Below, piece after piece: positions 1 through 64,000 of a stretch of 64,000 nucleotides of DNA (positions are counted from its first letter, which is position 1; each line of letters starts with the position of its first letter). The notes beneath the pieces are model-generated. The model was not told the DNA's origin and searched no databases. It was given only the letters and a program-made list of their open reading frames with translations. Origin of the DNA: Rhizopus arrhizus. Taxonomy: Eukaryota > Mucoromycota > Mucoromycetes > Mucorales > Rhizopodaceae. The translations under genes were made by a program, and so were the position numbers. The stretch covers positions 434,001-498,000 of the forward strand of contig JAKZZE010000003.1 of the NCBI GenBank assembly GCA_024220505.1, given 5' to 3'.

Positions 1-308
1 CCATCCGTACCGTCTCCTTAAATAGTTATATCTGAAACCATCCCAATAGCATAATTGACAATACAAGCTAGGAACAGGCTAAACTAATAATTAGAAATAG
101 TAATCATCTATTCTGTCATGTTGATTATAAATCTGTCCTAATTCTTTATCCGTATCATGTCTATAAATACTCTCACTTTTTACATGTAGAATTTTTTTTT
201 ATCTAATCATAGTTATCTTAACTTAATAAAGAGATACCAAGTTCTAACAGTATTTCTTTATCTTTGATTGCTATATTATATTTACCTAAAACTCCCCTAT
301 TCTAAACA
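1..308. mobile_element. LTR-like sequence at the window edge
   Basis: This AT-rich stretch has a TATA-like tctataaata near 160, an AATAAA near 226 and ends in ...AAACA at 308, the usual layout of the right half of an LTR. It is unlike the 3' LTR at 4722-5144. The gag-pol frame that follows begins in mid-gag. I infer that another LTR element inserted into the gag of the downstream Ty3 element and that only its right end is inside the window. The left end and target duplication cannot be seen. Confidence 0.3.
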
Positions 309-3300
309 CCGACATCTACAAGAAGGTGGTCGTGTCCTTAGCCAATTGTACGGACGCGGAAAAAGAATCGGTCGACTACGTTGTCAAGTTGGCCAAGACT
401 TTGTACCATTCGCTGTACAAAGTTCGTAAAGTGGCTAACGCTGCTCACACTTCTGCTGGCCCTTCGATGGTCAATGACTCTTCTTCTTCTGGTCGAAAGA
501 AATCTTCTGCTTTTATCTCTGGTTCTGCTGTTCGTTCTGCACCTTATCCGCAGGCTTCTAGGAAGTATTGCAGATTCCACAAGACTACCACCCATAGCAA
601 TGATGAATGTCGTGCTATGAAGAAAGCTTCCTCTTCTTCTCCTTCTTCGGGTTCTACCCAAGTTGATGTCTCCTCTGGTTCTGCTGCCTCCCAGTGGAAT
701 CCAAGAAACCAACCTTCCGGTTTGGGACGTCCGTGCCGCTCTTGTGGTGCTGACAACTGGCGTCCTGGTCACCGATGCAAAGGAAAGGGTCGTTCAACCG
801 GTTCCTTGGCTGACGATTCTGCCGGATCTTCTCACATGTTTCGAGCAATGAGTCGATCCCCTGCTTCTTCCTTGTCTTCCGTTGCCTCTTCTGGTAACGA
901 TGTTTCTGTTTCTGTTGGCTCTTCTGCCACTGCTGCTTCGAGTAGTAGTGATGCTTCTCCCGGTCGCAAGACTGATGCTGCTGGTCCCGTTGTTCCTGTT
1001 CCCGATTCGTCGGATGATATGGACATTGATGTTGCGGAAGCCCTTACTGTGGCTGAAGCTGCTCAGGCCTGTAAGTACATTACACATCACATCTTTTCTA
1101 AAGCGCCTTCAAACACTAATACGCTTTATGTTCCTATTATTATAGAGCACATCAAAACATGGGCCATGATTGATACCGGTTCGTCTTTTTCGTGTGTGTC
1201 TCCTTCGTTCTGTTCGGCACTTGGTTTAGTTCCAACACCTAATCCAGGATCGATCAAGTTAGGACATAATAGTTCAAGTACTGTAAGCCGGTTAGGCATA
1301 ATAAATCTTACTGTTTATTATAACCAAATCCGTTTGTCATATGAATTTGAAGTGTTTGATTTTAGCAGTGATGTTCCCATTTGTTTAGGACTTGACATTT
1401 TGCCTAAACTAAGAATAGGTTTAACAGGATTAGCCACTTCTTGGTTAAATTCTAATATTCCTAAAATACCTGATCCAGTTAACCCTGATGATTATAAGCC
1501 AAATGAAACTCCTGTTGGCACTATGCAGGAAAGACAACGTTTGATGAGCACTATTCAACCTTTGTTAGATGCTAATACGAGTATCCCCATGTCTTCTCAT
1601 TGTAATTTACCTGGTGCTATCATCACTCTTGATACTGAACCCAATGCCTTTGCTTATCGAAGACAACCCGATATTGCTATTGCTAATAGAAAGATCATGG
1701 AAGACCAAATTCAAACTTGGTTGGATGATTGTGTCATTGAACCTGCTCCTTCCAATACTCGCTTCAATAACCCTATTTTTCTTGTTGGAAAAAAGGATGT
1801 CAACGGATTATACACTAAGAAAAGAGCAGTTATTGATCCACGTCTGCTTAACCAACTTGTAAAGAATGTTGATAGAATGCCTTTACCTCTAATCAGCGAT
1901 CTTCATCAACGTATGGGTTCTGCTACTATATTCACTACCTTCGACATACGAGCATGCTTTCATCGTTTTCTTATCCAAGAATCTGATAGACCCAAAACCG
2001 CATTTACTCATCCATTTACTGGTATGCAGTATCAATTTCGTCATTGTCCTTTTGGCTTGACAAGTACCGGTAACATTGTACAGCGTGTTCTTACAAATTT
2101 GTTCGCAGATCTTCCTTACACTGCACTCTATATTGATGATCTATGTGTCTTCAGCTCTGGTGACATGAATCAACATATTGAGTATGTCCGTGAAGTGTTG
2201 AAACGTCTTACTGCTGCAAATTTAATCATTAATGTTGAAAAGACGCATTTTGCACAAAGTTGTGTAAATATTCTCGGATGGACTATTGGTAACAATGGTT
2301 CTCTAATCCCTGATCAACGTAAACTGACAAATATACATTCTTGGCCCACACCTAAAACTGGTAGACAAGTCATGAGTTTTCTTGGGTTTGCAAACTATTT
2401 CCGTAATAGTTTACCAATGTTTTCTCGTTTGACTGCTCCACTTGACCGGTTGCGATCTCTTAATTCTTTAAAAGGAATTTGGAATGAAACCCATGAATGC
2501 AGTTTTCGTAACATTAAGGATGCCTTAGTGAATGCCCCAGTTATTCACATTCCTGACCTTAAGTACCCATTCTACGTTGCAACAGATGCTAGTGCTTATG
2601 GTATCGGCGGTGTCGTTTATCAAGTCATCGACCAAGACATTAAATATAACGCCTTTGCTGCAAGATCTCTTTCCCCTACCGAACGTCGTTATCATACAAA
2701 CAAACGAGAGTTGTTAGCGATTGTATTCATGTTTGAGAGATATAATAAATGGTTATACAACCGTCATTTTACCTTGACAACTGATCATAAAGCCTTGATT
2801 TATATCAAGAAGCAAGTTGTTCCAAATGCTGCCATGCTTGTTTGGTTTGAAACAATTTTCGAATATTCATTTGATATTGTTCATTGTCCTGGCATTAAGA
2901 ATATTATCCCAGACGCACTTAGTCGTTTATTCCCAGATGACAATAAACTGGAGGGGGGTAACAATGTCAATAATGTTGCCATCTACAATATCCGTGGTAA
3001 AGAAAAAGAAAAAAGAAAACCAACTTTTAAAGAAAAATCTAAAAGTTATGAAACACAAACATATGCAGTCACTTCTGCAACACCATTATCATTATCAAAA
3101 CCCTTATTGCATCGCGCTTTGCAATATGAAGATTATATCACACCTCCTCCTGAGGAAAGAAAAGATATAATATTGAAGGCTCACTTATTAGGTCATTACG
3201 GAATTAAAGCCATAGAACAAACCATTCATGGTGATAATCTCCATTGGACTAATTTACGTCAAGATATTCAGGATGTCATATCCAAGTGTCATGAATGCAA

Positions 3301-4495
3301 AATGTTTAACATTGCCAAAACAGGTTATCATCCCCCTAGAAGTATCCTACCTGACGGACCTCTAGATCATTGGGTTATGGACCTCGGCACTTTTAATATA
3401 ACATCTACGAGCGGAAATAATTTCCTTCTTGTCATGGTTGATTTATTTTCTCGCTTTACTATCTTGAAAGCCATTCCTGATAAACAAGCTCTTACTATTG
3501 CCAAACAGCTTGTTGATATCTTCTGTACTTTCGGCTGGCCTAAGGTCATCGCTAGTGATAACGGAAAAGAGTTTACTGCTACCATCGTTACTGAACTTAT
3601 TAATAACAGTGGTATCGATAAGAGAGTGTCTAACCCTTTTAATCCCCTTGGTAACTCAGTCAATGAAGCATTTGTAGGAATTGCTAAAAAGACTATCGTT
3701 AAACAGTTACAAGGAAGAAAAGAAGATTGGGATCTATATGTACCTGCAACCCAATATGCTATGAATCTGAAATATTCCAGACTTCATAAGAGTAGACCAT
3801 ACACAGTAATCTTCAATAAAGTACCAAATGATATGAAAGATTATTCTCATATTAAACCCACTCTTAGAAGTGACGCTGTAGATTCTAAAGCAATAGAAAA
3901 CAGACTTAAATATGCTACCGAAGTTGTTATCCCTGCTCTAGCTAAACGCATTAAAGAAACCCAGGATGTAGACAATGCATATTTTATGAAAACAAACAAA
4001 ATCGTTCACACACCGTTTCCACTCCATAGTGAAGTCATGATTAAAAATGTGAACAAGGAAAACAAAACTGATCCACATTATGAAGGACCTTTTTATATAA
4101 GTGGAATGACAACTAATGGTAGTTACATATTAGTTGATAAACAAAATAACCTCTTATCAAGAGATGTACCCACTTCACACTTAAAACTTATTGCATTACC
4201 CAGTAATAAAAGTGCAGAATCAATCGATGGCCAACATTATGAGATTCAAGCAATTATACAACACAAAGGAACTCCAGGTAATTACCAGTATCTTGTTCAT
4301 TGGAAAGGATACGATGATCCTACAGATTACACTTGGGAACCTACTTCTAGCTTCGATGATCGATCTTCAATTGAAACATATTGGGCTCGTCGTCAAGCAG
4401 GTAACAATACTGCTGTCTCAAAGAAAGCAAGACTACCTAAACGTACCGTTCTTACTCGTGAACATCACAGTAGAAGCAAGAGATCAAGACGTTAA
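290..4495 (+). CDS. Ty3/gypsy chromovirus Gag-Pol, 5'-truncated
   Basis: Polyprotein of a Ty3-type retrotransposon. Counting residues from the GTG codon at 326: a CX2C...H..C zinc knuckle (CRSCGADNWRPGHRC) near 136-150, protease DTG near 283, reverse transcriptase with YIDD near 602, RNase H TDAS near 753, integrase HHCC zinc domain near 952-992, integrase core with SDNGKEF near 1076, and a C-terminal chromodomain (YLVHWKGY...TWEP) near 1310-1350. The frame is open from 290 without an ATG at a sensible place. Its first residues align with the middle of Gag in the element at 23289-29218, so about 330 N-terminal Gag residues are missing. Pol is otherwise uninterrupted, so the break is recent or the copy is otherwise well kept. 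Without its Gag N-terminus and 5' LTR in view it is unlikely to be autonomous. Confidence 0.85.
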   Translation, partial: NSPILNTDIYKKVVVSLANCTDAEKESVDYVVKLAKTLYHSLYKVRKVANAAHTSAGPSMVNDSSSSGRKKSSAFISGSAVRSAPYPQASRKYCRFHKTTTHSNDECRAMKKASSSSPSSGSTQVDVSSGSAASQWNPRNQPSGLGRPCRSCGADNWRPGHRCKGKGRSTGSLADDSAGSSHMFRAMSRSPASSLSSVASSGNDVSVSVGSSATAASSSSDASPGRKTDAAGPVVPVPDSSDDMDIDVAEALTVAEAAQACKYITHHIFSKAPSNTNTLYVPIIIEHIKTWAMIDTGSSFSCVSPSFCSALGLVPTPNPGSIKLGHNSSSTVSRLGIINLTVYYNQIRLSYEFEVFDFSSDVPICLGLDILPKLRIGLTGLATSWLNSNIPKIPDPVNPDDYKPNETPVGTMQERQRLMSTIQPLLDANTSIPMSSHCNLPGAIITLDTEPNAFAYRRQPDIAIANRKIMEDQIQTWLDDCVIEPAPSNTRFNNPIFLVGKKDVNGLYTKKRAVIDPRLLNQLVKNVDRMPLPLISDLHQRMGSATIFTTFDIRACFHRFLIQESDRPKTAFTHPFTGMQYQFRHCPFGLTSTGNIVQRVLTNLFADLPYTALYIDDLCVFSSGDMNQHIEYVREVLKRLTAANLIINVEKTHFAQSCVNILGWTIGNNGSLIPDQRKLTNIHSWPTPKTGRQVMSFLGFANYFRNSLPMFSRLTAPLDRLRSLNSLKGIWNETHECSFRNIKDALVNAPVIHIPDLKYPFYVATDASAYGIGGVVYQVIDQDIKYNAFAARSLSPTERRYHTNKRELLAIVFMFERYNKWLYNRHFTLTTDHKALIYIKKQVVPNAAMLVWFETIFEYSFDIVHCPGIKNIIPDALSRLFPDDNKLEGGNNVNNVAIYNIRGKEKEKRKPTFKEKSKSYETQTYAVTSATPLSLSKPLLHRALQYEDYITPPPEERKDIILKAHLLGHYGIKAIEQTIHGDNLHWTNLRQDIQDVISKCHECKMFNIAKTGYHPPRSILPDGPLDHWVMDLGTFNITSTSGNNFLLVMVDLFSRFTILKAIPDKQALTIAKQLVDIFCTFGWPKVIASDNGKEFTATIVTELINNSGIDKRVSNPFNPLGNSVNEAFVGIAKKTIVKQLQGRKEDWDLYVPATQYAMNLKYSRLHKSRPYTVIFNKVPNDMKDYSHIKPTLRSDAVDSKAIENRLKYATEVVIPALAKRIKETQDVDNAYFMKTNKIVHTPFPLHSEVMIKNVNKENKTDPHYEGPFYISGMTTNGSYILVDKQNNLLSRDVPTSHLKLIALPSNKSAESIDGQHYEIQAIIQHKGTPGNYQYLVHWKGYDDPTDYTWEPTSSFDDRSSIETYWARRQAGNNTAVSKKARLPKRTVLTREHHSRSKRSRR

Positions 4496-4721
4496 ATTGT
4501 CTAAGTAGTTGACCGTCTTTTTCCCTAAGACAATTTTTCCTAAAGAAGGTTTTTTTACTATCAGGTTTTTATGACAACTTACTACTACGATCTATCCTCA
4601 ATTATACTATGTCTAATTATCTACCCTATGATCATTACCGCACTTATTGTGTATGACCTTTGCTCTTTTCCGAATCTTCACTTTTCCTTTTTACCGTTTG
4701 CTTCAAACTAGAAGGGGGCAA
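4496..4721 (+). other. 3' untranslated part of Ty3 element, with polypurine tract
   Basis: Non-coding sequence between the pol stop and the LTR. GAAGGGGGCAA at 4711-4721 lies directly against the LTR start and is the expected plus-strand priming polypurine tract. Confidence 0.6.
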
Positions 4722-5144
4722 TGTTGTATCCACACAACTAGTAAAGTGAACATTCATGGATAAACGAGAGATCTCCGCAATAGCCAACTTTGCCCTGTTG
4801 TCTCTACCCGCGTTCCCACGACTATATCGGAACCTGATTATAACAACGGCAGTTCAATCCAACCTTATTCGATAATTATCGTTAGATCAATAATTTATCT
4901 ACTTCATTGTCCCTTGATTCGTCAAGAAGACAGCGGCTATTGATTATCTACTATCTTTCCTTTATCTTCCCATCCTTCCCACATTATTCTTTTAACCGAT
5001 CAATTGAAATAGCGGTAAAGATCCAGACATCCAAAAAGTATAAATAGCCTCAAATGTTTTTATTAATAAAGCAACATATAATCTTTAGTTTCACAACTAT
5101 TGTCTTTTTAGTTTTTGTCTCTTATTTTAATACTTGGCAAAACA
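4722..5144 (+). repeat. 3' LTR of the first Ty3 element
   Basis: Starts TGTTGTATCC right after a polypurine tract and ends ...GGCAAAACA, with a TATA-like agtataaata near 5038 and AATAAA near 5068. A partial copy in inverted orientation follows at once, which supports the left boundary. Confidence 0.75.
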
Positions 5145-5397
5145 GATGGGAAGATAAAGGAAAGATAGTAGATAATCAATGGCCGCTGTCTTCTTGACGA
5201 ATCAAAGGACAATGAAGTAGATAAATTATTGATCTAACGATAATTATCGAATAAGGTTGGATTGAACTGCCGTTGTTATAATCAGGTTCCGATATAGTCG
5301 TGGGAACGCCAATAGAGACAACAGGGCAGAGTTGGCTATTGCGGAGATCTCTCGTTTATCCATGAATGTTCACTTTACTAGTTGTGTGGATACAACA
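5145..5397 (-). repeat. Partial inverted LTR of the same family
   Basis: Reverse complement of bases 1-253 of the 4722-5144 LTR with only a handful of differences, ending ...GGATACAACA at 5397. The last 170 bp of the LTR are absent where it abuts the other LTR. The simplest reading is that the first Ty3 element inserted into the LTR of an older, reverse-oriented sibling; the missing part would lie left of the window. Confidence 0.8.
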
Positions 5398-7461
5398 ATG
5401 ACATTGTTAAAACTGAGCGATAAGCGTGCTTTAAATTTATAAAATTTTATATTTTCTAAAAACCGCAAAAGTGGCTAAGACCTTAGACTTTATATAATCA
5501 TCTCATCTCTTGATATCATCGGATGTTCTTCTTTGCATATGCTAATAATATGCGTGTATATCATTTTCAATAAAAGAACCCGGCTCTTTAACTACTCTTT
5601 TCCAAAGATCATCGACCCTTTTTGATCTAGTGTCGTATCATCATACCTTTGCCATCAATTGCCACCTGGTATGCTTAAGCGGACTTAGGCCGGGATTAGT
5701 AGCGGCTAAACTTGTAGCACAGAAGCGCTGTTATCAAATATTGAGTTTGTGACATGCGTCGACTTGTGCCTTGTGTCATTGTCATACTGAAACGAGAGAT
5801 TACGACGTTTTAGACCATTATACGCTAGGCTTTTGTGGTATGAAGTAAGCGAAATATATGTGTATATTTATGAGTTCATTATACCATCATATACTTGACA
5901 CACATATTCCGGTCCTCAATATCTAATACAGCCTTAAAACATAACAGAGCAGCCAGCATGCTTCATTGTTTGATCACCGTGAAAAAATCGCTCAGGTTGC
6001 TCGACTTTGTTGTATAATGGTAATAGTTATTAAGAAAAAGGTAGAAACAAAAATAAAGAAACAGTGTAGGTACTTTTTGAGACTGATCTTTATTTCAGTT
6101 TAAGTTAAAGTAAAAATTATTCTAATTGAAGGCAGGTATTTATATCTTATTGAGTGAGTGGCTTGATATCTTCTATTGTAAGCGTTCTTCTAATCTTCAG
6201 GTACTTTAGCAAGTGTCATCTATAATTATGATTATGAAAACTTTTCATTTGTTCTTTTGTATGTCTGTCATAGATTATCTTTTATTCTGGGAATTCCTCA
6301 CTGATTTGAATAACGTTATTTTACGCGTTATTTCAATTATGTGAAAGATTAACAATATTCCTGATATTGGATTGGATCTTGTTATTTTAGTTGATGCTTC
6401 TTCTTATCAAAGAACTCTTATTAATACAAAACATATTCTAAAAGAATATGTTTAATTGGAATTGATTGTATGATCTTATTTAAATAAACTTATATTTTAT
6501 TTTTATTTAATTATGATCTTGTATTAAGACTTATATTTATCAATGTCTACTACGATCAGTTGCTGTTCTACAACAGACTTGCTTTCAATATTAGTGTATA
6601 CTATCTGCATCCATAATATTCATATTTGTTTCATTGCTAAAGATAGCAGACTTCCAGCCCTCTATTGTATACAATGGCTTGTCGTGATACCACATTCATC
6701 GCTTTTTCCGGCTAATACAGCTGATGAAATTCTTCGATTCCTTACTTCCAGACTCAAAATCTAGCTTCCTACTGTGCCTTCAGACTGACAATTTGCTAAT
6801 ACTGTATCTTAAGGTCCTCAAAATGTGCTGAGCATCGGAAACTGTGTGTAACGGACCTTGTCCAAGCTTTAGGTTGGTGATTGAGCTAGTAACTTTTCAG
6901 ACTAAAAGCGGGAGACCTTCATGATCACAAGACATTAAGTTTCTTTCTTCCCTCTTTCTCCTGTTGATTGTCCATTTAGAGATTCTTGTTATTCTAGAAA
7001 AATCTGTTGTCGTACGAACTAAGAGTATTCGAGATCTCAGAGTTTCGTTTTTACAGTTGCTTATTTTCTTAAACGTATAAGGCTAGTACTTCGTTATAGT
7101 GAATAGGGTAAAAACAAAAGGGGGGATTCAATGGGAAATACAAAATAACTACGGTTTTATATATTTTTTAAGAGCTACTAAAATTCACTAATATGCGGTG
7201 AAATCTGAAAGCAAACGGGAGAGTTACGGGGAAAATTGAAAGAAGGCTAGACAAGCACCACATCTTTGGCGAAAATTGAAATATGCAAAAAATCACTAAA
7301 AAGACCTTATACCTGGGGGATGTCCGGTACAGTTCCGGTTTACATAACATAATGTATATTTTGGACTGTCTTTCAGATGGTATATGCCACAAAAGTCGCA
7401 GACATATGGCGGAGATACAATGTTGCTTTTAATTTTTGTGCACCAGTTTTGTCCGCTACTG
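5398..7461 (+). mobile_element. Decayed Tc1-like element, left end missing, carrying a solo LTR
   Basis: Collinear with the 1631-bp Tc1-like element at 48952-50582, starting about 139 bp in from its left end and finishing with the same terminal repeat (...TTTTGTCCGCTACTG) before TA at 7462-7463. It differs from the two younger copies at many bases and is split by a solo LTR at 6008-6575. No open transposase remains. The left end was removed or separated by the Ty3 insertions at 1-5397. Confidence 0.8.
6008..6575. repeat. Solo LTR (568 bp) with 5-bp target duplication
   Basis: Begins TGTTGTATAATGG and ends TTCTACAACA, flanked by GACTT on both sides (6003-6007 and 6576-6580). The sibling Tc1-like copies near 49697 and 40243 have the uninterrupted site with one GACTT. 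No internal retroelement coding is present, so this is a solo LTR; its orientation and family are unknown. Confidence 0.8.
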
Positions 7462-7463
7462 TA

Positions 7464-7734
7464 TTGTCCGACTATTAATTATATAGTCTGACGTAGGCTG
7501 GACTGAGATCAATCATAAAATAATAAATAAAGACATCATTAATGACCAAACACGACACGATGCGTTAATTATATGATTGGTATTGTTTAACATCGTTTTA
7601 TCAAGAAGTAATTATTAATCCTGATCCAGGAACTTGTTAAAATATTCTGGAGTGGATCGGGATATAATTTTATTTGAGGTGGCATGATACAATGTCCGAT
7701 ATTCCTAATTTGGATGATCATTGTTCGTAGTAAT
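7464..7734. other. Unassigned AT-rich spacer
   Basis: Lies between the Tc1-like end and the decayed Ty3 pol. It contains a short palindrome (gactattaattatatagtc) near 7471-7490. I see no coding sequence or recognisable element. Confidence 0.3.
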
Positions 7735-8126
7735 TTACAGTATTACTTTATTACATGTGTAAATATCACAAGGAACCTTTTTGGGAACATAGGCATACAG
7801 TTGGCAGGGCTCACATGATTTCACGCATTCCTTTACTTCCATATAAGCTTGAGGCCACCAATAGCTTGAATACAATCTTGCCCAAGTCGCATCTTGTCCA
7901 AAATGTCCATGTCCATCATGTACTTTCATAACTGACTGACTTTTTGAAAATTTTGGAACCTTGACTTGTCTTTGGCCAACTCTTCTAAACAATTCATTCT
8001 TTTCAGAAATTGTATATTTTCTTGAGGCTATCTTGATTTTTCTAGAAACGTTTGCTTGGTCTTCAGGATTTGTGAGGTATAGATAAATCTCCCTTAAATT
8101 TTCTTCGTAAAGTGTAGATTCCTGTT

Positions 8127-8466
8127 TGTCATGTTTTGACATGTCTATAAGATACAGTCTTATCATTCTGGACTAAATCTTTCCAAATGAGTTTGAATAA
8201 GAATAGAACCTGATAATTATCACTGCCCTAAACAGCCAAGTTTCACTTTCATCTCAACAGTTGATTATTAACATCAGTCTATAAAATTTTTCTTATACAT
8301 GTCAAATCATATCGGTCGTAACTATTTTTGTCATCTAATCTCAGGTCTTGCTCAACTAATATAAATAGCCTTGAAATCTTTCTTTAATAAAAGTATTCGA
8401 CTTTAGAACTATTGTTCGGTCTCGTTAATTCTTCTTTATCTTATTTTTGAATACTTAAACACTTCA
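8127..8466 (+). repeat. Solo LTR (340 bp) inserted in Ty3 pol
   Basis: Begins TGTCATGTTTTG and ends AAACACTTCA, with CTGTT duplicated at 8122-8126 and 8467-8471. Taking it out with one CTGTT restores the pol frame across the site. A second copy in inverted orientation is at 11555-11895. Confidence 0.85.
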
Positions 8467-9566
8467 CTGTTCAATTAGCCATGCAGGATATAATTCATTC
8501 AATTGGTCATTTAAGTCTGATTCATTGTTTTCTTGAGGAGGGTAGCGTGACATTACATCAGCAACGCCATTGGATTTTCCGGGGAGATGGACAACCTTGA
8601 AGGCGTATTCTTGAACAGCTAGCACCCATCTTTGTAATCTGCTTCCAGGATCTCTTTTGAAAAACAAAAAGCGAACAACTGTGTTGTCGGTGTAAAGTGT
8701 GAAGATTTTGTCAAGTAGATACTTTCGTAACTTTTTCAGAGCATAAATAACAGCCAGCAAATCCTTTTCAACAATGGGATAGTTCATTTCGTTTGGAAGT
8801 AATTTGCGAGAAAGAAAGCATATCGGTCTATCTTCATTCAGTTCTTCATCCAATTGTACGAAAACTGCACCAACACCAATATCAGATGCGTCCGTATATA
8901 ACTTGTAAGGCTTTGATGGATCAGGATATTTTACTTGTACGGCGTTGATTATACATTCCTTTAATGTCTTGAAAGCTTGTTCTTGTTCTTGCGTCCATAC
9001 GAAAGGTTCTTTTTCCTTTAACAGTTTGTTCAAGGAAACAATAAGTTCACCAAAGATTTGTACATGTCTTCTGTAAAAACCAGCTAGGCTAACAAGCGCT
9101 CGTATGTCCGTCTTGTTCTTGGGTGTAGGGAATTTTAAGATTTTTTCGACATTTTGAGGATGAGGTTTGATTCCAATTTTTGACACTAAGAATCCCAAAA
9201 ATTCTACTTCTGATCTTGCAAACAAGCATTTATTTGGCTTGAGTATTATTGAAACTTATTGAAGCCGTTGTAAAACTTTTTCGAAATGTGAAACATGGTC
9301 TTCAAAACTAGCGGAAAATACTGTGATATCATCAATATACGTTGACGCGAACTCGTTTAGGTAACGTTGCATTGCCAGATAAATTGCTCTCGAGAACGTT
9401 GCAGGGTCATTTACAATACCAAATGGCATAACTTTATACGAGAAACAACCCCAAGGAGCAGCCATTGTAAGCTTTGGAATTGTTTCTTCATCAGCAGCAA
9501 TTTGATTGAAACCTTTTAATAAATCCATCGTAGAGAACAATGAAACACCTTCATAAGTCTTTAATA

Positions 9567-9799
9567 CAGTGACTCCCAAAACTGTCCCAATGTTTTGTAA
9601 TTCTGTCTTTCACTGTCATTGGTGCTATTGCTGTTTGCATAAAACATGACTTGTTGTACCTCATTTGAAAGCTACGGTAGCATAGATTTAAGTGGTACAA
9701 GTTACATTTCAATTGATGTAGCACTGGCGGAGATAAAACATATACAAAACGAGCGGTGCATTGGGACAGTTTTGGGAGCATATTGAAAAAATCGGAATA
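9567..9799 (+). repeat. Left TIR of the Tc1 element
   Basis: Outer motif at 9573-9592 and its inverted copy at 9759-9778, so this TIR could itself fold into a hairpin-like arm. It matches the right TIR closely. Confidence 0.9.
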
Positions 9800-9939
9800 T
9801 CTACAAAATATCCACCCACAACTTGCATACAATCACCAAACTGCATATATTAGCGTCGCAAACGTATCTGATGTCCAAATTATATTTTGCTGAAGTTTTA
9901 AGCTCCTACTCTGCTGTAACTCGCTCATTAAATCTCAAT

Positions 9940-10971
9940 ATGAAACAAGTCCCCCAAGGTATGGTATTTCAAGCTGTTTCTCTCCTTCAACAAGGTAAGT
10001 CGCTTCGGGAGGTGGAAGAATTGACTGGTTTAAGCAAGAGTACGGTTGGGAGACTCCGAAAAACACATTGCACTGGTGTTATAAAATCAAAGGGGGGTCG
10101 ACGCAAGGTGTTGTCTGCAGCTGATGAACGTTACTGTGTACACCAGGTCACCAAAAATCGTGTTCCAAGTGCTGTGAAGGTTACAGAATGTCTTGAAAAC
10201 GATATTGGAACGAAAGTAGGTGTCGAAACAGTTCGTAGAGCCCTTCGGAAGGCAGGCTTAGGTGCGATTGAGAAGCCAAAGAAGCCATTGCTCAGCGCGA
10301 AGAATATCCGCAACAGACTTTCTTGGTGCGTTGCTCACAAGGACTGGACGGTAGATGACTGGAAACGTGTTATTTGGTCAGACGAAACAAAAATCAATAG
10401 ATTTAATTCGGATGGACGCATCTGGGCATGGATTCGATCAGGGGAAAGCCTAAAATCCCATCATGTGAAGATGTCTGTTAAACATGGTGGAGGCAGTATT
10501 ATGTTGTGGAGTGCTATTACCTATGCTGGAGTCGGTTGGATGTGCAAAATCAATGGTAATATGGACAAAGAATTGTATAAAGAGATTTTGGAGGATGAAC
10601 TAGAGCGTACAATTGAGTATGGTGTCAATAGATTAGGCTTCGAACGTCACCAGGTGATTTTCCAGCATGACAACGACCCTAAGCATACATCAAAAGTAGT
10701 AAAGGAGTACCTTCAAAAACAATCTTATACTGTTTTACAATGGCCAGCACAATCTCCAGACTTAAACCCTATCGAAAATATGTGGTCATTGTTGAAAAGG
10801 AGACTTAATGACTATGAAACTGCACCAAAAGGCATGAACGAGCTTTATGAACGTGTGACTAAGGTTTGGTACGACCTTATGAAGCCGGAAGAGTGTCAAA
10901 AAATTATAGAAAGTATGCCACAACTTATACAAAAGTGTATTCAGAACAAAGGACGTTGGACAGACTATTAA
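9940..10971 (+). CDS. Tc1-family transposase (343 aa), apparently intact
   Basis: Cut-and-paste transposase acting on the element's own TIRs. The N-terminal about 110 residues form the helix-turn-helix DNA-binding part (LREVEELTGLSKSTVGRLRK). The catalytic triad is D147 in WSDETK, D244 in FQHDNDPKH and E279 in LNPIENMW, with 34 residues between the last two (DD34E, the Tc1 spacing). The C-terminus GRWTDY is typical. I chose the ATG at 9940 because it gives the normal family length of about 340; an in-frame ATG at 9871 would add 23 residues. No stop or frameshift is visible, so this is the best candidate for an active Tc1 transposase here. The gene starts about 140 bp inside the left TIR and stops 18 bp before the right one. 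Confidence 0.9.
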   Translation: MKQVPQGMVFQAVSLLQQGKSLREVEELTGLSKSTVGRLRKTHCTGVIKSKGGRRKVLSAADERYCVHQVTKNRVPSAVKVTECLENDIGTKVGVETVRRALRKAGLGAIEKPKKPLLSAKNIRNRLSWCVAHKDWTVDDWKRVIWSDETKINRFNSDGRIWAWIRSGESLKSHHVKMSVKHGGGSIMLWSAITYAGVGWMCKINGNMDKELYKEILEDELERTIEYGVNRLGFERHQVIFQHDNDPKHTSKVVKEYLQKQSYTVLQWPAQSPDLNPIENMWSLLKRRLNDYETAPKGMNELYERVTKVWYDLMKPEECQKIIESMPQLIQKCIQNKGRWTDY

Positions 10972-10989
10972 TAATAAATAAATAAAGAG

Positions 10990-11221
10990 ATTCCGATTTT
11001 TTCAATATGCTCCCAAAACTGTCCCAATGCACCGCTCGTTTTGTATATGTTTTATCTCCGCCAGTGCTACATCAATTGAAATGTAACTTGTACCACTTAA
11101 ATCTATGCTACCGTAGCTTTCAAATGAGGTACAACAAGTCATGTTTTATGCAAACAGCAATAGCACTAATGACAGTGAAAGACAGAATTACAAAACATTG
11201 GGACAGTTTTGGGAGTCACTG
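10990..11221 (-). repeat. Right TIR of the Tc1 element
   Basis: Inverted copy of 9567-9799, carrying the 20-mer at 11010-11029 and in opposite orientation at 11196-11215. Confidence 0.9.
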
Positions 11222-11327
11222 TAGATCCGTAATAGAAGGCAGAGGCCAAGGGTCCTACACAGTTATAGTATTTAAGCCTTGGAATTGAACAACCAATCGT
11301 TTCTCCGAAGTATTTTTCTTCTTTATG

Positions 11328-11970
11328 TACAGTAGGTGGAAAATGGTCCGGATGTTTTTAAACTATTCACAAATATCGCTTTAGCTTTATCAAATCCCAA
11401 TAAAATTGAACAAAGCAAACATTGTTTTGAAGAGAAAACATTACTTTATTTTTAGTAAGAATATGATATGTCACACAAAAGATCAAATATTTCAGCAACA
11501 TCCGGACCATTTTTCAGGGTGTTCCATAATATCTGTTAGTAGTCCGTATATCCCTGAAGTGTTTTAAGTATTCAAAAATAGGATAAAGAAGAATTAACGA
11601 GACCGAACAATAGTTCTAAAGTCGAATACTTTTATTAAAGAAAGATTTCAAGGCTATTTATATTAGTTGAGCAAGACCTGAGATTAGATGACAAAAATAG
11701 TTACGACCGATATGATTTGACATGTATAAGAAAAATTTTATAGACTGATGTTAATAATCAACTGTTGAGATGAAAGTGAAACTTGGCTGTTTAGGGCAGT
11801 GATAATTATCAGGTTCTATTCTTATTCAAACTCATTTGGAAAGATTTAGTCCAGAATGATAAGACTGTATCTTATAGACATGTCAAAACATGACAATCCC
11901 CCTTTTGCTTTAATAACAGCCTTGCTTCTATCTGGCATACTGTCTATACACTTTCTACAGTCCTACTGTC
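11328..11970 (-). mobile_element. Tc1 fragment of another family, with inserted solo LTR
   Basis: A TIR-like region starts TACAGTAGGTGG at 11327-11338, and its subterminal motif (GGAAAATGGTCCGGATGTT) recurs inverted near 11497-11516. On the reverse strand the end of a Tc1 transposase is readable (SMPDRSKAVIKAKGG then YTDY and stop), cut by an LTR insertion at 11555-11895. The rest of the transposase and the other terminus are not recognisable. Confidence 0.65.
11555..11895 (-). repeat. Solo LTR (341 bp), inverted copy of 8127-8466
   Basis: Starts TGAAGTGTTTTAAG and ends AACATGACA, flanked by ATCCC at 11550-11554 and 11896-11900. It interrupts the last codons of a Tc1 transposase remnant. The CCCCCTTTTGC beside it imitates a polypurine tract but belongs to the transposase remnant. 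Confidence 0.85.
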
Positions 11971-12325
11971 AACTGCCTAACAAAACCATAAAATGGCCTG
12001 CACAGTGCTATAATTACGTCAGAACTACGAAATAAAAACCATTAGATAGCCCATACGTCATAGTATAAGAAGAAAAGAATGATGTAATTCTAGATTGTTA
12101 CACAAAGATCTAAATTAAGAAAAATTGATTTTGGGTTAAATGGAAAATGATGTAAGTATGATTAAATGTGCTTTAAACCCTATTTTGGCGTACATGATGC
12201 AATGATAACGTACATAACGTATCATCATGACGTAGAGAAGCTAAAAATGTATAAAAAAGCGACGCTTTTCTCTTCATTTCCCCCATCACATCTCTACTTC
12301 TACACTTGACAACTACTTCTTTGTA
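11971..12325. other. Unassigned spacer ending in a promoter-like region
   Basis: AT-rich with no clear coding sequence. A TATA-like gtataaaaaag near 12247 and a pyrimidine-rich stretch precede the ATG at 12326, consistent with the 5' part of a further Tc1 element. Confidence 0.35.
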
Positions 12326-12617
12326 ATGCCTTATAAACTCAGCAACAACACACGCAATAACGTCATTTCATTAATTAAGGCCGGAAAGGGTACTAAAAAC
12401 ATTGTACAAGCCACTGGAGTGTCTAGAGCCCTAGTTATTCTCATGAAAAAGCAAGTTGATCCTGATCGCGTCAAACCCCGTGGTGGTAGAGTCAGCACCG
12501 TTCCCGATTTTACAAAGCAAGTCATAGCTTTTAAAGTCCGAAAAGGCTTCTTATTATCAGCAAAGGATGTTCAAAGATATCTGTGGTCTCTTGGTTACAA
12601 ATTACAGTACTGGCTTA
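12326..12617 (+). pseudogene. N-terminal fragment of a Tc1-type transposase
   Basis: The ATG at 12326 opens a helix-turn-helix segment (NVISLIKAGKGTKNIVQATG, then GVSRALV) followed by RGGRVSTVPDFTKQ and a second helical part (LLSAKDVQRYLWSLGYK), the usual paired N-terminal DNA-binding domains. Near 12617 the sequence passes into a dispersed repeat and the catalytic domain is absent. The continuing frame to 12673 is repeat sequence, not transposase. Confidence 0.6.
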
Positions 12618-12782
12618 AGCAAAAGATAGGTCCCGGAGATCGCTGGCCTCAATTAAGCTCCGATCTGCATTAAACTCCGAATATGCATTCTTGTACCTCG
12701 TATCATCTTTGATGCCAAATTTGGTAAGCTTTCAATCAGCGCATCTGGTTCTATTGGCCATTGAATTTGCCTAGTCTACCGC
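12618..12782 (+). repeat. Dispersed repeat R1, copy 1
   Basis: About 165 bp from GCAAAAGATAGGTCCCGGAG to CCTAGTCTACC, found again in inverted orientation at 18691-18858. It has no coding potential or terminal inverted repeats. Confidence 0.75.
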
Positions 12783-12993
12783 TTAGATAAGTCAGCGTCA
12801 GTGGACTTTTTAGAATAATTTTTTTTTCTTTCCTTTTGTGGTATTTTGCGCTTTTTTTGTTGACCCTGGACTCTGACTCGGGATAGATAATCACCAATGT
12901 GATTGGATACTTATGTTGCGTCATTTTTGTAGGAAGAATATAAATACCCCTTTGCATTTTTGTATTTTCTCTGTATTTTACTTATTTTCGTCT
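12783..12993 (+). promoter_or_regulatory. 5' region of the broken Merlin gene
   Basis: Contains a TATA-like gaatataaatacccc near 12948 about 45 bp before the likely start codon at 12994. No TIR could be identified. Confidence 0.35.
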
Positions 12994-14507
12994 ATGTCCG
13001 TCTCAAGCTCTGTTGTATCCTTATCACGTCGTGGTGGCCGTACTTCTGGCCAATTGTCTGCTCCTTATGGGTCTCGTACTCCTTCGGATGGTGACAGAGT
13101 GAGCGAAGCAAGAATCATTGTGTCAGAAGAAACTACATGGACGTAAGTGATATAAAAGGAAAGTAGGGCATGTTTACTGATGGAATTACAGTCACCTGAG
13201 GGAATCCATTGGTGCGTTCTACAGGGAAAACCGCATTTGCAACTTCAATGGATGCTCGAATGAGATGGTCCTTAGGTACAGACGTAGCAAATCTCAGTTC
13301 TACTATCGTTGTCGCACTCCTTCATTAATTGGGATTCATAATGATCGACAAGAATCCATTACGAAGGGATCTGTATTTTTTAATAAGAAGTCGGACATCA
13401 ACAAGGTGTACATAGTATTTTCGTAAGGCATCAATTGCTACTATCATCAGAACGGTTCGCATTAGTGGTCCTACTGTTAGTCAGCTTGCTGTTGATTGTC
13501 AGATGCTTATGCACAACGATTTTATCAGGTATTTTGGTGACTACAAGCTCGGTGACAACGAACTCTGTGATCATATTCAAATTGACGAGCCCAAATTTGG
13601 CAAGCGTAAATACAATCGTGGATCACGCGGAGATGGAGTTTGGGTTTTTGGAATGGTAGAAGCCCTTCGTACTGGTATTACGTACAGTGTCGTATTTACT
13701 CTAATAATTTCCTTAATGTCGTGTGAGATCACTCAAAAGATTCTTAAAATTAATAATTTGACTGTATATCATATATAGCACTTCGTGCTACGTACGATAA
13801 ACAGCCCACACAATTTATACCGTACTACCTCGGACCCTAAATCATATTGTTATATTCTAAGACGTAGTTTGTATTGAATGGGCTCTCTCTCTCGTCCTTA
13901 CTCAATAAAGATGTTCAAGAGACTCATCGATTATTTGATTTATTTGTTAATTTTATTAATCGAGAGAACAACACGCCTATTCCACATACAGCTATACCGA
14001 TCCTATAACTGGTATTCAAGAGACGAGACAGAAGTTCTTTGCTGGACGCCGTATGCTCTGTACCGTTCCGAATAGGACTGCTGCTACATTGTTGCCTATC
14101 CTTTACCAGTTTTGCAAGGAAGGAGCAGTCATCCGTAGCGATGGATGGAGGGTCTATTCCTCACTTCATCCTGATGATGTAAGATTGCAGAATCATATAT
14201 TCGCTCCAGCAAACTATAGCTCTAGTGAGTTTTTTTTCCGTCGGCATGAGGTTGTTAACCATTCCCATGGCTTTGCTACTCGGGATAATGTAGAGGGTAA
14301 CCATACAGAGGGCATGATAAATACAAACACTATAGAAGGTCTATGGCGAGATGTCAAATCTTTGGTTCACTCTCGTTATCGCACCGCAAAGCATTGCCCA
14401 GCACGTTTATTAGAGTACTTATGGAGGTATGAAAATCAGGACAATGGACTTATCCGCGGGATGGAACGATGCTTGCAAGAGGTATCATTTCAGCGAACAG
14501 GGCTAAA
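12994..14507 (+). pseudogene. Merlin-family transposase, broken copy (main part)
   Basis: Merlin (IS1595/ISXO2-like) DDE transposase relative of the gene at 14728-16054. Exon 1 (12994-13142) ends at a canonical intron, GTAAGT at 13143 to ACAG at 13191, in the same place as intron 1 of the other copy. After it come a zinc-ribbon-like CNFNGC...YRC and the catalytic parts: IQIDEPKFGKRKYN, VIRSDGWRVY and TNTIEGLWRDVK. Defects: a frameshift near the T-run at about 13420, a 328-bp insertion at 13680-14007, and a 2.2-kb insertion at 14508-16706. The acidic C-terminal tail resumes at 16705. No introns are seen where introns 2-4 sit in the other copy. Confidence 0.8.
13680..14007. mobile_element. 328-bp insertion flanked by a 9-bp direct repeat
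   Basis: ACTGGTATT occurs at 13671-13679 and 14008-14016. Removing the insert with one repeat makes the Merlin frame run straight through (RTG-IQETRQKFF). It has no clear TIRs, but holds a hairpin TAGCACTTCGTGCTA near 13786-13800. A 9-bp duplication suggests a MULE-like non-autonomous element. A retained intron (GTATTA...CAAG) is a weaker alternative because it would be far longer than the other introns here. Confidence 0.55.
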
Positions 14508-14727
14508 TGAAAGATTTACCGTCCACATTTTTGCAAGCCTGTAGCGGAGCTAAAATCAAGCATATAGACATAAGCTATACATCATTCGAAAGCTCGGACA
14601 ATTTACTCTCAGATGGTGTAACATTTATGTCCCAAAAAGGCAACTAGAGGACATTATTGAAGCAAGAAAATAGACACTATATGGCCCTGATTTGTATGGT
14701 TATCTATGAAAGTTTTATTTGTTTATT

Positions 14728-16054
14728 TTAAGCAGTGCGGGGCTTTTTCATGGTGGTACGAGAAGTAGGAGTATAATCTTCATCGTATTCGTTTTCGGAA
14801 TCCTCATCTGAGATGAAAATAATTGGTTCCATTTCCCCTTGATCACTAATGCTATCCTCTAAGACGGTAGTCAGCAAAGATACCAGTGGACCTTGGTCGG
14901 CAATACCTGCTCTATTGAACGACACTTGCGAAAAGCAAGCAAGCATTGCCTTCCAGTGATTACTGGCATGTTTCCTACGCCATATAAACTCTACTAACTT
15001 CCATGGCATCATCGATGCTGTACGATGACGACTAGTCACTCCTCGTTTGATACCATTCCAGGTGCCTAGTAGCAGATTGTTAGCATCGTCTAAGAATTCT
15101 ATGATCTACACAAGTACGTACCTTCTATAGTATTAGTACAAGCACCTGTCTTCGGATCACGGAACGTCTTTGAGTGATTGACCGTTTCCACTATTAAGTT
15201 TCGGCTTGGATCACTGTCAATCCCTTTATAGCCTTTCCAGCAATCTACCATAACATGCGAGCCTGTCATCAATGATTAGGTGCACTGATCATCTAGCATA
15301 TGCATATTCTAATCATTACCATCCTTTACGAATGTATCGATTATCAACTTCAAGGTATTTTGATTGCGGTTAGGCACCGTCAACAAGAACACCTTACACT
15401 CGAGCGTACGCTCTACACCTCCAACAACCCAAACACCATCGACCCTCTTCCCCTTATTGTACTTTCGCTTCCCAAACTTGCTTTCGTCTATTTCAACGAC
15501 AATTGGCTGCCCATCACTGTTAACTCCACCTAAGTATGACTTGTTAATCACATACTCTGATGTAAACAAAGCATCACGTACCGACTTGAACATCTTCAAT
15601 TCGAAGATCTGCCTCCATTACTTGGTATATGTCCGTAATAATGTTGCGGACAGTCGGTAGACTAAGACCAGTCATAGTAGATATTGTTCCGTTTGGAACT
15701 TGTAACAGAAAAAGGTACACTACTAAGAGTGTTTGATGAATAATGGACTTGCGACCTTGGAAAAAGGAGCCGTCCAAGTAAGAAATACGGCTACGACCGC
15801 ACGCACAGTTCCTTGAGCCACATCGCCAAAAGAATCCATCTCGGCTGGACTGGTTCAAGCGCATTTCAGAGCCTTCTTTACACTTGCGTGTAGAAAAAAA
15901 AGCACCATTTTCCTTTAAATACCTTATACCAGTTGCCTTTAGTTACGTTCCCTCCCATTTAAAAACAAACTTACTTCATAGTACAGTCAGCCGTCATAGT
16001 TCTTTCGGCAATATAAGCAAGAGTTGGCATGTTGTTAGCAGCGTTGGAAGACAT
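14728..16054 (-). CDS. Merlin-family transposase, five exons, apparently intact (369 aa)
   Basis: Proposed exons: 16054-15975, 15922-15582, 15529-15320, 15262-15122 and 15065-14728. The introns are 52-57 bp with donors GTAAGT, GTACGT, GTAATG and GTACGT and AG acceptors. The exons total 1110 bp and stay in frame to a stop. The product has an N-terminal zinc-binding part (KCKEGSEM...WRCGSRNCACG), a helix-turn-helix-like stretch (GTISTMTGLSLPTVRNII), then the IS1595/ISXO2-type DDE domain: EIDESKFGKRKYN (first D), MVDCWKGY (second D) and CTNTIEGTWNGIKR (E). It ends in an acidic tail (SDEDSENEYDEDYTP). Intron 1 matches the position in the broken Merlin copy around it. Splicing is inferred from signals and frame only. 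Confidence 0.8.
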
Positions 16055-16685
16055 TAGATTTTTATGAAATGGAGAAACAGATGAAGGAAAGAAAAAAAAA
16101 AAACAAAAAGCATCTCTTTTTATATTTTTTTACAAGCTTTGTTATCATTCCGAGATCAGCCGATAGATACGAAGCATCTCCGCAACGGAAGCTCGTTTTG
16201 CCGTAGTGAGATGACAAAAGTTTTCCCGAAACTCTTGAGGTTTTGAAAAAAAAAAATGCTAAGTAACTTAGAGCAAAAGTTATGCAAAAAGTAGATGACG
16301 ACGTACGAGCACCTACAAGGAATCGAACCAACGACATCCACATTTGAAAGCTATCGACATAGCTATCTGACCAAGAATGCTGATTTGCCAATTTTCGTTT
16401 TGCAAGTCCTTCTGTCATCAAATTTCTGATTTTTGACGCGGATTTTCTCGACCTTCAGAAGTCGTATCTCGACCCGGATTTTTTTAATGACCTTGTATTT
16501 GCCCGCCCTCTTGCTTGGAGTAATAGGATGGAGGAAAAAAACAACGGAACTTCGAGAATCTCGCAGTTGACCATTTTTGGTATAATAAACTCCGCGTGAA
16601 AATAGCAGAATCGTGTTCTGTGACCCCAATAACCATATTAAGCATATTAAACTCCGCACGCGGAGTTTATATATGTATATGTAGT
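16055..16685. other. Upstream part of the Merlin-bearing insertion
   Basis: No gene. Contains A-runs (16088-16100, 16244-16255) and, on the reverse strand at 16308-16381, a tRNA-like stretch with an exact B-box GGTTCGATTCC whose stems do not pair well. An inverted-repeat segment follows at 16584-16668. Confidence 0.35.
16584..16668. repeat. Small hairpin-forming repeat
   Basis: ATAAACTCCGCGTG at the left end is answered by CACGCGGAGTTTAT at the right, and the right end is itself a near-perfect palindrome, AAACTCCGCACGCGGAGTTT. It looks like a tiny MITE. Confidence 0.45.
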
Positions 16686-16704
16686 ATGTGGACGGTAAAT
16701 CTTT

Positions 16705-16905
16705 CACAGATCCGCTTCTTCAAGCGAGGATAGTACAGATGACGAGGACTGGATGCCCCCTACTCGCTCTACAGCAGTAACTCCTGGAATGATTGATCCC
16801 ACAGCTCCGATAATGGATGCAATGACCGATTTAGCTGGTCGCTCTAGTCTGGAAACACCTACTACTAGACAACACAGAAGGTCTCGTAGAGTTCATCGTG
16901 CATAG
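16705..16905 (+). pseudogene. C-terminal tail of the broken Merlin transposase
   Basis: Frame reading RSASSSEDSTDDEDWMPP and ending in RRVHRA with a TAG stop at 16903-16905. This acidic tail resembles the end of the intact Merlin protein and joins in frame to 14507 once the 2.2-kb insert is removed. Confidence 0.6.
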
Positions 16906-17046
16906 CCAGTGCAGTTTTATTCATTTAATAAAGTTTAATTACTGTTACAGACTTTAATAAAGCTTATTGTATCTACTCCTATAAATTTCTCATCCGCAAC
17001 TGCTGGACCAATTCTGAAATCCTGGTCACCCAATTTCATTTTACTA
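16906..17046. other. 3' flank of the broken Merlin gene
   Basis: Two AATAAA-like signals (near 16927 and 16955) follow the stop. Nothing else was recognised up to the Tc1 insertion. Confidence 0.4.
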
Positions 17047-18687
17047 CAGTAGGTCAAAAAATTGCTGCAAGGAATTGCAAAATACCGGTTTTACAGCTGG
17101 TTGTCTATGGATACTGCATGAAACTATCTCAAACATTGATTGTTTGTACCTCACTAGAAGGGGCATTTATTCGTCGATTATCTGATATGGGCAATAGTTA
17201 TTGGTGGAATTTGATATTGTTAAAGGGAATTTTATAAACATCCGGCATTTTTTACTTGTTTACATATGTTTGGAATAACAAATTTTAATACGACCCAACC
17301 GGTTGCTATCATAATTTTTCACATTCTTGACATGATTAGAATGTTGCCAGTATATAAAAGCGCTTACAATTCCTTTATTCTAAATTTTAAATTTTCTTAT
17401 CTAAATTATTTCTCTTTTTTACCTTATTACCAATCGCATACCTAAACGACTGCCAGAAGAAAAAGTAAACGATCTCAAGCAAGCATTAACTGGATCCACA
17501 TCAACGTACGATATTGCTAAGGAGGTTGGAGTACATGAATCAACTGTTAGTAGATACTCTAGGCGGTTGTTTTCAAATAGGACAATGGGCTCAGCTGGTA
17601 GACCTACATTAGTCTCCAAAGTGACGAAACGGCTAATCAAAAGAAAAGTCATTGAAGGGGTTCTAAAGACTGCCAAAGAGGTACACCGGGAGCTGGTTCA
17701 ACTTGGCTATGCTATCTCATACCAGTCAGCAATTAACGTCCTGAAATCAATGGAGTTCCATTCTTCAATAAAAAAAAAAGAAGCCGTTTCTGACAAAAGC
17801 TCATATGCAGCATCGATTCGAATGGGCCAAGAAGCACCAGGATTGGACAGTGGAAGAATGGCGAAAAGTCGTCTTTTCTGATGAAACCAAGATCAACGTA
17901 TGGGGCTCTGATGGTTGTAAGTATTAATGGAAAAGACCAAGTGATCCTCTTCAACCGCATCATCTAGAGTTTACAGTCAAGCATGGAGGCGGCAAGTTGA
18001 TGATGTGGGGCTGCATAACATCTGAAGGACCAGGATATGCTTGTCAAATTTACGATGGGAACATGAACGCGGATGTTTATCAGCATATATTAGACACTAC
18101 ACTTCGTGATACTATGGAGTACTACAATTTCAACTGGTCCAACATTTACTTTCAGCATGATAATGATTCAAAGCACAAGGCAAAATCCACAATAGCCTGG
18201 TTAGATAATCATCAAGTGCGCTATATTAGCGATTGGCCAGCTCAGAGTCCGGACTTAAATCCAATAGAACATGTATGGCATCAACTGAAGTTAAAGCTCA
18301 GCTGTTACGAACGTAGAGCAAAGAATACGGATGAACTTTGGGAACGAGTAGAAAAAGCATGGAATGAATTTGATAAAGAACTTTGCCAAAGGTATATCGA
18401 TAGCATGCCGGCAAGAATTGAAGAGGTTATTAATAAAAAAGGAGGACCAACTAAATATTAATAAATAAACCCATTTCGTTCAAATTTTCGTTTTTTTCAA
18501 ATTTTCAAATTGCGCGCCTCATACTTCCTTCAATACTTATCCAATTGGGCTTAAACTCTTTCGGATTTTTCAAGACATGTAGAAAATCTACTATGTAGAA
18601 ACAGAAGCAGTTTGTACCATTGTGACAGGATGTACGCTACAAAAACTGAGAAAAATGGATTCCTTGCAGCAATTTTTTGACCTACTG
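17047..18687 (+). mobile_element. Tc1-family transposon, inactive copy E
   Basis: A 1641-bp element between TA dinucleotides (17045-17046 and 18688-18689) with terminal repeats starting CAGTAGGTCAAAAAATTGC. It contains a transposase with several lesions. A nearly identical copy in inverted orientation is at 20536-22175, one base shorter in a T-run. Confidence 0.9.
17426..18461 (+). pseudogene. Tc1 transposase, dead copy
   Basis: HTH part (DIAKEVGVHESTVSRYSRR), then catalytic motifs FSDETKINVW, FQHDNDSKHK and LNPIEHVW, with 35 residues between the second D and the E. Lesions: no in-frame ATG (ATT where the start is expected near 17426), a frameshift in the A-run at about 17769-17779, and a TAA stop at 17925-17927. 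The same three lesions are present in copy F. Confidence 0.9.
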
Positions 18688-18690
18688 TAA

Positions 18691-18858
18691 GTGGTAGACT
18701 AGGCAAATTCAATGGCCAATAGAAACTGATGCGCTGGTTGAAATCTTACCAAATTTGGCATCAAAGATGATACGAGGTAAAACAATGCATATTCGGAGTT
18801 TAATGCAGATCGGAGCTTAATTGAGGCCAGCGATCTCCGGGACCTATCTTTTGCCCTT
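18691..18858 (-). repeat. Dispersed repeat R1, copy 2
   Basis: Inverted copy of 12618-12782, directly next to the TA flank of Tc1 copy E. Confidence 0.75.
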
Positions 18859-19432
18859 GCCCTTTTATTATTAACACTTGTAGACATCTATAAACTTGAA
18901 TATCCTTTTAATACACTTTATCTGGTAGGCCGGACCACTTGATATATGCTTTTCCCCTGATTATGCTTTACCTTGAATAGCTTGAAATTTAAAACAGTAA
19001 CCAGGAAAAAGAGAACTAGTATTGACTTTAAAGGCGTAAAGTAAGTGTAAAAAGAATAAAGTAAAAAAAATAAAGAGAAGACTGTATATTGTTTATTCAA
19101 TAAAAACTTGTAATCCTTTTATACTTTTCATTGGCTGCTAGCCACTCCGTTATACTTCTACAATTTAAATGGGACCACCATTATTCTTCAAAAAATACAT
19201 AAGGCCACCATTACATCTTGAATATCGATTGATCAAGCATTAGGATAAGGACCCTTTTGAGAACCCTTAACTTCCGCCTTCATTTCAGTCTCAGCACGAC
19301 CAGCACTCAGGGTCAAATAACCGTCCGACCCATACATAAGTCTATTCCGGTCTACGTCACCCGGACCCATCGGTGTTTCATTTGAGAAAAAGAGGCGGCC
19401 CTGGCGAACATAGCACATATCAAAAGAAAGAT
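18859..19432. other. Unassigned flank left of the LINE array
   Basis: AT-rich left half and more balanced right half. A 61-codon open frame on the reverse strand (19233-19418; starts MCYVRQGRLFFSNETPMGP) resembles nothing I know and may be chance. The last bases (aaaagaaaga) resemble the sequence before every other tRNA-Cys fragment, so this may be original DNA upstream of the tRNA gene. Confidence 0.35.
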
Positions 19433-19447
19433 GAGGGATTAGCTCAG
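19433..19447 (+). other. tRNA-Cys 5' fragment at the 3' end of LINE copy I
   Basis: GAGGGATTAGCTCAG, identical to nucleotides 1-15 of the intact tRNA-Cys at 57943, joined directly to the LINE 3' end. Confidence 0.9.
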
Positions 19448-20535
19448 TCGAAAATTTATGTTTTTATTTAAAAGATTAATGCAATCGACCTTTAGGTCAT
19501 TATTTGCTAATCAAAGTACAAAAAGAGAATATACATGATACGAAAAAAAGTCCTAGCGACCATTTGATGGACCAAAAAAGAGGAGAGAGAAGAGAGGCCA
19601 AAAGAGAAATCAAAAGAGCTAGTCTGTAGGATGTCATGTTCATGGTCTCCTCCGCATCGTGCACTAAGTGGTTGTGGCAGTGGGAGGTAGAAGCCAGAGG
19701 AACAATCAAAACACATTTCACCGAGAACGAGAAGTCAACCTTTCATACCAAAGTAATCCAGGTGAAGGATCATTGGTGTAATCACCATCAGGGTTGCAAA
19801 GCTGGTCAAAGTGCCAAAGGATGGTACAAAGACTGACCCAGAACGGAGGACAACGAGCAGAAGGAGAAACAGGCAACAAAGACAAGAGATAGTCAATGTG
19901 CAGCTCGGTAGAACCAGCAGGAGGGAAAGGAAGACAACACCAAAGAGCTGATGGAACCTGAGGACAGACCATGAGATGAGCACGAGTGGTATGACCAAAC
20001 AGACAAGCACAAGGACGAGGATCACCAGGCAGCCAACCCATACGCCAACGTATAAGCCGACTACGATCAGCACGCGAAGCAGGAACATAGAGGATTGGAT
20101 CCACTCGCAGTACAGGACGACATGCCTTGATCAAGACTTGAGAAGTCGAAGCCAGGAACTGATCAAACTCTTGCTGACGATACGCATGTAACCAGGTTTT
20201 AAGCCGAGAAGGAGCCGTAACTTCTGGTGGGTGATCGAGCACAATGCGTCGAGAGCGAAGAGTTGATAGTAGTGACGATGGCAGCGAAGAAGAAAGCAGC
20301 GACAGGAGACAGTCATCAGGTAAAGTCTGGATACGGAGACAAAACTTCAATACCAAGGTATCAGCACGGAAACGCATCGACGGTAGGTTACAGATGTGCC
20401 GAAGCACAACCGTCGACGAGGTCTTGTGGCCACCAACGATCAGACGCAGACACCGACTTTGAGCGCGCTCTAGCTCGTCATAGTCCTTTTTGAGCAGCTT
20501 CGAGATGGCTAGGCCATACTCTAACTTGGGACGTA

Positions 20536-22175
20536 CAGTAGGTCAAAAAATTGCTGCAAGGAATCCATTTTTCTCAGTTTTTGTAGCGTACATCCTGTCA
20601 CAATGGTACAAACTGCTTCTGTTTCTACATAGTAGATTTTCTACATGTCTTGAAAAATCCGAAAGAGTTTAAGCCCAATTGGATAAGTATTGAAGGAAGT
20701 ATGAGGCGCGCAATTTGAAAATTTGAAAAAACGAAAATTTGAACGAAATGGGTTTATTTATTAATATTTAGTTGGTCCTCCTTTTTTATTAATAACCTCT
20801 TCAATTCTTGCCGGCATGCTATCGATATACCTTTGGCAAAGTTCTTTATCAAATTCATTCCATGCTTTTTCTACTCGTTCCCAAAGTTCATCCGTATTCT
20901 TTGCTCTACGTTCGTAACAGCTGAGCTTTAACTTCAGTTGATGCCATACATGTTCTATTGGATTTAAGTCCGGACTCTGAGCTGGCCAATCGCTAATATA
21001 GCGCACTTGATGATTATCTAACCAGGCTATTGTGGATTTTGCCTTGTGCTTTGAATCATTATCATGCTGAAAGTAAATGTTGGACCAGTTGAAATTGTAG
21101 TACTCCATAGTATCACGAAGTGTAGTGTCTAATATATGCTGATAAACATCCGCGTTCATGTTCCCATCGTAAATTTGACAAGCATATCCTGGTCCTTCAG
21201 ATGTTATGCAGCCCCACATCATCAACTTGCCGCCTCCATGCTTGACTGTAAACTCTAGATGATGCGGTTGAAGAGGATCACTTGGTCTTTTCCATTAATA
21301 CTTACAACCATCAGAGCCCCATACGTTGATCTTGGTTTCATCAGAAAAGACGACTTTTCGCCATTCTTCCACTGTCCAATCCTGGTGCTTCTTGGCCCAT
21401 TCGAATCGATGCTGCATATGAGCTTTTGTCAGAAACGGCTTCTTTTTTTTTTATTGAAGAATGGAACTCCATTGATTTCAGGACGTTAATTGCTGACTGG
21501 TATGAGATAGCATAGCCAAGTTGAACCAGCTCCCGGTGTACCTCTTTGGCAGTCTTTAGAACCCCTTCAATGACTTTTCTTTTGATTAGCCGTTTCGTCA
21601 CTTTGGAGACTAATGTAGGTCTACCAGCTGAGCCCATTGTCCTATTTGAAAACAACCGCCTAGAGTATCTACTAACAGTTGATTCATGTACTCCAACCTC
21701 CTTAGCAATATCGTACGTTGATGTGGATCCAGTTAATGCTTGCTTGAGATCGTTTACTTTTTCTTCTGGCAGTCGTTTAGGTATGCGATTGGTAATAAGG
21801 TAAAAAAGAGAAATAATTTAGATAAGAAAATTTAAAATTTAGAATAAAGGAATTGTAAGCGCTTTTATATACTGGCAACATTCTAATCATGTCAAGAATG
21901 TGAAAAATTATGATAGCAACCGGTTGGGTCGTATTAAAATTTGTTATTCCAAACATATGTAAACAAGTAAAAAATGCCGGATGTTTATAAAATTCCCTTT
22001 AACAATATCAAATTCCACCAATAACTATTGCCCATATCAGATAATCGACGAATAAATGCCCCTTCTAGTGAGGTACAAACAATCAATGTTTGAGATAGTT
22101 TCATGCAGTATCCATAGACAACCAGCTGTAAAACCGGTATTTTGCAATTCCTTGCAGCAATTTTTTGACCTACTG
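20536..22175 (-). mobile_element. Tc1-family transposon, inactive copy F, in LINE copy I
   Basis: A 1640-bp inverted sibling of 17047-18687, flanked by TA at 20534-20535 and 22176-22177. The empty site (ACGTACAAACATAG) is intact in the sibling LINE near 33172. Confidence 0.92.
20761..21797 (-). pseudogene. Tc1 transposase, dead copy in F
   Basis: Shares the missing ATG, A-run frameshift and internal TAA of copy E, so both descend from an already dead element that was moved by a transposase supplied elsewhere, or from one duplicated segment. Confidence 0.9.
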
Positions 22176-23288
22176 TACAAACATAGCGTAGAGGCGAGAA
22201 GAGAACAGCAGCGAGAAACCAGACCTATTGGCACCAATAGCAGACAGTTGAGACATCTTGAGTTGTGCACCAGGCTTGCGGTGAGCGACCAGACGAGACG
22301 GAGAGATACCATTACGGGTGAATGGCACGCCAAGATAAACGAACTCATCGACAGACGGTATGTCTTCATCATAGAGAGTGAGTCGGACGTATCTTGACGA
22401 CGTCGGATCTGGTGCATTTAGGATAGCACACTTGGTGGGACTCCATCTGTAGCCGAGCACTTGAGAATGAATTTGAGCCAGGTCAAGCATCTGTTTGACT
22501 TCGCTTGCAGAACCGAGAATAGCCACATCATCAGCATAAAGCAGAGAGTTGATGGCTGTGGGTGACGAAGACAAAGAGGAGACATCCAATGTCGGACCAA
22601 AAGGAAGACCAGGAGAAAGACCAAGACCAGACCCAGGAGGACCAGAAGGAGACAAGGACGAGACCATTGCTGTGGTACGCGTGGCGGCAGAACGAAGAAG
22701 AGCAGGCAGCGTATTGATGTAAATCGAGTACAGATGCGGACTCAAGACAGAGCCTTGAAGTACACCTGTACTCGGAGTGAATGGTGTCGAGACTTGGTTA
22801 GACATCAGGACCGAAATCGAAACATCATCAAACAGATGAGCCAAGACAGAGACCAGAGCAAAAGGAGCAGAGACAGCCAAGAGTGATTGCCATATGACAC
22901 GTCTGTCGACGGTATCATAGGCAGCCTTGATATCAAGAAAAGCCACGACAGGAAAATGACGCTTTCGGCGATAGTACTCCTGTATCAAGTCATGCAAGCA
23001 GAGGGCTTGGTCAAGAGCACTTCGCTGTGGACGGAAACCCCCTTGAGCAATGTCCAGTGGAGGCGAGACATCTTCTAAGAATGGGAAGAGACACATTTCA
23101 AACAGCTTTCGAATGATGGACGTCAAGGAGATCGGCCTGAAGTTTGACGGTTGATGAGGATCGCCCTTCTTGTAGATAGGCACGACCTGCGCATGACGCC
23201 AAAGAGAAGGAGTGTAAGACCATTGGCAGCAGATATCAAAGAGACGAGCCAAGATAGCAGCTAGTTGCTTGCGAATGGGTATAAGCAT

Positions 23289-23693
23289 TGATTTATCCAA
23301 GAATAGAAAGGAACAAGAGAGGACGAGACTCGATAAAGAGATTGCTTTATTTAATAAGAAAATGATACTCTATTTATACTTTTCATACACGGATAATATT
23401 TCATGTTATGGATTAATAATTAATGAGTATGATATAACTGATGACAAATAGATAATGGTTACGTGTTCTTCCATTGTTATCTTTGTCATCATAAGCATTT
23501 ATCCATAGAATACTCGTATATGATTGACTGTGATTTAGTTCCTGGATTTAATATAATTTAACCGTGCAATTACGCAGCATCTTATCCTTAATGAAGATTA
23601 TCCGAATTAACCTGTAGCCTATCTATTGGATATATTTTACATGTAGCTTATTAATACTGTTTTCATATCGAGTTATGAATGATGGATACATCA
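23289..23693 (-). repeat. 3' LTR of the Ty3 element
   Basis: 405 bp. On the element's strand it starts TGATGTATCC and ends GGATAAATCA, with a GTATAAATAGAG promoter-like box and AATAAA. Confidence 0.92.
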
Positions 23694-23899
23694 TTGCCCC
23701 CTTCCAGGTTGGAACAACCGATGAGCATCATGAATAACGAAGAGTACAGGGATCATATCCAATATGATTGCGTAGGCTGTTTATATTAAAGACGTAAGTG
23801 TAGAGGAAAGAGAGAGTATGCTCTTCTGGTATATAATCGATAAAAACCCAAAAAACCTCTTGAGGAAAAAAGTAATGGGAAAAGATCATATTCAGCTCG

Positions 23900-26800
23900 T
23901 TACTTTGTCTTGTTTCGTTTGTTAAAATTATTAGTCTTTGTTGGAACATTCGTATGAGATGAGCGTTTACGTTTGCCAATGTTATTATTGACGTTACGTC
24001 TTGCCCAGTACTGTTCTATCATACTCATGTCATCAAAACTTGAGGCAGGTTCCCAGGTATCATATTCTGGAGGATAACCTTTCCATCTTACTAGGTATTT
24101 ATAATTACTAGTGTTATTTCCTTTATGTTGGATAATTGCCTGCACATCGTACTGTTGTTGGTCAGCGCGATTATTAACAACGTTGTCTGTAGAGATGAGT
24201 TTGATGTGCGAGGTAGGTACGTCGCGCGATAATAGTGTACCTGTTTTATCCGTCAAAATGTAGCTACCATTTTTTGTGACTCCATGTACGACAAAGGGGC
24301 CCTCGTACCTTGGGTCAGTTTTACTATTTCTATTCACATTTTTTATCATAACTTCGCTATTATTAGGAAATTGTTGATGTACAATGCGGTGTTTCTTTGT
24401 AAAATACTCGTTGTCAGTTCTTTGAGTAGTCATAATACGGTTACGTATAGCAGGGATTACTATGTTGTTCATATTGTCTAATTTATTTTCTAGTGCTTTA
24501 GCATACTGCTGACTAGAGTTAGGTATTGAGGATTGTGTATTGGAATAATCCTGGAATTCATTTGGTTGTCTATTATACAGAAGCACAAATGGTCTGGAAT
24601 GGTGTAATCTAGAATATTTGCAATTCATAGCATATTGAATACTAGGAAGGAAAAGATTCCACTCGTCTTTCTTGCCTTGTAATCTTTTAACAAGAGCTCG
24701 TTTGGCTATTCCGACAAACGATTCGTTAGTCGAATTTCCCAATGGGTTATAAGGCAGTGAAAGTCTATGGTCAATACCACAGGTTTCCATTAATGAATTA
24801 AATATTTCATTAGTGAATTCTGTACCGTTATCTGAACTAAGCTTTTTGGGCCAACCAAAAGTGCAAAAGATATCTCTAAGTTCATTAGCTATGGATACTG
24901 CAGTTTTATCCATTAATGGTCTTAGAATTGTAAATCTTGTGAAGAGATCAACTAGGACTAAAATGAAATTATGTCCTTCTGTTGATGTAATGTTCAGGGT
25001 ACCGAGGTCAATACAGACGTGATCAAAAGGACCATCTGGTAGAATACTACGGGGAGGGTGATACCCGTGTTTGCCAATATTAAATTGTTGACATTCAGGA
25101 CAATTGGATACTAGCTGCAATGCATCTTTTTTAATATTAATCCAGTGCAAATTATCATTGTGGATTGTCTTTACAATAGCATCAGCCCCAAAGTGTCCAA
25201 GTAGATGTGCCTTTAATAATAGGTTATGACGTTCCTCTTCTGGTGGTGTCATGTAGTCTACTAGTTGTACAGCTCTTTGTTTTATGTTTGTACTGTTGTC
25301 TGTAGTACGTTTACTCTGTGACTTTGTATTTTTATTTTTTATGGAAAGTTGCTGAGGATTATTATCTCCCCCCAGTCTTTTTTCCGTATCGTCTGAAAAA
25401 AGACGAGAAAGTGAATCCGGCAACACATTTTCAATTCCTGGACGATGGATTACTTTGAATGTATAGTTGAAAATAGTTTCGAACCAATTCAGCATCATGG
25501 GATTAGGAATGTTTTGTGTGCCAAGATAGACCAAACTTTTATGATCAGTATACAGCGTGAATTGAGATCCATACAACCACTTGTGAAATCTTTCAAAAAG
25601 ATAACAGATGGCTAACAGCTCTCGTTTAGTTGTCGAGTAGTTCATTTCTGACTTCGACAGTGCTCTTGCTGCGAATCCAATATAGCGAGTTTTATCGTCA
25701 ATAATTTGATAAAGTACACCGCCAATTCCTGTGTTGCTAGCATCTGTAGCTAGCTGTAATTCATGACGCATGTCAGGTATAGACAGAACAGGAGCATTAG
25801 ATAAGGCTGTTTGTATATTTCGAAAAGCCTGTAGGTATTTGTCAGTCCAAATGTGTTCCAATGAACCTTCGTTACGTAGTTTATCTAACGGTGCGGTCAT
25901 GGTAGAGAAATTTGGGAGATGACTTCGAAAATAATTAGCGAGGCCTAGAAAGCGTTGTATATCTTTTCCAGTCTTTGGTATTGGCCATGCTAAAGCATTT
26001 GCAACCTTTCTGCTATCCAATGAGAGACTATTGTGACTAATAGTGAACCCTAGGATGTTTACCGAAGTTTGCATAAAGTGACATTTATCAATGTTAAGAA
26101 TAAATTTAGCTGATGTAAGTCGTTCGATGACAGTATTTACGCATTTGATATGTTCCTCAATATCGGGTCCAGTACCGATAGTTAAATCATCAATGAAACA
26201 TGTAACGTATGGCAAGTCATGTAAGAGGGTAGTTAGCACACGTTGGAAATGATTTGGTATAGGGGTCAAACCGAATGGTGCTCTACAGAATTGATATTGT
26301 TGACCGTTAAATGTAAAAGCTGTAAGGGCTCTATGCTCATCAGCTAGAGGTAACCGATGAAAAGCTTGTTTGAGGTCAAGTACTGTGAATAGTGTCGCAG
26401 CACTCATTTTTTGATGCAACTCAGCTATCAATGGTAATTGAAAGCGGTCGGTACGATCTTTTATGAGTATTGCATTGATATGTCTGGGGTCTATACACAC
26501 CCGTACATCGTCACTATAATTACCATTAGCATCCTTTTTACGTACAGTCAACAAAGGAGAGTTAAATGCAGTATTAGGAGGAGCTATTTCAATTACACCA
26601 TCTGCTAACCATTTATCAACCTGTTCTTGTACTTTAGGCTGGATTGACAGTGCAATAGGATACTGTCGTCTATAAGTGGTTTTACCTGGTTCAGTTTCCA
26701 AGCGAACTATCGCTTCAGGTAGAGGACATGCAGACGTGCTAGGGATCTTAGCATTGGCGCTCAAATATGGCTGTAATGCGTCCATAAGTTGTTCACGCTG

Positions 26801-28762
26801 TTGGTGAGTACCAGCGGGTGACTTATTAGGTTTGATAGGTGAAGGGTCTATTGGATCAGGTATTGTAGAGATATTAGGACTATCCCACGTAACAGCTAAA
26901 CCTGTCAAGTTAATGTTTAACTTAGGCATAAGATCTGTACCAATACAAATAGGTATATCCTTATCAAACTTAAAAATTTCAAATTCATGTAAGACATTGA
27001 TTCCGTTATAAAATACTTTTATTTGATCTGTAATAGCAGTTCTAGATACCAAGGTATCCAAACTAGCTAATTGTAATTTTCCTGAAACAGGAAAAGTTCT
27101 AACGTTTATAATTTTTGCTAGGTCAGGAGAGATCGTAGAAGTATTACACCCAGTATCAACCAAAGCCCAAGTATGGACATTTTCTATAGTGATGGGTACA
27201 AAAAAGGAATCAGTACGTTTGTTATTAAAACTGTGAAGTTTTGTATTAAACGGTTGCAACTTACATAATGATGAGTAGTAGTGGATGTCCTTGACGGCTT
27301 CATCGTCAAGATCCTGTTCTTCATCGTGGCTTTGTTGGTTGGCAGGGTTGTATTTAGAAGCATTTGTACCCATTGCTTTATCTTCACTGCCAGTCAACTG
27401 AAGTGAGCGGAATGCCCTGGTTATGGTAGGTGCAGTAGAGGAGGAGGAGGCAGAACCAGCAGAAAGAGGTTGATTCCTTTTAGGGCAAACATTTAAATGC
27501 TCCCTAGTAAAAGGAGCGTTGCATTTAAAGCAACGCTTACTAGATGTCTCTTTGTTCATACTGTTAGCAATTCCAAGTTCCTGAGCCTTTTTACAACGAT
27601 CTGTTGTGTGGTTGCACTTTCCATGGATGATACAAGTCCTTCCATCCGTACGGTGGTTTCTTTTATGAATACCACTGGGAGGGTTCAACCCGTTGACTTG
27701 AGAGGGTTGGTTATTGAATTTTTTAGTTGACATATGGGGCAAGGTCTGTTGTTTCGTATGAAACTTTCTTGCGATACTAGAAAGGAGGTTTATGTCATTC
27801 TTTGCCTCCTGATCAAGACTGACGATGGCCATGTTGACATGATTTTGGAGGCTACTAGTGAGGGAGTTCACAAACAAAATAGCCAAAAAATCGTCAGCTA
27901 CGGGAGTGGCTTCACGCTTGAGCTTCAAGAAGCGGTCAGTGTATTTTTCCACAGATTCATCAGGTTGCATGCTGATGGTTAACAGCTCTCTTGAGGCGTG
28001 GGCTTGAGCCTCAGTGGATTCGATGCCATATTTCAAGGTTAATTGTTCCTTGAATATGGTCCAAGATAAATTCTTCTTTACCCGTAATTCATCATACCAA
28101 GAACGCTGAGTATGGGTAAGGGAGAAAGGGATGAGGCGCTGCCAATGCACCTGTACATCCAAGCGGTACGCAAAGAGTATATCCTCAAAACGTCGGATAC
28201 AGTCAGCAATGTCTTTAAAGACGGGCAATGCTGAGTTCTCTACATTACCAGTGTACTGAAACAAAGGTAAGTTTTGAGGAACCATCGTAGGTTGACTGTT
28301 AGAACCGTTAATGGCAGAGCCATTGGTCTGTATAGTCAAGTTATTAGCCAATTTTGCTTGCAAGTCCAACAAGGAGGCCAAGATGGTAGACTTGGTCGTG
28401 TATTCACGGGAAAGGTTAGCCAGTTGCTTTCCTGAAAGCTCTTGACCTGTGATAGCCGCAGCAATTTGTTCTACCTGTTTCGTCAAAGTCTGGACGGTAG
28501 CCGTCAAATTACGACTACCCGAGACCTGAGAAGGTGGTGCTGCGCCACTGCCCTTGACACCAGCGAGTGGAGAGGCCATAGCCCTGGGTTCAACTTCTTC
28601 CATCTCTATATCTTCTGTAATAGAGTTTGGAGATCCAGTAAGAGGAAGTTCAATCCCATTAACCATGGAGGGCTTTTCAAGTCTAGGACCAATGAAAGCA
28701 GGGTCACTTTCAGAAAGAAGGGTTTCTTCGTTGTAAGCCAAAAGATTAGAGTTGATAGACAT
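23900..28762 (-). CDS. Ty3 chromovirus Gag-Pol (1620 aa), intact
   Basis: Single fused polyprotein. Rough positions: Gag capsid region 1-380, zinc knuckle CFKCNAPFTREHLNVC near 410, protease VDTG near 532, RT with FIDD near 856, RNase H TDAS near 1006, integrase HHCC 1182-1224, integrase core from about 1247 (CIDLGTL; SSDNGTEF), and chromodomain (YLVRWKGYPPEYDTWEP) about 1537-1590. The chromodomain is expected to steer integration to modified chromatin. I chose the ATG at 28762 because the longer frame begins with TTG inside the LTR. FIDD replaces the usual YIDD/YVDD. No stop or frameshift was seen, so the element may be active. Confidence 0.92.
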   Translation of the reverse strand: MSINSNLLAYNEETLLSESDPAFIGPRLEKPSMVNGIELPLTGSPNSITEDIEMEEVEPRAMASPLAGVKGSGAAPPSQVSGSRNLTATVQTLTKQVEQIAAAITGQELSGKQLANLSREYTTKSTILASLLDLQAKLANNLTIQTNGSAINGSNSQPTMVPQNLPLFQYTGNVENSALPVFKDIADCIRRFEDILFAYRLDVQVHWQRLIPFSLTHTQRSWYDELRVKKNLSWTIFKEQLTLKYGIESTEAQAHASRELLTISMQPDESVEKYTDRFLKLKREATPVADDFLAILFVNSLTSSLQNHVNMAIVSLDQEAKNDINLLSSIARKFHTKQQTLPHMSTKKFNNQPSQVNGLNPPSGIHKRNHRTDGRTCIIHGKCNHTTDRCKKAQELGIANSMNKETSSKRCFKCNAPFTREHLNVCPKRNQPLSAGSASSSSTAPTITRAFRSLQLTGSEDKAMGTNASKYNPANQQSHDEEQDLDDEAVKDIHYYSSLCKLQPFNTKLHSFNNKRTDSFFVPITIENVHTWALVDTGCNTSTISPDLAKIINVRTFPVSGKLQLASLDTLVSRTAITDQIKVFYNGINVLHEFEIFKFDKDIPICIGTDLMPKLNINLTGLAVTWDSPNISTIPDPIDPSPIKPNKSPAGTHQQREQLMDALQPYLSANAKIPSTSACPLPEAIVRLETEPGKTTYRRQYPIALSIQPKVQEQVDKWLADGVIEIAPPNTAFNSPLLTVRKKDANGNYSDDVRVCIDPRHINAILIKDRTDRFQLPLIAELHQKMSAATLFTVLDLKQAFHRLPLADEHRALTAFTFNGQQYQFCRAPFGLTPIPNHFQRVLTTLLHDLPYVTCFIDDLTIGTGPDIEEHIKCVNTVIERLTSAKFILNIDKCHFMQTSVNILGFTISHNSLSLDSRKVANALAWPIPKTGKDIQRFLGLANYFRSHLPNFSTMTAPLDKLRNEGSLEHIWTDKYLQAFRNIQTALSNAPVLSIPDMRHELQLATDASNTGIGGVLYQIIDDKTRYIGFAARALSKSEMNYSTTKRELLAICYLFERFHKWLYGSQFTLYTDHKSLVYLGTQNIPNPMMLNWFETIFNYTFKVIHRPGIENVLPDSLSRLFSDDTEKRLGGDNNPQQLSIKNKNTKSQSKRTTDNSTNIKQRAVQLVDYMTPPEEERHNLLLKAHLLGHFGADAIVKTIHNDNLHWINIKKDALQLVSNCPECQQFNIGKHGYHPPRSILPDGPFDHVCIDLGTLNITSTEGHNFILVLVDLFTRFTILRPLMDKTAVSIANELRDIFCTFGWPKKLSSDNGTEFTNEIFNSLMETCGIDHRLSLPYNPLGNSTNESFVGIAKRALVKRLQGKKDEWNLFLPSIQYAMNCKYSRLHHSRPFVLLYNRQPNEFQDYSNTQSSIPNSSQQYAKALENKLDNMNNIVIPAIRNRIMTTQRTDNEYFTKKHRIVHQQFPNNSEVMIKNVNRNSKTDPRYEGPFVVHGVTKNGSYILTDKTGTLLSRDVPTSHIKLISTDNVVNNRADQQQYDVQAIIQHKGNNTSNYKYLVRWKGYPPEYDTWEPASSFDDMSMIEQYWARRNVNNNIGKRKRSSHTNVPTKTNNFNKRNKTK

Positions 28763-28813
28763 GTTTGAGAATAGCGTAGTAATAATAGAGTAAAGAGAAT
28801 TCGTCAAAAAAAA

Positions 28814-29218
28814 TGATTTATCCAAGAATAGAAAGGAACAAGAGAGGACGAGACTCGATAAAGAGATTGCTTTATTTAATAAGAAAATGATACTCTATTT
28901 ATACTTTTCATACACGGATAATATTTCATGTTATGGATTAATAATTAATGAGTATGATATAACTGATGACAAATAGATAATGGTTACGTGTTCTTCCATT
29001 GTTATCTTTGTCATCATAAGCATTTATCCATAGAATACTCGTATATGATTGACTGTGATTTAGTTCCTGGATTTAATATAATTTAACCGTGCAATTACGC
29101 AGCATCTTATCCTTAATGAAGATTATCCGAATTAACCTGTAGCCTATCTATTGGATATATTTTACATGTAGCTTATTAATACTGTTTTCATATCGAGTTA
29201 TGAATGATGGATACATCA
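28814..29218 (-). repeat. 5' LTR of the Ty3 element
   Basis: Appears identical to 23289-23693. The sequence just inside begins TTTTTTTGACGAATTC on the element's strand, which does not look like a tRNA-CCA primer site; another priming route is possible. Confidence 0.92.
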
Positions 29219-30902
29219 AGCATCTCTGTACGCAGATGATCAGAGCCAGGAGCTTTGCGCAGAGGAAGTCGACGCATTGTGTCAGCAACAGTGTCAGCCG
29301 AAAAAGAAGAAAGACCAGAACCAGAACCAAGACCAGCACCAAGACCAAGACCAAGACCAGAGCCAGATGGGTCATCCTCAGAAAAGGATCCAGGATCAAA
29401 AGGAACATGATCATCAGACGATGGAAGAGGAGGAGGACGAGTGGATGGTAGACCAGAGCCAGAGTAGACCGATGCAAGATGATCTCGCATAGCATTAGCA
29501 CCAGCGACAGGACCATCTGGATGAGCATATGAGACTTGAGGACGACGACGGTTATGGACTTGCTTGACCCTACGCACCGCAGAAGAAAAGTCGCCACGAG
29601 CGAGGGAGTCACAAAAGGCACGCCAAGATTCTCGTTTAGCTCGCTTGACAGCCGTGCGGAAACGGACATGAGCTTCTTGATGAAGACCCCACCAGTAAGC
29701 TTTGTCAATCCCAAGAGACCAACGCCACTTACGGTAGAGCCAGTCTCGACGATCAGCCAATGCTTGCAGTTGAGATGTCCAAAACTTCTTCCATTGCTTG
29801 GGTCGAGAGACACGAGATCCAACAGACTTGTCCAGAGCAGAGTAGATGGCCGCATTGAGTTCATCGTTAAGATGGTCAATGGGTGGACGCGTTGACGGTG
29901 GACTTGAACACAGCTGTTGAAGCTGGTCAAGCAAAGCAGCAGACAAGGAATCAAAGGTGGACACATACAGCTTCTGGACTTCTGGTTCTTTCAACCGAGA
30001 TAGATTCCAAAGACGACGGACTTGACCAGACGGAGAAGAAGAAGACAGTGTAGGATGGACCACAGGGACCGAGTACTCAAAAGAGAGAGACATCAGTTTG
30101 TGATCTGACCCCAAAGAAAGATCCAAGGCAACCGAGATACCTGCTGAACGAACCAGTGGCATGTTGGTGATGTAGTAGTCTACAATGCTGCTTACCTCAG
30201 CATGACCACGGCAAGTCAGGTATGTTGGAATACCATAGGCAAGAGTCTCGTTCAGGATGTTGAGACCATGGTCGTCGCACCAACGACGAAGGACAGAGCT
30301 ACGCATGTTAGTACGAGAGTCACCGACGAGACGACCAAGACGAACATTCAGATCACCGCAGATGATCGTATCGTCAGTGAGTGGCAGAGAATCCAGAGCA
30401 GACTGTACCTCAGCAGTAGACAGAGAAGGAGGCAAGTAGAGACAGATGAGCCGCAGAGAACGACCCAACTGCAAACCAAGAGCATACTTACAGTTTACCG
30501 AGAATTCGACCACAGGAAGAGGACACCGAGGAGAGACCAAGGCAGAGACACCCATAGAACCACGATACTGACCTGCAACAGGAGAGCCATAGAGATGGAA
30601 CTGCTGCCATGAGGTCGGAAGGCGAGCAGGAGGAAGCAACCAGGTTTCGGTAATGAAGACCAACGAGAACGACTGGCAGTGACGGAGGAGATCATCGACT
30701 GTGGAAGCCTGGAGACCGTTGGCATTCCACAAGCCGATGGTAAGCGGAACAGATGAAGTTGATGAAGGAGAACGAGAGGATGAACCATGGAAGCCATGAG
30801 AACCAAGAGAAACCAAAGGAGAGGAAGGGGTTGACGGATCTGGGACCATACCAGATGGAGAGACCGAGGGTGCATTATAATGACAAGTATTACTACTCGT
30901 CA

Positions 30903-31874
30903 TTATAATGATCCAAAGCTGGAGCGAGAGGCAGGACGGTCTTGATCATACTGATCCAGAAGCATTTCATCGTCAGGTTGGTCACGATGGCGTGGGAAGG
31001 CAGGACGATCTTGCTTGGCAGCCAAGACTTCAGAGACAGCCTCATCAGACACCATGGCATTGGCCAAAAAGAAACGAGAGACAGCAACAGCAACAGGATA
31101 GCGCAAGCGCTCAAGGGTACGAAGGCAACGCTCATTAGAAATGTGCGCCATCTTTTCTTGACGTACCTCAAGAGGCGCAGAAGCAAAAGCAGGGTCAGCA
31201 ACGTTGTCCGGATCTAAGGGATCGAACTGATCAAGGACCTTGATCTTGGCTTTCTCCAGCAAAGAGATGAGAGCAGGCTTGTACTGGAGATGGACAAGCA
31301 GACCAACAACGGAGTGTGCGGGGAATGAAACATCCAACACCCGCCAGGTGTCAACACCCAAGCGACCAAGTCGACGACGAGCTTCAGTGTATGTCATTTT
31401 GCGAGATCTAGGTATGTAGACATAGTCAAACCCTTGTTCACCTGTGACAGGCTGGAAGCCTCTTGCAGCAGCGGCACGACGACGGAGTTTGTTCTTGGAA
31501 CCACGTGAAGCCACAGTAGCCCAAGAGGAAGCAGCAGTACCCAAGGAAGGCGAAGAAACGGTCTCTTTAGCACCATTTGGGGCAGCAGGAGAAGAAGCAG
31601 CGGCATTTGAACTTGGGGTGTCCCTAGGAGTTCCGGCAGATCGTGCGGCCAGTTGGGCACGCAAGGAAGCAATCTCATTGGCCTGACTGTTGGTCAGTTC
31701 CAAAAGGCGAGCGTTTTCGAGCTGGAGCTGCTCTAAGGCACTCAAGCGGGCAGTGAGGTCTTCGTAGGCTGCAGCCAAAGACTGAAGAGTGACGTCAGCA
31801 TTGGAATTTGCTGAGTTTGTTGAGGCGGCGGCGTTGGGGATCCTTGAACCCAAGGTTTTTCTTAAAGGTCCCAT
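30903..31874 (-). CDS. LINE ORF1 protein, copy I (323 aa)
   Basis: Presumed RNA-binding/chaperone protein of the LINE. An N-terminal leucine-rich heptad region (LSALEQLQLENARLLELTNS) suggests a coiled coil at about 40-80. A basic segment (KNKLRRRAAAARGF) precedes a conserved block (YVYIPRSRKMTYTEARRRLGR) and a C-terminal helical part. No CCHC knuckles are present. The stop TAA shares its last A with the ORF2 ATG (TAATG). Nearly the same protein is encoded by copies III and IV. Confidence 0.8.
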   Translation of the reverse strand: MGPLRKTLGSRIPNAAASTNSANSNADVTLQSLAAAYEDLTARLSALEQLQLENARLLELTNSQANEIASLRAQLAARSAGTPRDTPSSNAAASSPAAPNGAKETVSSPSLGTAASSWATVASRGSKNKLRRRAAAARGFQPVTGEQGFDYVYIPRSRKMTYTEARRRLGRLGVDTWRVLDVSFPAHSVVGLLVHLQYKPALISLLEKAKIKVLDQFDPLDPDNVADPAFASAPLEVRQEKMAHISNERCLRTLERLRYPVAVAVSRFFLANAMVSDEAVSEVLAAKQDRPAFPRHRDQPDDEMLLDQYDQDRPASRSSFGSL

Positions 31875-32073
31875 CTTTTGTGATTAACTTCAAACTGATA
31901 AAAAGCGATGTAAAGTTGACGTATTCGAAAAATTAAAGTAACCAAAAGGTGTGTTTTTGAAAGACGAATCGAATGGTGCAAAAATTGGAGATGGATGGCT
32001 TGATTTGGCGGAGTTATCGGCTTTTTTGAAAAATAAACAAGTTTACCTTTTTAACCAAAAGCGAAAGAAAAGT

Positions 32074-32088
32074 GAGGGATTAGCTCAG
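32074..32088 (+). other. tRNA-Cys 5' fragment between LINE copies I and II
   Basis: GAGGGATTAGCTCAG, preceded by aaccaaaagcgaaagaaaagt and joined to the 3' end of LINE copy II. Confidence 0.9.
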
Positions 32089-32358
32089 TCGAAAATTTAT
32101 GTTTTTATTTAAAAGATTAATGCAATCGACCTTTAGGCCATTATTTGCTAATCAAAGTACAAAAAGAGGGTATACATGATGCGAAAAAAAGTCCTAGCGA
32201 CCATTTGATGGACCAAAAAAGAGGAGAGAGAAGAGAAGCAAAAAGAGAAATCAAAAGAGCTAGTTTGTAGGATATCATGTTCGTGGTCTCCTCCGCATCG
32301 TGCACTAAGTGGTTGTGGCAGTGGGAGGTAGAAGCCAGAGGAACAATCAAAACACATT

Positions 32359-35300
32359 TCACCGAGAACGAGAAGTCGACCTTTCATACCAGAGTAATCC
32401 AGGTGAAGGATCATTGGTGTAATCACCATCAGGGTTGCAAAGACGATCAAAGTGCCAAAGGATAGTACAAAGACTGACCCAGAATGGAGGACAACGAGCA
32501 GAAGGAGAAACAGGCAACAAGGACAAGAGATAGTCAATGTGCAGCTCGGTAGAACCAGCAGGAGGAAAAGGAAGACAACACCAAAGAGCCGATGGGACCT
32601 GAGGACAGACCATGAGATGGGCACGAGTGGTATGACCAAACAGACAAGCACAAGGACGAGGATCACCAGGCAGCCAACCCATACGCCAACGTATCAGACG
32701 ACTACGATCAGCACGCGAAGCAGGAACATAGAGGATTGGATCCACACGCAGTACAGGACGACAGGCTCGAATCAAGACTTGAGAAGTCGAAGCCAGGAAC
32801 TGATCAAACTCTTGCTGACGATACGCATGTAACCAGGTTTTAAGCCGAGAAGGAGCCGTAACTTCTGGTGGGTGATCGAGCACAATGCGTCGAGAGCGAA
32901 GAGTTGATAGTAGTGACGATGGCAGCGAAGAAGAAAGCAGCGACAGGAGGCAGTCATCAGGTAAAGTCTGGACACGGAGACAAAACTTCAATACCAAGGT
33001 ATCAGCACGGAAACGCATCGACGGTAGGTTACAGATGTGCCGAAGCACAACCGTCGACGAGGTCTTGTGGCCACCAACGATCAGACGCAGACACCGACTT
33101 TGAGCGCGCTCTAGCTCGTCATAGTCCTTTTTGAGCAGCTTGGAGATGGCTAGGCCATACTCTAACTTGGGACGTACAAACATAGCATAGAGGCGAGAAG
33201 AGAACAGCAGCGAGAAACCAGATCGATTGGCACCAATAGCAGACAGTTGAGCCATCTTGAGCTGAGCACCAGGCTTGCGGTGAGCGACCAGACGAGACGG
33301 AGAGATACCATTACGCACGAAAGGCACACCAAGATAGACAAACTCATCGACAGACGGTATGTCTTCATCATAGAGTGTGAGACGGACGTATCTTGACGAC
33401 GTCGGATCTGGAGCGTTGAGGACAGCACACTTGGTAGGACTCCATCTGTAGCCTAGTACCTGTGAATGGATTTGTGCCAGGTCAAGCATCTGTTTGACTT
33501 CGCTTGCAGAACCGAGAATAGCCACATCATCAGCATAGAGAAGAGAGTTGATGGCTGTGGGTGACGAAGACAGAGAGGAGACATCCAAAGTCGGACCAAA
33601 AGGAAGACCAGGAGAAAGACCAAGATCAGAACCAGGAGGACCAGTAGGAGACAAGGACGAGACCATTGTTGTAGTACGCGTGGCAGCAGAACGAAGAAGA
33701 GCAGGCAGCGTGTTGATGTAAATCGAGTACAGATGCGGACTCAAGACAGAGCCTTGAAGTACACCTGTACTCGGTGTGAATGGAGTTGAGACTTGATTAG
33801 ACATCAGGACCGAGATCGAAACATCATCAAACAGATGAGCCAAGACAGAGACCAGAGCAAAAGGAGCAGAGACAGCCAAGAGTGATTGCCATATGACACG
33901 TCTGTCGACAGTATCATAGGCAGCCTTGATATCAAGAAACGCCACGACTGGGAAATGACGCTTTCGACGATAGTACTCCTGTATCAAGTCATGCAAGCAG
34001 AGGGCTTGATCAAGAGCACTTCGCTGTGGACGGAAACCACCTTGAGCAATGTCCAATGGAGGCGAGACATCTTCTAAGAATGGGAAGAGACACATCTCAA
34101 ACAGCTTTCGAATGATGGACGTCAAGGAGATCGGCCTGAAGTTTGACGGTTGATGAGGGTCGCCCTTCTTGTAGATAGGCACAACCTGCGCATGACGCCA
34201 AAGAGAAGGAGTGTAAGACCATTGGCAGCAGATATCAAAGAGACAAGCCAGGATAGCAGCTACTTGCTTGCGAATGGGAAGAAGCATCTCTGTACGCAGA
34301 TGATCAGAGCCAGGAGCTTTGCGCAGAGGAAGTCGACGCATTGTGTCAGCAACAGTGTCAGCCGAAAAAGAAGAAAGGCCAGCACCAGAACCAGAACCAG
34401 GACCAAGACCAGAACCAAGACTAGAACCAAGACCAGAGCCAGATGAGTCACCCTCAGAAAAGGATCCAGGATCAAAAGGAACATGATCATCAGACGATGG
34501 AAGAGGAGGAGGACGAGTGGATGGTAGACCAGAGCCAGAGTAGACGGATGCAAGATGATCTCGCATAGCATTAGCACCAGCGACAGGACCATCAGGATGA
34601 GCATATGAGACTTGAGGACGACGACGGTTATGGACTTGCTTGACCCTACGCACCGCAGAAGAAAAGTCGCCACGAGCGAGGGAGTCACAAAAGGCACGCC
34701 AAGATTCTCGTTTAGCTCGCTTGACAGCCGTGCGGAAACGGACATGAGCTTCTTGATGAAGACCCCACCAGTAAGCTTTGTCAATCCCAAGAGACCAACG
34801 CCACTTACGGTAGAGCCAGTCTCGACGATCAGCCAATGCTTGCAGTTGAGATGTCCAAAACTTCTTCCATTGCTTGGGTCGAGAGACACGAGATCCAACA
34901 GACTTGTCCAGAGCAGAGTAGATGGCCGCATTGAGTTCATCGTTGAGATGGTCAATGGGTGGACGTGTTGACGGTGGACTTGCACACAGCTGTTGAAGCT
35001 GGTCAAGCAAAGCAGCAGACAAGGAACCAAAGGTGGACGCATACAGCTTCTGGACTTCTGGTTCTTTCAACCGAGAAAGGTTCCAAAGGCGACGAACTTG
35101 ACTTGAAGAAGAAGAAGACTGCATGGAATGAACCACAGGGACCGAGTACTCAAACGAGAGTGACATCAGTTTGTGATCTGACCCCAAAGAAAGATCCAAG
35201 GCGACCGAGATACTTGCTGAACGAACCAGTGGCATGTTGGTGATGTAGTAGTCTACAATGCTGCTTACCTCAGCATGACCACGGCAAGTCAGGTATGTTG

Positions 35301-35949
35301 GAATACCATAGGCAAGTGTCTTGTTCAGGATGTTAAGACCATGATCATTGCACCAACGACGAAGGACAGAGCTACGCATGTTAGTACGAGAGTCACCGAC
35401 GAGACGACCAAGACGAACATTCAGATCACCGCAGATGATCGTATCGTCAGTGAGTGGCAGAGAATCCAGAACAGACTGTACCTCAGCAGTAGGCATAGAA
35501 GGAGGCAAGTAGAGACAGATGAGCCGTAGAGAACGACCCAACTGCAGACCAAGAGCATACTTACAGTTCACAGGGAACTCAACCACAGGAAGTGGACACC
35601 GAGGAGAGACCAAGGCAGAGACACCCATAGAGCCACGATACTGACCTGCAACAGGAGAGCCATACAGATGGAACTGCTGCCATGAGGTCGGAAGGCGAGC
35701 AGGAGGAAGCAACCAGGTTTCGGTAATAAAGACCAACGAGAACGACTGGCAGTGACGGAGGAGATCATCGACTGTGGAAGCCTGGAGACCGTTGGCATTC
35801 CACAAGCCGATGGTGAGCGGAACGAGTGATGACGATGACGATGATGATGATTGATGAGTTGAAGGAGTAGACTGAGACAAAGGAATGGACGGAGGCGATG
35901 GTAGAGACAGATCAGAAGCATTATAATAATATGTATTACTACACATCAT
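32359..35949 (-). CDS. LINE ORF2: APE endonuclease-reverse transcriptase, copy II (1196 aa)
   Basis: Catalyses target nicking and target-primed reverse transcription. Motifs in order: APE-type endonuclease (LWNANGL, FITETW, IICGDLNVRLG, SIVDYYITN, SDHKLM), a Gly/Ser-rich linker (GSGLGSSLGSGLGPGSGSG), RT (NFRPISLTSIIRK, GGFRPQRSALDQ, FLDIKAAYDTVDR, GVLQGSVLSPHLY, LLYADD, YLGVPF) and a C-terminal CxC...HxxxC motif (CACLFGHTTRAHLMVC). A Pro/Gly/Ser-rich insertion of about 45 residues lies just before YADD. No RNase H domain was recognised. The ATG overlaps the ORF1 stop. The frame is intact. Confidence 0.92.
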   Translation of the reverse strand: MMCSNTYYYNASDLSLPSPPSIPLSQSTPSTHQSSSSSSSSLVPLTIGLWNANGLQASTVDDLLRHCQSFSLVFITETWLLPPARLPTSWQQFHLYGSPVAGQYRGSMGVSALVSPRCPLPVVEFPVNCKYALGLQLGRSLRLICLYLPPSMPTAEVQSVLDSLPLTDDTIICGDLNVRLGRLVGDSRTNMRSSVLRRWCNDHGLNILNKTLAYGIPTYLTCRGHAEVSSIVDYYITNMPLVRSASISVALDLSLGSDHKLMSLSFEYSVPVVHSMQSSSSSSQVRRLWNLSRLKEPEVQKLYASTFGSLSAALLDQLQQLCASPPSTRPPIDHLNDELNAAIYSALDKSVGSRVSRPKQWKKFWTSQLQALADRRDWLYRKWRWSLGIDKAYWWGLHQEAHVRFRTAVKRAKRESWRAFCDSLARGDFSSAVRRVKQVHNRRRPQVSYAHPDGPVAGANAMRDHLASVYSGSGLPSTRPPPLPSSDDHVPFDPGSFSEGDSSGSGLGSSLGSGLGPGSGSGAGLSSFSADTVADTMRRLPLRKAPGSDHLRTEMLLPIRKQVAAILACLFDICCQWSYTPSLWRHAQVVPIYKKGDPHQPSNFRPISLTSIIRKLFEMCLFPFLEDVSPPLDIAQGGFRPQRSALDQALCLHDLIQEYYRRKRHFPVVAFLDIKAAYDTVDRRVIWQSLLAVSAPFALVSVLAHLFDDVSISVLMSNQVSTPFTPSTGVLQGSVLSPHLYSIYINTLPALLRSAATRTTTMVSSLSPTGPPGSDLGLSPGLPFGPTLDVSSLSSSPTAINSLLYADDVAILGSASEVKQMLDLAQIHSQVLGYRWSPTKCAVLNAPDPTSSRYVRLTLYDEDIPSVDEFVYLGVPFVRNGISPSRLVAHRKPGAQLKMAQLSAIGANRSGFSLLFSSRLYAMFVRPKLEYGLAISKLLKKDYDELERAQSRCLRLIVGGHKTSSTVVLRHICNLPSMRFRADTLVLKFCLRVQTLPDDCLLSLLSSSLPSSLLSTLRSRRIVLDHPPEVTAPSRLKTWLHAYRQQEFDQFLASTSQVLIRACRPVLRVDPILYVPASRADRSRLIRWRMGWLPGDPRPCACLFGHTTRAHLMVCPQVPSALWCCLPFPPAGSTELHIDYLLSLLPVSPSARCPPFWVSLCTILWHFDRLCNPDGDYTNDPSPGLLWYERSTSRSR

Positions 35950-36971
35950 TATAATGATCGTTCGCTGGAGCGAGAGGCAGCATCGTATTGATCGTATAGG
36001 TCCATGGCCATGTCTTCAACAGGATCATCACGATGACGGCGGATAGTAGGTCGATCCCCCTTTGAGGAGAGCACCTCCGAGACAGCTTCATCTGATACCA
36101 TTGCGTTGGCAAGGAAGAACTTGGAGACAGCAACGGCAACAGGGTATCTTAATCGTTCCAAAGTACGAGAGCAGCGTTCGTTGACAATGGTGGCGATGGC
36201 AGTCAAGCGAGTGTCCATGGTGGCAGAGGCGTAAGTGGGATCGGCAAGATGCTTTGGATCCAAAGGATCAAAGTCAGACAACACTGGAACCTTTGCTCGT
36301 TCGAGCAGACCAAGGAGAGCAGGCTTGTACTGCAAGTGCACAAGCAGACCAGCAACAGAATGTGCAGGGAAGCACACATCTAGAACACGCCAGTTATCTA
36401 CACCAAGTCGACTAAGACGACGACGCGCCTCGGAGTAGGACATACGCCTAGATCTAGGGATGTAAACGTATTCGAATCCCTGATCACCAGAGACAGGTTG
36501 AAAGCCACGAGCAGCAGCAAGACGACGCCGAACCTTATTACGAGGCTTACCATTGGCAGCCACCACGGCCCAAGAGGAGGCTTCAGTGCCAGATGGCACA
36601 GAGTTGACATTACCATCGTCCATTACAGAGATGGCGGAAGCAGCAGCGACATTTCCAACTTGTGAAACAGGTTTAGCAATTTTGTTAGAGCCAGCATGGC
36701 CAGAGAACGTCACAGAACTAAGCTTTGCTCGAAGTGTTGCAATCTCTTCAGATTGCTCATTCGTAATTTTCTTGAGATGAGCATTTTCCGCTTGCAATTC
36801 CTCTAATTGACTAAGCAGACCATCATGGTAAGAGACTCGTTGTTCCAACTCTTGGAACTTGCTAAATAAGTCTTGCATAGAAAGAGGAACAGTAGAAGCA
36901 CCTGTTGGCATCACAGTTTGAGGTCTTGTAGTCGACATTCGACTAGATGGAGCAAATGAATGAGTCGACAT
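35949..36971 (-). CDS. LINE ORF1 protein, copy II, divergent (340 aa)
   Basis: Begins MSTHSFAPSSRM. The N-terminal heptad region (LEQRVSYHDGLLSQLEELQA) again suggests a coiled coil, and the core (YVYIPRSRRMSYSEARRRLSRLG) is shared with the other copies. Much of the rest differs in sequence. Presumed RNA-binding partner of ORF2. Confidence 0.8.
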   Translation of the reverse strand: MSTHSFAPSSRMSTTRPQTVMPTGASTVPLSMQDLFSKFQELEQRVSYHDGLLSQLEELQAENAHLKKITNEQSEEIATLRAKLSSVTFSGHAGSNKIAKPVSQVGNVAAASAISVMDDGNVNSVPSGTEASSWAVVAANGKPRNKVRRRLAAARGFQPVSGDQGFEYVYIPRSRRMSYSEARRRLSRLGVDNWRVLDVCFPAHSVAGLLVHLQYKPALLGLLERAKVPVLSDFDPLDPKHLADPTYASATMDTRLTAIATIVNERCSRTLERLRYPVAVAVSKFFLANAMVSDEAVSEVLSSKGDRPTIRRHRDDPVEDMAMDLYDQYDAASRSSERSL

Positions 36972-37168
36972 TGCAAAATAAGAAATGACGAATAATTAAC
37001 GCAGCGAGTTGAAAATTGGATATTATATGCAATTAATTATGCTGAGTTGAATGGTAAAATCGTTTTTGATGGATGGCCAATATTGAGCGAGATATGAGTG
37101 TTTAAAAGATTTATAAAAAATAAAATTAATAAATCCTTGTGTAACGGTATGAAACACGAAAGAAAGAT

Positions 37169-37183
37169 GAGGGATTAGCTCAG
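37169..37183 (+). other. tRNA-Cys 5' fragment between LINE copies II and III
   Basis: The same 15 nt, here preceded by acacgaaagaaagat, a different upstream sequence from the other junctions and probably the 5' end of divergent LINE copy II. Confidence 0.9.
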
Positions 37184-37453
37184 TCGAAAATTTATGTTTT
37201 TATTTAAAGATTAATGCAATCGACCTTTAGGCCATTATTTGCTAATCAAAGTACAAAAAAGAGAATATACATGATACGAAAAAAAGTCCTAGCGACCATT
37301 TGATGGACCAAAAAAGAGGAGAGAGAAGAGAAGCCAAAAGAGAAAACAAAAGAGCTAGTTTGTAGGATATCATGTTCATGGTCTCCTCCGCATCGTGCAC
37401 TAAGTGGTTGTGGCAGTGGGAGGTAGAAGCCAGAGGAACAATCAAAACACATT

Positions 37454-40400
37454 TCACCGAGAACGAGAAGTCGACCTTTCATACCAGAGTAATCCAGGTG
37501 AAGGATCATTGGTGTAATCACCATCAGGGTTGCAAAGCTGGTCAAAGTGCCAAAGGATGGTACAAAGGCTGACCCAGAACGGAGGACAACGAGCAGAAGG
37601 AGAAACAGGCAACAAAGACAAGCAATAGTCAATGTGCAGCTCGGTAGAACCAGCAGGAGGAAAAGGAAGACAACACCAAAGAGCCGATGGAACCTGAGGA
37701 CAGACCATGAGATGGGCACGAGTGGTATGACCAAACAGACAAGCACAAGGACGAGGATCACCAGGCAGCCAACCCATACGCCAACGGATAAGTCGACTGC
37801 GATCAGCGCGAGAAGCAGGAACATAAAGAATCGGATCCACACGCAGTACAGGACGGCATGCCTTAATCAAGACTTGGGTTGTAGAAGCCAGAAACTGATC
37901 AAACTCTTGCTGACGATACGCATGTAACCAGGTTTTAAGCCGAGAAGGAGCCGTAACTTCTGGTGGGTGATCGAGCACAATGCGTCGAGAGCGAAGAGTT
38001 GATAGTAGTGACGATGGCAGCGAAGAAGAAAGCAGCGACAGGAGGCAGTCATCAGGTAAAGTCTGGACACGGAGACAAAACTTCAATACCAAGGTATCAG
38101 CACGGAAACGCATCGACGGTAGGTTACAGATGTGCCGAAGCACAACCGTCGACGAGGTCTTGTGGCCACCAACGATCAGACGCAGACACCGACTTTGAGC
38201 GCGCTCTAGCTCGTCATAGTCCTTTTTGAGCAGCTTCGAGATGGCTAGGCCATACTCTAACTTGGGACGTACAAACATAGCATAGAGACGAGAAGAGAAC
38301 AGCAGCGAGAAACCAGATCGATTGGCACCAATAGCAGACAGTTGAGCCATCTTGAGCTGAGCACCAGGCTTGCGATGAGCGACCAGACGAGACGGAGAGA
38401 TACCATTACGGGTGAATGGCACGCCAAGATAAACGAACTCGTCGACAGACGGTATGTCTTCATCATAGAGTGTGAGACGGACGTATCTTGACGACGTCGG
38501 ATCTGGAGCATTAAGGATGGCACATTTGGTAGGACTCCATCTGTAGCCGAGCACTTGTGAATGGATTTGGGCCAGGTCAAGCATCTGTTTGACTTCGCTT
38601 GCAGAACCGAGAATAGCCACATCATCAGCATAAAGGAGAGAGTTGATGGCTGTGGGTGACAAAGACAGAGAGGAGACATCCAAAGTCGGACCAAAAGGAA
38701 GACCAGGAGAGAGACCAAGACCAGCACCAGGAGGACCAGAAGGAGACAAGGACGAGACCATTGCTGTGGTACGCGTGGCAGCAGAACGAAGAAGAGCAGG
38801 TAGCGTATTGATGTAAATCGAGTACAGGTGCGGACTCAAGACAGAGCCTTGAAGTACACCTGTACTCGGAGTGAATGGTATCGAGACTTGATTAGACATC
38901 AGGACCGAAATCGAAACATCATCAAAGAGATGAGCCAAGACAGAGACCAAAGCAAAAGGAGCGGAGACAGCCAAGAGTGATTGCCATATGACACGTCTGT
39001 CGACGGTATCATAGGCAGCCTTGATATCAAGAAAAGCCACGACAGGGAAATGACGCTTTCGACGATAGTACTCCTGTATCAAGTCATGCAAGCAGAGGGC
39101 TTGGTCAAGAGCACTTCGCTGTGGACGGAAACCACCTTGAGCAATGTCCAGTGGAGGCGAGACATCTTCTAAATGTGGAAAGAGACACATCTCAAACAGC
39201 TTTCGGATGATGGACGTCAAGGAGATCGGCCTGAAGTTTGACGGTTGATGAGGATCGCCCTTCTTGTAGATAGGCACGACCTGCGCATGACGCCAAAGAG
39301 AAGGAGTGTAAGACCATTGGCAGCAGATATCAAAGAGACGAGCCAAGATAGCAGCTACAGTAGCGGACAAAACTGGTGCACAAAAATTAAAATCAACATT
39401 GTATCTCCGCCATATGTCTGCGACTTTTGTGGCATATACCATCTGAAAGACAGTCCAAAATATACATTATGTTATGTAAACCGGAACTGTGCCGGACATC
39501 CTTCAGGCATAAGGTCATTTTTAGTGATTTTTTTGCATATTTCAATTTTCGCCAAAAATGTAGTGCTTGTCTAGCCTTCTTTCAATTTTCCCCATATCTC
39601 TCCCGTTTGCTTTCAGATTTCACAGCATATTAGTAAATTTTAGTAGCTCTTAAAAAATATATAAAACTGTACTTATTTTGTATTTCCCATTGAGTCCCCC
39701 CTTTTGTTTTTACCCTATTCACTATAACAAAGTACTAGCCTTATATGTTTAAGAAAATAAGCAACTGTAAAAACGAAACTCTGAGATCTCGAACACGCCT
39801 AGTTCGTACGACAGCAGATATTTCTAGAGTAACAAGGATCTCTAAATGGACAATCAACAGGAGAAAGAGGGAAGAAAGAAACTTAATGTCTTGTGATCAT
39901 GAAGGTCTCCCGCTTTTAGTCTGAAAAGTTACTAGCTCAATCACCAACCTAAAGCTTGGACAAGGTCCGTTACACACAGTTTCTGATGCTCAGCACATTT
40001 CGAGGACCTTAAGATACAGTATTAGCAGACTGTTAGTCTGAAGGCACTGTAGGAAGCTAGATTTTGAGTCCGGAAGTAAGGAATCGAAGAATTTCATCAG
40101 CTGTATAAGTCGGAAAAAGCGATGAGTGTGGTATCACAACAAGCCATTGTATACTATAGAGGGCTGGAAGTCTGCTATCATTAGCAATGAAACAAATATG
40201 AACATTATGGATGCAGACAGTATACACTAATATTGAAAGCAAGTCGAGCAACCTTAGCGATTTTTTCACGGTGATCAAACAATGAAGCATGCTGGCTGCT
40301 CTGTTATGTTTTAAGGCTGTATTAGATATTGAGGACCAGAATATGTGTGTCAGGTATACGATGGTATAATGAACTCATAAATATACACATATATTTCGCT

Positions 40401-42695
40401 TACTTCATACCACAAAAGCCTAGCGTATAGTAGTCTAAAACGTCGTAATCTCTCGTTTCAGTATGACAATGACACAAGGCACAAGTCAACGCATGTCACA
40501 AACTCAATATTTGATAACAGCGCTTCTGTGCTACAAGTTTAGCCGCCACTAATCCCGGCTTAAGTCCGCTTAAGCATGCCAGGTGGCAATTGATGGCAAA
40601 GGTATGATGATACGACACTAGATCAAAAAGGGTCGATGATCTTTGGAAAAGAATAGTTAAAGAGCCGGGTTCTTTTACTGAAAATGATATACACGCATAT
40701 TATTAGCATATGCAAAGAAGAACATCCGATAATATCAAGAGATGAGATGATTATATAAAGTCTAAGATTTTAGCCACTTTTGCGGTTTTTAGAAAATATA
40801 AGATTTTATAAATTCAAAGCACGCTTATCGCTCAGTTTTAACAATGTCATGCTTAGAACATACATAGATTACAATGACTAGTATATCCTCCTTCTAGTAC
40901 AGTTTCATGACTATTGCAGTTACCATGAGCAGGTAATGGTAGTTAAAAGCTAAAAAAAAGTTTTGTGCACCAGTTTTGTCCGCTACTGTACTTGTTTGCG
41001 TATGGGAATAAGCATCTCTGTACGAAGATGATCAGAGCCAGGAGCTTTGCGCAGAGGAAGTCGACGCATTGTGTCAGCAACAGTGTCAGCCGAAAAAGAA
41101 GAAAGACCAGAACCAGAACCAAGACCAGCACCAAGACCAAGACCAAGACCAGAACCAGATGGGTCATCCTCAGAAAAGGATCCAAGATCAAAAGGGACAT
41201 GATCATCAGACGATGGAAGAGGAGGAGGACGGGTGGACGGCAGACCAGAGCCAGAGTAGACAGATGCAAGATGATCCCGCATAGCATTGGCACCAGCGAC
41301 AGGGCCATCAGGATGAGCATATGAGACTTGAGGACGACGACGGTTATGGACTTGCTTGACCCTACGCACCGCAGAAGAAAAGTCGCCACGAGCGAGGGAG
41401 TCACAAAAGGCACGCCAAGATTCTCGTTTAGCTCGCTTGACAGCCGTGCGGAAACGGACATGAGCTTCTTGATGGAGACCCCACCAGTAAGCTTTGTCAA
41501 TCCCAAGAGACCAACGCCACTTACGGTAGAGCCAGTCGCGACGATCAGCCAATGCCTGTAGTTGTGAGGTCCAAAACTTCTTCCATTGCTTGGGTCGAGA
41601 AACACGAGATCCAACAGACTTGTCCAGAGCAGAGTAGATGGCCGCATTGAGTTCATCGTTGAGATGGTCAATGGGTGGACGCGTTGGCGGTGGACTTGAG
41701 CACAGCTGTTGAAGCTGGTCAAGCAAAGCAGCAGACAAGGAACCAAAGGTAGACACATACAGCTTCTGGACTTCTGGTTCTTTCAACCGAGATAAATTCC
41801 AAAGACGACGAACTTGACCAGACGGAGGAGAAGAAGACTGTGTGGAATGGACCACAGGGACCGAGTACTCAAAAGAGAGCGACATCAGTTTGTGATCTGA
41901 CCCCAAAGAAAGATCCAAGGCAACCGAGATACTTGCTGAACGAACCAGTGGCATGTTGGTGATGTAGTAGTCTACAATGCTGCTTACCTCAGCATGACCA
42001 CGGCAAGTCAGGTATGTTGGAATACCATAGGCAAGTGTCTTGTTCAGGATGTTAAGACCATGGTCGTCGCACCAACGACGAAGGACAGAGCTACGCATGT
42101 TAGTACGAGAGTCACCGACGAGACGACCAAGACGAACATTCAGATCACCGCAGATGATCGTATCGTCAGTGAGTGGCAGAGAATCCAGAACAGACTGTAC
42201 CTCAGCAGTGGACAAAGAAGGAGGCAAGTAGAGACAGATGAGCCGTAGAGAACGACCCAACTGCAGACCAAGAGCATACTTACAGCTCACAGGGAACTCA
42301 ACCACAGGAAGAGGACACCGAGGAGAGACCAAGGCAGAGACACCCATAGAACCACGATACTGACCTACAACAGGAGAGCCATAGAGATGGAACTGCTGCC
42401 ATGAGGTCGGAAGGCGAGCAGGAGGAAGCAACCAGGTTTCGGTAATAAAGACCAACGAGAACGACTGGCAGTGACGGAGGAGGTCATCGACTGTGGAAGT
42501 CTGGAGACCGTTGGCATTCCACAAGCCGATGGTGAGCGGAATAGATGAAGTTGATGATGTAGAACGAGAGGATGAACCATGGAAGCCATGAGAACCAAGA
42601 GAAACCAAAGGAGAGGAAGGAGTTGACGAATCTGGGACCATACCAGATGTAGAGGCCGAGGATACATTATAATGACAAGTATTACTACTCATCAT
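37454..42695 (-). pseudogene. LINE ORF2, copy III, split by a Tc1-like element
   Basis: N-terminal part 42695-40991 and RT/C-terminal part 39355-37454 match the intact ORF2 of copies II and IV. The 1631-bp Tc1-like insertion at a TA lies in the segment just before the RT core. Otherwise no stop was seen. Confidence 0.9.
39358..40988 (-). mobile_element. Non-autonomous Tc1-like element (1631 bp) in LINE copy III
   Basis: 28-bp terminal repeats starting CAGTAGCGGACAAAACTGG, flanked by TA (39356-39357 and 40989-40990). Exactly the length of the copy at 48952-50582, in the opposite orientation, and nearly identical to it. It contains only a wrecked transposase; near 40462 FQYDNDTRHK is still readable. 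Confidence 0.9.
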
Positions 42696-43666
42696 TATAA
42701 TGATCCAAAGCTGGAGCGAGAGGCAGGACGGTCTTGATCATACTGATCCAGAAGCATTTCATCGTCAGGTTGGTCACGATGGCGCGGGAAGGCAGGACGG
42801 TCTTGCTTGGCAGCCAAGACTTCAGAGACAGCCTCATCAGACACCATGGCATTGGCCAAAAAGAAACGAGAGACAGCAACAGCAACAGGATAGCGCAAGC
42901 GCTCAAGGGTACGAAGACAACGCTCGTTGGAAATATGCGCCATCTTTTCTTGACGTACCTCAAGAGACGCAGAAGAGAAAGCAGGGTCAGCAACGTTGTC
43001 CGGATCTAAGGGATCGAACTGATCAAGGACCTTGATCTTTGCTTTCTCCAGCAAAGAGACGAGAGCAGGCTTGTACTGGAGATGGACAAGCAGACCAACA
43101 ACGGAGTGAGCTGGGAATGAAACATCTAACACCCGCCAGGTGTCAACACCCAAGCGACCAAGACGACGACGAGCTTCAGTGTATGACATTTTGCGAGATC
43201 TAGGTATATACACGTATTCGAATCCTTGTTCACCTGTAACAGGCTGGAAGCCTCTTGCAGCAGCGGCACGACGACGGAGTTTGTTCTTGGAACCACGTGA
43301 AGCCACAGTAGCCCAAGATGAAGCAGCAGTACCCAAAGAGGGCGAAGAAACGGTCTCTTTAGCACCATTTTGAGGAGCAGGAGAAGAAGCAGCGGCAGTT
43401 GAACTTGGGGTGTCCCTAGGAGTTCCGGCAGATTGTGCGGCAAGCTGTGCACGTAAAGAATTGATCTCATTGGCCTGACTGTTGGTCAGTTCCAAAAGGC
43501 GAGCGTTTTCGAGCTGGAGCTGCTCTAAGGCACTCAAGCGGGCAGTAAGGTCTTCGTAGGCTGCAGCCAAAGACTGAAGAGTGACGTCAGCATTTGAACT
43601 TGCTGAGTTTACTGAGGCAGCGGCGTTGGGGATCCTTGAACCCAAGTTTTTTCTTAAGGGTCCCAT
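42695..43666 (-). CDS. LINE ORF1 protein, copy III (323 aa)
   Basis: Nearly the same as ORF1 of copies I and IV: coiled-coil-like N-terminus, basic stretch and the YVYIPRSRKMSYTEARRRLG core. I start at the ATG at 43666 (MGPLRKNLG); a longer frame would need a TTG start. The stop TAA overlaps the ORF2 ATG. Confidence 0.8.
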   Translation of the reverse strand: MGPLRKNLGSRIPNAAASVNSASSNADVTLQSLAAAYEDLTARLSALEQLQLENARLLELTNSQANEINSLRAQLAAQSAGTPRDTPSSTAAASSPAPQNGAKETVSSPSLGTAASSWATVASRGSKNKLRRRAAAARGFQPVTGEQGFEYVYIPRSRKMSYTEARRRLGRLGVDTWRVLDVSFPAHSVVGLLVHLQYKPALVSLLEKAKIKVLDQFDPLDPDNVADPAFSSASLEVRQEKMAHISNERCLRTLERLRYPVAVAVSRFFLANAMVSDEAVSEVLAAKQDRPAFPRHRDQPDDEMLLDQYDQDRPASRSSFGSL

Positions 43667-43811
43667 CTTTTTGACAAACTTCAAACTGATAAAAAGCGAT
43701 GTAAAGTTGACGTATTCAAAAAATTAAAGATACCAAAAGGTGTATTTTTGAAAGATGAATCGAATGGTGTAAAAATTGGAGACGGATGGCTTGATTTGGC
43801 GGAGTTATCGG

Positions 43812-45495
43812 CACTGCAAATAATAGTGTAAATTGGGTAACAAATCGTTTACCAATCTTGTGAAATAATTTACAATCGTGTACAATCAGGTAAGAGATTT
43901 ATCCACGCACAGCCTCCTGTCTCTGCCACAAATCGTGTAAGTTATTGTTTGCCCTTTGGTTAATTGATGGTTCAAGATTTGTGGCCAACACAGGAGACTG
44001 TTGGGAGACGTTTTCGTTAACTGATCTTGCAAGATGGATCTTTCATCAGTTACGTTGTGGCTCTTGTTTATTATCAATTTGACATCTAATGGTGCTTGGT
44101 AACCAATCACGCTTTGTAAATCATTACTTTATTTGTCTTTTCGCTCTTTTATAAACCACTCATGTTGCCTTATATACTTCTTTATTGACCACTCATATTG
44201 CATTATATACTTCTTTATGAACCACTTATATAGCTTTATATACTTCTTTATTGACCATTCATATTGCAATAAATATTGCTTTATATACACAAAAAAATAG
44301 GGATTTTGTTTATAAAAAATAGCTTTTTTTTTATTTGAATAAAATAATAATAACAATACATGGTATTTCTTTGCTTGTAGCGTTTTAAAAGTGTACTTGA
44401 CTTACCTAATGTCACCAGAATAGCAGCATCTAATCTAAAAATACATCAATTAGCCTCGTGGAACTCAAAAAGTTCTCAAAAGAAAAAAAAAAAAAAAAAA
44501 AAAAAAAAAAGAAAAAAAGAAAAAAAAAAAGCCAAGCTCGAGGATTCAAAGACACAAGGATTCAAAGACTTGGGTACTCAAAGCAAAAGAAAAGACATCA
44601 GTACTTAAGAACCAAAGCAAAGGCAGAAAAGAGATAGAAAAGGCCAAAGCAAAGCAGCATTCATCTATAATAGTTATTAGCTATCGTGTATATATAATAA
44701 AAGTAATAGTACCTTTCTTTAGATAGACCATGGGAAGAAAACTAGCTAAGCGTATACAAACGACTAAAAAAGCATCAGACATCTATAATATTTATTAGCT
44801 ATTGAGTATATGTAGCAAAAATAATAGCACCTTGCTAAGCTTTACCAACAAGTAAAAAAAAAAAAAAAGGAAGCAGTACGCATCTATAATAATTATTAGT
44901 TATTGAGTATATAGTAAAAGTAATAGTACCTTGCTTTAGATGGATCATGAGATAAAAAAAAAAAGAAAAAAAAGCATCAGCCAAGCTTATACTAACAAGT
45001 AAAAGAAGCAATGATAATCATGGGAGAGACTTTATAAAGACCATTTAAAACATCAAGAAAGGAACAAACACAACTTTACTAAAAAAAAAATACCATAAGA
45101 ATAGAAATAGAATATATATAATGTTAAGAACTTACCTTTTAGAAAGAATGTTTTGTTTAAAAAAAAAAAGAAAAAAAAAAAAGGAAAAAAAAAAAAGTAC
45201 TTTTTTATAGCCTCATTTTACCAGTGTTACAGTTACCCACTATCGATTAAAAATAAGTCTTCTTTAATACTGTTTAACTATTGAAACATTCAGAGAGGCT
45301 ATTCATAAGCAGTTTAAACTTTCTCTTCTTTTTTTTTTTTTATTTAAATGTAATATCTTTAACTCCAAAGGCTTTTTTTTCTTCGCTTTTTTTGTAGAAC
45401 AAACAAAAGTATCATCTTGTTTTGTGTTCATCTTCAATTTATTTTGTACTTATGTTTTTTTTTTTTTTTCTTCCATATATAATTTGTTTTAAAAA
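43812..45495. repeat. Left non-coding part of the CACTA-like element, repeat-rich
   Basis: Subterminal repeats lie in the first about 200 bp. At 44155-44290 a unit of about 45 bp (TATATACTTCTTTATTGACC core) is repeated three to four times. At 44485-44530 there is a long A-run. At about 44660-44950 a block of about 120 bp (CATCTATAATA..TTATTAGCTAT...AGTAATAGTACCTT) occurs three times. More A/T-runs lie at 45160-45197 and 45327-45470. No gene seen. Confidence 0.6.
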
Positions 45496-46736
45496 ATGTC
45501 TCGTCGTGCTGCCACCCCCATCAACGTTCCCAGCAATGCTCCCAAGAGAGCAAGAATTTCCATGAGCATTGCTGGATCATCATCCACCGTTGTTCCTGTT
45601 TCTGCTGCTGCTCCTGCTCCTGCTCCTGCTCCTGTTCCTGTTCCTGTTCCTGTTCCTGTTGCAAGCTTCAGTAGCTTTACAGCTCCTCGCTTGGAGAGCC
45701 CTGTTGGCACTGAAGCCATCGGAGCAGCCTCTGGTCTCGCACCAGAGATAATAGCTGCTCAGATACAGCAATTACAACAATTGCTGCAGCAACAGCAACA
45801 GCAGCAGCAACAGCAGCAGCAGCAACACCGAGCTTCAGAAGCTGAGGTCGACGCGGCCAAAAAAGAATGCAGTGTAAGTTTAGGACATATTTATTAAATT
45901 AGTAATTGTAATTTAATAACTATATTTTATACCTTTCTGTGTCATATAGAGTTATTTAGCAGAATACTACCGTGATTACGTTGTTGGTCGCAGAAGCGAA
46001 TTTGACTTGGACGTTACCTTCGCCCATAAAAATAACAGAAAAGTCAAGGCATTGTTGTATGAGCAAGCCAGAAAGCACCATCGTTTTGATTTGCTCACCA
46101 CCTCACAAATAAATGCTATAATTAGGAGCAAGTATTCCTACATGATGAGCAAGGCCAAGGGGAAGACAGTTGTTTCACCAAAAACTACCTGTCGTAGCCG
46201 TATAAATACGGTGAGTATTTAATATTTTGAAGATTATACTATAAAATATAGGAAATACTTACATTGATACCTTACAATAGAAACTCTCTAACAGGAGATC
46301 TGTTTATATGGCTAACCCTTCCGCGTTCGACGCCCGTTTCCCGTTCGCTGGTAAAATTCTGACTGTTGACTGGACGTCAGATGAAGAAGATGGGCCAGAG
46401 GACGAGAACGGCCGTACGTTCGTGGTCAAAAGGCCATCATTTAGAAGCAACGAAGTAAGCAAAATGTTGTTGACAAGTTTCATCTTCTAATATACCTTAA
46501 TTAATCTATAGGTGGTGCAATTCCACGAAGAGTTGCAAAAACGATACAAGGAGTCGATGAAGAAAAAGGGGGCTCCACCAACTATTAGAAGAATAATAGA
46601 AAACGTTGAGGTGGAGTTCCCCGACAAACTTGATGATGCCGATTTTCCTTCCTGGGCTTTTTCTTCTTCTGCTCTTGGTTTTCCAACCTCTGTTTCTGCT
46701 TCTTCCTCTTTTGCGACTTCCAGTTCAATGCAGTAG
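45496..46736 (+). CDS. Second gene of the CACTA-like element, four exons (345 aa), function unknown
   Basis: Proposed exons: 45496-45873, 45950-46210, 46281-46454 and 46512-46736. Introns begin GTAAGT, GTGAGT and GTAAGC and end in ATAG. The exons total 1038 bp in one frame. The protein starts MSRRAATPINV, then has a Pro/Ala/Val repeat (APAPAPAPVPVPVPVPV), a 12-plus Gln tract, a conserved-looking region (RDYVVGRRSEFDLDVTF; LTTSQINAIIRSKYSYMM), an acidic patch (DEEDGPEDENG) and a Ser-rich end. I do not recognise the family. By analogy with other CACTA elements it could be the accessory protein that binds the subterminal repeats, but that is a guess. It converges tail-to-tail on the transposase gene. 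Confidence 0.7.
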
Positions 46737-46900
46737 GCATTCTTCCCCTTTTTTTTTTCTTGGTTTGTTGTTTCTTCACAAATTGAATAAAAATTTTTAA
46801 AAAAAAGTCTATTGAATGATTCTTTAGTAAAATATATAATAAAACAATAATAATAATAATAATAATAATAAATGAATGAATGAACGCTTCGACATAGTTT
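46737..46900. other. Shared 3' region with TAA microsatellite
   Basis: Lies between two convergent genes. AATAAA near 46787 serves the forward gene. A (TAA)n tract at about 46844-46872 runs into (TGAA)n. Confidence 0.5.
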
Positions 46901-49900
46901 TTACATATAGATCCGTCTTGGGAGAGAAAGTGTAAGAATATGATTATCTAAATATGACTTCACTGCTACTGGATTGTGAATTTTGTGAACAGGAAGTATA
47001 TTTTGTTGTGAGACTGGGTCAAACTGGTTTTTCCACACTTGAATGCCAGTATCATCAAAGGAGGGAAAGTGATGGGTCGCATGGCTGTACCAATTGACAA
47101 ATGCAAAGTAATGAGTGTAGTTGTTAAATGAATGTGTAAAGAGATAAGAAATTTGACCAATGCGTATTTCGTTGTTGATAATAGCTTGGATAATGCAGGA
47201 GGATGAAGAAGTTGAAGTATTTTTTGATGATGTATATTTTTGTCCAAGCAAGTTTATATTTTTAAATGAATGAATAATATTGCTGATAAACGTGCCAGGG
47301 ATGAGTGCATAGGTATAGGTGTAGTAATTAATTAATGATTCATAGTGTTCTGGGCATATAAGTTGAGTTCGATTGTCGAAATTTAAAGGAAAGGATGTGG
47401 GTGGCAGAGGCTCACTACCAGTTATTGTTGAATTGAATAAGCTAGGTCCGTCTATGAAACGAGAGTAATCAAATGGCGTTAAACCACTCTCGTCATTCGT
47501 AACCTCACCTATCTCTTCTATAAATTTAATTAGTAGGAGTATGTCTTCGTTTGTTGAATTTATAAAGGAATGTAAAGAATATACTAGATCTTGTGTGTGA
47601 ACATTTTGAATAAACATAGTAGCATAAGTGGTTTCAAATCCAGTCTTAAAATTGATGTTGATATGTTTCATATCGCCATTGAGACGTTCAAAGCCATAAA
47701 GCCAAAAAGAGTATGAGGGACCAAAGTCCAGGAAGCTTTCTTTTAAATGAAGATGCATATGCATATTTGGGGTGGGCATAGATTCACCATACAGCTCGAC
47801 ACAGGTCTTGCCAAAGTTTTTCATCAATAGATGTGCGGTATCTATGTCTTCTACTGTGATGGAAGGGCCAGTGACCAGCTTCACAGCATCGACATACCGC
47901 AACCAGTTTGTAAAATGTTCACCTGCCAGTTTTTGTTTGAGCAGGAAAGGTGACAGCACAACAACCCAGGTTCTCCACTCATCTGATTTCATATTAGCAA
48001 AAGCACCAGAGATTTTTCCTATTTTTTTAAAAAAAAAGAAAAAAAAATAAGTATTTTGTTCCACCATGAAATAAAGCTTTATTCCATGTATATATAAACA
48101 CGATCAAGCAGTATTACATACCTTCAGATAGCTTAGCGTATTGCTGAGGAATGCTGATAGTAGTCGACTCTGTTGCCATTGCTGGAAAATCAGTAGAAAC
48201 AAGCAAGCCAAAATCCTGCCAGACTTCAATCATTTTCTTAGGTGTTCCAAGAAATAAGTTATGCATTGGATCGACAGTTACATATCTCACCACATCAAAG
48301 TAAGGAAGTCGATGTACTTCACTCCACTTTGTACCAGAACTTGCCTGTTTTTCTTCTTGTTGTGCCTTGTGCGTAGCAGTCAACCAGTCATACGCATCAA
48401 ATCTTTGCTGTTCCCACGTTCTTTGCACCCAGTTTTCATCGTTGAAATCAGAAAAGTTTGGTTTTGAAGACCTGGTACCAGTTGATAGACGGCCAAAAGC
48501 AGTTGAGCACTTGTTACATGCTTTAGTAGCCATGGCGCCCATGTATCCAGCTACTTTTCTTGCTGCAGGCATATCACAATTGATGGACATCAATGCCACA
48601 CGAACTAGTTCTCCGTTAGGATTTTCGTAAGTGGGCATTATAACACCATTGTACAGTACAAGCAATTCATCTACCAATGGCTTCAAGAAGTTTTGGATTT
48701 GATCATCATTGGGCTCATGTGGTCCAGGAATAACACCTGCCAAAACGATGTTGGAAAACTTCATACGTGTATTTCTTGGCAGATTGTTGATTGCAAGGTA
48801 AATGGCACCACTAGAATGCTTCATGTTGTCACTTGGCTGGAACCAATCCACATTCAAGGATACCATCAATGATCTTGGTTGACTGGTAAAAATTTGCCCG
48901 TTTGAATCCACAAGCTGATTCCAAACTCTGCCATCGTATATGTCGAACATACAGTAGCGGACAAAACTGGTGCACAAAACTTTTTTTCAGCTTTTAACTA
49001 CCATTACCTGCTCATGGTAATTGCAATAGTCATGAAACTGTACTAGAAGGAGGATATACTAGTCATTGTAATCTATGTATGTTCTAAGCATGACATTGTT
49101 AAAACTGAGCGATAAGCGTGCTTTGAATTTATAAAATCTTATATTTTCTAAAAACCGCAAAAGTGGCTAAAATCTTAGACTTTATATAATCATCTCATCT
49201 CTTGATATTATCGGATGTTCTTCTTTGCATATGCTAATAATATGCGTGTATATCATTTTCAGTAAAAGAACCCGGCTCTTTAACTATTCTTTTCCAAAGA
49301 TCATCGACCCTTTTTGATCTAGTGTCGTATCATCATACCTTTGCCATCAATTGCCACCTGGCATGCTTAAGCGGACTTAAGCCGGGATTAGTGGCGGCTA
49401 AACTTGTAGCACAGAAGCGCTGTTATCAAATATTGAGTTTGTGACATGCGTTGACTTGTGCCTTGTGTCATTGTCATACTGAAACGAGAGATTACGACGT
49501 TTTAGACTACTATACGCTAGGCTTTTGTGGTATGAAGTAAGCGAAATATATGTGTATATTTATGAGTTCATTATACCATCGTATACCTGACACACATATT
49601 CTGGTCCTCAATATCTAATACAGCCTTAAAACATAACAGAGCAGCCAGCATGCTTCATTGTTTGATCACCGTGAAAAAATCGCTAAGGTTGCTCGACTTG
49701 CTTTCAATATTAGTGTATACTGTCTGCATCCATAATGTTCATATTTGTTTCATTGCTAATGATAGCAGACTTCCAGCCCTCTATAGTATACAATGGCTTG
49801 TTGTGATACCACACTCATCGCTTTTTCCGACTTATACAGCTGATGAAATTCTTCGATTCCTTACTTCCGGACTCAAAATCTAGCTTCCTACAGTGCCTTC

Positions 49901-51248
49901 AGACTAACAGTCTGCTAATACTGTATCTTAAGGTCCTCGAAATGTGCTGAGCATCAGAAACTGTGTGTAACGGACCTTGTCCAAGCTTTAGGTTGGTGAT
50001 TGAGCTAGTAACTTTTCAGACTAAAAGCGGGAGACCTTCATGATCACAAGACATTAAGTTTCTTTCTTCCCTCTTTCTCCTGTTGATTGTCCATTTAGAG
50101 ATCCTTGTTACTCTAGAAATATCTGCTGTCGTACGAACTAGGCGTGTTCGAGATCTCAGAGTTTCGTTTTTACAGTTGCTTATTTTCTTAAACATATAAG
50201 GCTAGTACTTTGTTATAGTGAATAGGGTAAAAACAAAAGGGGGGACTCAATGGGAAATACAAAATAAGTACAGTTTTATATATTTTTTAAGAGCTACTAA
50301 AATTTACTAATATGCTGTGAAATCTGAAAGCAAACGGGAGAGATATGGGGAAAATTGAAAGAAGGCTAGACAAGCACTACATTTTTGGCGAAAATTGAAA
50401 TATGCAAAAAAATCACTAAAAATGACCTTATGCCTGAAGGATGTCCGGCACAGTTCCGGTTTACATAACATAATGTATATTTTGGACTGTCTTTCAGATG
50501 GTATATGCCACAAAAGTCGCAGACATATGGCGGAGATACAATGTTGATTTTAATTTTTGTGCACCAGTTTTGTCCGCTACTGTAACATCTTCATCAACTG
50601 ATCTTCTTCTCCATTGCTCAATTTGTTGTTCAAAACTGGGTCGCATAAAGAACTTTTTTAAAGTCTCAGTAATTGAGTTGTAGGGATACTCAAGCACTGG
50701 CTTTAAACTGCTGCCTGCAAAAAGAGCATTTCCACATGGTTGTGCTTGTCGATAAGGGTTGTGAGGGAAGCGTACATAGCCACAGGAGCGAGAATGCAAG
50801 CTTCCAGAAGTGTAAACGCTTCGACAAGCAGAGCAAACAAGAAAACGGGACAAACCATTGCTGGCAGTGGAATAATTGACCATAGTACGGGCAGTAGAGA
50901 TCTTTGTAGGAATCTCCATACCATGGCCAAGAGAACGGACAAAGAAGGAAAGAAAGGCCAACAAGTCTTCACCGGCTTTCACCGAGAGGTGCTTTGCTTG
51001 AAAAAGCACAATGAACAACAGCAAGAGGTGACGAAGCTGTTCTTCATTACTCATTCCTTCCTCTTCGTCAATATTCATTCCGTCTAACAAGTTGCAAAAT
51101 ACATTTCAATAAATAAAACCTTTCTTATATTAAATACTTTGCTGATTAAAAATATACCTTCAGTTACTGGTTCAGGAATGGCTGATGAGTATTCGACAGT
51201 TTCCTCCCCGTTGTCGTTAGCTTCAGATACTCTTCTCGATTCTATTTT

Positions 51249-51281
<33 letters not shown>

Positions 51282-51457
51282 AAAATTAGCACGTTTGGAT
51301 TTCTATTGAAAAATAAAACAAAAAAACCTCTATTTCTAACTCTGTCGATAAGTTCATGACCTCTTACAGTTCTCTTTGCAAGCATTCTGAATCCATTGGG
51401 ATGGTTGCTGCATTCAGAACAGGTACAAATAATTTTGGTGGTGTTGAAGTTGTTCAT
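46901..51457 (-). pseudogene. TNP2-like CACTA transposase gene (886 aa when whole), split by a Tc1-like insertion
   Basis: Proposed exons: 51457-51328, 51241-51158, 51083-50583 continuing at 48949-48122, and 48018-46901. Removing the Tc1-like element with one TA gives 2661 bp in one frame. The N-terminus has Cys motifs (CTCSECS, then VCSACRSVY...RSCGYVRF). The core has SLNVDWFQP, IYLAINNLPRNTR, NIVLAGVIPGPHEP, VDPMHNLFLGT and, late, FGPSYSFWLYGFERLNGDMKH; these are the blocks typical of TNP2/Plavaka-type transposases. Likely catalytic acids are in NVDWF, VDPMH and FERLNG (inferred). Exon 4 follows a long T-rich tract. The insertion makes the gene non-functional here; otherwise I see no defect. 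Confidence 0.8.
48952..50582 (+). mobile_element. Non-autonomous Tc1-like element (1631 bp) in the TNP2-like gene
   Basis: Same ends and length as 39358-40988, flanked by TA (48950-48951 and 50583-50584). It falls between DEDV and MFDIYDGRVW of the transposase. No working transposase of its own. Confidence 0.92.
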
Positions 51458-52798
51458 GTTTATATTTTTTAAATTTGGAAATAGCAAAGAAAATTGGTAG
51501 AAAGAGAAAATATGCCTGATAAAAAAAAACATGTTAAATTTAAAAAACAAAGTCGGTGCTTAAAGTAACGTTTTTTTTTTCCCTCGTTTTGTTTCATGGA
51601 ATACTCTAGATGCCAAAGGCATAAGAAAAAAGGAAAGCTCAAGCACTGGTCAAATGTAAGTTTATTAAAAAAAATAACAACCAAGTCTAATGTCGATTTC
51701 TTTTTTTTTTTTTTTTTTTTTTTTACAGTAGGAATTCCTAATGGGACACATTCGGATGATGAACATTAACCTCATGAGAGAAGCTGTTCTTTCCAACATG
51801 ACAAAGCTATAAGAATATCAAACTTTTATTACTGCTTGCTGCTGAAAATTCCTCTTTGGTAACGGAAGTTGGCAATGTTAACATCTCTAATGGCTAATGG
51901 CTGATGGCTAATGGCTAATGGCTAATGGCTAATGGCCTAATGGCCTAATGGCAAATTACACCCATGTGTAAACATGAGGTAAGTAATGAACCAGTGTAAG
52001 CTTAAAAACATATATTCTCTTGTATTATTTGTCATAAAAAATAATAAAGCCATCTATTTACTTGAAAAACAAAAACGCTGTACTTGTATGTGTTAATTAT
52101 AACAAAATGTGAGCAAAGCTTCTTTATTTTTTTATTCTTTTTAGAATATACAAGTTTTCTTTTGTTATAACATAAAAGCATTTGCATTTCTATAAAGTAT
52201 ATTTGCTCTAGATTATTGTTTTCATTTGAATAAGGAACCTTTTATTGCTATATTCTTTTTTTTTTTTCGCTGTCTTTTTTTTTTAACTGTGTCTTTTTTT
52301 TAACTTTGTCTTTTTTTTTTACTTTTAATCTTTCAGCTTCTTTTTTTTTTTTACTAAACGCAACTATTTTGTTACGTTCTGTTACACATTTCCAATGAGC
52401 TTAGCTAAAGATCACAGATTGCCTTCCTAATATGTATTCTTCTGTACAAAATAATCGCACGGTGCTTTTGATTTCCGCATTTTGCCCTCAAAAATAAAAA
52501 AAATAAAATATCGGTCTTTAAACAATGGAGAGAAATACGCTTTCCAAAAAAAGATCGTTTGTAAAAAAAGACATTTCTTTAAAAACATGAATAACTCCAT
52601 GAATATTTACCCTACAAATAAAATAATAACATCGTTAAATTTCTTTATTTTTTTCGCATCTAAATCTTTTTTCAAAATTCGAAAATGATCAATACAGCAA
52701 GATTTAATTTTTTTCACGAAAAAAAGTAACAATTTGTTACCCAAACGAAGAGCAATCTTGCGCAATCCGGTACCTAATTGGAACGATTATTTGCAGTG
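51458..52798. repeat. Right non-coding part of the CACTA-like element
   Basis: No gene. Long T-runs at 51700-51724 and 52257-52350, a minisatellite of CTAATGG units at about 51890-51955, and subterminal motifs near the end (GTTACCCAA at 52735-52743, TTATTTGCAGTG at the terminus). Confidence 0.6.
51890..51955 (+). repeat. CTAATGG minisatellite
   Basis: About eight to nine head-to-tail 7-bp units, with one CTGATGG variant and two 8-bp CCTAATGG-spaced units at the right end. Confidence 0.85.
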
Positions 52799-52854
52799 CG
52801 GCTTTTTTAAAAAATAAACAAGTTTACCTTTTTAACCAAAAGCGAAAGAAAAGT

Positions 52855-52869
52855 GAGGGATTAGCTCAG
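52855..52869 (+). other. tRNA-Cys 5' fragment between LINE copies III and IV
   Basis: GAGGGATTAGCTCAG, preceded by accaaaagcgaaagaaaagt and joined to the 3' end of LINE copy IV. Confidence 0.9.
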
Positions 52870-53139
52870 TCGAAAATTTATGTTTTTATTTAAAAGATTA
52901 ATGCAATCGACCTTTAGGCCATTATTTGCTAATCAAAGTACAAAAAGAGGGTATACATGATGCGAAAAAAAGTCCTAGCGACCATTTGATGGACCAAAAA
53001 AGAGGAGAGAGAAGAGAAGCAAAAAGAGAAATCAAAAGAGCTAGTTTGTAGGATATCATGTTCATGGTCTCCTCCGCATCGTGCACTAAGTGGTTGTGGC
53101 AGTGGGAGGTAGAAGCCAGAGGAACAATCAAAACACATT

Positions 53140-56100
53140 TCACCGAGAACGAGAAGTCGACCTTTCATACCAGAGTAATCCAGGTGAAGGATCATTGGTG
53201 TAATCACCATCAGGGTTGCAAAGACGATCAAAGTGCCAAAGGATAGTACAAAGACTGACCCAGAATGGAGGACAACGAGCAGAAGGAGAAACAGGCAACA
53301 AGGACAAGAGATAGTCAATGTGCAGCTCGGTAGAACCAGCAGGAGGAAAAGGAAGACAACACCAAAGAGCCGATGGGACCTGAGGACAGACCATGAGATG
53401 GGCACGAGTGGTATGACCAAACAGACAAGCACAAGGACGAGGATCACCAGGCAGCCAACCCATACGCCAACGTATCAGACGACTACGATCAGCACGCGAA
53501 GCAGGAACATAGAGGATTGGATCCACACGCAGTACAGGACGACAGGCTCGAATCAAGACTTGAGAAGTCGAAGCCAGGAACTGATCAAACTCTTGCTGAC
53601 GATACGCATGTAACCAGGTTTTAAGCCGAGAAGGAGCCGTAACTTCTGGTGGGTGATCGAGCACAATGCGTCGAGAGCGAAGAGTTGATAGTAGTGACGA
53701 TGGCAGCGAAGAAGAAAGCAGCGACAGGAGACAGTCATCAGGTAAAGTCTGGACACGGAGACAAAACTTCAATACCAAGGTATCAGCACGGAAACGCATC
53801 GACGGTAGGTTACAGATGTGCCGAAGCACAACCGTCGACGAGGTCTTGTGGCCACCAACGATCAGACGCAGACACCGACTTTGAGCGCGCTCTAGCTCGT
53901 CATAGTCCTTTTTGAGCAGCTTGGAGATGGCTAGGCCATACTCTAACTTGGGACGTACAAACATAGCATAGAGGCGAGAAGAGAACAGCAGCGAGAAACC
54001 AGATCGATTGGCACCAATAGCAGACAGTTGAGCCATCTTGAGCTGAGCACCAGGCTTGCGATGAGCGACCAGACGAGACGGAGAGGTACCATTGCGAACG
54101 AATGGCACACCAAGATAGACAAACTCATCGACAGACGGTATGTCTTCATCATAGAGAGTGAGTCGGACGTATCTTGACGACGTCGGATCTGGTGCATTGA
54201 GGACAGCACACTTGGTGGGACTCCATCTGTAGCCAAGTACCTGTGAATGAATTTGGGCCAGGTCAAGCATCTGTTTGACTTCGCTTGCAGAACCGAGAAT
54301 AGCCACATCATCAGCATAAAGCAGAGAGTTGATGGCTGTGGGTGACAAAGACAGAGAGGAGACATCCAATGTCGGACCAAAAGGAAGACCAGGAGAAAGA
54401 CCAAGATCAGAACCAGGAGGACCAGAAGGAGACAAGGATGAGACCATTGTTGTAGTACGCGTGGCAGCAGAACGAAGAAGAGCAGGCAGCGTGTTGATGT
54501 AGATCGAGTACAGATGCGGACTCAAGACAGAGCCTTGAAGCACACCTGTACTCGGTGTGAATGGCGTCGAGACTTGATTAGACATCAGAACCGAGATTGA
54601 AACATCATCAAAGAGATGAGCCAAGACAGAGACCAGAGCAAAAGGAGCAGAGACAGCCAAGAGTGATTGCCATATGACACGTCTGTCGACGGTATCATAG
54701 GCAGCCTTGATATCAAGAAAAGCCACGACAGGAAAATGACGCTTTCGGCGATAGTACTCCTGTATCAAGTCATGCAAGCAGAGGGCTTGGTCAAGAGCAC
54801 TTCGCTGTGGACGGAAACCACCTTGAGCAATGTCCAATGGAGGCGAGACATCTTGTAAGAGTGGAAAGAGACACATTTCAAACAGCTTTCGGATGATGGA
54901 CGTCAAGGAGATCGGCCTGAAGTTTGACGGTTGATGAGGGTCGCCCTTCTTATAGATAGGCACGACCTGCGCATGACGCCAAAGAGAAGGAGTGTAAGAC
55001 CATTGGCAGCAGATATCAAAGAGACGAGCCAGGATAGCAGCTACTTGTTTACGAATGGGAATAAGCATCTCTGTACGCAGATGATCAGAGCCAGGAGCTT
55101 TGCGTAAAGGAAGACGTCGCATTGTGTCAGCAACAGAGTCAGCCGAAAAAGAAGAAAGACCAGCACCAGAACCAGAACCAGGACCAAGACCAGAACCAAG
55201 GCTAGAACCAAGACTAGAACCAAGACCAGAGCCAGATGGGTCATCCTCAGAAGCTGACGCAAGATCAAAAGGGACATGATCATCAGACGATGGAAGAGGA
55301 GGAGGACGAGTGGATGGTAGACCAGAGCCAGAGTAGACGGATGCAAGATGATCTCGCATAGCATTGGCACCAGCGACAGGACCATCAGGATGAGCATATG
55401 AGACTTGAGGACGACGACGGTTATGGACTTGCTTGACCCTACGCACCGCAGAAGAAAAGTCGCCACGAGCGAGGGAGTCACAAAAGGCACGCCAAGATTC
55501 TCGTTTAGCTCGCTTGACAGCCGTGCGGAAACGGACATGAGCTTCTTGATGAAGACCCCACCAGTAAGCTTTGTCAATCCCAAGAGACCAACGCCACTTA
55601 CGGTAGAGCCAGTCTCGACGATCAGCCAGAGCCTGTAGTTGAAAGGTCCAAAACTTCTTCCATTGCTTGGGTCGAGAGACACGAGATCCAACAGACTTGT
55701 CCAGAGCAGAGTAGATGGCCGCATTGAGTTCATCGTTGAGATGGTCAATGGGTGGACGTGTTGACGGTGGACTTGAACACAGCTGTTGAAGCTGGTCAAG
55801 CAAAGCAGCAGACAAGGAACCAAAGGTGGACACATACAGCTTCTGGACTTCTGGTTCTTTCAACCGAGAAAGGTTCCAAAGACGACGGACTTGACCAGAT
55901 GGAGAAGAAGAAGGCTGTGTGGAATGGACCACAGGGACCGAGTACTCAAAAGAGAGTGACATCAGTTTGTGGTCTGACCCCAAAGAAAGATCCAAGGCAA
56001 CCGAGATACTTGCTGAACGAACCAGTGGCATGTTGGTGATGTAGTAGTCTACAATGCTGCTTACCTCAGCATGACCACGGCAAGTCAGGTATGTTGGAAT

Positions 56101-56772
56101 ACCATAGGCAAGTGTCTTGTTCAGGATGTTAAGACCATGATCATTGCACCAACGACGAAGGACAGAGCTACGCATGTTAGTACGAGAGTCACCGACGAGA
56201 CGACCAAGACGAACATTCAGATCACCACAGATGATCGTATCGTCAGTGAGTGGCAGTGAATCCAGAACAGACTGTACCTCAGCAGTAGACAGAGAAGGAG
56301 GCAGGTAGAGACAGATGAGCCGTAGGGAACGACCCAACTGCAGACCAAGAGCATACTTACAGTTCACAGGGAACTCAACCACAGGAAGTGGACACCGAGG
56401 AGAGACCAAGGCAGAGACACCCATAGAACCACGATACTGACCTGCAACTGGAGAGCCATAGAGATGGAACTGCTGCCATGAGGTCGGAAGGCGAGCAGGA
56501 GGAAGCAACCAGGTTTCGGTAATAAAGACCAACGAGAACGACTGGCAGTGACGGAGGAGGTCATCGACTGTGGAAGCCTGGAGACCGTTGGCATTCCACA
56601 AGCCGATGGTAAGCGGAACAGATGAAGTTGATGAAGGAGAACGAGAGGATGAACCATGGAAGCCATGAGAACCAAGAGAAACCAAAGGAGAGGAAGGGGT
56701 TGACGGATCTGGGACCATACCAGATGGAGAGACCGAGGGTGCATTATAATGACAAGTATTACTACTCATCAT
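53140..56772 (-). CDS. LINE ORF2: APE endonuclease-reverse transcriptase, copy IV (1210 aa)
   Basis: Nicks the target and copies the LINE RNA there. The endonuclease domain covers roughly residues 50-275 (LWNANGL near 58, FITETW, IICGDLNVRLG, SIVDYYITN, SDHKLM near 270). RT runs about 560-900 (FRPISLTSIIRK near 608, FLDIKAAYDTVDR, GVLQGSVLSPH, YADD near 822). The C-terminal Cys/His motif CACLFGHTTRAHLMVC is near 1114-1129. A Gly/Ser repeat linker between endonuclease and RT is longer here than in other copies. The ATG at 56772 overlaps the ORF1 stop (TAATG), pointing to termination-reinitiation. No defect seen, so it is the best candidate for an active copy. Clade not assigned. Confidence 0.93.
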   Translation of the reverse strand: MMSSNTCHYNAPSVSPSGMVPDPSTPSSPLVSLGSHGFHGSSSRSPSSTSSVPLTIGLWNANGLQASTVDDLLRHCQSFSLVFITETWLLPPARLPTSWQQFHLYGSPVAGQYRGSMGVSALVSPRCPLPVVEFPVNCKYALGLQLGRSLRLICLYLPPSLSTAEVQSVLDSLPLTDDTIICGDLNVRLGRLVGDSRTNMRSSVLRRWCNDHGLNILNKTLAYGIPTYLTCRGHAEVSSIVDYYITNMPLVRSASISVALDLSLGSDHKLMSLSFEYSVPVVHSTQPSSSPSGQVRRLWNLSRLKEPEVQKLYVSTFGSLSAALLDQLQQLCSSPPSTRPPIDHLNDELNAAIYSALDKSVGSRVSRPKQWKKFWTFQLQALADRRDWLYRKWRWSLGIDKAYWWGLHQEAHVRFRTAVKRAKRESWRAFCDSLARGDFSSAVRRVKQVHNRRRPQVSYAHPDGPVAGANAMRDHLASVYSGSGLPSTRPPPLPSSDDHVPFDLASASEDDPSGSGLGSSLGSSLGSGLGPGSGSGAGLSSFSADSVADTMRRLPLRKAPGSDHLRTEMLIPIRKQVAAILARLFDICCQWSYTPSLWRHAQVVPIYKKGDPHQPSNFRPISLTSIIRKLFEMCLFPLLQDVSPPLDIAQGGFRPQRSALDQALCLHDLIQEYYRRKRHFPVVAFLDIKAAYDTVDRRVIWQSLLAVSAPFALVSVLAHLFDDVSISVLMSNQVSTPFTPSTGVLQGSVLSPHLYSIYINTLPALLRSAATRTTTMVSSLSPSGPPGSDLGLSPGLPFGPTLDVSSLSLSPTAINSLLYADDVAILGSASEVKQMLDLAQIHSQVLGYRWSPTKCAVLNAPDPTSSRYVRLTLYDEDIPSVDEFVYLGVPFVRNGTSPSRLVAHRKPGAQLKMAQLSAIGANRSGFSLLFSSRLYAMFVRPKLEYGLAISKLLKKDYDELERAQSRCLRLIVGGHKTSSTVVLRHICNLPSMRFRADTLVLKFCLRVQTLPDDCLLSLLSSSLPSSLLSTLRSRRIVLDHPPEVTAPSRLKTWLHAYRQQEFDQFLASTSQVLIRACRPVLRVDPILYVPASRADRSRLIRWRMGWLPGDPRPCACLFGHTTRAHLMVCPQVPSALWCCLPFPPAGSTELHIDYLLSLLPVSPSARCPPFWVSLCTILWHFDRLCNPDGDYTNDPSPGLLWYERSTSRSR

Positions 56773-56774
56773 TA
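56770..56774 (-). promoter_or_regulatory. TAATG stop-start overlap linking ORF1 and ORF2
   Basis: The last A of the ORF1 stop TAA is the first base of the ORF2 ATG. The same arrangement is present in copies I (30903), II (35949) and III (42695). It implies that ORF2 is translated by reinitiation after ORF1. Confidence 0.75.
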
Positions 56775-57743
56775 TAATGATCCAAAGCTGGAGCGAGAGG
56801 CAGGACGGTCTTGATCATACTGATCCAGAAGCATTTCATCGTCAGGTTGGTCACGATGGCGTGGGAAGGCAGGACGATCTTGCTTGGCAGCCAAGACTTC
56901 AGAGACAGCCTCATCAGACACCATGGCATTGGCCAAAAAGAAACGAGAGACAGCAACAGCAACAGGATAGCGCAAGCGCTCAAGGGTACGAAGGCAACGC
57001 TCATTAGAAATGTGCGCCATCTTTTCTTGACGCACCTCAAGAGACGCAGAAGAGAAAGTAGGGTCAGCAACGTTGTCCGGATCTAAGGGATCGAATTGAT
57101 CAAGGACCTTGATCTTTGCTTTCTCCAGCAAAGAGACGAGAGCAGGCTTGTACTGAAGATGGACAAGCAGACCAACAACGGAGTGGGCGGGAAACGAAAC
57201 ATCTAGCACCCGCCAGGTGTCAACACCCAAGCGACCAAGACGACGACGAGCTTCGGTGTACGACATTTTGCGAGATCTAGGAATGTATACGTACTCAAAT
57301 CCTTGTTCACCTGTAACAGGCTGGAAGCCTCTTGCAGCAGCGGCACGACGACGGAGTTTGTTCTTGGAACCACGTGAAGCCACAGTAGCCCAAGATGAAG
57401 CAGCAGTACCCAAAGAGGGCGAAGAAACGGTCTCTTTAGCACCATTTTGAGGAGCAGGAGAAGAAGCAGCGGCATTTGAACTTGGGGTGTCCCTAGGAGA
57501 CCCGGCAGATTGTGCGGCCAGTTGGGCACGCAAGGAAGCAATCTCATTGGCTTGACTGTTGGTCAGTTCCAAAAGGCGAGCGTTTTCGAGCTGGAGCTGC
57601 TCTAAGGCACTCAAGCGGGCAGTGAGGTCTTCGTAGGCTGCAGCCAAAGACTGAAGAGTGACGTCAGCATTGGAATTTGCTGAGTTTGTTGAGGCGGCGG
57701 CGTTGGGGATCCTTGAACCCAAGGTTTTTCTTAAGGGTCCCAT
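56772..57743 (-). CDS. LINE ORF1 protein, copy IV (323 aa)
   Basis: Coiled-coil-like heptads near 40-80 (LSALEQLQLENARLLELTNS), a Ser/Ala-rich linker, a basic stretch (SKNKLRRRAAAARG), then the conserved block with YVYIPRSRKMSYTEARRRLGR. Likely binds the LINE RNA and ORF2. No zinc knuckle. Almost identical to ORF1 of copies I and III. Confidence 0.82.
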   Translation of the reverse strand: MGPLRKTLGSRIPNAAASTNSANSNADVTLQSLAAAYEDLTARLSALEQLQLENARLLELTNSQANEIASLRAQLAAQSAGSPRDTPSSNAAASSPAPQNGAKETVSSPSLGTAASSWATVASRGSKNKLRRRAAAARGFQPVTGEQGFEYVYIPRSRKMSYTEARRRLGRLGVDTWRVLDVSFPAHSVVGLLVHLQYKPALVSLLEKAKIKVLDQFDPLDPDNVADPTFSSASLEVRQEKMAHISNERCLRTLERLRYPVAVAVSRFFLANAMVSDEAVSEVLAAKQDRPAFPRHRDQPDDEMLLDQYDQDRPASRSSFGSL

Positions 57744-57942
57744 CTTTTGTGATTAACTTCAAACGGTAAAAAAGCGATGTAAAGTTGATGTATTCGAAAA
57801 ATTAAAGATACCAAAAGGTGTGTTTTTGAAAGATGAATCGAATGGTGTAAAAATTGGAGATGGATGGCTTGATTTGGAGGAGTTATCGGCTTTTTTGAAA
57901 AATAAACAAGTTTACCTTTTGAACCAAAAGCGAAAGAAAAGT
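57744..57942 (-). promoter_or_regulatory. LINE copy IV 5' UTR and tRNA-Cys upstream flank
   Basis: Non-coding. Matches the 5' UTRs of copies I and III. The final gcgaaagaaaagt before the tRNA is the flank found before the fragments at 32074 and 52855, so where the LINE ends and duplicated tRNA flank begins cannot be fixed from this window alone. Confidence 0.6.
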
Positions 57943-58014
57943 GAGGGATTAGCTCAGCGGTAGAGCGGAAGATTGCAAATCTTTAGGTCCCGTGTTCAAT
58001 CCACGGATTCCTCT
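57943..58014 (+). tRNA. tRNA-Cys: tRNA-Cys (GCA), intact
   Basis: Cloverleaf pairs fully: acceptor GAGGGAT/ATTCCTC (one G-U), D stem GCTC/GAGC, anticodon stem GAAGA/TCTTT around loop TTGCAAA with anticodon GCA at 57975-57977, T stem CCGTG/CACGG around TTCAATC, and T at the discriminator position as expected for tRNA-Cys. No intron. The internal A box covers the D arm, exactly where the LINE copies join their 15-nt fragments. The 5' flank is LINE or duplicated flank sequence, and a Ty3 element begins 15 bp downstream. Confidence 0.97.
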
Positions 58015-58018
58015 TTTT
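58014..58018 (+). terminator. RNA polymerase III terminator (T5)
   Basis: TTTTT directly after the tRNA-Cys acceptor stem, followed by GA. Confidence 0.85.
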
Positions 58019-58029
58019 GAATAATGTTG

Positions 58030-58302
58030 TGTCATATCTTTTTATTCTATATATGGATATTTGTGTTGCTTTCCTTTTAATGAAGTTTGTATTCAACAAG
58101 TTACATGCTATGACTCACAAGAGAGTTGTTTATATTCAATATCAACATGACTCATGAATTATGACAATACTTGTATATATCTTAGTTTTGTAAAGTAATA
58201 TAAATAGACATAATAATTATTAGAAATAAAAGGACAATTATCCACTACCTAATCTTTAAGACTATATTTCCTTTTATATACAATACTATAAAGAGCACGA
58301 CA
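58030..58302 (+). repeat. 5' LTR
   Basis: TGTCATATCTTTT...GAGCACGACA, with a TATA-like taatataaataga near 58197. Confidence 0.93.
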
Positions 58303-58349
58303 ATTGGTAGCATCTGTTGTAAACATTCCAATTGCAACAGAATTTATTT

Positions 58350-58601
58350 ATGTCAAGTAGCAAGCCAACAATATCGCAAGAACAAAGAATTTTTGAAATA
58401 GAAGAAAGAGTTTACAGATTACTAGCACCAGAATTTAGAACAAAATACCTTGCTTACAGAAAAGTCCCAACATACCCTGAAGATCAAAGAATCAATTACG
58501 GAAGAAAAACAGCAGAATACTTTGAGACAATAGCAAACAAATTCGCATCAGATTTTATACTTAACAACAACAGACAACTTATTTTTAGAAGAAGATATTA
58601 A
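58350..58601 (+). CDS. Small upstream ORF of the Ty3 element (83 aa)
   Basis: ATG at 58350 (MSSSKPTISQEQRIFEIEERVY...). Charged and likely helical, no known domain. It ends 16 bp before the gag-pol ATG. The gag-pol frame (+1 relative to it) is open upstream of its own ATG across the last about 50 bp of this ORF, so a +1 shift could add this segment to Gag. Alternatively it is a separate small protein or an upstream regulatory ORF. Function unknown. Confidence 0.5.
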   Translation: MSSSKPTISQEQRIFEIEERVYRLLAPEFRTKYLAYRKVPTYPEDQRINYGRKTAEYFETIANKFASDFILNNNRQLIFRRRY

Positions 58602-58617
58602 TTTAGAAGAATCGCCT

Positions 58618-61600
58618 ATGAGCTACAATAACAATACCAATATTAACATGGAAAATTTAGCACAACTGATCGCGTCAGCAATAAGCTCAGCAATGCCTAA
58701 AAACACAGAGAACACAAACAGCCATATCAGGATCCCAGTTCCCTCGACATATGGTGGAGATAGAAATGCTGCAACTATCAACATTTGGATACAAGAAGTA
58801 GAAAGATATTTGCAATTTTACAATGTACCCAGTAATCAATGGATTCCTTACGCAGTCACTCTTATGAGAGACAGAGCCCAAAAATGGTGGAACAGACTAA
58901 CAGAAAGGAATGAACAATCGACTACTTGGGAAAGATTTAAGTTAGATATAGAATATGCTTTCAAACCCTCCTATTCTCAACAAGCTGCAAGAGATAGATT
59001 AGCTAACATCAAACAATCATCATCGGTTATTGAATATGTGGATGTTTTCCAAGACATTTTACTAGATCTTCCAAATATTTCGGATGATGAATCCTTGGAT
59101 AGATTTGTTAGAGGATTGAAAGACAATGTTAGAATCCATGTATTGACTAAAGAACCTCGGACACTAGAAGAAGCTAGTAAATTCGCTATTGCATTTGAAA
59201 GCGCACAACAAGTAGGAATGATGCCTGTAAAAATCCAACAAGATAGATATGTCAACGATCCTATGGATTTATCTATATTGTTACATCAACTCAATGCAAT
59301 GGTAGCCTCTAACAAGGACAACAACAATTTTCAACAAAACAGACAGAATAATGGATATGCAAGACGATCTACGATAATTTGTCATTGGTGCAATAAACCT
59401 GGACATATAATGGCTGATTGTAGGACAAGAATACGTGATATCAAAGAATTTGAGCAGTCAAGAATACGGCAAAATCGACAATACAAGCGAACAAGGCCAT
59501 TTAGGAATCACTTAGTCAACAATATTGATTCTATGGAATTTCACACAAGTAATAATGACACTTTGCCTAAACGAAATAATGATTGCTCTTTTGATAGTGT
59601 TAATAAAGATTCTTTAATTGACCTTTCCCCTTATTCCTTTGACTTTTCACAAGATCGTGCTTTTTTGTTAAATACCAATGCAAAAAATTCAACATTACCC
59701 ACGTACAAAATCTACATAAATGGTCATGCATTCAATGCTTTGATTGACAGTGGAGCCAGTTCAAATTATATTCACCCAAAGGTACTCAAATTTGTGGAAT
59801 CATACCATCCAGTTAAGAATCAAGCTGTTGAGACTGCTAATGGTGAACAAACGATTATTCATGGTGAAGCTACATGCAAAATGGAAATAAGGGGGGAGGA
59901 AAGGAACTTTATTAGCACTTTCAAGGCCTTCGTTTTTGAATCGAAGTTTGATATCATTTTGGGGAACTCATGGTTAAAGCAAGTAAAGCCAAACCCCGAT
60001 TGGTTTGATAGTACATGGACGATTGCGCTTCCTGACTCGTCAATGGTAGTACTACATCCAGTTAAAGAACCAACATCACTTATAAAGAAGCAGAATGAAG
60101 TCAACTACTTGATATCTGCCAAACAATTAGAAAGACTTTACAAGACCAAACAAATTGAAGAATGCTATTTTGCTCAAGTACATCTTAAAGAAAATGAAAT
60201 GGTATATCTAAACAATATAAATGATATTGATGCTTCATGGTCTACAGAATTTAGCAAGGAGTTCCCTGAAGTATTTAAAGGCGAAATCACAGGATTGCCT
60301 CCAATGAGGGACACTCAAGATATAATTGTGACAAAGCCTGATACTGTACCGGTATCAAGACCACCATACAAAATGTCACCTCTAGAACTTTCTGAACTGC
60401 AAAAACAACTGAATGAACTGCTAAATAAAGGACTGATTGAGCCATGTGCTTCGGAGTGGTCAAATCCTGTGCTTTTTGTTAGAAAACCAAATGGTGATTT
60501 AAGAATGTGCTGTGACTATCGTATGCTGAACAAGGTTACTTTAAAACAAAAGATACAACTACCAAGGATAGATGAATGTTTAGAGAGACTACACAATGCT
60601 AAGCATTTTACCTCTTTGGATTTGACTAATGGATTCCATCAACAGAGAATAACCGAAGCTGACTCTATCAAAACTGCAATAAGTACTCGTTATGGTCAAT
60701 TCTGTTGGAAAGTGGTACCTTTTGGTTTGTCTAATAGTGGTCCTGCGTTCCAAAAAATGATGAATTCGGTATTATCGGAATATATTGATAAGTTCGTAAT
60801 GGTCTATCTTGATGATATTCTGATATTTACAAATGGAAATGAAGAACAACATAAAGAGCATGTACGCTTAGTATTGAAGAAACTAGACGAAGCTAAGCTT
60901 ATTATAAACAAAAAGAAATGCAAATTTAATCGAAAAGAACTAACCTTCCTTGGATTTACTATCAATGAAAAAGGCATTCATCCTGACAACAAAAAAGTTG
61001 AAGCGATTCAGTCATGGCCAGTTCCAAAGAACGTCCAACAAGTTAGACAATTCATTCGATTAGCACAACACTATAGAAGATTTATTCCGGGCTTTGCAAG
61101 TATTGCTGCATCCTTGACAGATTTAACAAAAGGTACTGGTCACAAATGTCGTGCCATCACATGGAATGATGAATGTCAAAAGAGCTTCGATTTAATCAAG
61201 AAAATGATTTCAAGTGCTCCAGTCTTGATGACCCCTGATATGAACAAACCATTTCGAATTGAATGTGATGCAAGTGATTTTGCGATTGGTGCTGTACTCA
61301 TGCAAGAAGAATCTGAAGGAATATGGAAACCATTGGCTTTTGAATCGAAGAAATTGTCGCAAGCGGAAAGAAACTACCCTGCACAAGAGAGAGAACTACT
61401 CAGTATATTGCATGCTCTGAGAACTTGGAGATGCTTTATCGAAGGTAATTCTTATCAAATATTCACTGATCACTTGCCCTTAAAGTACCTACGATCTCAA
61501 AACAAGCCGACTCCCAGATTGGTAAGATGGTTAAGTGAAATTGAGCTATATGATCCTGAAATCTTGTACAAACCTGGTGCTGACAATCAAATTCCTGATC

Positions 61601-63036
61601 TACTATCGAGAAGAGATGGCCCTGACTCAATTCCTGACCCTAAATCTATACAACCGAGATATGTCTATCATATAACTGCGGCGCTCAAGTCACTTCCCAT
61701 ATTAGAGCAAGATCCCATACAAGATTGGCCTCTGCATTACTTGAATGATCAAGATAAATGGCCTGAGAAGCTAAAGGATAGTTTAATCAAGTTGAAACAC
61801 CATTTCGTGATTAAGGACAAGCAGGTTTATAGAATTGAAAAGATACAAAAGACTGACAATCATATCGAACTTAAGTTTATACCCTTTTCAAGAAGAGCTG
61901 ACTTAGTAAATGATTTTCATGCTGGATATGGTCACTCTGGTCGAACCACAATATATCATTTGATGAAGACACGTGTTTGGTGGCCTCGTATGCAAGAAGA
62001 CATCAACGCTTGGATTTCTAAATGCCCAAAGTGTCAACTGGCTGCTTCTCCTGATAAAAACAATCACCATGCTCCTATGAAGCCTTTGGAAGTACCTCCA
62101 GCTTTTTCAAGATGGCATCTTGATTTTATAGGTGAACTGCCTATTACAAGGAATGGAAACCGATGGCTTCTGATGGCTGTAGACTATACTACCAATTGGC
62201 CTATTGCTAGAGCACTGAAAAATGCAACAGGTGAAGAAATTGTAAAATTTATATATGAAGAAATAGTTATGCGTTTTGGGTGCCCACAAGAAATCATTAC
62301 AGATAGAGGACCAAATTTCATGTCCAAGGTTGTGAAGCAATATATAAAAAAAATTAAGACTCGCCACAATTTGACTAGTGCCTTTCATCCAAGAACAAAT
62401 GGAAAATGCGAGAGGCTCAACCAAACATTCAAGAAAATGCTCACCAAATATGTTGATGGTGCTGTTCACAGTTGGGACGAGTATATAGATGCTGCTTTAT
62501 TTGCTTGTCGCATTCGAAAACATACCACTACCGGCTTTAGCCCATATTATCTAACTTATGGAGTTGATCCTCGTATTCCTGGTGACCATCAAAGACCTTT
62601 TATACAAGAATTCGTTGAACAGGATGCCGAGTTGATCTCCCAAAATGCTTTGGACTATCTTAGGCGATTACGTGAAAACCGTTACCTTGCAGAAGAAAGA
62701 TTAAGGAAACAATCTGCTATTGACAAAGCTCGTTGGGATTCACTGCTGAAAAATCAGAACATACAAGTGTTTACTGTTGGTGATTACGTATTAATGCGGC
62801 ATGAAAGCAAGAAAGGTTTGGAATACAATTGGATGGGTCCTTACAAGGTGATCAAGCGAAACTTAGATTTTAACACATATCAACTGCAAGAAGTTTCGGG
62901 CAAGATCTATTCCTCTTGGGTACATACTGACAGACTACACCTGTGCAAATACAATGGTTCTTCTATAAACAAAGCCTGGTACGTTCCTAGAGCAGCTCGA
63001 AATGAAGACGACACACATGTTTCTGCTTCGACTTAA
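58618..63036 (+). CDS. Ty3/gypsy Gag-Pol (1472 aa), intact
   Basis: Gag in the first about 250 residues, a classical CCHC knuckle (CHWCNKPGHIMADC) at 255-268, protease IDSGAS near 376, RT with YLDD near 730 (SLDLTNGFHQ earlier), RNase H ECDASD near 882 and TDHLPL, integrase zinc domain from about 1103 (HAGYGHSG...CPKCQ), and catalytic core WHLDFIGE, TDRGPNF and KCERLNQ (D, D, E near 1168, 1229, 1265). The C-terminus has a GPYKV-type module near 1407 and no chromodomain, so target choice may work differently from the two chromodomain families here. No stop or frameshift was seen. Confidence 0.93.
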   Translation: MSYNNNTNINMENLAQLIASAISSAMPKNTENTNSHIRIPVPSTYGGDRNAATINIWIQEVERYLQFYNVPSNQWIPYAVTLMRDRAQKWWNRLTERNEQSTTWERFKLDIEYAFKPSYSQQAARDRLANIKQSSSVIEYVDVFQDILLDLPNISDDESLDRFVRGLKDNVRIHVLTKEPRTLEEASKFAIAFESAQQVGMMPVKIQQDRYVNDPMDLSILLHQLNAMVASNKDNNNFQQNRQNNGYARRSTIICHWCNKPGHIMADCRTRIRDIKEFEQSRIRQNRQYKRTRPFRNHLVNNIDSMEFHTSNNDTLPKRNNDCSFDSVNKDSLIDLSPYSFDFSQDRAFLLNTNAKNSTLPTYKIYINGHAFNALIDSGASSNYIHPKVLKFVESYHPVKNQAVETANGEQTIIHGEATCKMEIRGEERNFISTFKAFVFESKFDIILGNSWLKQVKPNPDWFDSTWTIALPDSSMVVLHPVKEPTSLIKKQNEVNYLISAKQLERLYKTKQIEECYFAQVHLKENEMVYLNNINDIDASWSTEFSKEFPEVFKGEITGLPPMRDTQDIIVTKPDTVPVSRPPYKMSPLELSELQKQLNELLNKGLIEPCASEWSNPVLFVRKPNGDLRMCCDYRMLNKVTLKQKIQLPRIDECLERLHNAKHFTSLDLTNGFHQQRITEADSIKTAISTRYGQFCWKVVPFGLSNSGPAFQKMMNSVLSEYIDKFVMVYLDDILIFTNGNEEQHKEHVRLVLKKLDEAKLIINKKKCKFNRKELTFLGFTINEKGIHPDNKKVEAIQSWPVPKNVQQVRQFIRLAQHYRRFIPGFASIAASLTDLTKGTGHKCRAITWNDECQKSFDLIKKMISSAPVLMTPDMNKPFRIECDASDFAIGAVLMQEESEGIWKPLAFESKKLSQAERNYPAQERELLSILHALRTWRCFIEGNSYQIFTDHLPLKYLRSQNKPTPRLVRWLSEIELYDPEILYKPGADNQIPDLLSRRDGPDSIPDPKSIQPRYVYHITAALKSLPILEQDPIQDWPLHYLNDQDKWPEKLKDSLIKLKHHFVIKDKQVYRIEKIQKTDNHIELKFIPFSRRADLVNDFHAGYGHSGRTTIYHLMKTRVWWPRMQEDINAWISKCPKCQLAASPDKNNHHAPMKPLEVPPAFSRWHLDFIGELPITRNGNRWLLMAVDYTTNWPIARALKNATGEEIVKFIYEEIVMRFGCPQEIITDRGPNFMSKVVKQYIKKIKTRHNLTSAFHPRTNGKCERLNQTFKKMLTKYVDGAVHSWDEYIDAALFACRIRKHTTTGFSPYYLTYGVDPRIPGDHQRPFIQEFVEQDAELISQNALDYLRRLRENRYLAEERLRKQSAIDKARWDSLLKNQNIQVFTVGDYVLMRHESKKGLEYNWMGPYKVIKRNLDFNTYQLQEVSGKIYSSWVHTDRLHLCKYNGSSINKAWYVPRAARNEDDTHVSAST

Positions 63037-63110
63037 TAATCTGATTTCCTTTGGTTTCCTTCTCCTTACTTAGTTGATAAGAGACTATCAACATTTTGGA
63101 GAGGGGGTAT

Positions 63111-63383
63111 TGTCATATCTTTTTATTCTATATATGGATATTTGTGTTGCTTTCCTTTTAATGAAGTTTGTATTCAACAAGTTACATGCTATGACTCACA
63201 AGAGAGTTGTTTATATTCAATATCAACATGACTCATGAATTATGACAATACTTGTATATATCTTAGTTTTGTAAAGTAATATAAATAGACATAATAATTA
63301 TTAGAAATAAAAGGACAATTATCCACTACCTAATCTTTAAGACTATATTTCCTTTTATATACAATACTATAAAGAGCACGACA
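63111..63383 (+). repeat. 3' LTR
   Basis: Appears identical to 58030-58302; preceded by the polypurine tract GAGAGGGGGTAT. Confidence 0.93.
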
Positions 63384-64000
63384 GTTGTAACAGTGTCGTG
63401 CTTGATCACGAACAGATATTTTATAAGATAATTAATAAAGGTACTGTGACGCAGTTGGTGTAACTTTTGCGGAAGAAGGGACTCAGTCCTAGGAGGGACA
63501 TCAGTCCCTGAAGATAAACAAAAAAAGTTCAAAAATAGAAAAACACAAAAAAATCACAACCCTATAAATATCCCTTTATCCTTTCACTTTTGAAAGACTT
63601 ACTTACTTTTTGATATATACTTACTTTTGATATAACTTACTTTTTACTTACTTTTGACATATTTTACTTTAACATAAAATAAAAAGAATATCTTCAAGGA
63701 TCTACATTTAAAATCTTTCTGATCCCCTACATATATATCAAGTCAAGTCCTTTGAAGTCAAATTATCTTCATCGTATCAATTTTATATTCTCTTATCAAG
63801 AAAACTCTTTATTACTTTTTACTGTTTGATCTACAATACAAGATCTGGTGGTCACTTACTACAAGCAAACCAAATTTATCAACATAAACACAAGCTTTTG
63901 ATCTCAAATTCTTTTACACTTCAAAGAAAAGTCAAATTATTTCTAAACTCTTAAGGCCATTTAAACGAAACAATACCTATCACAAGAAAAATTACAGTAC
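63384..64000. other. Unassigned right end, possibly the start of another LTR
   Basis: TGTCGTGCT at 63394-63402 is the inverse complement of the end of the preceding LTR (AGCACGACA, ten bases away). A hairpin-like GGGACTCAGTCC...GGGACATCAGTCCC lies at 63478-63509, a TATA box (TATAAATA) at 63563-63570, and three or four ACTTACTTTTGATATA-like repeats at about 63599-63665. No gene seen. It could be a 5' LTR or the promoter of a gene beyond the window. Confidence 0.35.

Follow-up and report, generated by a model that had tools for sequence, protein, structure and literature searches.

A retrotransposon whose only targets are a handful of essential genes of low copy number would be expected either to exhaust its sites or to harm its host, and the locus described here raises the question of how copies of a LINE could accumulate inside a tRNA gene that is nonetheless present in complete form. 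Within the window (the whole stretch of Rhizopus arrhizus DNA that was analysed, 64,000 nt), the first 15 nucleotides of tRNA-Cys occur as exact matches at 19433, 32074, 37169, 52855 and 57943, all on the plus strand. Allowing up to two mismatches, five matches were found compared to a mean of 0.14 in shuffled sequence, with none of 100 shuffles reaching five. The single tRNA identified by ARAGORN in the window, an intact and apparently rebuilt tRNA-Cys(GCA), occupies 57943–58014 (+). The other four 15-mers are stubs (nt 1–15; 19433–19447, 32074–32088, 37169–37183, and 52855–52869, all +), each followed directly by the 3′ end of a minus-strand copy of the same LINE, hereafter LINE-A (~5.06 kb per copy). 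This agrees with the original prediction of four tandem copies, each with its 3′ end at tRNA-Cys nt 1–15, and a complete tRNA-Cys after the fourth; the predicted lengths of about 5.04, 5.07, 5.04, and 5.06 kb were remeasured, net of inserted elements, as 5060, 5080, 5055, and 5073 bp (copies 1–4).

The copies were delimited by alignment to copy 4 (52870–57942, −), the reference copy, which adjoins the intact gene and is 99.94% identical over 5073 bp to a copy in the C22 array. Copy 1 (19448–32073, −) has two interruptions, the first (~20538–22174) a near-identical inverted copy of 17045–18692, the frame of which has DDE_3, and the second (~23289–29218) containing a gypsy pol frame (23900–28894) flanked by 405-bp repeats. 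Copy 2 (32089–37168, −) is uninterrupted, retains a frame with reverse transcriptase and endonuclease (32359–36015), and is 92% identical to copy 4 over LINE positions 590–5073, with a different 5′ part. Copy 3 (37184–52854, −) is interrupted at ~39358–40989 and at ~43812–52798, the latter insert having the ends CACTG...CAGTG and a Transposase_21 frame. The outer flank of the array (18941–19432, −) probably represents another, older element at its 5′ end; 508 bp, counting the 15-mer, are shared with the C19 array (99.4% identity), and by eye this flank resembles that of a tRNA-Phe site (L074).

LINE-A is an APE-type non-LTR retrotransposon. ORF2 of copy 4 (53140–56814, −; 1224 codons) matched two Pfam domains and nothing else, an APE-like endonuclease (Exo_endo_phos_2, 5.7e-11) and a reverse transcriptase (RVT_1, 2.9e-23), both in the one reading frame, with YADD at residue 833; its PDB matches, to R2 and L1, cover the reverse transcriptase part only. 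A protein search gave at least 225 relatives of ORF2. The Pfam scan of LINE-A returned no restriction-like endonuclease, and the coding content is reverse transcriptase and endonuclease rather than the DDE transposase of Dada elements. An open frame for ORF1 (56772–57752, −; 326 codons) had no Pfam match. Both target-site duplication and 5′ truncation occur among LINE-A copies, as for an APE-type LINE, and the 3′ end (...AAATTTTCGA) runs straight into the tRNA, with no poly(A) tail. Among the best 38 of 1213 candidates scored across the genome, nine of the 15 ORF2 matches with ≥94% identity were full length and without a stop.

Genome-wide, the tRNA-Cys 15-mer occurs exactly 23 times (0 for the reversed-sequence control), and the five tRNA-Cys genes found, identical to one another over all 72 nt, each terminate a LINE array. 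A genome search for LINE-A, for which the best 40 of 89 candidates were scored so that copy numbers are lower bounds, gave 43 matches, of which 29 reach the LINE 3′ terminus and 14 are internal or belong to other families. Eighteen of the 29 ends adjoin tRNA-Cys nt 1–15 (counting the copy at the C4 end, a duplicate) and seven adjoin tRNA-Thr(TGT) nt 1–15, each with 15 of 15 bases, so that 25 of 29 do not end at unrelated sequence. The remaining four, all short copies, adjoin neither 15-mer, and three of these off-target ends retain CAG, TCAG, or CTCAG. The A boxes of the two LINE-A targets are similar (TTAGCWCAG). The same insertion point is used in other tRNAs by LINE-B, family D, and a SINE (tRNA-Pro, -Ile, and -Phe, and nearly in -Gly), the families having distinct targets: Cys and Thr for A, Pro and Gly for B, and Ile and Phe for D. 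At tRNA-Ile, a 161-bp truncated copy lies between two 16-bp duplications, the second of which starts the intact tRNA-Ile; at tRNA-Gly the junction is GCGTTCTTAGTTTAG, but the tRNA-Gly gene has A as its 15th base. The behaviour seen in the window, with insertion after nt 15, a duplicate of nt 1–15, a rebuilt gene, and copies stacked one after another, holds across the genome, but it is confined neither to tRNA-Cys nor to a single LINE family: tRNA-Cys is a target, alongside tRNA-Thr, and several families and a SINE take part.

For tRNA-Cys, -Thr, and -Pro together there were 102 fifteen-mers compared to 16 genes with a full start, ‘intact’ being defined for Thr and Pro by an 18-base pattern (whole tRNA read for one of four Thr and one of seven Pro genes). 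Arrays were taken as groups by contig and strand, a grouping of our choosing that divides C8 into two; 96 of the 102 fifteen-mers fall into 16 such groups, and six lie outside (for Cys, the one at the C4 end; for Pro, four on C26 and one on C28). In all 16 arrays, the full-start gene occupies the terminal position. A single control tRNA, tRNA-Arg(CCT), had no stubs, its two matches among the best 63 of 2878 candidates both being inside the gene.

The SINE was recognized from a 539-bp insert (L062), the one insert read whole, which by eye and in tRNA orientation has a tRNA-like 5′ part and a 3′ end (ACGAAAGTTTTTATT) comparable to that of LINE-B (ACGAAAATTTTTATT). With its tRNA-like head and LINE-like 3′ end, the insert is a tRNA-derived SINE. 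LINE-A and LINE-B match at 42 of their last 50 bp; special conservation of this terminus was considered and dropped, as 42/50 is unremarkable when, of 1.2 kb compared between the families, the first 813 bp are 87.8% identical.

Taken together, it is very probable that related APE-type LINEs, joined by one or more tRNA-headed SINEs whose 3′ end is similar to theirs, insert after nt 15 of particular tRNA genes, in the D arm and A box, and rebuild those genes. The junctions, the duplication, the antisense orientation, the polarity of the arrays, the absence of clustering by array, and the use of more than one target tRNA can be read from the DNA, and the following sequence of events would generate them. 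The endonuclease would nick the tRNA-sense strand after nt 15, and the 3′ end at the nick would prime reverse transcription of the element RNA, so that the LINE would run antisense to the tRNA and its 3′ end would abut nt 15. A cut in the opposite strand, approximately where the mature tRNA begins, would duplicate nt 1–15 and place a complete gene on the 5′ side of the element. The rebuilt gene, presumably transcribed, would serve as the next target, so that copies pile up and the most recent of them faces the sole intact gene head-to-head.

By exact pattern, 16 of the 16 genes found for Cys, Thr(TGT), and Pro are colonised. This allows the tentative suggestion, held at less than even confidence, that a guild of LINE and SINE families may have taken over all known genes of several tRNA isoacceptors in this genome, each gene being retroelement-rebuilt, with a duplicated nt 1–15 and a leader taken from the element 5′ end. 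The head-to-head tRNA–LINE unit could then act as a self-renewing landing pad, where an open and possibly bidirectional promoter, supplied by the intact Pol III gene, would be available to the youngest copy alone, older copies being left with a non-functional piece of the A box.

A rival with less than even probability is that the same junctions arise by targeting through the Pol III machinery (cf. TRE5-A and Ty3) instead of direct recognition of the A box by the endonuclease. Use of the same structural position in several tRNA species, and the presence in the genome of other elements at fixed distances from tRNA genes, would suit such a route; however, the junctions are exact at nt 15 with no spread, A boxes are alike among the targets seen for a given family (for A, TTAGCWCAG), three of the four off-target ends keep the CAG-type motif, and no stub belongs to tRNA-Arg(CCT), which is also a Pol III gene but differs in its A box. 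The distinction concerns recognition only and can be compatible with the main account of insertion and rebuilding.

A very unlikely origin is one insertion per locus followed by tandem or segmental duplication, or by gene conversion between arrays. Some duplication is evident, as 9.9 kb at the C4 end reproduce part of the C26 array with 98.9% identity and outer flanks are common to C13 and C22 (~2 kb, 99.3%) and to C19 and C23 (508 bp, 99.4%). However, in a tree of the 25 LINE-A copies of ≥230 bp (from the 29 with 3′ ends), array labels required 19 changes compared to a shuffled mean of 19.0, with strong support on only 5 of 22 inner branches, and this lack of clustering by array argues that the arrays grew mainly via repeated insertion. 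Within one array, truncation points and inserted elements vary among copies, and spacings of two kinds alternate in the Thr and Pro arrays; the five tRNA-Cys loci lose identity just past the tRNA, except for repeat pieces farther downstream; and the same junction position recurs in unrelated tRNA species. Tandem duplication was thus rejected as the main cause, based on the tree and the mixed spacings, and the alternative of a single insertion that the original prediction had left open gave way to growth that appears to be mainly by repeated insertion, two segments nonetheless being duplicated, from which it follows that recombination acts too.

In the Cys arrays the 15-mer borders all full-length copies, but that it is part of the element RNA, copied along as a 5′ or 3′ extension with no target duplication, is scarcely credible and was rejected, since the 15-mer varies with the target (Cys or Thr beside one LINE family), is present on both sides of truncated copies, and is missing from off-target copies. 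The duplicated target is tRNA nt 1–15 itself. The original prediction had included a short 5′ flank, ‘gaaagaaag’, in the duplication, and this had to be abandoned because three 5′-truncated copies in tRNA-Cys arrays pass from the LINE body to tRNA nt 1 (within ~1 base) without it; ‘gaaagaaag’ is the 5′ end of the element.

As insertion duplicates precisely the portion that it separates from the rest of the gene, both site exhaustion and harm to the host would be removed, so that a target such as tRNA-Cys, for which only five genes were found, can still carry near-identical and apparently recent elements. Phages and integrative elements at tRNA genes likewise restore the tRNA on insertion, the missing part being supplied by the element through recombination, whereas here host sequence would be duplicated during retrotransposition; in this sense the LINEs are a retrotransposon counterpart of the phage elements. 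The order of copies in an array should record the order of insertion, and APE endonucleases with different A-box targets become comparable (A, Cys/Thr; B, Pro/Gly; D, Ile/Phe).

Several known elements share parts of this behaviour. NeSL-1_TV (tRNA-Pro), LIN15_SM (tRNA-Arg), and LIN25_SM (tRNA-Glu) are likewise tRNA-gene-specific LINEs but belong to a clade with a restriction-like endonuclease, in contrast to the APE-like enzyme here, and the available part of the source mentions neither rebuilt tRNAs nor arrays for them (PMC4640811). Utopia and Keno, described in the same portion, occupy an exact site in a small RNA gene, with several families per array and occasional tandem insertion, and some Utopia produce 20-bp duplications; the gene, however, is that for U2 snRNA, disrupted U2 copies outnumber intact ones, and rebuilding is not described there (PMC4640811). 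The dictyostelid TRE5, TRE3, NLTR-A, and NLTR-B are APE-type LINEs aimed at tRNA genes, with TRE5 oriented opposite to the tRNA, as here, and NLTR-A 2–6 bp from the mature tRNA start; in the excerpts available, TRE and NLTR elements are located beyond the limits of the gene and no duplicate of the tRNA start is described, and TRE elements end in poly(A), whereas the LINE-A 3′ junction is inside, after nt 15, and ...AAATTTTCGA joins the tRNA directly (PMC5911963, PMC5006619). Dada DNA transposons insert within tRNA genes, the P. marinus site TAGCTC being the same A-box motif, but according to the part of the source available they are class II elements that encode a DDE transposase and duplicate 6 bp (PMC3706591). 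No description of intragenic insertion combined with tRNA rebuilding and stacking was found in the open-paper literature.

Among minor observations, pattern sites at C2, C6, C14, and C38:741264 had neither LINE nor tRNA context as seen by the motif script, and an IMG/VR scan gave five pattern matches and no relatives. A candidate site at L080 came to nothing, and L067 was dropped as an empty tRNA-Gly site, a SINE head preceding it. L066 may be an empty tRNA-Gly site, and the tRNA start GGGGAAATGGTGTAG was read at both L091 and L093.

Insertion of LINEs into tRNA genes in this genome (50.26 Mb in 41 contigs, including the window) is real, site-specific, and self-renewing. The 15-mer GAGGGATTAGCTCAG, nucleotides 1–15 of tRNA-Cys, occurs in the window at 19433, 32074, 37169, 52855, and 57943, the fifth beginning an intact tRNA-Cys(GCA) (57943–58014), and the 15-mers separate four minus-strand copies of the APE-type family LINE-A (net 5060, 5080, 5055, and 5073 bp; family letters A to D are our own labels). 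Copies 1 and 3, counted from the left, align with copy 4 at both ends, and copy 2 aligns with it apart from a differing 5′ part. Copy 4 carries an ORF1 frame and an ORF2 encoding an APE-like endonuclease and reverse transcriptase, and the LINE 3′ end (...AAATTTTCGA in LINE sense) abuts the complement of tRNA nucleotide 15, with no poly(A) at this junction. Named ORF2 relatives were mostly from the Mucorales (Rhizopus, Mucor, Phycomyces, and their kin), the listing also including one from Umbelopsis. Within the genome, 9 of the 15 scored ORF2 matches of at least 94% identity were full length and stop-free. The nearly identical youngest copies on contigs C22 and C23 (the window array) differ at 3 of 5073 positions (99.94% identity). 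Two kinds of ORF1/5′ region, the second with ~50–60% ORF1 identity, occur on closely similar LINE-A bodies (C13, C22, C23, C26), and LINE-B is 88% identical in DNA to LINE-A across 813 bp of 5′ sequence, a pattern that would fit swapping of 5′ modules between elements.

When the final 401 bp of LINE-A served as query, with the best 40 of 89 candidates scored, 43 matches were obtained, and flanks were read for the 29 reaching the terminus. As originally predicted, LINE-A 3′ ends mostly lie at tRNA starts rather than unrelated sequence (25 of 29), with 18 after Cys nucleotides 1–15 and seven after those of tRNA-Thr(TGT) (GCCCGTTTAGCACAG), each a 15/15 match. The other four (matches of 320, 154, 140, and 97 bp) follow other sequence, three of them retaining CAG, TCAG, or CTCAG. 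The 5′ end of a C39 copy immediately adjoins an intact tRNA-Thr(TGT).

Genome-wide, the exact Cys 15-mer occurs 23 times (C4, C13, C19, C22, C23, C26) and its reversed control not at all. A 25-base tRNA-Cys anticodon-arm stretch (≤3 mismatches) occurs five times, once in each of five arrays and always at the tRNA-3′ end. The five genes are identical across 72 nt, identity between loci ends just past the tRNA, and a T-run (≥4) begins 1–75 nt downstream of all five; some locus pairs have common repeat pieces farther downstream (e.g. C22/C19, 459 bp, 99.6%). The contig end of C4 holds a sixth Cys site, which reproduces part of the C26 array at 98.9% over 9.9 kb and is either a duplicate or an assembly effect. 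An additional C26 site, GAGGGATTAGTTCAA, resembles a Cys target that has decayed.

By exact patterns, which would miss diverged genes, there are 29 Thr(TGT) 15-mers (four continuing into TGG like the gene) and 50 Pro 15-mers (seven with gene-type continuation); adding Cys brings the totals to 102 fifteen-mers and 16 genes. Those read whole were 5/5 Cys, 1/4 Thr, and 1/7 Pro genes. With 15-mers grouped into arrays by contig and strand, the gene was terminal in the tRNA-3′ direction in all 16 arrays holding one (chance ~10^-11.7 if placement were random). Two spacings co-occur in Thr arrays (~5.4 and ~5.07 kb) and likewise in Pro arrays (~5.02 and ~0.55 kb), which mixed insertions would be expected to produce. 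The control tRNA-Arg(CCT), with a differing A box, had its 15-mer twice, both at Rfam-listed tRNAs.

The original prediction held that the duplicated target comprised the tRNA 5′ end plus a short 5′ flank; the former stands and the latter does not, as truncated copies run from LINE body straight to nucleotide 1. The duplication is nucleotides 1–15, sometimes plus one base, because three 5′-truncated Cys-array copies (C19:777496, C19:779759, C26:545055) join nucleotide 1 within about one base, and a 161-bp truncated copy at a C3 tRNA-Ile has TGGTCGCTTAGCTCAG on either side, the second beginning an intact tRNA-Ile(AAT). Full-length copies are preceded by ...gaaagaaaagt, ...gaaagaaaagtc, or ...gaaagaaagat, and this ‘gaaagaaag’ is the 5′ end of the element itself. 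At its outer edge, the window array is flanked by what is probably another older element, since this stretch is common to C19 (508 bp, 99.4%) and looks like the sequence flanking a tRNA-Phe site.

Duplication rather than serial insertion is improbable as the main source of the array copies. Speaking against serial insertion, C13 and C22 have ~2 kb of outer flank in common (99.3%), so part of the old array ends did get copied, and the tree built from 25 of the 29 LINE-A copies has strong support at only 5 of its 22 inner branches. Despite that copying, array labels fitted this tree no better than shuffled ones (19 changes versus a mean of 19.0, as low in 135/200 shuffles), in keeping with the serial stacking first proposed. 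For serial insertion, the most likely working, following established LINE biology, would be target-primed reverse transcription that starts where the tRNA-sense strand is nicked after nucleotide 15, as suggested by the antisense LINE and the junction at that nucleotide, with a second cut at about the mature tRNA 5′ end. The rebuilt gene retains its internal promoter, each older stub holding the A box only in part; that the neighbouring Pol III gene serves as a LINE promoter is a guess.

Other families also adjoin tRNA starts. LINE-B (~71% ORF2 identity) has 3′ ends after GGCTTCTTGGTTTAG, nucleotides 1–15 of tRNA-Pro(AGG), and after GCGTTCTTAGTTTAG at two tRNA-Gly(TCC)-like starts (the gene itself has A as its 15th base), while on the 5′ junction side it lies immediately before intact tRNA-Asp and tRNA-Val genes. 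Family D has three 3′ ends after nucleotides 1–15 of tRNA-Ile(AAT) and one after those of tRNA-Phe, and additional 3′ ends follow Thr, Pro, and Ile starts and a Phe start one base shorter. Two tRNA-Pro 15-mers, one bearing a single change, bracket a 539-bp insert that has a tRNA-like head. At several tRNA-Ala-like/tRNA-Ile-like starts (C9, C11, C12, C17, C23, C24) among the sites that matched the CACTA-end pattern described below, inverted tRNA-like sequence was seen by eye just upstream, as if SINE heads adjoined nucleotide 1.

In excerpts of PMC5911963 and PMC5006619, dictyostelid LINEs sit outside tRNA genes (NLTR-A 2–6 bp upstream), whereas here the junction is inside, at nucleotide 15. 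Excerpts of PMC4640811 list RLE-type elements with specificity for the genes of tRNA-Pro, -Arg, and -Glu, as well as Utopia, which occupies U2 genes and is at times tandem. Those of PMC3706591 place Dada DNA transposons within tRNA genes and locate Dewa in a tRNA-Leu spacer. For Rhizopus, excerpts of PMC2699053 describe Ty3 elements frequently co-localising with tRNA genes and LINEs at 3.78%, and give no target for the LINEs. No description of the arrangement appeared in the titles and abstract openings of the open papers that searches on Mucorales/Rhizopus, tRNA, and LINEs listed.

Further elements lie around the tRNA genes. A CACTA-type DNA transposon (43812–52798) has ends TTGCAGTG; genome-wide, with 43–73 bp allowed, such ends lie 55–59 bp upstream of tRNA nucleotide 1 in 20 of 21 pattern matches (reversed control, 0), the 21st being a second TTGCAGTG at an already counted site and one pair being the C4/C26 duplicate. 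A DNA transposon that targets Pol III genes at a constant distance would be notable in itself, and a literature search listed no report of one. A Ty3/gypsy element (58030–63387; 277-bp end repeats, 99.6%) begins ~15 bp past the 3′ end of tRNA-Cys, which resembles the placement of Skipper-2 described in an excerpt of PMC5911963. Near-identical inverted pairs (99.9%) of 1.6-kb insertions lie at 17045–18692, 20531–22177, 39356–40990, and 48950–50584, two of them inside LINE copies and the first with a DDE_3 frame.
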